Below, in pieces: positions 1 to 41,216 of a stretch of 41,216 nucleotides of DNA. A program made the translations under genes and the position numbers. Every line of letters starts with the position of its first letter. Position 1 is the first letter of the stretch. This DNA comes from Heterotrichella gracilis. Lineage: Eukaryota > Sar > Xanthophyceae > Tribonematales > Xanthonemataceae. Location: assembly GCA_032358255.1 (NCBI GenBank), contig JAULBX010027008.1:1-41216 (forward strand), in the 5' to 3' direction. The notes beneath the pieces were generated by a model. It was not told the DNA's origin. It searched no databases and saw only the letters and a program-made list of their open reading frames with translations.

Positions 1-488
1 ATAAGCTGCAAATTATCCTTAACGGTACGAGACGAGGCCCTATACAACTGGCCATCTACCTTGTAAGCAATAGCAATACCAAGGTCCTGCACAACCTCAA
101 GCACTTGCCTTGCCACCGTATCTACCAAGTGCCAGCAGTGCTTTGTTGCAATCATAAAAGTGATGCAATGCACTGTCCATTGCAACGAATTTTGCTCCGC
201 TTTGGCCAAGTACTAGCTGAGCTGGAATGTGCACACATGATAGACGGGTGCCCATATAATACATTGATAGCACGTGCTAAGCCATGCCTAATCTAGCTGT
301 ATCTGGCTGTATCACAGTGCTGCTGAAACGCGTGTACTTGACTAAGCAACCAAACAGCATGCGGCAAGTTGCGCGGTGGCTGCAGGGGCAAGAATGGCTC
401 TCCCCTGTCTTGGAGCCCTTCCCTTGACCCATGTGTCCATCTGGGGTCAGCCAGGGGAGAATTTACAACGTCATTTTTCTTTGTGCGC
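1..488. other. 3' flank of the J-domain gene
   Basis: I see no convincing coding exon here. The part next to 489 is the 3' untranslated region of the minus-strand J-domain gene. The reverse complement of 463-467 reads TGTAA, 22 bases past its stop codon, which is the position and sequence expected of a green-algal polyadenylation signal. Reading frames in this stretch lack splice sites and recognisable protein. Confidence 0.6.
463..467 (-). terminator. TGTAA polyadenylation signal of the J-domain gene
   Basis: The minus strand reads TGTAA about 22 bases downstream of the TAA stop at 489-491. Green algae of the Chlorophyceae use TGTAA in place of AATAAA. The short spacing fits a cleavage site slightly further downstream. 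Confidence 0.55.
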
Positions 489-1976
489 TTATCCTCTGTA
501 CTGCGCGTTGCTCCGCTGCGCCCGCCGCAGGCAGTCGCGTATGTAGTACTCACACACCTCCACTGCACGGACATTCACCATGGTATTCAGCTCTGCATAT
601 AGCTCCCGCAGCTGACGAGGGGTCACATAACACACCGCGCCACCCCACATCACAACCCCGGCGGCAGCAAGCGCCTCCTCCACCCTGTCAACACCATCCC
701 CACCACCATAGCCACCCCGAGCCACTTCCTGCAGCTCCTCCCACAGGTAAGGGTCCACTTGGCAGGCAAAGGGGTTGACAAAAACTTCGGTGGCGGGCGC
801 CTCGGGCTGGTCAAACACGTCCGGGCCGAGGTCGTCGTCGGTCCCCGAGCCTGCGCCCTCCATTAGGGTTTCGTACGCTGCGTTGAGCTGCACGGCAACC
901 TCGGTGGCTTCCGCTGCAGGATGTGAGGAATATGATTGTTATAACCTGTTTCACATAAATGCCTTGATATTGTTATTGCTTCAATTATAGCCCTTGACAT
1001 TTCACGAACAGCCTGTGATCTCTGAAGAGATTTGGTTGGCCAGGGTTCAAATTTGGGCTGATTTGGGCATTGTCGGTGGCATGGATCGCACAATTTAAGC
1101 TATTTATATTACATAACACATAACAAAGAAAATAGATAGCAATTAGCTTCTGTATTGCTTGATATGCATTGTGCACCTCACCTGCTGGGTTGACATCAGG
1201 GTGGAGCAGCTTCATTTGGGCGGTGTAGGCGGCACGGATCTGCTTGCGGGTGGCCTGGGCAGGCGAGGGAACTGATTGTTGATACCATGGGGATGCGAAC
1301 ACACGATTGATGGTGGAGGGGGGTGTGCTTGTGCAGGTGAGAGGCTGAAGGGCCAAGTGGCTGCCTTCCGGTGTAGGGTTGCAGATGCAGGGTTTTGGGC
1401 GCAGATTCATGGCTGGAGAGATTTGGGAAGCGCTGGCAGCAGGAGTGCATGTGTAGTCCGGACAGGGACATCAACGATGGAAGGGACGGCAGCACAGAAA
1501 GGCCATTGATACTACACCCTAAGAGCACCAGCCTTGGACCCTGTGCATCCTACCTGGCGCGTTACTCTCAGGAGTGTGTATGGATCCGAGGTGTTGGACG
1601 CCCGACAGCGGATGCTGTCTACTCGCCTGCCTGCCCGTGACGCTGGTTTGCTTTGCCACAAGGAAGGCAAAAATGCTCTGGGCGCTGGGTTGCATTGCTG
1701 CGAGGGAGCCAACAATGCTCCGGGCACTGAGTTTCTTTGGTGTGAGGTAGCTAGCCGGGAGTATGGCCATGCCCGGGGCGCTGGGGTGCTTTGGCGTGAG
1801 GGAGCTGGACACACGCGGGGTGCTGCACTGATGTGGCCTGAGGGAGCCAGGTGCGCACCCCCATGCAAGCAACCAGTCTGCGTGGTGTGGGTGTACGAAG
1901 GCATACTGGATTGGTAGTACTCTTGTACAGTCAAGCTTCTTTTCCAAGGCGCTCCAGGGATTCCGCTGCCAGCCAA
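489..1976 (-). CDS. J-domain (DnaJ-like) co-chaperone, probably organellar; three exons
   Basis: Exons on the minus strand are 1976-1554 (5' end uncertain), 1254-1182 and 913-489. Joined, they give about 306 residues. The J domain is split over all three: helix I begins DPYTLLRV at the end of the first exon, ATRKQIRAAY and the diagnostic HPD motif (LLHPDVNP) lie in the second, and LNAAYETLM in the third. J domains stimulate Hsp70 ATPase. The N-terminal ~130 residues are rich in Ala, Pro, Ser and Arg and end in SIRCRAS before the J domain, resembling a chloroplast transit peptide. The C-terminal ~120 residues (FVNPFAC, then an amphipathic segment, then RRAQRSNAQYRG) were not recognised. They faintly recall the ferredoxin-like domain of plastid J-proteins, but the CxxCxxC cluster is absent. 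The start at 1976 is only the first Met in the open frame; earlier exons are possible. Confidence 0.75.
1620..1830 (-). repeat. Degenerate 42-54-bp coding minisatellite in the J-protein leader
   Basis: On the minus strand four to five diverged units follow one another, each built round GCA-CCC-AG-GCCC-GAGCAT and a following TCCCT(C/T) segment. Several units are multiples of three, so the J-protein frame reads a repeated xPAPRAxxxS pattern of about 14 residues. This would lie within the presumed transit peptide. It could instead be intronic if the true start lies downstream. Confidence 0.5.
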
Positions 1977-4118
1977 GGAAAATAATTAACATTCACCAAT
2001 ATTGAATGATACCGATTTAAATGAGAAGGGAGCAAATAATAGAATGATTATTTTAGGGTCTTGTAGGGTATTTTAGGGACCCAGGGAATACCACATTGAT
2101 GGATGGACCCCGCTGCAGCATTTACCAGGGAATGTGTATGGGCAGTGCCTACCTGATAAGCATGAACGTATTGAAGCCATGGGCAACCCTTTGGTGCCAG
2201 GGAGGTATAATAAATATCTTACCAGCGTTGTGGGAGGCCTTGGTGTGCAGCTGCTGTGAGAATGCCTCAACTGCTAGCCTCTGTTCCGCTGTCAGTGGCT
2301 TGCTGCTCTCCCTCAGGCTGCGGTTCACGTCCAGCGTGGTGTAGGCTATCACCTGGAAACAGATAACCCCTGTACAAGCTGCCTGCATGCGCTGTCATGG
2401 GTTCGAACATGTTTGCACACCCTAAACCATCAAATGTTTCCATCCAGGCGCTCACTGGCATCATGACCAATATGATACCTTGACAAAGTTATGTGAAACC
2501 TTCTTTACTGAGCAACTTACCACTATCCCTGCAACGAATATCGCAACTGCCTGTGCGGGTGATTTGGGTTCAAACATGCTCAGCGCTTGGTTTAGTGCTG
2601 GAGGAAGAACACGTACAGAAGTAAATTATTGTCGAATTGCGCCTCAATGGGTGGATAACCTGGCTTTGCTCTCGGGAAAAGGAGTGCGCTTCAGTTATTA
2701 GGGTTCAAAATGCATGCATATGGGGCAAGGTTAGTACACCAACGCGCCTGTGACAGCTTATGTATTATAGGACGTCAGTGTGGGAACATCCAGAAAAGCA
2801 CTGGCTTCTGACTGTTGGAATGCACGCGTATAGTACTTGCCCAGTTTACCCTACATGGGCCGAAGTAGTGTGGGCGAAATGTGGTGGACATGCCGGCAGC
2901 AGGCGACTAAACCTGATTTGAGCCCAAACACCAACCATGCACCGTTGTAACGATGGCCACTCAAATCCAATACCAGCGTCAACGTTTTGTAGGGTACGTC
3001 GTCGTGTATGGGTGTGCTTTGGGTTTGAGGTGGATAACAGGCAGGGGAGTTTTGAAAAGTCTTTGGCGTTGGGTTTTGGAGCCTCAACGTGAGGCTCAAG
3101 TTGAAGTTAAAGCCGTCCTTTGCAGTAGAAGACTGCTAATAGTAACTGCTGCTGTTGTCAATGATATTCGTTGCTGCTACGTTTCGCAAAGCTCTCGTGC
3201 TGTCACACAGGTCTACAGGATTCGAAAACGTTGAGCCCAAACGCCCCTAGACAAAATGAGTGTTGCCTTGCAACCCAGCTGTTCCATTGTGAGCGGTCCT
3301 CGCCCTCATGTGCCCCATGCTTTGGCGAATTGCGTCGGGCCAAGCAGGCACACGCATGCAGCACCTCGCAGAGTCTCACACACCCGCACCAGGAGGGCCC
3401 CGCCATTTGAAGCATGGCAGCGGTTGCAGAGGTGAGAGCTCCAGGCTAGGGTGCGGCTCGTTGCTCGGCGTAACTAGCTTTATATTTAAAAAAGGGGCGT
3501 CGTATGTGGTCCGTGGAACCTTAACGTTGCAACGCCTTGCTCCTTTTTGCTTAAATTGCCCTGTGGGGGCTGTAACCACTGTGACGCCTGGTAGGGTACC
3601 TCTGTCAATAACGGCATACATAGGTAGGGATGGATACCTCTGAAAGGAAATGGGTAGCCACTTTGGTTGTGGTTGACTAGGGGGCACCCAGCCCCAGCCG
3701 TGCTGCTCACACCTTGCGTCCGTTCCTCGCCAAAAAAAACGAGCGTCCCTTGTGTTCAGCAGTAGCCAGCAGTATTGCCCTTGGTTCCCTGGGATTCGCA
3801 CAAACCTCACACACAAGTTGCTGACTGTGCAGGTTACATTGCAGCCCTGGGGACGCAGAACTGTCTGGCGAGACCACAAGTGGTTCAGCGACCCTGGACG
3901 CACCCGCACCCACACGCCACTCGGCAATGTACGTAGCATCTACAGTGCTGTTGCAAAGTAGCAGCCAAAGGAGCAGCCTTCCATGGATGGGCTGTTAGAA
4001 AGTTGTCTGCGGCATGCCACACATGCACATTCCTGCCGCCTGTTGCACCCAACGGTGCCTGAGTGATCTGTGGCCCCAATGAAACCCTAAACCCTAATCT
4101 GTGACCCTGCCTGTGCAG
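1977..4118. other. Region between the divergent J-domain and START-like genes
   Basis: It should hold the promoters and 5' ends of both neighbours. Two candidate exons are visible. The minus-strand 2352-2223 segment is listed separately. On the plus strand, an ATG at 3414 opens a six-codon exon (MAAVAE, then a GTGAGA donor at 3432). A further stretch from an acceptor at 3833 to about 3957 would join in frame (phase 2) to the exon at 4119 and supply a basic, Ser/Thr-rich leader. The donor after 3957 (AAA/gtagca) is weak, so this 5' model for the START-like gene is tentative. The longer open frames between 3200 and 3960 on the minus strand have no support. Confidence 0.4.
2223..2352 (-). CDS. 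Orphan exon, 43 codons, unidentified
   Basis: The minus strand shows TTTCCAG immediately before an open segment and a GTAAGA donor after it: good splice sites on both sides. The frame between them reads VIAYTTLDVNRSLRES and continues to TAEQRLAVEAFSQQLH, which looks like protein (helical, no stops). The exon is 130 bases and ends in phase 1. It may be an upstream exon of the J-domain gene or part of a separate minus-strand gene. I could not link it to either. Confidence 0.35.
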
Positions 4119-6165
4119 GCCAGTGCATATGACACCCCCTGCGGATGGGCAGGAGATGTCTGTGCGCGTGGCTGACTTCCAGGTAGGCCATAGCTAGTGG
4201 CTGTGTACCCCTGCCCAACTCAAAACCTGCACTCAAAACCCTAAAACCCTGCTGTTTGTGTCCCACGCAGTGGCCACTGGGCGTTGCTGCTGTTGCATGT
4301 TGTATACCCAATGGAATCAAATGTTGTATGGTCTAGGGTTTAAGGCGCAGGCCAGTGCATATGGTACCCCTACCGGACCTGCATCCAATGCTGTGCACTA
4401 TGAGTATGGTATGGCTGGTGACCATATATCTACCGTCTCTGGCCCCTGAACCCCAAACTTGAACCTCAATTCCATGCTGTGAACCTAAAATTCCAGTGGT
4501 TTGTCCAGGATGGCACATACACCGTGGAAGGGTTGCTGGTGACCGACCTTGACCCTGACGCAGCCTACCAGGTGTTGCTAGAGTACGACAATGTTGCGGA
4601 AGTGTTCAGAAACATCGAGGCGTCTGAGACAAAGCTCCACCAAGGCCAGTTGCAGCTGGTGCAGGTGGGTTAAAGCCTACGATTTCAAACCCTAGACCTA
4701 CGTCACAAACCCTAAACCCTGAGCAACGAGGCATCTGAGACAGGCTCAGCCAAGGCCAGGTGCAGGTGAGTTGAAGCCCTGAACCCAAACCCTAGACCCT
4801 AGATCACAACCCTGACAACGTGGCATCTGAGACAAGGCTAGGTACAGGTGGGTGTGGGCGCTAGAACAACAAAGGGCCGTACATTTGTGGACCCAGTGGA
4901 TCATTGTAATGAAAAATATATAGCATTCTTTCCTGTTCATTCATCCATACATAACTGCATCGAGCTGCTCTTTTGCTATCCGAGGGAATGTGTGATGCAT
5001 GTGCTATGGCGTATCAGAGTCTGACATGAGCCGCACTCCTCTGCAGACCTGCCGGTGGCGATTCTTGCTCTTCACAGGGACATTTGAGCTGCACCTGAAG
5101 GTAAGGGTGCAAATGAAACAACATTCCTTGCCTTGCTTGTGCTGCAGCTCCTACTTTGGTATAAGCAACCATGTAGGCCTCGACCGCTCCTCTGCCTATA
5201 CTGCTGGAACAAAAAACCAATCTCGACTTTGTCTTACTTTGGCTCTTTTCATTAACCCCTTACTGCAGGTGACAGAGGTGCCGGAGCAGCGTATGGTGAC
5301 ATTTGAGCTGCTCAACTCGTCATTCATGCGCTACTTCTTGGGGACATGGGAGGTGAGAGGAGAAAGGGGTAAATTCTCAAGGGGAATGCTTGTAAAGGAG
5401 GGGAAATGCATATGGTTTTTGCATCTTTGAAAAGGACTGCAGCATGGCTGTACCGGGTTCTAGCCAGTGCTTGAGTGGCATGGTTTAGGGTTTAGGGCAT
5501 TTTAGGGGGTCAGGGCTCCAAAAATCCAAGACCCTGAATCGGCCGACTTCAAGTATGACTCCTGCAACAATGAAGGCACCCATGTGTGATTCAGATTGCC
5601 CCGATGAATGATGGCAAGACGCTGATCCGACACCGACAGACCATCACACCTATCCTGTCACCGCCAAAGTCAATTGGTAAGCGCACTGTTGTGGTTGTTG
5701 GGTCTCCTTGTACAATCACCATCCACAAGTACACTTAAAGCTACAATTTGTAAGCGCCCATTGTGCCAATGTTTCTCCATTTGCTGGGTCTCACTGTCCT
5801 TGAGCTGATTTAAAATTTGCAGGATGGTGTCACTAAGTACAAGAAATGGTCCCTTGCCGAACCCATTCAGTACAGGATTAAACTGTCTGATGCATTGATT
5901 TGAACTCGTGTGCAATCACGTTTGACTTGTTCTTCCCATGTAATGTAACAGCAAGGGCTTCGCAGCCAATTTGAAAGCATTGCCTTATGCCATATTTTTG
6001 TGGTGGAGTACTATTATATTACTTGATATAATGAAAGAAAGATAAATCCACAGCAATGACACTTTGTTTCACACTGCAGCACATTACACAGAGAGCATCT
6101 TCCTGCGGCAAGTGTCCCAAATTCTGGAGGACTTGACTGTGGCATATGGGCGGCTGGGTCAATGA
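4119..6165 (+). CDS. START-like (SRPBCC; COQ10/polyketide-cyclase type) protein; six exons, 5' end unresolved
   Basis: Exons are 4119-4182, 4497-4664, 5047-5100, 5269-5352, 5595-5676 and 6080-6165 (stop TGA). All borders are GT-AG and phases match, giving at least 178 residues. The product has the layout of plant 'polyketide cyclase/dehydrase and lipid transport' proteins: a first strand TYTVEGLLVTDLD, the helix DAAYQVLLEYDNVAEVFRNI, strands with TEVPEQRMVTFELL and FMRYFLGTWE, DGKTLIRHRQTI, and the C-terminal helix YTESIFLRQVSQILEDL. The fold forms a cavity for a lipid or quinone-like ligand. Plant relatives are organellar. The ligand cannot be read from sequence. The first codons lie upstream (see the 1977-4118 entry); a start at the Met at 4129 would leave no targeting leader. 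Introns 2 and 3 contain decayed copies of exon ends. Confidence 0.8.
4345..4420 (+). repeat. Decayed copy of the 5' end of the 4119 exon
   Basis: The sequence GCAGGCCAGTGCATATG at 4348 repeats the acceptor plus first bases of the exon at 4119. Similarity then fades over about 60 bases. It lies inside the following intron. Confidence 0.5.
4611..4856 (+). repeat. Three tandem copies of an exon 3' end plus donor, with CCCTAAA spacers
   Basis: The last ~55 bases of the exon ending at 4664, with its donor, are repeated at about 4723-4780 and again at 4815-4855. Both intronic copies keep the core CATCTGAGACA and a usable GT donor after CAG (gtgagt and gtgggt). The spacers between the copies are made of AAACCCTAGA and AAACCCTAAACCCT runs, so the repeating unit of about 100 bases includes the exon end, the splice site and the telomere-like spacer. 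Confidence 0.8.
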
Positions 6166-6431
6166 ACAAGAGGCGACAGTGTGTGTGGACAAGAAGGGTG
6201 CTTTCCCTTCAAGGCTGTGCGACAGGAGAAGCCGTGTACAGCCATGGCTGCAGGAGGGAAGCCATACTACAGGGGCCCCAATGCACATGCACGGTTTTCC
6301 TACCGGAGCGGTATTGCTGTTAATTGCTGGATCATCCCCCACGTTGTGCTATTGCTGGCATGAAATCTGCAAGGTTGCGACCTGGCAGCATTTGGCAATG
6401 CATTCATTGGAACCGCGGCTAACAGCGCATC

Positions 6432-6436
6432 TGTAA
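6432..6436 (+). terminator. TGTAA, candidate polyadenylation signal of the START-like gene
   Basis: TGTAA occurs on the coding strand about 270 bases past the stop at 6165, a plausible 3' UTR length for a green alga. Confidence 0.4.
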
Positions 6437-8052
6437 ACGGTTTTAAGGTTCACCTGAAGCAGCACCCAGCGCCACAGCGCTGTCTAGTGTTGCTTGAACA
6501 TCCTATGCTTATCAAAGCAATGCTGATATTGGCTATTGCCGCAATGAGCCACTCCCATGCATGCCGATGTTTTTGTCCGGGTGGCCCCCTGGTGTTAACC
6601 CTTGTTCCCCTGAGGAGTAGACTGCAATTGACCTCTGCGTTGCGTTTTCCCTTCGTTCTTCTTTCCTCCTATCGTGTCCTACCTCTGGACCATGCCAGCC
6701 CAACTTGGTGTTCATCATGATAGTACAATTGTACATAGATGCCGCTAGCGGTCCACACCCCATCCCATCCTCACTGAGTCGAGCCGCTCAAGCGACATTG
6801 TGGCAAAATTCCTAGAGGTGAAGTGTTTCGCTACATCATGAAATGTTTATGATAGGCATTCATGAATCACAATTTGAACTGTTATCAGTGATTCTGATTC
6901 ATTCTGACCCGTTGACAGATTAACGTTACCAGAGAAAATTCTTCAACAACAATTAAAGCTGCTCTTGCAAGACAACGCTGCATGGCATACATGTCTAGTA
7001 TTAATTGCTGAGCTCAGATACAGCGAACACATCATATCCGATTAAGAGTCTTCATGCATGCACAATGTGCCTCCAATTTCCTGAAAACTTTTGGTCACAC
7101 AGCTTCCAAGCTAGGCCATTGATGGTCATTAATGCCCAAGGAAACTAATATAAGGAAGTCAATTAAAATGAGCATACTGGTAAGCAATGCTGCCCGCGGA
7201 ATGTAGCCCGCGCGTGCACACAGCCGTGTGGGCAGCACCGCATCCAAACGTTAACGTATGTGCATGACATCTCAGACCGTAGTGACATCACAATGCGTGC
7301 GAAAATAAAACAAGACCTCATAGAGCAACTAGTTGAAACAACACAGTATATTGTCAATCCCACGCACACAAGCACACGTGGCACCGACGCGTTCACAAAG
7401 CTAGCAGTATCGAGTCCTAAAGTGTAACGCTTTATGACATTGGTGGACCAGCATAATCTCGCACCCTTATGCGATATGCTGAGCAGCCCATGTGTGCAGG
7501 CAGACAACACACACAGTAGCAGTCCCCTGACAGGACAAACATCCCAATCGATGGAAAACACAAATGAAGCAAGCACATTCACTTCTTCCACACAGGCGCA
7601 ATGATAGCATTATATCTATACATACAGTCTTCTCATACTAAACAAGCAAATTCCCTACCCCATATGCCATTCCAGTCCAGCGTTCATCGGTTTTTTGCAA
7701 GTGCCAAAGGCATGGTGTCTCCAATTTGAAAGGGTGCCCTATGCGGCAGGATTCACAGTGAAGCCCCAATAGGCATGGCATATAGATGCTAAGGCCCACC
7801 ATGCATTCCTGCATGCATCCCTCCGCCAATAAAGTGACTGGCAGCTGCGCCTGATACATCACACATACATATATACATATAGCTAGAACAGGCAATGCAC
7901 CAAGCGCAGCTGCCGGCCCCTGTAGCGGCCCTCCCCAACCCTTCCCCACGTGGCGCCAAACTACCACACATCTGTGCATCATGTACTTGCACAGCAATTG
8001 ACACTCCAGAAGGGCAGCCACCCCTCCCCATCCCCACCCATGTGGCACCGCA
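6437..8052. other. Intergenic region between convergent genes
   Basis: This 1.6 kb separates the START-like gene (plus) from the WD40 gene (minus) and should contain both 3' UTRs. It is more AT-rich than the genes. None of its open frames has convincing splice borders or a recognisable product, and I found no RNA gene. Confidence 0.55.
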
Positions 8053-11000
8053 CTACCAGTCATCTGCGTTCCACCTGCTTGCACAGCAGTTGAACTCCAG
8101 CAGGCTGCTGTAGTTTGTGTCAGAGACGGCCACAAACAGCTTGTCAGAATCGGGGCTGAATGAAACCCCAGCCACCTCCCCAAAAAAGTCGATTTCCTGG
8201 GACCGCATATAGCCAGACTGGGTGTCATACACATGGACAAAGTCTGCGGGCTCTACAGCTGCCAGGAAGCGGCCGTCTGGGCTGAAGCGCAGGGACCGTA
8301 TGGCCGCCATTTGGCCCCTCATGACCGCGAGCGAGGATCGCAGGTAGCGCACATCCCACACGCGCGTGGTGGTGTCTTGGTTGCCTGGCGGAGCGGGGGG
8401 TAGGGAGTTCAGCTTGCTGACAGGGGTGTGCATGCAGTGCTGGGTGAACTCCCAGTGTTTTGCAATTCAATTTAGGTTCAAGTCTTCACAATACAGCGCC
8501 ATGCAGGGTTCAATGCTTAGGCGCGTGCCCCGGGTGGCTTACTGGCCCTCATGGCGACCAACGAGGAGCATGCGGATGCACACTGCACGGGCTGGGTATC
8601 ACACAGTACAGCGCGATGTCATGCCCACGTTTCTAAGTGCATCGCCCAGAGGCGATGGCCACAATGTGGCTCTTCACCAGGACTCAACCCCAACCACCCG
8701 CCCCCCCCTCCGGTGAGACCACCATGGTTCAGCTAAGTTGCTGCTGACCAGGACCCGCCCCCTCACCTGTTGCCACCATGTTCCCGCTCGGGTGCCACCC
8801 CGCAGCAAACGAGAAGTCCAGGTGACCGTGCATGGCCGCCACGTGCTTCCCGCTGCTGAGGTCAAGCAGCAGCCCAGCTGGGTCATCACCCACCACGCAC
8901 GCCAGCTTGCGGGATGCGGGGTCCACAGCGGTGTAGTTGACCGCCCAGGGAAAGGAGAAGGCACTGGTGTGCACAGGATTAATAAACAATTTCAAAATAT
9001 ATACACAGGTAAATGCATAATTGTATAAATGAATGCACCTGGATATGCGGTAACACAAAACCGAGAACACTTTTTACATACAGGAGAATCACTCACTCAA
9101 ACCCACACGGTACAGTGAATGTACCAGTTCAAGAGTCAAAATCTACGAAGCCGCTGACTCCTTGAACATATGCCCTGGTTTAGGAGTCAGCAAGGAGGGC
9201 AGCCATCCTCTCAACGCGTCCCACAGCTCACAGTACAGCTACAGTGCCATGCGCGCCCAGGTTCGACGCATTTGCCAACAGTTTTAAGGGCTCAGTTCCT
9301 ACCTGGTGTGTGCGAAGGTCGCTGCGTCCAGCCCACGCACCACACAGTCGTTGTTGGCGCTGAGGATGCAGGTGGCGCCGCACGGCGAGTCGTAGATCTC
9401 CAGCCCGTTGGTGATGCCGTTCTCGTTGGCAGTGATGCGCTTGCTGCAAGTCAGGTTGACAGTTACAAGCATGCCAGGGTTCAAAATGCAATGCCCAGCC
9501 TTACGGATCATGGTTTAGAGGCCTCGTCGCATATTTTCAGCCGTGGTTGGTGGGTGATGTCATCTCACTGGCAGCAATGCGCTTGCTGCCGGCCAATCAC
9601 AGTTACCGTCACTTGTGCAGCCAATGTAAAACCGCATGCGGCCAAATTCAGCTATTCAATTGCAAGACCAGCTGATCAACTGCATCAAGGTAATCCAAGA
9701 ACAAGCATCCGAGCTTATAAACACACCACCACAGTCACCACAGTTAAAATTTAGCTGCAAGTACTCTAGCAATACAGTTACGTTGGCAGGCAGCCCTATA
9801 TGCCTAGCACCAATCGTACTACTCCTGACAGTGCTTACACCGCCTCTGCACTTGCGGTTTCAAGGTAGCTAGACCACGCGAAACAAGCCAGCCCAGTTTG
9901 CAACTCCCCTTACCTGCATATGAAGCCAGGTGCATGGTCCTCACCCACACTTCCCCGTTGACACACTGGGAGCTACAATGCACCCATGAAATGCACAGCC
10001 GGACCGCCAACACCAGGTAATTGATTGCACTTTAGAACGTGCTCACACCTGAGCAACCGACCAGGGAAACCCTCTCAGGGCTTTCCAAATGGGAGATGTG
10101 GGCGATGCCCATGCTCCCAGGCTGAATGCCAAATTTCAACTGCAATTTATTGCAGGTGTTCACTTGGGCACTTTGCCCGAGTGAGCGTATACTATTGTTT
10201 AACATCCGACAAGTTGGCTTTTTATGGATCGTTGGCAGCAAGCTTGGGAGCGCCGAACGATCTCTGGGCTTCTGTTCAAATTTGCAAACATACGCGCTCG
10301 CCCAGAGGAACCTGAGGGGAGCTCCCAGGAAGAGCCGGGAGGGGCCCTAGGAGCATAAGAAGCACACACGTGAACACTGTCTTAAATGATCTTTTCCCAC
10401 GCGGCCCAGCAATGCAGCCAGAGTACCAGCCAGTAGTGCAAAGTCTGCGCATATCCCGACTGCATTTATTTAGTCAATATCATTTCTGAGGGTACAAAAT
10501 TTCAACTGATCACTTGGGACCTCCGATTCCTGCATATATTGCCAGGAACATTCACGTTCCTCAGCACCAGCCCTCCATTGAAGCCACCCACTGCCAATCC
10601 AGATCAACACTATGCTGCCAGGGTCAAAATGCATGGCTAATAATATCATCAGCAATTTCATCGGAGACAAGCGCTGAAGGGAAATGCTGGCAAATTACTG
10701 CCCAATCTTCCGATTGCACCAGCATTTACCTCCATAAGAAGCCGGAGTATTTCATGTTCCTGACCACTAGCTCGCCGTTTAACCCCTCCGCTGCTATTAT
10801 GCTGCAGTTGATGCACATGGTGCTAATCTCGCGCGTCCCAACCCAGGCTTATGGGGTGCGGCGGGTCCGCCACGATCCTTTTTGGTACTATTATTGGTGG
10901 CTAATGACCAAAGGTGTGAAAGTGGCCTTTGATTGGCTCGGCTGCATTTACCTGCATATAAAGCCGGGGTCATTCACGTTCCTCACCACCAGCTCGCCGT

Positions 11001-12298
11001 TGAACCCCCCCGCTGCCACGATGCTCCCTTTGACGCACATGGTGCTGATCTGCACACACCCCAACCCAGGCGCGTGGCGGCCCTGCGGGCCCCCGTTGAG
11101 GTCCATGATCTTCTCCCACTGGCGAGACATGGTGCTCCAATGCCGCACACAGTTTTCGTGCGTGACAAAGATGTCGTGCTTGGAGGTGGCCCACAGCAGG
11201 TTGCGCAGCTGGAAGTGCACATAGGTGGACTTGACTGCCCGCGAGTTGCGCCAAAAGTCAAAGAAGTGCCCGTCCTGCAGACACACACGCATGTAATCGG
11301 CCAGGCCCCCAAGCCAAGCTGGCTTTTGCCCTATCCTTGTGGTGAAGTAAAATCACCTAACAAAGATTGCAACTATCCTTGAATCTTGTGCAGGGTTGGC
11401 AGTTGCACAAAAGTCATGAGGAGGTTGCATGAGGTGGAATAGTGACACAAGACAGAGCATCTTTAACCCCCATCAGCCAGGCTCATGTGAAACTGGTTCC
11501 CCTGTAATGCTCAGCTGTACCAGGACGATGACAGATGCCCGCCGCATTTTGCCAGAACCATGTGCAACCCCAGTGCAGCGCGGTTGTCAACCCCGATGAG
11601 GCATGCAACACGCCAAGCAGAAAAAACGAAAAAACCAGGAACCCCAAAACCACCCCCTCCAAGGTATACAGTACCTTTGTCACCGAGCTGCACTCAGCCA
11701 GGAGTGCATGGTCTGCTGCCGCCACCTCCTCCCGCAGGTTCAGGTAGTTGGTGTACTGCGCCAGGCGCTTGGCCTGTGCACCAGTGGAAAGCTCAAGTTA
11801 AGCCCCCCTCCCCCCTCCCAAAGCAGTTTTGCCCCCCACTGCTCACACAGCACATCAGAAAAAATGGGAAATACATTGTGACAAAGAACAGATGTATGGT
11901 TTTCCTTACCCTGTATGCCTCTCGGGTGATGTCATGGGACTCCCAAGGGATGCCCTGCGCCAGGCATAACACACCAGCCAGACGGTAAGTAAAGTAAATA
12001 TGTGCGTTCTAGCTGCCAAGTGAGCCTGTTTGGGTATCACCCATGGACCAGAGCCTAGTACTATGTCCGGTGTGGCAGATGGTGGCCAAACCTGGTGTGC
12101 CGTTTCCAGCAAGTGTGTGCTACCAAGTCACCATATATGCATGCCATTGTCATTGCGACCCTAACTGATAACACTATGGTTGCTATGCAACTTCTGCCAA
12201 GGTATGGTGAACAGTACCTGCATATCCTTCCCCTGCTTGAACTGCTCCTGAGTTGTATCCTGAAGATCCTCCTCATCGTCACTCAGTTCCTGTGCCAT
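8053..12298 (-). CDS. WD40-repeat protein of the conserved SPAC2A9.03-like family; seven exons, complete
   Basis: Exons on the minus strand are 12298-12218, 11954-11910, 11773-11675, 11274-10952, 9443-9303, 8963-8767 and 8384-8053 (stop TAG). Phases match throughout and the sum is 1,218 bases, 405 residues, about the usual length. The start MAQELSDDEEDLQDTTQEQF, then KDMQGIPWESHDITREAYR, is the acidic leader and IPWE box of this plant/fungal family. It continues HFQLRNLLWATSKHDIFV, ITNGLEIYDSPCGATCILSA, AMHGHLDFSFAAGWHPSG, NQDTTTRVWDVRYLRSS, AVEPADFVHVYDTQSGYM and QEIDFFGEVAGVSFSPD. The blades form a beta-propeller scaffold for protein partners. The family's cellular role is poorly defined, so none is assigned. 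It is divergently arranged with the giant protease gene. The fourth intron (10951-9444) carries decayed copies of exon 4 and exon 5 ends. Confidence 0.92.
9559..9612 (-). repeat. Decayed copy of the 5' end of WD40 exon 5 with its acceptor
   Basis: The core GCAATGCGCTTGCTG followed at a distance by AGTTAC matches the exon 5 start and adjoining intron at 9428-9470 (GCAGTGATGCGCTTGCTG, then AGTTAC). The copy lies upstream of the real acceptor, inside the same intron. Confidence 0.6.
9909..10875 (-). repeat. Three decayed copies of the 3' end of WD40 exon 4 inside intron 4
   Basis: Copies lie at about 10711-10875, 10523-10610 and 9909-9975. The first is the longest. On the minus strand it still reads LNGELVVRN-like protein (exon 4 has FNGELVVRNVNDPGF) and is followed by a GTAAAT donor like the real one, but it has a one-base deletion further upstream. 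The second has lost its GT. The third keeps TATGCAG/gtaagg, a better donor than the real one. The copies also include intron bases beyond the donor (ATTTACCT on the plus strand), so the duplicated unit spans the junction. Confidence 0.8.
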
Positions 12299-14746
12299 GC
12301 ACAATCCCCATAAAACAAACAAACAACTGATATGTAGCAACCCGCTTCATCTTTCAAATATGAAGGCGTTGGTTGTAAGGAGACAGGTTTAGAAAGAAAC
12401 TTGACCAACTTCGGGAGCTGGCCCCATGCACAGGGAGACCCATATCACACCAGCCACAATCACACCTTTGACCCGCCGTCCCTGACAAACGCTGTTTGCC
12501 ACAAGGACGCTAACCCCTTCACTGCTGTTGGCAATGGCAGCGAACCTAAGGTGGTACACACGTGCTTTGAACCCCATTGAGGGTGTGCTGAGGGTTGAAG
12601 ATATGTTTGTGCTGGGTTCACACCTCGACGTCTTCCCAAGCGGAGGTGCAGTCAGGCACAGTGGCCCCTTGGTGGTACACCTCAGCAACACCAGCAGACG
12701 CCATGGGTTGTGTAACCCCACTGGGCAAGCGATTTACAGCGTAGCCATGTTCGTGCTTAGGCCAAAAACTGCAAGCGAAGTAAAACGAAAACAAGCCAAA
12801 ACTGAACAAGGATCTGCTGCTCAGACCTCAGATGACCTTCTCATTAGTGCATAGTGGCAGGACTGAACAGCAAAGGTTGCTATGGTGGCACAAAAACAAA
12901 CTACGCCTCGTTTCCAGTATGGCCCGTATGCGTATAGTTCATGGGTGGGGGCTGGGTGGGGGAGTCTCAGCGAGGGTCGTAGTGGTCAAGTTGGGAGGCA
13001 GGTGTCCGAGGACACAGCAACCGCGTCCTAAATCAAGGTGGGCTTCTGTTTTCTCACACAGCCTTCTTTTATTGTGCGTCTTGTTTATGCATGGGGGCTG
13101 TTTCCCCAAAAGTGTCCTCGATTTCGTTTAGTGTATTGTTAACCCCTGGGGACCCCATGCAGGACCCCATGCAATGGGCCATTGCCCTTCCTCATGAACT
13201 CCATGTGGTCCCACCGACCACTGAATGTTATCAAATCCACGGATACCAGGTACATGCCAGCCTTCACCAGCATACCTGAGATCCTCTGTGGCATGCAACA
13301 AGTGTGTGTGACAACAACAGTCGTGATAAAGCGCTGGGGTACCGTCCATACGGGTTAGCTTAACGTGGAATTTTAGGCTTGTGTTGGCAAAGGCATTGAC
13401 CAATAGATTTGATTTTCTCGACCATAGCCTGTCTATCTTCTGCTTGCCCACCTATTATTGCCGTTTAAAAAGTATGTCCTTTCATCCAATCTCCTTTCCA
13501 TGCTTCTTCAGTCTTCCTTGGTTCCTCAGTATTTTAGCATAGTGGATCTTGCACAGTGAATTTTTGTGACTTATATTCAGGCTGACTAGGTTGACCCTGA
13601 CCCAGTCATATCTCAGTTACTTTTAAGCGGAATCCCATGGAACCCATGGGAATTTAATTAGCGATGATTACAAACAATGACTCAGATGAATTGGCTGTAT
13701 TCTGGCGCAGTGGCTGTCATGTTTTTTGTGCGGCAGGTGCGGCCACGCGATGAGGAGCATCTGAACACCCCATTTGGCGGTCTACTCAATACTGGTCGGG
13801 TTCAAGCGCATGGGCGTTATTGAAGATGATCTGGAGTAGCTAAGACTGCCCAGTTTAAATACTGACTGACTGACTATATGTGGTCAACAAACAGCAACAG
13901 AGGGGTTTTGCAAGTTGTGTACCAACTCGAACGTTTGCACGAAAACCTCTCTCCCTTACCAAATGGAATGCATGTTCTCAATTGATCCAGAGCATACCGC
14001 AAACCTGCACACGTACACTAGTGCACACTGCGAGGCAAGAACCCCTTTACCCTATGCGCTAGGGTCAGGTGACGTCATGCAGGGCACAAAGGTACTGCCT
14101 GGTACAGCTCTAGTTGGTGCTGGCACTAGCCCTAGCTAGCTTTCTGCTGTCACCCCCCACAATCTTGTGTGCTGCAGACACAAAGCGAGTGTTTGCTTTC
14201 CTCACTCCATCAGTGCGTTGTCTGATGGGCGCAAACTTGCTGGTATGGCGCGCAAGTACAACCACATACTTGTACCTCGGACGCAGTACCATAGCAAGCA
14301 TTCATAAAGCACCTGCATTTGGCGCGCCCACCGTGGGTTCTACAGTAATCGAGGCCCAAACACGAAACCTTCTTTCGTTCAGCCTTGGAAGCAGGGAAGC
14401 CTGCTTATGGCAACACCCCGTTCAATCTGCACCCTTGCGCTGCCCTTGAGTAACCCTCCGTTGAACGGGCATAGTTCCTTGACCCGCGGGGTGCGTATTG
14501 CCGATAGAGAGAGACCTTGCCAAAGCCCCACCACAATACCAATTCTACGTAATGTGGACGTACACGTTGCCTTACCCCACGAGGAACCCTGCGTAACTGC
14601 CTGCCGCATCCTGGCTGCTTCATTCTGCTGCTGCCCAGCGCTTCAGCCCAGCAACAACTTGTATTTGCGTGCAAGTAATGTTGCAGAACCTTCCGATGAC
14701 TGGGAGTTTGTGTCCAAAACGTGTTGCCTGTAGAACTTTGTAGGTG
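12299..14746. other. Divergent intergenic region between the WD40 and giant protease genes
   Basis: This 2.4 kb should contain both 5' UTRs and promoters. I see no exon with good borders on both sides that encodes recognisable protein. A weak possibility is an acceptor (TGCGGCAG) at about 13735 followed by an open stretch VRPRDEEHLNTPFGGLLN, but nothing joins it. A short ACTG run (ACTGACTGACTGACTA) starts near 13860. No TATA box stands out close to either start codon. Confidence 0.5.
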
Positions 14747-14845
14747 ATGGCAGGCCTGTGTGGCCCCCAAGCCCACGGGGCATGGGTGTGGGCCCATCTG
14801 CTGCTGTGGCTAGGGCTGGCACTGGTGCAGGGCACCCTGGCACAG
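14747..14845 (+). other. Signal peptide exon of the giant protein
   Basis: The first exon encodes 33 residues: a long n-region, a Leu-rich hydrophobic core (HLLLWLGLALV) and a small-residue cleavage site near GTLA/Q. It ends at a GTAGGG donor. This is the only evidence for secretion, but it fits the Cys-rich and Pro-rich modules that follow. Confidence 0.75.
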
Positions 14846-17800
14846 GTAGGGAAGGAGGGCACCCCAGCTTGGTGGAGATGTGGTGTGCAGCCTGGTTTGC
14901 AGGGATGCACGGTGGTTTGCAGGTTATGTGATGGTTTGCAGGATACAGCCTTCTTTGCAGGATGCATGGTTTGCAAGGCTTTGCAAGGGTTCTATGTGCA
15001 GGATGCATGGTTTACTGCAGCCTGTGTGCCTTTCGTGCTGCGTGTGCAAGGTTGGCGTTCCTGCACTACCATACCACTGCCCATTGCCGGCTGTGTTGCT
15101 GGCTGACTTGCTAATGGATGCGCACTGAGGGCACGGTGTGGACTTGCGCAGAGCTCCAGCGGGTTCTTTGGTCTCATCTTGGCCCCAGACGGCAACGTGC
15201 AGACGCGGTTTAGGTACGCGGGAGTGGCCCCTGGCGCTAACGCTAGCTGGCCCGATGTGGCGCCCAGCGCTGCCCTCATCCGCGACCAACGCCAGGTAGG
15301 GCCTTTCATAACCCTCAGGTTTCTGAGTCATACTGCACACCACTTACCCCCCATTTGTCAAGACCCCAACCACCACCCACCCGCCACTGTTGCACCAACC
15401 CACACCATGCACCACCAGGTGGGGGCCAGGCCCACTGGCCAGGTTTGCTGGAGTGGCACCCCACACCACTGTCAACCCACTGCCACACCCACCCACCACC
15501 CACTGCCACACTGCACCCCGTTGTCACTACACTGCTAAGACCCACACCAATTTCACACCACGGCACAGCCACCCCACTACACCACCACCACCCACCCACC
15601 ACTCCCACACCGCTGCAGTGTGGGTCCTGTTGGGCTATGGCCAGCGTGACCGCTGTGGGCTACCACCTCGCCATTGCCAACCCAGCTGATGCCGTGCCGC
15701 AGCTTAGTGTGCGCCAGGTGAGTATACACTGGGGTACCACCCTGTGGGGTACCACCCTGTGGGGGGCTGCGCGATTTCACCCGGTAGTACACCCCTGCGT
15801 GGAGGGTCTTACTTGCACCTGAAGTACACCCCATGCAGCAGGAACGCAACTGCACCGGCAGTACAATTTTGCGGGGGGTAAGGGAGGGGGCCCTGTTTAG
15901 GGTTTGACCGGGCCGTATCCCCTGGCCGGATTCCACCTGCAACACACCCCCATTGCTTCAGGTGCTGGATTGCAACCGGCAGTACACCCCATGCGGCGGG
16001 GGTTGGGAGCTGTCAGCCTACCAATACGTGACTGGCACAGGCCTGGTGCCTGAGGCCGCCTACCCCTATGACCCCTCCACGTCCGCCGCATGCAGCCAGT
16101 CTGTCATCCAAGCACAGGTGGGTACCTTGATGTCTACATTTGCATTACACCAAAATCTGCATCTACACTTGCATTTGCATCTGCATCTTACAAATTACAT
16201 GCGGCCAGGGTGCATCTCAACTCAGGGAGACCAATAACCCTTGGTCAGGGTTTGACAAGGTCCCTCGTTTGCCGCCCAGGTGGATGCGCGCAAGGTGTAC
16301 AAGACGCTGGGGTACGAGCGCGTGCCTGCAAACAATGAGACAGCGCTCATGCAGGCGGTGTTGCGCCAGCCTGTGGCTGTGGCGGTGAAGGCGGACTTTG
16401 ATGCATTCAATGCATACCCGCGGGCGGGGTGGCTGTTCACGGGGCCCTGCAGCAGCGGGTGGGTGTGCGTGTGCATGTGCATTAGGTGGCGATAATTGCG
16501 CACGTGCATGTCCGTAAGCGGCTTTGGTAGCCATGTGGCACAATGGAAGCGGGCTTTGGGGCAATCCATGGCTACCCGCACGATAGTTTTGGGGTTAGTG
16601 CAGCGGATGGGTGGCTCAATTCTGCACCTACATGTGCATGTGCATGTTGTCATTGCTGATGGGATGTGCTGGTTTGGGCCAGGTTCACGCACGTGATGGT
16701 GGCGGTGGGGTACAGTGTCTTCCCCAATGGCACCGCTTACTGGGTGCTGCAAAACTCCTGGGGCAGCGGGTGGGGGCTGGGTGGCATGATGCGCTACCAG
16801 ATGGGCGCCAACCTATGCGGGATAGCGGCCCTCGCGTTCTACCCCACAGGCACATCCAAGCCTGTGCCATATGGTGGGTGAAAGTTTGCATATGGAGTGC
16901 CGGGCGCCATACATTGATGCCTAGTGAAACATTTTCATGATGGCATCCTCTAGGGTTCAAGGGCCATAGTTTGACCACACCAATTGCAAAACACATGATC
17001 CTCACCACCCAACACCAACCTATTCAGTCGACCAGACCGCCGATCTGTTACCGGCCGCTGCAGCGCATGCTTCACTTGCCCCACATTTCACACGCATAAT
17101 TAGTGATCATCCTACACATATTCCACACGCTCACACGCATGATTTCATATGTGATGATCCCACACATAATTACATCCATTATCACATTCATTAACGACAA
17201 CACACACTAAATCATGTGCCATGATGCTCAATCCCCCTTTCACACGCACACACGCAGTCGCCCAATCAGCCGACCTCATGCCGCCCCGCTACAGCGCCTC
17301 CTTCACATGCCCCACCGGCGCGTACATCACCCAATGGACAACCTGCTCCATTGAGTGCAAGGTGTCTAGCGCAGGCTCAACAGCAGCACCCGACACCCGC
17401 CTCATCATCAAGAATGTGCAGGTGGACAACCAACCCTAATCTGAACACCAAACCCCTGAACCTGCTTCATCCTGAAAACTTGCAGATTGGCAACCAGCCC
17501 AAAACCCTTAACCCACCAACCCAAAACCCTAAACATCAATGTGTGGGCTTAGCATCCGCATCCGACACCCGACCCATCATCATGAATGTGCAGATGGAAA
17601 ACCAACCCCAAGATGAAACCCTATACGCCTGATTGTACTGGAGTGCTATAACTGCAAATCACCTAAAAAAACATGCACCTGTACCAACAAATGTAACGCT
17701 GTAGCTGCAACTGTGACTGTGCCCGTGCAGGTGTCCTGCAGCGATGCCTCAACTTCCTCCCTTGACCTCACCAGCTACTCGCCATTCTCGTGGTACCCGC

Positions 17801-20800
17801 TCAGCAACGGCACGGTTGAGATGACGTGCGATGTGCTGCGCACCGCGTGCGATGGTGATGACGACAGCGCATTCACTGGCAACAACCCAAGCCCGGAGGC
17901 AAGTGCAACAGAAACCAAGAATGCTCTAGTACCTCAGGTGCATGCATTCCAGCGTGCAGCAAGATGAGCAATGGCGGATGATTTTGGCAAAAAGAAATAT
18001 TAAAAAATGTTGAAGTGGTTGACAACCTGGACACAAATTGATACATGTGCACATCCACCCCTTCACCCCCCACCCTTTTCATGGTTTTATCTTGCTCCTT
18101 ACTTTACTGTTAACCCCTTGCCGCAGGTGGTGGCTGCCGGCGCGGGATTTGGCGCCATGCGCGCCACCACCGCCCCCTTGTGCACCACCCCCGCCTGCAC
18201 CAGTGGGGCCCGCTACTTGTCTCAAATGAGCCTACAGGACGGGTACGGGGACAGCGCCTGTCCCGCGGGATCCAAGGTGGTTGGGTTTGAAATGGGGGTT
18301 ATGAGTGGGTCGACAGGCTGGCTGGGGGCATGGGCGCCGGCAATTTTCTGCGACAAGCCATTCAACGGTAGGCAGTGCCTGACAAGAACATCTGATTTGG
18401 TGCCTTTTCATCTTTGTTATGTCTGGAATGAATTATCAGGCCAGTTGCAACCCTGAGGGGCGGATGTATTAGGCAACAACCCAGGCCTGGGTAGGCAGCT
18501 GCACGGCATTCCTCATGGTGTTCAAGAAATCGTCTGGCCTCCACAAAATATGTCCCTACATCGTGCAGGCCCCACCCTGGAGGGGGTGCAGACCCAGGAC
18601 CTCAATTTCACCAGCCCCCCCGTGGACAGCGACAATGCCAACCTCACCCATGTGGGGGGAGTGTGTGGCTTCAGGTGAGGGCGTGAAGTGGACATGAGGG
18701 CAATGCCCTGCTCATAATTGCATATCTGAAGTCTTTGCATTCAAAATTCAAAGGCCAGATACAACAGCGTGGCATTAGCCACTTATATTTCAACACAGCT
18801 AGTGCCATGCTGCTCTGTTGGCCATGTCTAGTGACAGTCTGGCCTTGTTGTGCGCCGATTTAGAAGGACAGCAAACGCTCTCATTACTAATACTATATGT
18901 ATGTGCGTTCTAATTCTTTTGCTTCACAATGCGCCTATTCAAAAAACAGGTTGTGTAGCTATTTCATCCCTTTGTATTTACATGTATCTCTGTGTATCTT
19001 TTCAGGCGGCCCTGCAGGGGCAGAACTGGGTATAATAACAACGCTGGCAGTGGAGGCTTCTTCCCTTATTCCAATGAGGCTATCCCAGACAGGATCGACT
19101 GGTCGGACTTTATGCCCCCTGTGCGGGATCAGGGCCAGGTGAAACCTAAACCCCTCACCCTAAAGTGACACCCTTAAAGCGCATGGCTAGCATGGCGCGG
19201 TGTCGAATGTATGGCCATTGTGTGGATTCAGGCGCCAGGGTAGGTGCTTCTCTTGCAGTGCAGCAAGTGTGCGTACAAACCCCCCCCCCAACACCACACA
19301 CACACCACATGTAACCTCTTGCCCCACCTGCAGAGGGCGTCATATCAGCAATAGAAGCGCAGCAGTTTGACCCCTTTTGGGCATGCCACACACCACATTA
19401 TGTGCCACCACCACCACCACCACCACCCACTGCCTGACACCCCACTCCCCACCCGCAGTGCGCCGCCTGCTGGGCCTTTGCCACAGTATCCGCAGTGGAA
19501 GCCCAGCTGTACATCAGCCACCCCACCCTGCCCCGCAACCCGCTGTCAGTGCAGCAAGTGCTGGATTGCATCCAATCGACAACCTCTGGTGGTAGCTGTG
19601 ATGGAGGCTATCCCCTGGATGCCATGGCCTACATTCAGGATAAGGGGATTTCGCTGGACCTGGACTACCCTTACTCCAGTTACTTGGGGTATAACAGCAC
19701 TGGGTGCGCGGCAGATCGGCAGGCGGTGGGGACGCAGGCGGTGGTGCAGGCGATTGTGTCTGTGCCGGCAGGGGAAGACAACCTGGCCAAGGTGCGAGGG
19801 GAGGAAGCGGTGGTGACGGCCATGCTGTCTGCGCCAACTTTTGGCCCCAGTTCAGAGTTGAAGCTTTAGGCTTTCTTTCAACCCCATTCCTCCCTGCAGT
19901 CAGCACACCCTGCACCTCAAGCTGCCAGACCCACTAGACCCACTTTAGACTTTAATGGGTTAATTTTCTGCCACCCCCCTCCCCGCTGCCCTCAACACAG
20001 CCGGTTTAGGACCCGGGGGTTCAGGATTCAGGGACAGGGTTCAGGATTCTACCCCTTATTCTCCCCTGCAGGCGCTTGCAGCGGGCGGCCCCACCGTGGT
20101 GGTCCTGCGCCTCAACCTGTCAGACCCCACCCTCCAGGACTACCAAGGGGGGGTATACAATGGCTCATGCGACAGCGATTACACACACTCGATGGTGGTG
20201 ACTGGCATGACTCCCACCACCTGGATTGCGCGCAACTCGTGGGGGGCGGGCTGGGGCGAGGAAGGGGCGATCAGGCTGCCGCGGGGGGTCAACTTCTGTG
20301 GGATTGGAGACCATGGGTTCTTGCCAGGTGGGTGGTGGTGGGTGGTGGCTGGTGGTGGTGGCAATGCAGTGGCTGGTGGAGTGGCTGGTGGTGTGGCCCA
20401 GGGGTGGAAGTGCATGCTATGGACATGGTTGACCACAAATCATCACAAGTTAGGCCTCTTTCTGCAGAAAGAATCATGACTTGGGTTTACCAGTTTGCTT
20501 GTCAGTTGGTATCTCTGGCCACTTTTGGAAAGGGTATGCCGCTGCCAAACATGCGCTTTGTGCCCTCCTACAGGGGAGGGTGGCGTTGGGTTTGTTGACT
20601 ACACCACCACCACCAAGGCGGCCAAGGTGGGGGTGCTGGGGGGCGGCGCCACCGCCGTCACCATCACCAACCCCTGCCTCGTGCCAGGGGTGGGGTGCGA
20701 TGCGCAGGGCTACGTCACGGCGCTGTACGGGACCAAACCCTAAATCCTGCACTAAAGTCTGAACCCTGACTGATGCTGGAGTGGGGTGCGATGTGGAAGG

Positions 20801-23800
20801 CTACGTCATAGTATTGTCGTGACAAAACTCTGCTCTAATCCCTAAACTCTGAGCAGCGGGTTGTTTGGCAGCAATGTATGCAATACTCCCGGCCCCAGAC
20901 CCTAAAAAGGGGTGTTGGATGCAACCTCTTTGGCAACCCGAATCCTTACTGGAGTGTTGTGATAAGAGGCTGGGGTTTTAGCCTGAACTGCACACCAAAA
21001 CTGAGCCCTTCATGCTACACCCTGCACAGTACAGCAAGCCTCCACCTGCTCCTCTCCACAGGGAGCGGGAGCTGTCCTGCTGGGCGGGGGGTACCCTTTC
21101 CCTTCGTGTGGACTGCAACTTTGCTGTGCTCTTACTGGCTTTACTCACCCGCCTGCATGAGATGAGTCATGTGACATGAGTCATGTCGCATGATTCATGC
21201 CTCTGCAGACGGGTGAGTAAAGGCCATGACTCATGCCATATGACCCTTACTGGTCAGGCTTGGGGTTGTTTAGTATAAACCCTAAACCCTACACTCATGC
21301 CCCTGTTTTGCTTTCCACAGGGAGCTGTCCTGTTGGGACTCCACATCGACCTTCCCCTCCTGCGGGGAGCAGTTTGACCTCCTCTCCCTGGCCTCACTCA
21401 CCCGCCTGCGCACCCTGACCATCACCTTTGGCTTCACCACCTCCAGCGCGGACAACGACACGCTGTGGTGCAACGACGTGGCCTTCCGGGCGCTGCAGAA
21501 GCTGACTCTCACAAACTTCTATGGTAAGCAGGGCGGCGGGGTGTGTGGGGTGGAATCCGTGTAGTGGTGGTGGGGCATGGGCTGTGGTGCGTTGTGCGGT
21601 AGGGATGGTAGGTGGCAAAGGGGACAGCCTCATCTGGATCCTGAATTGTGGTGAGTTATGCCAAGCAACCGTAAAGCTGGCAACGCATGTGCCAATTGAT
21701 GCTGGTATTGTGGTGAGGGGTACCTTACTTACAAGTGCCGCCGCCCTCTCTCCCCTTGCAGGTCCCATGCCCTGGTGTTGGGGCAGCAAGCTCAGCAACC
21801 TGGCCATCACTGTAGACCCCACCCGCAAGGCGCTGCCGGTGGTTGCGTGCTCATGTAAGTGGAAACCACGCGGGGTTTTGTGAGGGTTTTGTCCCCGCTC
21901 AATGCATGTGCAATTGCACCCCTACATTTCATGCACGCATACACACTCCTCCCCTCCCCTTGCCGCTCCTTCTGCACCCGTGCGCATGTGGCGTTTACTG
22001 TGGATCCAACCCCCAAGGCGCTGCCGGTGATTGCATGCTCATGTGAAAGCTCAAGGGGGTTAAGCCCTTCTAGGCTTGTGCACTTGCTTTCAGCACGCAC
22101 CCCAGCCGCAAGCCGCTACCAATGAAAACGTGCTCATCTGAAGTAATGCACAAGGGGGATGCTGCCACACACAGCGTATGCGTATTTACCCCCACCTCAT
22201 GTCCAACTGTTTGATTACTAACTATGCGCTTCACATTGCACTTTGTGATGGTTATCCCTCGCCGTGCTGCAGACACCATGTTGGACGCGACAGGGCTGGA
22301 GAGGACAGGCAACTACGAGGCCCTAGAGAGTCTGTCAGTCACTGCGGCTGCTATCAAGTCGCCCTGCCCACAATCCACATGCCCCACGGGATGTAAGCAG
22401 ACCATGCAGTTTCCCCCTGTTGATTGATGTGCATGATAGAAGCCATGCGTGGGGAACCCTCGATCCCTGAGCACTGAAAATAAAACCATTGGACTCCATG
22501 GACAAAAGGAAGCAACAAACTGAGCTGCTAGAAAGGGCCACCACTCACCACCTGTGCCATGATTCCACCCTGTCCGCAGTCCAGCTGGCACCGCGGGATG
22601 AGTATAGACCATGCATGCATGTGACTGCCCATAAGTACCTGCGCCAAAGCCGCAATTTAAAGAGAAGTGTTGTATTTCCCGATACCTTCACACTAAAATA
22701 TGCAAGCTTGACACTCTCAGCTTCACCCCCCACCCCCCACCCCAGGTGCCTCCACCAAGCCCGTGTACCCACTCCTCGACCCCCCCCACTGGTGGGGCAC
22801 CGCCGAAGGGCGGCCAGGCAGGACCGGGGGGTGGGGCAGCTTTAGGAAGCTTCTCCGGATGGACCTGGGTAGCCACCCCTACATGTTGGGAGAGATGCCG
22901 GTGGCGTGGGCGCTGGATGCAAGCTTCCCTGCGCTTACACTGATGTGCGTGCTAGGGTTTGGGGCTGTGGTGTAGGGCTGTGTTAGGGTGTACGCAGGGT
23001 TTAGGGGTGTGGTGTGGTATAAAGGTAGCGATAGGGTTGTTGGTGCTAGGTTTTAGGGTTGGCAAATCTGTCGTCTGACCCCCCATTTGTGCCTCCCCGC
23101 AGGACTCTCCCCTACACAGTCGGCCCCGGATGCTGGGTGGGCAAGACCCTCTCCTACCCCAAAACCCCCTACGTATTCTCCCTGGTTGGGGGATCAAGCG
23201 ACGCCGATATGATTTACCCAGCGTCGCAGTGCGGTGCGTGAATACCCCATCCCCCCACACCACACACACATACGCGAATAATGGAAATCACCTCATCAAA
23301 CATGACCAGATGAAGTGATGGTATTGCAAGATGGTGATCCCTGCCCACGTTCATTTGAGCTTGGATTTCTCCTCGCCCTCTCCACGGGAGCTGCATATGG
23401 CCACCACGCTCACCTCCCTTCAACCCCCACCCTGCAGGTGTTGTGACCTCAGTTGACCTTGGTTTCCCCCTCACCACCTCCGTGTGGGCCGCATCACTGC
23501 CAACCACCCTGGTGTGCCCTGCGCCACAGCCAATCACAACGTGGCAGGTCACGCAGGCCTCATGCACCCCGCCATATAATATTTTCAACCAGGTGCGCAT
23601 AAATGGTGTAAGGTGGGGGTTGTATTCTAGTCCAGTTACACAACCACTTGCTTCGGAAGTGTGCGTAGCATATTCTGCTAGGGGTGAATGGTGTCAAATT
23701 ATTGCTTTTAAACCTGTTGTTGTTGACCTGTTGTCGAATGCTTTTGGTGTCAAGAAATTGCACAGCATTAACTCTTGTGTCTGTTGCCGGTTATCGTTCA

Positions 23801-26800
23801 AATATGTCTTCACCCTGCCAGGTTGTGGCAATAGAGGCAACATGTGGGGATGGCACCAAGCTGCTCTGGGACCCAGGATTCACGCAGTCGCTCTGCTCTA
23901 ATCAGGTGCGATGGGGCCAGCAAATTTTGGGTCGCCAACATTTAGGGCCAATAGTTGTAGCAGCTGAATTGTGGTACCCACAGCAAGGGTAATATGGTCA
24001 TTTTAGGACCTTCTTTTCGTATCAAATTATCCTTGCCAGGTTCTGCGCTCATGTCGTATGAGTAGCTGCTGCCATCTCTGCACTTTGCAGGGCTGGGATG
24101 AGGATCTTCCTCCCAAAGGCCACTTCTCCAATGCTGTGGAACCAACGAAATCACCCCACTACACTCCACCGCAACAAACCCTTAACACGCCTCACCCCCC
24201 TGCAGGTGTCTTTGTCAGTGAGCGTTACACTTGCAGGGCAGGCCAGCTCCTTGACAGCCATGCTGTACCGCCTCAACATGGACTTGCAATCCCAAAACAT
24301 GCCAGGGAAACCTCAGAATAAACAGAACACCGAGAAAAACACATACAGAAAACCATGAATGAAGACACTCCCCTCTTTTCCCTTGCCAGGTGTCTTTCTC
24401 AGTGAGCGTTGCGGGCCAGGCCAGCTCTTTCACAGCCACACTGTACCGCCTCACACAGTCCGACCTGCTGGCCCAGCTGGGATTCCCACAGCTGCTCACC
24501 CCAGACTTCACTCGAAACGTCAGGTGAGCTCAGCCTAAAATATAGGTTTTGTTTAAATATACTTCGTGAGCTATTAATAAAAATAGTTAAAAATAATAAC
24601 AAAGAGTGCCCCAACAAGGGACCCGCCAAGGGACCCGCCTGCAAAACTGATAACCCGCGTGGCCTAAACCCTGACCATTGCCTGCAGGACCGCCGCGTGT
24701 CCCGATGGAACCCTAGCTGTAGGGTTTGCCATGTCGCCCGCGCAGGGCGTGGGAGTGGTGGGTGCGCAGTACATGTCCGTGAAATGCGCAGCTTCCAGCA
24801 TGCCAGGCAAGTCGGGGTTGGAATGGTGGTGGGGAGTGGGGTGGAATGGTTGTGTAGGTGGAGCAGTGCACTGGTGGTGGGTGGGGTAGGAGCGGGTTGA
24901 GTAGAATTAGTACGGGGGTTCCTCGGGGGTGATTTATGGCCTTTGCATGGATGTTCAGACAATTATTGGTACTTAATGGTGTGCCTGATGATCTGAATGA
25001 TAATCGATGGATGGTTTGAGTGATGATCTGATTGTGAATCGATAGGTGATATAAATGATCATCGGCATGATGATCGATACATGGTATGAGTGATGATCTG
25101 CCACACAGACAATTGCACTGCACAGGGTGCACCTGTGATCTGGTAGATGATTGGATGCTTAATCTACAACCATCCCGCGTGTGTGTAGGTCGAGGATGTA
25201 GGGTTTACATGGTGATCAGGGCTTGTATACTTGGGGTATATCTTGAACCCCTACACTCTAAACACACCAGACAGGACTTCAGTATGCCTGGGTGAATCCT
25301 AAACCCTACATAGCCCCTGTGTTTTGCTCGATAATGACCACCTGTGTGCCCACACCCACAGCCCAACCCCCCTCTCCCCTCCGGCCCCCACCTCCCCTTC
25401 TCTCCCCGCCCCCTCTTCGCCCCCCTCCACCCCGCGGCACCCGCTCCCCACCCTCCCCTCGCCCCCCGCCCTCCCCGCCCCCGCCCCCACCACAGCCGCC
25501 CTCCCCGCCACAACCGCCCTCCCCACCCATGCTCCCCTTGACATACGGTGCGCACCCTTCTGGATGACCCTGCATGCAAAGTAACTGCATGTTCACCCAT
25601 AACCAAACATCACTAACAATGTATGTGCACTGTAAAGCCGGACCTGGGACATCAGAAAGGTAATGTTTAAATAAAGATGGTTTGGAGGAACTTTGGGGGG
25701 GGGGTCATCATTATTCTGTTCTAATAGGGATGTCCCAGGCGCATCTCACCCCTATGCCTGTGTGCCTGCCACCACTGCTAATGCAGGTGCACCTCATCCA
25801 GGCAAAGTGAAGGTGTGGCAATTGGCAAGCATGCTTTCTTATGTACAATAGTACTTATGATGTGGATGAAATGGCAGTTGTTTGCATTCCGTGCCCCTGC
25901 AAATCTTCAACCCTAAACCTAAGCATGGACCCTAAGGCGCAAACTTGAAACCTAAGAATCCGGTATTCAATTTTCGCACGTGCAGTGCCTTGACCAATCC
26001 CTAATCCCTAAACTTAAACCCAAAAACAAACGTGTCTTCACATCTTGCATGCAGTGCCTGTGGAGCCTCTGGCCAACTTCGCCTGCCTCACATGCGGTGA
26101 CGCGTCCCCTGTCACCACCATTCTATGCGCACCTGGGGAGCTCATCACCCAGCTCATAGTGAAAGAAACCCTCAACGGCGGGCCTGGTGTGGAGTCTGTG
26201 TGGCTGGGCAACGTGGGCATGAAGTGCGGCAACAGCACCGAATACGACCTGCCCCTCATTTCTAGTAAGTGGGCACAGCCAAACCCTGAACCCTAATGTG
26301 TACACTGTAAGCCCCGCAGGCAGGGTAGGTATCAGTTGTTTCAAAACCCCTTTAATCCTTGGCCCCTCACGAATTGACCGTGATGTTTAAGGAATTGCAT
26401 TCGTGGCTCAAGGCCTTGTTGGGTTAAAGAAGTGAATTCTTGCAGATTCACAATGCCAGTGCGGTATCGTTTGTTTTTCTGCAAATACATGGCTTTCGTA
26501 TGGCAGTAATACTGCATCATGGCAATGGGCGCATGTGAGAGCATCTGCTTTTACCCCTGCCACACACCTGACCCAACTCCCTGTGGCCCCTACCACCACC
26601 CTCACCCGCCCACCCCACCCACCACCCCACCCACAAAGCCCCACTGTTCCCCCCTCACAGGGTTGCAGGACACCGCTGTGCCCATCTTCGGCATCATCAA
26701 CCCAAGCACAGGCCACAGTGCCACCTACTCCCCCCCCGGTGGCATGGCTGTGTTTTCCACCTTCACCTCGCTGCGCACCGCAAAGTACCCCGGCCTGGAG

Positions 26801-29800
26801 TCATTCATGGGCTACCACGCAGGTAGGGAATTAAAGTATTATTACATGGGTAATCGGATGCATCAACAGTCATTCATGGGCTACCTCCCAGGTAGGGTAC
26901 ATAGTCATGTGCAGCTCAGCAGCACAGTGAGATGAGCTGTCATTCTTGCACACGCGGCGCCCAGCAGTTACGCTTTGGCTCTGGTACTTTATTGTGTGTT
27001 TTAATGCCCACCAGTTTTATGTGATTTATTGTACATCTGCACACCTCAAACTACCCCGGCCTGGAGTCGCTCATGGGCTACCACGCAGGTAGGGGCCATG
27101 CAAGTAGACGGAATTGCATTCAACTTGCGCCCCTCACAGCACTCTTTATATGGGTACGTGTTTTGCAGGTGCTACCACCTGTGCATGCTGCCCATGCTGT
27201 TTGATCATTCACTTAAATATTTACTTATTTTGTTATTGTTTTTTGTTTCCATCAGATGGGGCCGTCCTGACTCCCTTCTCCTGCCCGCCGGGATGGTACG
27301 CAAAGGGCCTAAAGGGGAGGGGGTTATACTACTTTGGGCGCAACATCGTAGACACATTCCAGGTGGTGTGCGAGGTGCAGGCTGAAGGTGAGTGGAGAGG
27401 GGGAGGGGGATGGTGCGAAGCCTCTCCCCTCCCAATCTGTGCAGCTGTGTAACACTCCACCTGCCATGTTTCCTGCAAAGGGGGTGTAAAACGATAGCAC
27501 TTTCTCGCACATAAGGGGTATCGCGTCCCACTACCTAAACAGGGTTTACTGACCCCAAATTCCATCCGGAGCTCTAAATGACCCTGTGTGGTGTGACATG
27601 TCCAGGTTTCAACCCGTGCGTGGCCAACTACAGCCTTGTAGGGACAGAATGCGTGTCCAACATAAAACGTGAGTAATTGCAATGCATTTCATGCAAGGTA
27701 GCAGGTTAAGCTGTAGCTCACAAACCCTTAGCTGTATGGGTCCACCTCCACGCCCTACACTTGCCAACAATCACCCACTTCCACACACATTGCCAATGCA
27801 GAGCCCTCCACCCCTCACTGCCAAGTAACACACCCTCACAAACTGCCATTCCCACAACCAATTGCCACTCCATGTAGCTGTACTGTACCCACCCGCCCAC
27901 CCCTTGCCACCACAGCACCCCCTTTCCCGCCAACGCCCCCTCCGCCCCCACCGGCCCCGCCCCCGCCACCATCCCCCCCTGCACCCCCCCAGCCGCCCCC
28001 AGCGCCCCCCTTTGCATGCTCTAACGTGGCTCCCAGCTCAGTCTACAAAATTGTGGGCATGGACTATAGCACGTACAATATGGCATGGAACTCGTCATGG
28101 ATCGACTGCTGCAGGTGGGGTGTGTGGTCTAGGAGACAGGTTTTAGGGTTCAGTAGGATGTATGTATGTAGGGGTCAGCAACAGAAACCCTACACCCTCA
28201 AACTTAAACCCTAAACCCTTTCCCTCTGCAGGCTGTGCGGCACCACCCTGGGCTGCACCACTGGATGTATGTAGCGGTCGGCAACAAAAACCCTAAACCC
28301 TCCTTTCCCCCGCAGGCTGTGCGGCACCACCCTGGGCTGCACCCACTGGATATACCTGACCTGGGCGTCAACAACACCGACCGCCAGCGCTTGATCCTTG
28401 ACTACAAACCCATACAGCAGAGCCCTCTTTATTTGACCCACTCGCAGTTAACCCTGACACAAGAACCCTAAACCCCCTTTCCCCCGCGCAGGCTGTGCGG
28501 CAACACCCTTGGCTGCACCCACTGGATGTACCTGGGGGTGAACAACACAGACAGCAGCGCATTCTGCATGGACATGCATGGGGAAACAGAGCTGCAGTCA
28601 TTGCCAAACCCACTGCAATACACAGGAACAATCACAGGTAGGGCGCAAACCATGAACCCCAACCCTAGACTCTAGTTTGTGCTGGGTTCATCGCAAAGCC
28701 GCTGCAACACACGATGACAGTCACAGGGAAACCCTGGCCTGGTGTGTACCATGCATATTGAACATGCAGGGAGTAGCAGCCAGCCTTGTACACATGGCGC
28801 CAGGCAGGGTTTTGACCTGTGTTTACACCATCTGAATTTTGGGAACTTATTGTCAGGGGTTTCCCAGGCCTTCTTGTTAGGGTTTTGTGGAGGGTAGCCC
28901 CCCCTCCCTTGAGTTGAGAATCACACAATGCTTGCATGGATTCCTGTCCTCGCCTCCCACCGCCAGTGTCATATATCGTCGGTGCGGTGTGCAGGGGGCA
29001 TGGCCTACTCCCCACCACCACCCTCACCACCGCCACCACCGCCACCGCCGCCACCGTCACCCCCCAGGCCCCCTCGCCCCCCCTTCTCACAGCCAGGTAC
29101 CCCCAATCACGCCCCATCATATCTGATCACTAGTGCTGTGACTGTAACCCATGGGCAATGCCAGCTACTGCCAGTCACACACCCATGCATTGCCATGCCT
29201 TATCATATTCTTCTGTTCCTCCCCACACCCACCCATCACAGTGCCATTGCATCTCACTTCACTGCAAAACCCCAAGTCATAAACCCTAACCAGCCTCCGT
29301 ATTGCACCCCCCGACCACCTCCGTCTACACCCCTACCCGCCCCACCCCAAAGCCTCCTACTCCTGGAGCCTGTGGTGGGGGCAGCACATGCAAAGGGAGC
29401 GAACTCTCTTTGCTCTAAATCAGAAACCATTAACCACTAATCATAGATGTCCAATCACCCTCAGCATCAGCTTGGCATCTCCCTCCCATAACTCCCTCCA
29501 CCCCGCCTCACTCTCTCACTCACACCCAAATCCACACTCACACTCGCCCACCACCCATCCCGCAGCCTCCTACTCCTGGAGCCTGTGGTGGGGGCAGTAC
29601 GTGCAAGGGGGGCAGGAAGATACGAATGGGGACTCGATTGAGGAGACGCCTATTTACGTGTGCTATGTGGACCAAGATGGGACTGCCAAGCTGGGCAAGA
29701 CCGTGGGCACAGCCTGCAACATAGGTGGGTGGGGTACAAAGATGTACCCATACCGGCGCTAAAGGAATATGATAGGACTATACTCCTATTATTGCCTAAT

Positions 29801-32800
29801 TACCCTTGGAAATATAAAACATTGCTCCATTTTTGCATATCGCATTTGTACTTTTGATATTCTTGACCCCACCAAAATTATATTATAATATTTATATATA
29901 TTGTAGGCAGTGAAAGAGTTACGAGCAGACGGATCTGGTCACTCGAAATCTGCTACAGCACCACATCACACTATGGTACTACCTGCACTCCTCCTACCCT
30001 TCTCTGTAGACTTATGGAGCCCCCCACCCTGTCCTGTGTATGACAAACCTTACTTTAGCAATCCTTGTATCTGAATTAATGACCCCTAAAATCAACTCCT
30101 GTGTGTTCTAGGCCTGGGGGGAAGTGAGATCTCCTACAACAGCGGCTCTATCTACTACCTCCACTCCTCCTACACCCCCGTGTGGACGCCGGACCAGCCC
30201 GCCACCCCTGTGTATGACAAGAAAGGGGTGGACGCGGTGTGTAAGGGGCACTACACCAATGGGGACCACTGCGGGTGGGCAGACGGCGATGGGTGCCACA
30301 TTGGGTGGGGGGGTGAGGAGCACGTGCTGACTGACTTCCTGTGGCTCAGCTTGACAGGTGGGTGGGGTTGGTGGTGGAACCCCTCACCCCTCATCCTGGA
30401 AGGGGGTGGGGCGCAGGTGCAAAATACTGTATGCTTTGCCATCAGCCCGACTCAAATCATCAGGTGTTGCCACCTCCTTATAATTATGCTTCACCAGCAG
30501 CATGTGCACCATCGTCATCATCACCACCATCATCATCATCACCAGCATGAGGACCAGCAGCACTGCCACATGCATCGCCAACATCGCACCCCATTCCCCG
30601 CTGAATGTGTTGAGCTTGATGATATCAGCCCCCCCTTCCTTGGAACATATGTATGCATGCATGCTACATCACCCCCCCTCCTGCATCTGACCGTCCTCCC
30701 CCCCCTCCTCCCCTCCCACAGCCACCCCTCCACCGCCCCCCACGATGCCGATCACATATGGTACGTTGCCACCCACCCACCCACCCTACCCACTCTGCTT
30801 GACACAGTCACACTACTGCACCCAAACCCCTACACCCTTGGTTGGCATCGCCACGTTGCAGTACCCTACACGCTAAAACTGCTTGACATTTTCATGCAGC
30901 TGCACTTCAATCCTACAAGCGGGTTGGCATTGCCACGCAACTGTGCAATATGCATGCTCTACCTACCATTGCATGGGCAGACCCCCTTACACAGCCTGCA
31001 CTACCGGACAGAGCACATAGTGGTCCGCGCCAAGCACAATGCCATCCAGGATCACTTAACTATATATACCCTGAACATTGGTCTGCACCCAGCACAGTGC
31101 CACATCCCCTTACTTCTACACCCTACACAGTGGTATGCATCTAGCGCAGTGCTACGCTGCCGTTGGGTCATGCAGCGGTTGCACAGGCAGCTTGGTGCTG
31201 ACCCGAATTGTGCTCGGGGGATGTGATGGTTGCCTCAGACCTTGAACTTCAAAACCTCTTTATAAATAACCTTTTAGCCGGTTGTGTTTTCTGGTATTTA
31301 AATCCTGGAACCCAGTCCTTGGCCCTAAACTGTGGTCCATCCTCCGCGCAGTGCCATCCACCCCACTGGGCGCATGCAAGGACTGCTTCGGCAGTGTGGT
31401 CCTCACATTGCTCTGTGACGGGGATGCGCTGGTCACCGCTTTCTGGATCTATGAGACCAGCCTTGGAGGACCTGACAACCAGGCGCCGTGGCTGGGCACA
31501 GTAGGGTTCAACTGCTTTGGGGACGATGGGAATCCCCAGGTGCTGAATCCACGAGTGAATGGTGAGTGGGTATAGCGCATGTGAAATTATAAGAAAAAAT
31601 ATATTTTGCAAAAAATGCATGAGTAGTTGAGATCATCAGATGGCGCTCTTACAGTAATAGCAACCAGCATAATCTACCCTTTATAAGCCTGTCTATTATT
31701 GTTGCGTATGTTGTCTCCCAGCTTTGATGGTAGTTGCACGTTGCATCGGTGTCTGAGACCAGCAACGGACCCCAGCGTGCAGCTGAGGTTTATGATTTGA
31801 ACTACTGCTTTGAACCCCTGGAAATTTGCCTCTTTGAACCCTGCTTTCCCACATGCGCCCACATGCTTTTCCCAATGGTGCAGGGCTGAACCAAGGCGCA
31901 CAGGGGGCGCAGGTGTACCCGCCCGGCCAGCTCACAGCCTTCGCCTCCTTCAACGCATCCGTGCTCACCCTGCCTGGCACCGTGGCCATGGACAACTTCT
32001 TGGGCTACCAGGCCCTGAGCAACACTGCCATGAAGCAGTTCTCGTGCGCCAAGGGGGGGTTCGCCAAGGGTGTGCGCGCGCGCGTGCTGGAGTGGGGGGA
32101 CCGCACCGTGCTCACCAGCTTCCAAGTGGCGTGCGAGCAGCGGGCGGCAGGTGGGGGATGGGGAATGGAGGGGTGCTGGTGGTACATGTGTGTTAGAGAG
32201 TGTGCTGGAGTGGGGGGACTGCTTCGTGCTCACCGGTTTTAAAGCATAGAGGACAGCAAGCGAGCGGGGTGTCGTCTTCAACACCCCACCTTTGAACAGC
32301 AACACCGTGTGGCTGTGGTGCAGCCTTCAACCCCTGGGCAAGGCAACATTACTTTGAATTGTATCTATATTCATACATAATTTAATAACATTCATACTTT
32401 TTTGTTGTAAAATAGTTGTGCTTGGTGCAGACTTCAACCCATGCGCGGATGGCTATGAGGTGAAATACTCAAGCAAGGGGATCCCCTCCTGCTCTGTGTA
32501 CAAACCACCTCCACTGCCGCCACCGCCCCCTCGCCCACCACCCCGCTCGCCACCCTCCCCACGCCCACCCCCACCCTCACCTCCAAGCCCCCGCCCACCG
32601 CCACCATTGCCACAGCCACCACCCTCCCCTCCTCCACCACCCTCCCCTCTCCCACCATTGCCGCCCCCCCGCCCACCGCCACCATTACCTAGACCAGCAC
32701 CCCCACTCCCGCCTGGACCACCACCACCCACCCCGCCACCATCACCACCACCACCACCACCCCCTCCATCACCACCACCATCACCACCTCTCCACCCACC

Positions 32801-33473
32801 ACGGCCGCCTCCCAGTCCGACACCACCACCACCACCAGTAACCCCACCCAGCCCGGCACCACCGCCCCCTCCTCAACCCCCTCCGCTACCCCCGCCCAAG
32901 CCGCCACCGCCAGCACCACCACCAAGACCACCACCACCTAGGCCACCACCACCGTCCCCACCACCAAAGCCGCCACCGCCTATGCCACCCCCACCAAAGC
33001 CGTCACCTAGGCCATCACCACCACCAAAACCATCACCACCATCGCCGCGTCCTCCAAAGCCCTCGCCCAGACCACCACCGCCACCCAAACCGTCTCCACC
33101 ACCACCCAAGCCGTCACCAAAACCACCACCACCATCACCACCGCCTCAGCCACCACCACAGCCACCCACCCCCCCTCCACCATCACCACCATCACCCAGC
33201 CCCCCACCACCCAGACCACCACCACCACCGCCTCAGCCTCCACCACAGCCACCCGCACCTCCTCCACCATCACCGCCACCACCATCACCCAGCCCCCCTC
33301 CACCAAGACCACCACCACCATCCAAGCCATCACCCAAACTACCACCTTCACCGAGACCACCTCCAAGACCACCACCATCACCACCACCATCCCCTAGACC
33401 ACCGCCACCGCCAAAGCCATCCCCCAGACCCCCACCATCGCCCAGACCACCACCACCACGACCAAAACCATGA
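14747..33473 (+). CDS. Giant secreted multidomain protein: two papain-type proteases, LRR, PAN-like, DM9-like and Pro-rich segments; 37 exons
   Basis: Exons: 14747-14845, 15152-15295, 15619-15717, 15962-16117, 16280-16458, 16683-16873, 17258-17421, 17731-17937, 18127-18367, 18569-18674, 19006-19138, 19459-19791, 20072-20327, 20574-20724, 21321-21523, 21762-21854, 22273-22392, 22746-22944, 23103-23233, 23438-23592, 23822-23905, 24390-24523, 24688-24806, 25362-25547, 26055-26264, 26661-26822, 27256-27387, 27606-27668, 27916-28114, 28492-28637, 28995-29096, 29566-29724, 30112-30357, 30722-30760, 31352-31561, 31884-32150, 32431-33473. Every junction agrees in phase, no internal stop occurs, and the total is 6,861 bases (2,286 residues). 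The start is an ATG followed by a signal peptide (LLLWLGLALVQGTLA core); the stop is TGA. Papain 1 spans residues ~60-289, papain 2 ~555-769, a leucine-rich region ~770-1068, X modules at ~290-500, 1069-1232, 1295-1483 and 1781-1965, PAN-like 1518-1598, and DM9-like 1633-1767. The Pro-rich C-terminus runs from ~1965. It should be secreted and wall- or matrix-associated. The main doubt is whether transcription is continuous; exon 8 and a few small exons have alternative borders. Confidence 0.75.
14876..15025 (+). repeat. TTTGCAGG-type minisatellite in intron 1
   Basis: The motif GGTTTGCAGG, in places extended to TTTGCAGGATGCATGG, recurs six or more times at irregular 20-40-base spacing. Each copy presents a TTTGCAG that resembles a splice acceptor, so the intron is filled with decoy 3' splice sites before the real one at 15151. 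Confidence 0.65.
15152..16873 (+). other. Papain-like cysteine protease domain 1 (C1A type)
   Basis: Five exons encode the domain. The active-site block reads IRDQRQCGSCWAMASV, with the oxyanion Gln at residue ~79 and the catalytic Cys at ~85. SVRQVLDC and the disulfide region follow. The catalytic His is in THVMVAVGY (~229) and the Asn in VLQNSWGSGWG (~250). All four key residues are present, so activity is expected. Only about 45 residues lie between the signal peptide and the mature start (SWPDVAPSAALIRDQ), too few for the usual I29/ERFNIN propeptide. Peptide-bond hydrolysis outside the cell is the likely role. Exon borders fall just before the active-site Cys exactly as in domain 2. Confidence 0.85.
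15780..15890 (+). repeat. Decayed copies of the 5' end of exon 4 in intron 3
   Basis: The GCAGTACACCCCATGCGGCGG of exon 4 (15977-15997) is echoed three times upstream, at about 15780-15805, 15821-15842 and 15855-15880 (for example AAGTACACCCCATGCAGCAG). The last of these also carries a diverged GCAACTGCACCGGCAGTACA. Confidence 0.55.
17258..18674 (+). other. Cys-rich module X, copy 1
   Basis: Exons 7-10 encode a domain of about 200 residues that I did not recognise. It opens with SASFTCPTGAYITQWTTC, has VQVSCSDAS in the middle, and closes with GDSACPAGSKVVGFEMG and a final Cys. The same order of motifs (CPxxxxITxW, then VxxxCxD, then CPxGxxxxGF, then a Cys about 25 residues on) recurs three more times later in the protein. 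A beta-rich binding module is plausible, but that is inference. Exon 8 may end at 17937 (GT donor) or at 17898 (GC donor GAG/gcaagt); both keep the frame. Confidence 0.5.
17463..17620 (+). repeat. Two decayed copies of the 3' end of exon 7 in intron 7
   Basis: Exon 7 ends ACCCGACACCCGCCTCATCATCAAGAATGTGCAG. At 17541-17620 most of this recurs with few changes (ATCATGAATGTGCAG), followed by GATGGAAAACCAACCC in place of GTGGACAACCAACCC. A shorter copy lies at 17463-17510 (CTTGCAGATTGGCAACCAGCCC). CCCTAAA-like runs separate the copies. Confidence 0.75.
19006..20327 (+). other. Papain-like cysteine protease domain 2 (C1A type)
   Basis: Exons 11-13 encode IPDRIDWSDFMPPVRDQGQ, then CAACWAFATVSAVEAQ with the catalytic Cys at residue ~577 and the oxyanion Gln at ~571. 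The region continues with LSVQQVLDC, CDGGYPLDAMAYI and SLDLDYPYSS. The His is in DYTHSMVVTGM (~723) and the Asn in IARNSWGAGWGEEGAIR (~739). The set is complete. The usual CGSCW box is CAACW here. The mature start (PDRIDW) matches canonical C1A enzymes better than domain 1 does. No I29 propeptide precedes it; module X1 sits there instead. The donor of exon 12 is AAG/gtgcga at 19791, since the frame hits a stop if read on to 19869. Confidence 0.88.
20328..20405 (+). repeat. G-rich GGTGGT/GGCTGGT run immediately after the exon 13 donor
   Basis: From the donor onward the coding strand is a degenerate array of GGTGG and GGCTGGT units, with at least eight G-tracts of two to four. It could form G-quadruplexes in the nascent RNA next to the 5' splice site. 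Confidence 0.6.
20773..20835 (+). repeat. Decayed copy of the 3' end of exon 14
   Basis: GTGGGGTGCGATG followed by GGCTACGTCA, which ends exon 14 (20691-20717), recurs at 20781-20808, again followed by a CTAATCCCTAAACTCT-type spacer. The copy has lost frame and donor. Confidence 0.7.
21051..21160 (+). repeat. Decayed copy of the 5' end of exon 15, with acceptor
   Basis: CTCCACAGGGAGCGGGAGCTGTCCTGCTGG resembles the real acceptor and exon start at 21314 (TTCCACAGGGAGCTGTCCTGTTGG). The similarity resumes at ACTCACCCGCCTGC, about 85 bases on in both. The copy keeps a good AG acceptor but not the reading frame. Confidence 0.75.
21985..22142 (+). repeat. Two decayed copies of the 3' end of exon 16
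   Basis: The exon 16 end (AAGGCGCTGCCGGTGGTTGC, then GTGCTCATG) recurs at about 21985-22050, with TGCTCATGTGAAA in place of the TGCTCATGTAAGT donor. A more diverged copy lies at 22094-22142 (GTGCTCATCTGAAGT). Both sit in intron 16. Confidence 0.75.
22946..23065 (+). repeat. Degenerate TTAGGG/TTTAGGG array after the exon 18 donor
   Basis: The first 120 bases of intron 18 repeat TAGGGTTTGGGG, TAGGG, TTAGGG, GGGTTTAGGGG and TTTTAGGG. This is the G-rich orientation of the telomere motif, opposite to most other introns of the gene. Confidence 0.6.
23438..24806 (+). other. Cys-rich module X, copy 2
   Basis: Exons 20-23 encode TTLVCPAPQPITTWQVTQA, then VVAIEATCGDGTKLLWD, then an inserted helical stretch, then RTAACPDGTLAVGFAMS and a closing Cys in YMSVKCAA. 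The motif order matches copy 1. The exon 23 donor appears to be GC (CCAG/gcaagt at 24807), since only this border gives the phase needed by the next exon. Confidence 0.5.
24195..24305 (+). repeat. Decayed copy (or cassette version) of exon 22
   Basis: GCAGGTGTCTTTGTCAGTGAGCGTT matches the acceptor and start of exon 22 (GCCAGGTGTCTTTCTCAGTGAGCGTT). The copy reads in frame VSLSVSVTLAGQASSLTAML against VSFSVSVAGQASSFTATLY for about 28 codons. No clear donor ends the copy, so it is unlikely to be spliced in as a full exon. Confidence 0.75.
24807..25361 (+). other. GC-AG intron 23
   Basis: The border AG/GCAAGT is the strongest known form of the minor GC donor. A GT used four bases later would leave phase 2 and break the frame of exon 24, whose acceptor (CCCACAG/CC) requires phase 1. 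The intron contains a run of ATGATCGAT/GATGATC-like words between 24980 and 25100. Confidence 0.5.
25362..25547 (+). other. Pro-rich linker 1
   Basis: A single phase 1-1 exon encodes 61 residues of PPSP, PPPPR and QPPSPP units ending MLPLTYG. Such Ser-Pro-Pro stretches are hydroxylated and glycosylated in algal and plant extracellular proteins. Confidence 0.8.
26055..27668 (+). other. Cys-rich module X, copy 3
   Basis: Exons 25-28, all phase 1-1, encode FACLTCGDASPVTTILCAPG, LITQLIVKE, VWLGNVGMKC, then SCPPGWYAKGLKGRGLYYFG, VDTFQVVCEV and FNPCVANYSLVGTECVS. The repeat VTTILCAPGELITQ / ESVWLGNVGMKC recalls the CPxxxxIxxW / VxxxC order of copies 1 and 2. Copy 4 is its close paralogue. Confidence 0.55.
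26867..27096 (+). repeat. Two copies of the 3' end of exon 26 in intron 26
   Basis: Exon 26 ends CCCCGGCCTGGAGTCATTCATGGGCTACCACGCAG/gtaggg. The copy at 27043-27096 is nearly perfect, including the donor. The one at 26867-26897 is shorter (CAGTCATTCATGGGCTACCTCCCAG/gtaggg). Both keep a full GTAGGG donor, so alternative 5' splicing is conceivable. Confidence 0.85.
27916..28637 (+). other. Pro-rich linker 2 and PAN/Apple-like domain
   Basis: Exon 29 begins with about 33 residues of PPPP/PPAPP, then the domain starts at FACSNVAPSSVYKIVGMDYS. The core WIDCCRLCGNTLGCTHWMYL followed by a Cys ten to fifteen residues on is the typical PAN/Apple pattern (CCxxCxxxxGCxxW). PAN domains bind protein or carbohydrate. 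The intron between the two CCR/LCG halves is phase 2; the outer borders are both phase 1, so the pair moves as a symmetric unit. Confidence 0.7.
28213..28400 (+). repeat. Two copies of the 5' end of exon 30 with acceptor, upstream of the real one
   Basis: At about 28230, 28315 and 28492 the sequence CCCTAAACCC, a pyrimidine tract, a GCAG acceptor and GCTGTGCGGC follow one another. The first two copies read GGCACCACCCTGGGCTGCACC against GGCAACACCCTTGGCTGCACC in the real exon. Neither runs far in frame: the first reaches a stop quickly and the second loses Cys positions. The duplicated unit therefore includes the telomere-like run, the acceptor and the exon start. Confidence 0.88.
28995..29096 (+). 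other. Pro-rich linker 3
   Basis: A 102-base phase 1-1 exon encodes a GGMAY start, then PPPPSPPPPPPPPPSPPRPPRPPF. It joins the PAN-like and DM9-like parts. Confidence 0.75.
29341..29420 (+). repeat. Decayed copy of the 5' end of exon 32
   Basis: AGCCTCCTACTCCTGGAGCC and TGTGGTGGGGGCAG are identical to the start of exon 32, 215 bases downstream. The acceptor of the copy is CAAAG rather than CGCAG, so it may no longer splice. Confidence 0.85.
29566..30357 (+). other. DM9-like (DUF3421) tandem domain
   Basis: Exons 32-33 encode two related halves. The first reads YVCYVDQDGTAKLGKTVGTA, then CNIGLGGSEISYNSGSIYYL. The second reads DAVCKGHYTNGDHCGWADGD, then GCHIGWGGEEHVLTDFLWLS. The pattern (aromatic/Cys strand, G-K or G-W, C-x-I-x-x-G-G-x-E) is that of DM9 repeats, which in other proteins bind mannose-type glycans. 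A glycan-binding role is inferred. Confidence 0.65.
29901..30045 (+). repeat. Decayed copy of exon 33 upstream of the real exon
   Basis: After a TTGTAG acceptor the copy reads CAGTGAAAGAG (real exon GGAAGTGAGATC), then TACTACCTGCACTCCTCCTA against TACTACCTCCACTCCTCCTA, and ends with CCTGTGTATGACAA in both. Stops interrupt the copy. Confidence 0.8.
30507..30545 (+). repeat. CAT/CAC trinucleotide microsatellite
   Basis: An imperfect run of CATCATCACCACCATCATCA lies in intron 33. Confidence 0.7.
30722..30760 (+). other. Micro-exon 34: short Pro-rich linker 4
   Basis: A 39-base phase 1-1 exon between CCCACAG and GTACGT encodes TPPPPPTMPITYG. Linker 1 ends MLPLTYG in the same position before module X, so both are the tail of the same ancestral linker-module unit. 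Confidence 0.6.
31018..31160 (+). repeat. Three decayed copies of the acceptor region of exon 35
   Basis: The real border reads GGTCCATCCTCCGCGCAG/TGCCATCCACCCC. Diverged versions lie at about 31020-31050 (GGTCCGCGCCAAGCACAATGCCATCCAGG), 31082-31110 (GGTCTGCACCCAGCACAGTGCCACATCCCC) and 31130-31160 (GGTATGCATCTAGCGCAGTGCTACG), about 50-60 bases apart. Two retain CAGTG. Confidence 0.65.
31352..32505 (+). other. Cys-rich module X, copy 4
   Basis: Exon 35 is 210 bases, phase 1-1, exactly like exon 25, and reads PLGACKDCFGSVVLTLLCDG where exon 25 reads PLANFACLTCGDASPVTTIL. Exon 36 (QVYPPGQLTAFASFNASVLT, MDNFLGYQALSN, FSCAKGGFAKGVRARVLEWG) matches exons 26 and 27 joined. The start of exon 37 (DFNPCADGYEVKYSSKGIPSC) matches exon 28. 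So copies 3 and 4 are a duplicated multi-exon block, and one intron was lost in copy 4 or gained in copy 3. Confidence 0.65.
32200..32342 (+). repeat. Decayed copies of the exon 36 3' part and the exon 37 5' end in intron 36
   Basis: GTGCTGGAGTGGGGGGACTG, then GTGCTCACC (32200-32242) copies the end of exon 36 (GTGCTGGAGTGGGGGGACCG, then GTGCTCACC). At 32317-32342, TGGTGCAGCCTTCAACCC copies the acceptor and start of exon 37 (TGGTGCAGACTTCAACCC). Both ends of one intron are thus duplicated into it. Confidence 0.75.
32506..33473 (+). other. Extensin/HRGP-like Pro-rich C-terminal tail
   Basis: About 320 residues of uninterrupted PPPP, SPPP, PRPPP and, further on, PKPSPRP/PKPPPP units, ending RPPPPRPKP and a TGA. 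The second half is richer in Lys and Ser. No transmembrane or GPI-like end follows. Such tails adopt a polyproline II rod, are hydroxylated and glycosylated, and anchor algal proteins in the wall. At DNA level the tail is a CCACCA-rich repeat, so its length may differ between assemblies or strains. Confidence 0.85.
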
Positions 33474-35514
33474 CCCACCTCACATAGCAGTCAGTTCAGT
33501 GCATGACGTTGCGTTGGAGTGAGAGAGGCATTATAGTGGAGTGTCACGGCCCATGGAGGCAGCCTAGAGTAGGGTTTAGGGTTTAATGTTTGGGCAGCCC
33601 CATTCAATTGCAGAAGATGGGACTGCCAAGGGTGTAGCTTTAGTGCTGATAGTCCCTTATTCCTTCTTGAAATCTTACACAGGCAGGACTGCATGGCCTG
33701 GTGTGGAGAGAATCACTAGATATGCAATCCCCGTGTTGCAATAAAGTACAAGGCTGAACTGCACTATTTTTTCACATGTTTTGAGTTGGACTAAGTCTTC
33801 GTGTTGAGCTGGCAAGTGCACGTTGCGTTTGCACTCCTCCCATGGTCACATGCATTACTATGGGTAAAAAATCTGTTTCATTTAGTTCTCAGGGCACGGT
33901 CTGCCTGCTGAGATATTGTTTCGATTCAATTCAGTTTATATATGTGCGAATGGCGTTTTCGTGGTAGTTTTCCATCTTAGAATGCAAATGGTTATCAATA
34001 ATCTGGTCACCGTTGGTCTGAGCAAGCTTGCTTTATTTGGCGCGGCTCACTTTGCAAGCACTGTTGCGCTGGCAGGCTAGGATACCCGTAGTCAAGTAGC
34101 ATGTGGATTTCACATGATGCGAGAATTGACTGACAGCCTCTTGTGCACTTTGTTAGTCACCAGTGCCCTGAATAAGTTGCCTCAGCAACATAAGTGATCA
34201 ATGCAATTGCCTTCCATTGCAGCGCACCATGCTGCCTTTGCTATCCAAAGATTGAGCATTACTTTTAATCATGTTTGGACCTGGCGCGCTTGTCCTTAAG
34301 AAGCCTAAAGCTGGTCCAGCTGTTGGTACCATATTTACATGGATTTTTTATAAGAAGTTGTTGTACGCTGCTTATGGAGTGACCCTGCGTTCATAGCAGG
34401 TGTTACTTCATACCATTCATATCCAGATCTAGAGTTGTGGCAACCTCAGATAGTATCACTATCTTATGATGACCATAAATGGATAGCCTATCCATTCGGT
34501 ATCACTACAATACGGTGATGTCACCGTAAATGTCACGTGTACATTGTAATTTTCAAGATTATTCGTGGAGATGCGGCGTGCCGCGGCAGGTGATCGGCTT
34601 GCCAAGCCTCCAATAGTGTGGAAGACTTTGAAAATCTTTGACAATTACAAGAATGTCATATGTTAGTGATTGTTCTGAAGGTCAGCAGCAGCCCTGAAAA
34701 GTAGCAAGAGGTCAATGTCATATTTGCAGTGCCGAAATGTCATTACTGACCGCATTTAATCAATTGATGCACGACCAGCGTTGCTCACATTTATGTCAAG
34801 ACACAGTGACAGGCAATATTCAAATGTCATTGTGTCTCGTCATTATGTGAGCATTGCATGTTAATCGAATGGATTGATCCACGGAACAAATTAACGAGAT
34901 TGCTTTTGTCACAATCTTCATACTTGCATATTCTTGCCTTACAACTGACACCATAATTATGACAAATCATTAAATGTTTCCGGTGGCCCATGGCATGCTG
35001 TGAACACCCAAATGTAAGCCTTCTGCAACCCATGCATGCTGACATTGCCATTGCCAGCGGCTGCTGCCAGCCCGTACTAAACCGCATGTTATGGGCAGGT
35101 GGGGTCCAGGGGGCAGCATTATGACTTGGGCGCGTGCCCCTTACATTTGCATTGCACATATCCTTTTCTCCTTTCTTTCTGGCGCATTGCACCATGTGGC
35201 AGACTATCATGCATGTCTGCTGCAGGTCAGCGGTTAACCTACGACAGTCCCACTTGAACCAGAGCCCTCAGTCACTGCAGTCGCTGAGGGCTTTAGATCA
35301 AGTTATCAGAAGTCGGTACAGGCCACTGTACATCGAGGTTTGCCGTTGGCATGGCGTGCAACTGTTGTCAAAGCGCCATGCATCCATGCCCAGGGGCCAC
35401 ACCGCCTGGGTAATCATTGTGACCTTCCAGGGTTGGCATGCCATTGGTAAGTAATCAACAGCGTAGCACTCAGATACTGGAAGATTTAGGGCGGCCATGC
35501 TTGTGCAAGCGTAC
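33474..35514. other. 3' flank of the giant gene and intergenic DNA
   Basis: About 2 kb, clearly more AT-rich than the genes. It begins with the 3' UTR of the giant gene. A GGGTTTAGGGTTT motif lies near 33575 and an AATAAA at 33740-33745, but no TGTAA is close, so the polyadenylation site is unclear. The minus-strand open frame at 34827-35210 is unsupported. Around 35222-35449 a plus-strand open stretch ends at GCCATTG/gtaagt and might be an upstream exon of the arrestin-like locus, but it was not recognised. Confidence 0.5.
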
Positions 35515-35714
35515 CTGTGTACCCATCGCTGCACCTGGCAATGCAATATCCCTGTCAGGTGACATGGGAATCCTTTGTTTCAGAGGTAGACGCGCATGCA
35601 ATTGCAGTACCAAAGCCAGGAGCAACCCAATTCACCCGGTGCATTCTCCAGAACATGGCAACTTGCATTGAATGGTCTAAAAGGGCTATTCCCCCTTACC
35701 TCATTAACCCTGCC

Positions 35715-35905
35715 CTCACAGATGCCGAGGTGAAGGCCTGCTGCTGCTGCTTACCGTAAACTCTAAAACCCACCTTCATAGATGTGCGAGGTGAAGGCCT
35801 GCTGCTGCTTACCGTAAGGGGCCCTAAGAACCTACACTCTGAATCCTAGAACCCTTTACAGTAACCCCATTTTCATTTGCGTGAGGTGAAGGCCTGCTCT
35901 GCTTT
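35715..35905 (+). repeat. Triplicated exon segment of the arrestin-like locus
   Basis: GAGGTGAAGGCCTGCTGCTG occurs at about 35727 and 35789, and GAGGTGAAGGCCTGCTCTGC at 35883. The first two are preceded by CACAGATG and CATAGATG (acceptor-like) and followed by TTACCGTAA. Spacers contain CTAAAACCC-type runs. Only the third continues into the downstream arrestin-like sequence. Confidence 0.75.
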
Positions 35906-36055
35906 GGCCAGGGCCATGTGGATGCCCGGGTGGTCATTGACAGGGACTGGTTTTATCCCGGGCAGGCCATGCAGGGGAGTATGGGTGATAAACAACTCGA
36001 CGGCAGAGTTCAAGTTAGTCAAGTTGGTGGGGATGATGAAGCATGTATCTGTTCA

Positions 36056-36112
36056 CGGCGGCGGAGGTGGTGGCGGCGGCGGCGGCGGCGGCGGTGGCAA
36101 TGGTGGTTGCGC
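36056..36112 (+). repeat. GGC/GGT trinucleotide repeat (poly-Gly if translated)
   Basis: About 18 GGN triplets in a row, following HVSVHG in the arrestin-like frame. Confidence 0.85.
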
Positions 36113-36200
36113 TCAAACTGTTTGCACCCTAACAAATGGAACTGTAACATATCGGTACATATGTTACGAGACTTCCCAATCCAACACGCCTTTTTGCTGA

Positions 36201-37621
36201 ATGAACCCTGCAAATGGAACCATAACTAGTTGCAACCTTAGAGTAGTACATATTCCTCACCCCGATCACCCAGTTGGGCACTGAGCAATAGGTGGTTGAG
36301 AGCCATCTAGCAAAATACCATTACATTCCAAGCTTGCCTCAGCAAGGTTACAGCATGTGACAGATTTCTCTCTCGAGCTCTCTCTCTCTTGTTATTCCAA
36401 CAATTACAGATACACATGTATAGCGACAGAATTGGTCCGATGTTATTGGATTCAACCCACGGTAGTAGAGACAGCGCGTGCTCTGCTGCTATGCTTATCT
36501 GAAAGCTACGCCTCTTAATTCCCACCAATTGCAGGCCTGGTTCAATGTAAACTTCTGCTTACTACACCACCGCTGTTCAGATCATGCTACCGCATCTGAG
36601 CTGTTAGACAAAACCCACACAATTGCTCGAATAAATCACTGATAAACAACTGTGACAGGACCCCCTCCTCAGGAGGCTTGCACACGTGCAACACCTTGCC
36701 ATCCAACAGCAAATGCAGACGCTGGCTTCCCATTGGAAAACAACAAGAAGGCTGCCTCCATGAAGTGTGCGGCATGCCGCTCTAGCAAGCTCACCACCTT
36801 GCCAGCCCGTATACTACAGGTGCAGATTCGTTTTGACATCGCGCCCACAACATAATGCATGGCGCGTGGTGGCCATTGGTGGAAATGCATCCCACCAGGA
36901 CATGCCCGGCAGTGTGGTCACATTACATTACATTGGCTTGCCACTGGTAAAAGTAAAGTGGTTTGTATGTACATAACATTTTTGAACCCAGTGGGGTTTG
37001 GAGACTGACGTTACCCAATGGTTCAAAGCGTTGTTTTTGCCTATTTTGGTATGATACCAGCGTGCGCCAGGTACCTCTTCAATGGCGTCTGCTGCACACG
37101 AACCGCAATTGCAAGCAACTCCGTTCATTGCACGGGCCGTAACTCTGCTGTTGCAAGCTTTGGTAGTTGACAAAATAGGCCAATCGGTCGTTACAAAAGT
37201 CTCTGCGATGCACAGTGTGGAAGACCAGCCGCACCACTCGATAATTAAGACCAACAACCCTGTTGACAGATAACCCTACAGACCCTAAACCCCAAATTCA
37301 CAGTGGATTTATTCTAGGCCCCCAGTTTCAGTCTCTAACAGTGGTGTGGACAGTTTTAGCCTAACACCCAAGCTGGCAATGTCTCACGGGTGTGCGGTAA
37401 TGGGGTGCTTGGTGGTAGATAACTTTACTCCACCCCTGCGTGGTGAGGTGCGTGGTGCTAAATTAATTGCGTTTTAGGGTGCGTGGTAGGTGCGTGTTAA
37501 GATTATTAACTACGTTTTTGGAAGGTGCGTGATGGGTTTCCACCAGTACGGTATTTTAATCCTTTGGTTGTGTCCACCCTCTCGTATGCGGCTGGCAATT
37601 GGATCTATTTTGCAATTCCAG
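36201..37621. other. Region between the arrestin-like fragment and the unidentified gene
   Basis: It contains a CT microsatellite near 36376-36391. A plus-strand candidate exon (GTGACAG acceptor, ~36660-36820, CTACAG/gtgcag) has no recognised product. A plus-strand frame from the ATG at 37082 (MASAAHEPQLQATPFIARAV) looks protein-like and could be the first exon of the gene ending at 38003, but I found no donor that joins them. Confidence 0.4.
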
Positions 37622-38003
37622 CTGGATATTCAGGAATATATAGGTTTTCCATATAACTTTATGGGCATTGTATGGGGATGCAAGGGTTGCCTATTTTCCA
37701 TTGCAACTGCAGCGCTGCAGAATGGAAGTGTCAGCTCAGTTCTGCTAGGCTTAGTGAACTCAGCCGCAGGCTACATTGGCCAAGTCATGTTGGACGCATG
37801 CCAGCCAATACGATACCCAAGTGAGTTATGTTTGGTAGGACAACAGGGCAACGTGACGTGGGGAGGCCCAGAGCTACATGGGCTGACCTTGTGGTATATA
37901 ATTTACCTGCATTGTCACCGCCGGTGCAGAAGTGAACATGTTGGTGCACCAATACAAGCAGTGCCAGGACATGGCTGGTTGGTGCAAGGCATTTAGGGAC
38001 TGA
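37622..38003 (+). CDS. Last two exons of an unidentified gene
   Basis: Exons 37622-37820 and 37930-38003 have good AG acceptors and a GTGAGT donor, and join in phase 1 to give 90 codons and a TGA stop. The product reads YIGFPYNFMGIVWGCKGCLF, then a moderately hydrophobic helix-like stretch (SVLLGLVNSAAGYIGQVML), then DACQPIRYPKVNMLVHQYKQ, then CQDMAGWCKAFRD. Five spaced cysteines stand out. I do not recognise the family. TGTAA lies 87 bases past the stop, which supports this being a real 3' end. Upstream exons were not resolved. Confidence 0.5.
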
Positions 38004-38089
38004 CTGCTAATCTGTCTAAATTACTGGAACGCATGCACAAAAATTTGATGAAGAGTTGATCTGATGCAATCTTTGCTGAAGCGATGGCA

Positions 38090-38094
38090 TGTAA
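38090..38094 (+). terminator. TGTAA polyadenylation signal
   Basis: TGTAA on the plus strand, 87 bases after the stop at 38003, fits the 3' UTR of the unidentified gene. Confidence 0.45.
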
Positions 38095-38104
38095 TATACC
38101 TGCC

Positions 38105-39849
38105 GCGAGCCACCGCAGTAAAAATCTAGATCCAATTTGGCACGTGGCGCGCGTGCCGCGCACACAGCATGTGGATCCTGCCAAGGGAATTGCAACGCTG
38201 GGCTTGAAGGGGTTCCCATCTGGATGCATGCATGCAGCAGCATTTAGCAAGCTTGTGCGCTAGCATCTGCAATCAAGTTGCATGCACCTGAACTGGAAAG
38301 TGGGATTAACCGGTGTGGCATATCGTGGTGTTTGTTTGCGCATGGCATGGGCTGTTCCTGTTACCACAGTGACCTGCGGTGGTGCCATGCGCAATGCATT
38401 CAGGCAAGCTTGTTATCTTTAGTTGGCGCATGCAGCAGTCTTTGATTTGAAGCCCAGCGCAGGGCATAGTACAGGCACCGTCCATCTCAGGCGCCCCTCC
38501 TTGGAAGGTGCCGAGGCGCATGCACACGCTCTGCGGCAGGGCTCCATGGCTACTGGTTGGTGACCAGTTTACGTCCCCTTGTACCCATGTTGAAAAGACT
38601 CTCTTGCTGTGCGGCACAGAACAAAGGCATGGCCCGCCCGCCAGGGTCTATTGAAGCACTGGCGATGCTTCAGGCCAGTAGCGCTGGGGATTTACAAAGG
38701 GGGCAGCGCACCGTCATCACACCTGGTCATTACATGCATATACAATTACGCGCCTGCCCTTGCAGGGGCGCCCTGGTTGAAGAAGAGGGGGTTGCAAGAG
38801 AAGGGCTCATCCACCCCATAGCTGCACAACGTGCCCTTACTGGTGGAAACCCACCCACTGGGTGAGTCACCTACCCTGCACCTACCCCGTGCAGCCATAA
38901 ATACCACAAATAACATAAATTACGCCCACCACGCAGCCACCCAGCCACACGCCACACGTTTATTATTCGCTTTGCCATTTGACATTACTCCATTTTTTAT
39001 TTATACTTTTTCCCCACTTAATTTGCCCCAGCTGCACGGCCGCTGTGGTGCACAGCTGCTGGTTGCGTGCCAAAAACTGTGTGGCTCACCTCCTCCCCTG
39101 CACCCTCCCTCCCCCGCCCACCTTCTCACCCACACACGCATGCGCGAGTGCAAACCCCCCTCCCCCCCACACAATATGGCACACAACCAGCCTGTGACCT
39201 CCACAGCCGCCGCCACCACAGACGCCCCCACACTATTAATCACCCCTCTCAAGAGATGCCCGGCCGCATGTGTCCTTCTTTCTTCATTTCTGTGGCCCCA
39301 CTTGCCGGCGGCTGTGGTGCACTGCTGCTAGTCGTGTGCAGAGCTTTGGGCATGTGATACCCCAACCCCGCCCCACCCCGCAACCACCTCGTTGCCGCCA
39401 CAGCTCCCGCCATCACAAACCCACCCACCCACCCACCTCACGCACACACCACTCCTTTCTGATCACTTTCTCCCATTGAAAAAAAGAACGCCTCCTCTAA
39501 CAGAAATACAGAATAATGATGACAAGCCACGCCTCCTCTGTTTCACACTTTGCTTGTCTTCTTCATTTTACATGTACTTCTTCCCTGGGTGCTTGCTGCC
39601 CTTGCCCTCACCGCGCCCCCGTTCCCGCCCATGCGTGCGCTAGCGCACCCACCATGCCGATGGATGCTTACATGTCCAGGCTTTTCCAACCCAACTCAAT
39701 GAGTCACATTGGTGAGCACCTTTGGGAATTCGGCAGAAATGCCTGTTCTAGGGTTTAGGGTTTAGGAAAAGGCTGCATCTATTGCATCACCCGCAAAATC
39801 TGCCCTAGCTCGCTGTCAAATCTCTGAAGTAGAGACGCACATACAGAGC
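38105..39849. repeat. Copy 1 of a ~1.5-1.75-kb degenerate tandem duplication
   Basis: Landmarks shared with copy 2 in the same order and orientation: GCAACGCTGGGCTTGAAGGG (38191), TGCGCTAGCATCTGCAAT (38256), GACCTGCGGTGGTGCC (38370), GCCCAGCGCAGGGC (38453), GTGCCGAGGCGCATGCACAC (38508), a GGCGGCTGTGGTGCACTGCTGCTAG block (39305) and CCGCGCCCCCGTTCCCGCCC (39612). The CTGTGGTGCAC block also occurs earlier within this copy (~39040). I did not find a coding frame preserved between the copies. In the plus strand of this copy an exon-like stretch (TTGCAG, then GALVEEEGVAREGLIHPIAA, then GTGAGT near 38863) and a terminal one (TMPMDAYMSRLFQPNSMSHI, then GGTGAGC near 39711) are possible exons. Confidence 0.7.
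39744..39767 (+). repeat. Short TTTAGGG telomere-like run
   Basis: TCTAGGGTTTAGGGTTTAGG sits close to the junction between copies 1 and 2 of the large tandem duplication. Confidence 0.7.
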
Positions 39850-41216
39850 CTGCCAGCCAGCCGTCGCAGCAGGAATCTGGCACTGCAAGGTGGCGCGTGC
39901 CGCACGCACTGAGCAGGTGGACCCCGCCAAGAGAGTTGCAGCGCTGGGCTTGAAGGGTTTCCCATGCGGCGGCGTTTATAATTAGCAAATTTTGTGCGCT
40001 AGCATCTGCAATCCATTTGCATGCACCCGCATGAACTCGAGGTGGGACCAACGCCAATGTGGAATTCACTTGCGCATGCCATGAGCTGTCCCTGTTACCG
40101 CAGCCACCTGCGGTGGTGCCCACGCGCACTGCGTGCAGGCAGAGCCTGGTATGTAAACTTAGCGCATGCAAGTTTCAGTCTTTGCCTTGGAGCCCAGCGC
40201 AGGGCCTGTTGCAGGCACCGTCCACCGCAGGCTCCCCTCTCGGGAGATGTCCGGGCGCGTGCACACGCCCTGCTGCAACGCTCTGTGGCTACTAGGTGTT
40301 GACCAGTCCACGTGCCCTTGTATCCATGCTGCAAAAGATTTCAAGTTCTTGCCGTGCGGCACAACACTGGCATGGCACCCCAGCTGCGCCGCCATGCGTG
40401 TGGCCGACACTGCCAACCCGCCCACCTATCCATCCCAAACCCATTTCGCCTGTGGTCCAGCCTTTGCTCATTCACCCACTGGGTTCTGCTCCCTTACACC
40501 CCACCTCCACCCACCCACACATACCCATCCACTTACACCCTCCCACGCACGCATTCGCAATTTTCCTGTAATTATTTCCCATCATTATTTTGCTCTGCTT
40601 TTGTTACCACGGTGGATCACCGACCATAAGGTAAATGAGTAAATAAATATGCAGCCTGTCCTCAGCAGGCGCGTTGGTCACGCAAGAGGTGTAGCGAGCA
40701 AGGGGTAGCGCAAGCTAGAACCAGCCCCCCTCACACCCCCTACATCTCACACCAACACACCCCCTACATCTCACCCACCACTTTCAGCGGCGTTGTCCAT
40801 AATTTTGCTCTGCTTGTTCGCTTTGAGTTCCTTCTTTCTACCCTTCTGTCGCCCCACTTGTCTGGGGGCTGTGGTGAACCGCTGCTAGTCTTGTGAAAGC
40901 TTCCGGCGTGTGGTACCGCCGCCCACCCTCTCACCCACACACGCCACCGTCACCGGCCCCACCACAGCAGCCGCCCCGTCCCGCCACCACCCTGCAGCCA
41001 CCACAGCTCCCGCCACCACCAACGGCCCTGCCCCTGTCCCTGCCCTCGCCGCGCCCCCGTTCCCGCCCTTGCATGCTCTAGCGCACCCACCACCCCACCC
41101 AAATGGCCACCTCACCCACCCACCACTTCTTCTGACCATCCCCCTTCGCACACACTTTGGCCCCCTTTTTCCACCTTGCTTGTCTACTTCATTTTGTATC
41201 CATTTATTCAGCGTTC
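39850..41216. repeat. Copy 2 of the tandem duplication, cut by the window end
   Basis: The same landmarks recur at 39937 (GCAGCGCTGGGCTTGAAGGG), 39998 (TGCGCTAGCATCTGCAAT), 40107 (CACCTGCGGTGGTGCC), 40191 (GCCCAGCGCAGGGC), 40251 (GGGCGCGTGCACACGCCCTG), 40867 (GGCTGTGGTGAACCGCTGCTAG) and 41050 (CCGCGCCCCCGTTCCCGCCC). Spacing to copy 1 falls from about 1,745 to 1,440 bases, so internal deletions have occurred. On the minus strand 40017-39840 stays open (CKWIADASAQNLLII), whereas copy 1 has a stop there. Confidence 0.7.

Follow-up and report, generated by a model that had tools for sequence, protein, structure and literature searches.

The window, that is, the whole stretch of 41,216 nucleotides of contig JAULBX010027008.1 from the xanthophyte alga Heterotrichella gracilis, contains four genes whose curated introns number 52 and give 104 splice junctions: a DnaJ-like gene on the minus strand (two introns only), a START-like gene on the plus strand (7), a WD40 gene on the minus strand (7) and a papain-like protease gene on the plus strand (36). 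Three of the models are as follows.

3414 to 6166, plus strand: START-like gene B with 8 exons, the phase from exon 2 to exon 3 being provisional
8053 to 12704, minus strand: WD40 gene C, 8 exons and 7 introns, 428-codon open frame
14747 to 33473, plus strand: protease gene D, 37 exons and 36 introns, 2273 amino acids

The protease has a papain-family domain near its N-terminus (PF00112, with E 4.7e-45 over residues 1 to 282) and proline-rich parts, and the START-like protein matches Pfam Polyketide_cyc2 with E 1.6e-05, under the gathering score. A phage search using a 38.2-kb stretch gave no match.

Many of these introns contain copies of the adjoining exon end together with its splice site, in several cases with a short telomere-type repeat between copies. 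In the list below, B denotes the first and B' the second of two direct copies, and identities are those of the copy to its exon.

4351 to 4398, plus strand: copy of exon 4119-4182 and its acceptor, in the downstream intron
4722 to 4768, plus strand: inner donor copy of exon 4509-4664, preceded by telomere-type DNA (score 109)
9526 to 9606, minus strand: acceptor-side copy of the WD40 exon ending at 9443, identity 0.78
9904 to 9997 and 10527 to 10596, minus strand: two donor-side copies of exon 10952-11274, identities 0.72 and 0.81
10720 to 10870, minus strand: another donor-side copy of exon 10952-11274, identity 0.79
15766 to 15807 and 15819 to 15886, plus strand: two acceptor-side copies of exon 15962-16117, identities 0.79 and 0.74
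17012 to 17084, plus strand: acceptor-side copy of exon 17258-17421, identity 0.74
17374 to 17519, plus strand: outer copy B, length 146, running from the end of exon 17258-17421 through the donor into the intron start, flush score 82
17524 to 17534, plus strand: interstitial telomere repeat separating B and B', from the flush test (telomere score of the abutting 60 bp, 122)
17546 to 17691, plus strand: inner copy B' with decayed donor, from the iterative search and flush test
20655 to 20726, plus strand: outer copy B, taking in the donor and the end of exon 20574-20724, flush score 90
20735 to 20744, plus strand: interstitial telomere repeat, from the flush test
20746 to 20831, plus strand: inner donor copy in intron 20725-21320, from the iterative search and flush test
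21067 to 21156, plus strand: inner copy, acceptor side, of exon 21321-21523 within intron 20725-21320, identity 0.71 across 89 bp of exon
21989 to 22061 and 22099 to 22157, plus strand: two donor-side copies of exon 21762-21854, identities 0.81 and 0.76
24185 to 24294, plus strand: acceptor-side copy of exon 24390-24523, identity 0.83
26868 to 26899 and 27037 to 27106, plus strand: two donor-side copies of exon 26661-26822, identities 0.91 and 0.88
28220 to 28287, plus strand: copy B (inner copy 1 in intron 28115-28491), acceptor and start of the exon, from the iterative search and flush test
28288 to 28301, plus strand: interstitial telomere repeat AAACCCTAAACCCT separating copy B from copy B', flush score 142
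28304 to 28371, plus strand: copy B' (inner copy 2), acceptor and exon start, from the flush test
28464 to 28475, plus strand: interstitial telomere repeat lying after inner copy 2 (28307-28453) and before the real acceptor and exon (28483-28629), flush score 78
29327 to 29400, plus strand: acceptor-side copy of exon 29566-29724, identity 0.85
29945 to 30046, plus strand: acceptor-side copy of exon 30112-30357, identity 0.77
32188 to 32267, plus strand: donor-side copy of exon 31884-32150, identity 0.77
35720 to 35900, plus strand: arrestin-like cluster with repeated gaggtgaaggcctgct and telomere-like DNA between, seen by eye outside the gene models

An additional copy of the end of exon 4509-4664 was seen by eye near 4813-4850.

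The splice-junction copies are confirmed as genuine. At a forward score above 88, the own exon end and splice site is copied into the adjoining intron at 27 of the 104 curated junctions and at none in the reverse-complement control, whose maximum is this cut-off, chosen after the control had been seen. With the other introns as null, 31 junctions reach p<=0.05 and 13 reach p<=0.01, the small size of the null limiting p. A self-comparison of the window by BLAST at 30 bits or more gave 22 local direct and 6 inverted matches, and none in one dinucleotide shuffle. The process is not confined to one locus: among 165 predicted introns in 23 loci elsewhere in the assembly, copies were found at 56 of 330 junctions in forward orientation and 6 of 330 in reverse. 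Gene calls for these loci come from a third training of the gene finder, which replaced two earlier trainings that under-called genes. Two loci with a GC content of about 0.35 (L002 and L009) appear in listings and are excluded from counts; at least two sampled low-GC contigs may be contaminants.

The first-pass annotation had described about seventeen clusters of such copies, a figure exceeded by an iterative search run forward only (Smith-Waterman score above 95, at least 20 exon bases), which found 33 exon-end copies in 22 of the 52 curated introns. Shorter exon matches were excluded from this count and from those on codon positions and exon-side edges given below. That the outermost copy is the one kept is borne out: spliced at the outermost copies, the 37-exon protease reads through 2273 codons with no internal stop, and the WD40 protein aligns with P0001 (81% identity) and with P0002 without a gap across intron 9444-10951, which is 1508 bp long and holds four copies, while P0005 has two additional residues just upstream. 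The statement that donor copies always lie downstream and acceptor copies always upstream of the real site does not stand as a rule, being nearly automatic inside an intron and having an exception at 4351-4398, where an acceptor is copied into the following intron. Successive copies were said to be more diverged, which is true on the donor side of the introns starting at 21855, 26823 and 29097 but not of those at 9444, 15718, 17422 and 28115, so that there is no general rule.

The inner copies decay near-neutrally. Their differences from the exon fall on codon positions 1, 2 and 3 at 148/605, 135/604 and 190/598, which supports decay of this kind. Of the GT letters 47 of 58 are kept, like their surroundings, and of the AG letters 46 of 51, slightly more often, giving no firm signal of selection on the splice dinucleotides of inner copies. 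Introns were also claimed to lengthen in this way while new splice sites arise. Introns are indeed longer where copies exist (median 230, 311.5 and 508 bp in the sample with 0, 1 and 2 copied junctions), but no new splice-defined introns were seen: in a search for introns bounded by AGGT-bearing exon copies, with the contexts of donor and acceptor compared in register, one intron out of 182 exceeded 99.9% of the null and none its maximum.

The earlier view that tandem duplication spans the junction is right as to local duplication across the junction; many copies, however, are not plain tandem but have a telomere-type repeat, (AAACCCT)n, between the direct copies B and B'. Contigs C70 and C140 begin with arrays of the same repeat, which also occurs at internal sites (among the matches listed). 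Two perfect units occur 7154 times in the 68.5 Mb assembly, overlaps counted, against 4 for the reversed pattern, and the three commonest intron 8-mers are of telomere type, other common ones being G+C-rich words. In the flush test, where B ends and B' starts at most 12 bp from the repeat at internal telomere loci with at least four heptamer seeds, direct target duplication was observed at 51 of 147 loci versus 3 of 140 random points, and inverted duplication at 0 of 148. By source, the flush duplications came from 39 of 100 sample loci, 4 of 21 in the window and 8 of 26 picked for long arrays. When in called genes they nearly always (27/28) include a splice junction. Telomere-linked duplications are also present in DNA called non-gene, and class-matched counts for telomere loci versus control points are 32/62 versus 92/625 in introns and 21/57 versus 102/2073 in non-gene DNA.

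The reverse test, starting from 62 local direct pairs, found a telomeric spacer in 27, compared with 17.7% and 9.7% for the two outer flanks; at 80% identity or more the spacer was telomeric in 14 of 21 pairs and the outer flanks in 28.6%. The periods of local pairs range over about 100-350 bp with no single sharp peak (short periods being under-detected), and a sharp nucleosome- or Okazaki-sized period was rejected. A telomere motif is present in 44 of 61 introns with a junction copy versus 52 of 156 without (p 3e-7), a link that is gone in introns longer than 500 bp (8/11 with and 4/5 without a copy). The repeat is confined to the space between the copies in 21 of the 51 flush cases, such as L013 at 2405 (B of 132 bp, pair at 2271-2566), L033 at 504 (24 bp, one mismatch), L029 at 478 (21 bp, two mismatches), L003 at 721-930 and the window at 17374.

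The association with telomere repeats is modest within the window: telomere-like DNA lies in the abutting 60 bp of 10 of 33 copies versus 12.7% of random intron 60-mers, and within 20 bp of the exon-side edge in 16 of 58 versus 11.9%. No flush duplication was found at 96 of the 147 telomere loci, and 16 loci chosen for long perfect arrays gave three with a duplication scoring above 100 and one with an inverted match. Telomere DNA is also present no more than 40 bp from an outer edge of either copy in 30 of the 51 flush cases (as against 5.7% of intron and 1.8% of non-gene 40-mers), and among young pairs with a telomeric spacer 10 of 14 are telomeric in an outer flank as well. This outer-edge DNA is not predicted by a single insertion and lowers confidence in the staggered-break reading given below; it favours either repeated rounds or a repeat that preceded the duplication.

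The repeat between the copies and the duplications in non-gene DNA point to break repair with telomere repeats rather than to simple tandem duplication. A staggered double-strand break would leave a stretch B of about 20-150 bp on both ends after fill-in, for which CST-Pol alpha is a candidate; telomere repeats would be added at the break, with telomerase as their presumed source, and the ends joined to give B-[repeat]-B'. We infer this order of repeat and duplication together with the steps themselves. The insert would remain a weak point, and later rounds might recopy B and the repeat into arrays of the form B-[repeat]-B-[repeat]-B. Whenever an exon end and its splice site fell inside B, the protein would be kept only by splicing at the outer copy, the intron would gain B and the insert, and the inner junction would be left to decay. 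On balance the junction copies are probably one visible class of local duplication tied to telomere-type repeats through staggered-break repair, telomere addition, fill-in and further rounds. The apparent self-copying of splice junctions seems to be a side effect of this telomere-linked duplication, which also operates in DNA called non-gene.

A possible though rather doubtful alternative is that interstitial telomere repeats, whose fragility is on record (PMC6410037), came first and that units already edged by them were later copied in tandem, with no telomere addition at the duplication. The outer-edge telomere DNA fits this order, as do the arrays whose units each carry a repeat, at 28.2-28.5 kb and at L006, L013, L019, L020, L032 and L036, whereas the flush cases with the repeat solely between the copies speak against it. 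Plain tandem duplication, by replication slippage or by CST-Pol alpha fill-in and end joining, is a known route to small tandem duplications at breaks (PMC8355091), and the spacer is non-telomeric in 35 of the 62 local pairs; it is nevertheless unlikely that the motifs are incidental, given the excess of flush repeats over random points and of telomeric DNA between copies over the outer flanks.

Regulatory telo-boxes, known from plant 5' regions and introns (PMC3022908), could be under selection for reasons unrelated to the duplications. This is very improbable, as AAACCCTA occurs 752 times per Mb in the sample versus 155 in Arabidopsis and 81 in rice (PMC3022908), and is common in non-gene DNA, flanked by duplications. 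The idea that new introns form when AGGT-bearing exon segments are duplicated in tandem has the required signals at hand, with exon ends reading CAG|GT and exon starts AG|G, and is slightly less credible still in light of the 182 introns compared with the null. An artefact of assembly or haplotype merging, suggested by the 903 contigs of the assembly and the possible contaminants, is the least probable reading, since window copies are about 10-40% diverged, with inner copies decaying like free DNA and outer ones holding frame.

Staggered-break repair with telomere addition would tie the maintenance of chromosome ends to gene architecture: the target would be copied during repair, and introns would retain a scar that decays and can be dated. 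The pairs of outer and inner copies, one selected and one free, would provide a natural clock by which to time the growth of introns and the supply of cryptic splice sites. More tentatively, telomere addition at staggered breaks with repeated rounds may rank among the main mutational processes of this alga; inserts might number in the tens of thousands, many of them accompanied by 20-150 bp of copied target, and would lengthen introns, seed decoy splice sites and fall by preference across exon-intron junctions.

Telomere-flanked junction duplications in introns are not described in the titles and abstract openings of the publications among the matches listed, which is weak evidence of absence. 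The plant telo-boxes (PMC3022908) have the motif AAACCCTA in common with this alga, introns included, and differ in the lower density noted above and from the non-gene occurrence and flanking duplications seen here. A review (PMC3443670) covers gene segments whose duplication changes the choice of splice site; in this alga, unlike in that case, the outcome is longer introns instead of new ones, and many events bear telomere DNA. In the small tandem duplications made with CST-guided Pol alpha-primase (PMC8355091), two direct copies likewise result from staggered-end fill-in and end joining; the abstract of that paper has no telomere repeat between the copies, whereas the direct copies here often enclose an insert. 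Mammalian short interstitial telomeric sequences, which were inserted at double-strand breaks (PMC2246262, PMC7215372), are similar in that the chromosome-end repeat comes to lie internally. Direct target duplication is reported as a minority outcome there (6/130 insertions in rodents and 4/25 in primates, PMC2246262; 3/66 in the horse, attributed to staggered breaks, PMC7215372), in contrast to about a third of the 147 telomere loci compared in this alga, where the copies reach about 150 bp, two-unit repeats number in the thousands, outer-edge telomere DNA is frequent and nearly all duplications in called genes include a splice junction.

The assembly comprises 68.5 Mb in 903 contigs, the window being bases 1-41216 of contig 450. 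Within the window 52 introns were curated by hand across four genes with a small gene finder as an aid, and only two of these introns belong to the DnaJ-like gene. The models of the other three genes are as follows.

14747-33473, protease gene: 37 exons in a single frame of 2273 amino acids, with no internal stops
WD40 gene: 428 open codons
START-like gene: frame open from exon 3 onward

Among the matches listed for the WD40 protein (120 of 1286), the relative P0001 is the best with 81% identity, followed by Trebouxia sp. C0006 (59%), and Myrmecia bisecta has a relative with 55%. The alignment with P0001 and another relative, P0002, is free of gaps at intron 9444-10951, and the relative P0005 has two additional residues just upstream of that position. 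The protease gene contains two GC-AG introns, at 17899 (GGAG/GCAAGT) and 24807 (CCAG/GCAAGT), several proline-rich linkers and, judged by eye, a second papain-like stretch around 19006-20327 (QCAACWAFATVS); the Pfam comparison covered the first 282 residues.

The first-pass annotation had described diverged copies of exon ends with their splice sites inside the adjoining introns, and this observation is confirmed and extended to other loci. Up to 60 exon and 40 intron bases at each junction were aligned to the rest of the same intron and to its reverse complement, with the highest reverse-complement value, 88, as cut-off. Scores above it were found for 27 of 104 junctions forward and 0 of 104 reversed, and with other introns as the null 31/104 junctions had p≤0.05. 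An iterative search found 33 copies in 22 of the 52 introns. For 165 predicted introns in 23 loci sampled elsewhere in the assembly, 56/330 junctions pass forward and 6/330 reversed.

The local duplication process extends beyond junctions. Local repeats in the window with hits of at least 30 bits are direct in 22 cases and inverted in 6, and one dinucleotide shuffle of the window gave none. Local direct matches were found for 88/524 junction, 52/524 intron and 120/2727 non-gene pieces of 100 bp in the sample, and for 20/185, 38/263 and 10/242, respectively, in the window. Two regions of roughly 400 bp each that lack a gene model (38160-38560 and 39850-40340) look alike by eye; a phage search with the former gave no match.

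Junction alignments pooled from window and sample have about 80% identity in exon parts and about 65-76% in intron parts. In 25 alignments from the START-like, WD40 and protease genes, the first, second and third codon positions differ at 148/605, 135/604 and 190/598 sites, which is the expected outcome when the inner copy is free and the outer copy accumulates silent change. Outer copies are under selection and inner copies are not. Median intron length rises with the number of copied junctions (0, 1 and 2) from 230 through 311.5 to 508 bp in the sample (p=1.6e-5) and from 280 through 379.5 to 1508 bp in the window (p=0.007; the last value is a single intron), but length and copy presence are not independent because longer introns give matches more room.

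The three commonest 8-mers in introns are all of telomere type, with AAACCCTA at the top, and CCCTAAA was counted in introns 56 times on the sense and 23 times on the antisense strand, and once in exons. The motif is tied to junction copies, being present in 44/61 introns with a copy and 52/156 without (p=3e-7). This holds for introns of 250-350 bp (74% of the 19 with a copy, 23% of the 47 without) and of 350-500 bp (75% of 20, 33% of 21), whereas above 500 bp the contrast is gone (73% of 11 against 80% of 5). For 16/58 inner copies the motif lies within 20 bp of their exon-side edge, as against 11.9% for random points drawn from those introns. Association and position together suggest an arrangement B-[repeat]-B', in which two direct copies, B and B', flank a telomere-type repeat. 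An explanation by tandem duplication across splice junctions that lengthens introns and makes new splice sites, as proposed from the first reading, is half right: local duplication stands, signals of intron creation were tested and are absent, and the telomere repeat was missed.

Telomere loci, defined by at least four heptamer seeds, number 121 in 271 kb, which extrapolates to about 30,000 genome-wide. Their flanks are direct copies (score >100) at 54/121 and inverted copies at none, compared with 6.0% of 868 controls. Matched by class, the figures for loci and control points are 32/62 and 92/625 in introns, 21/57 and 102/2073 in non-gene DNA, and 1/2 and 52/523 in exons. When the end of B and the start of B' had to lie no more than 12 bp from the repeat (score 70), 51/147 telomere loci passed this flush test against 3/140 random points, and with one flank inverted 0/148 did (one locus more than in the forward test). 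The passes comprise 39/100 in the sample, 4/21 in the window and 8/26 among loci chosen for long arrays; in sample and window B has a median length of 69 bp (range 31-147 bp), and it goes down to 19 bp in the long-array loci. For 16 loci picked for long arrays, flank duplication >100 was found at three and an inverted match at one, and the flush test adds short duplications at L035 and L029. Conversely, the spacer is telomeric (score ≥55) in 27/62 local direct pairs, compared with 17.7% of left and 9.7% of right outer flanks, and for pairs of at least 80% identity in 14/21 against 28.6% of outer flanks.

Sample and window together hold 43 flush duplications, whose classes outside the window rest on predicted exons: 27 include exon and intron, one intron only, 15 non-gene DNA and none exons only; under a stricter rule, where one copy itself holds exon and intron, 26 span a junction. 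Part of this skew is to be expected, because a duplication confined to an exon would disrupt the protein and a pair lying wholly in an intron should lose its similarity about twice as quickly. The sole intron-only event, at 28288, derives from an inner junction copy. Eight events have at least 85% identity, five at junctions and three in non-gene DNA. On inspection by eye, CAGGT-like motifs are visible in several of the non-gene copies (15 in all), so genes were probably missed there. Contigs C1 and C100, sampled as L002 and L009, have a GC content of about 0.35, compared with 0.50-0.60 in the other loci of L003-L021, and zero genes predicted under the gene model used here; they are possibly contaminants.

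In introns, repeats of four or more seeds that are C-rich on the sense strand outnumber G-rich ones about threefold (47 and 15), a bias absent from non-gene DNA (23 and 34). The intron bias could reflect selection, given that TTTAG/G on the sense strand looks like an acceptor. Exons hold two such repeats, or 27 counting single seeds. Non-gene DNA has fewer repeats of four or more seeds per kb than introns do, with 57 in 163 kb compared with 62 in 63.5 kb. The whole assembly contains 7154 perfect two-unit and 211 perfect four-unit repeats, against 4 and 0 for the reversed pattern, and contigs C70 and C140 begin with telomere runs.

Several results speak against a single insertion per site. Telomere DNA lies within 40 bp of the outer edge of B or B' in 30/51 flush cases (background for random 40-mers: 5.7% in introns and 1.8% in non-gene DNA), and this raised the likelihood of the chief rival explanation, in which the repeat was there before the duplications and triggered tandem copying of units that already carried it. 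In the window, telomere-like DNA is found in the abutting 60 bp for 10/33 copies, against 12.7% of random intron 60-mers. Fourteen young pairs have a telomeric spacer, ten of them with a telomeric outer flank as well and four with the repeat between the copies only. At L035 a perfect array lies between identical 19-bp copies, with telomere DNA also beyond one of them. In 21/51 flush cases the repeat is confined to between the copies, for example at L013 2405, L033 504 and L029 478. Part of the outer-edge telomere DNA stems from B-[repeat]-B-[repeat]-B arrays, where the outer flank of one pair is the insert of the next; such arrays occur at L013, L019, L020, L032, L036 and 28.2-28.6 kb of the window. 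Three-copy arrays in which each neighbouring pair is separated by a telomere repeat hint that rounds recurred at the same site; they are:

L006, 8121-8512
L013, 7809-8109
L020, 8199-8387
window, 28220-28629

The most likely account combines a staggered break with later rounds. Fill-in at the break would duplicate B, telomere repeats would be added at a broken end, the ends would then be joined, and the insert might later attract further rounds. CST is active at telomeres, which makes it a candidate factor that may take part in these duplications. Where breaks carry 3' overhangs, CST-guided Pol alpha-primase produces small tandem duplications (PMC8355091).

The density of AAACCCTA is 752 per Mb in the sample (control word 41), compared with 155 in Arabidopsis and 81 in rice as given in PMC3022908. 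Among telomere-repeat inserts of mammals, target duplication has been described as a minority class (6/130 and 4/25 in PMC2246262, 3/66 in PMC7215372), and PMC7215372 names staggered breaks as the cause. A local direct duplication at an interstitial telomere repeat is thus of a known kind; here it occurs on a scale that shapes introns.
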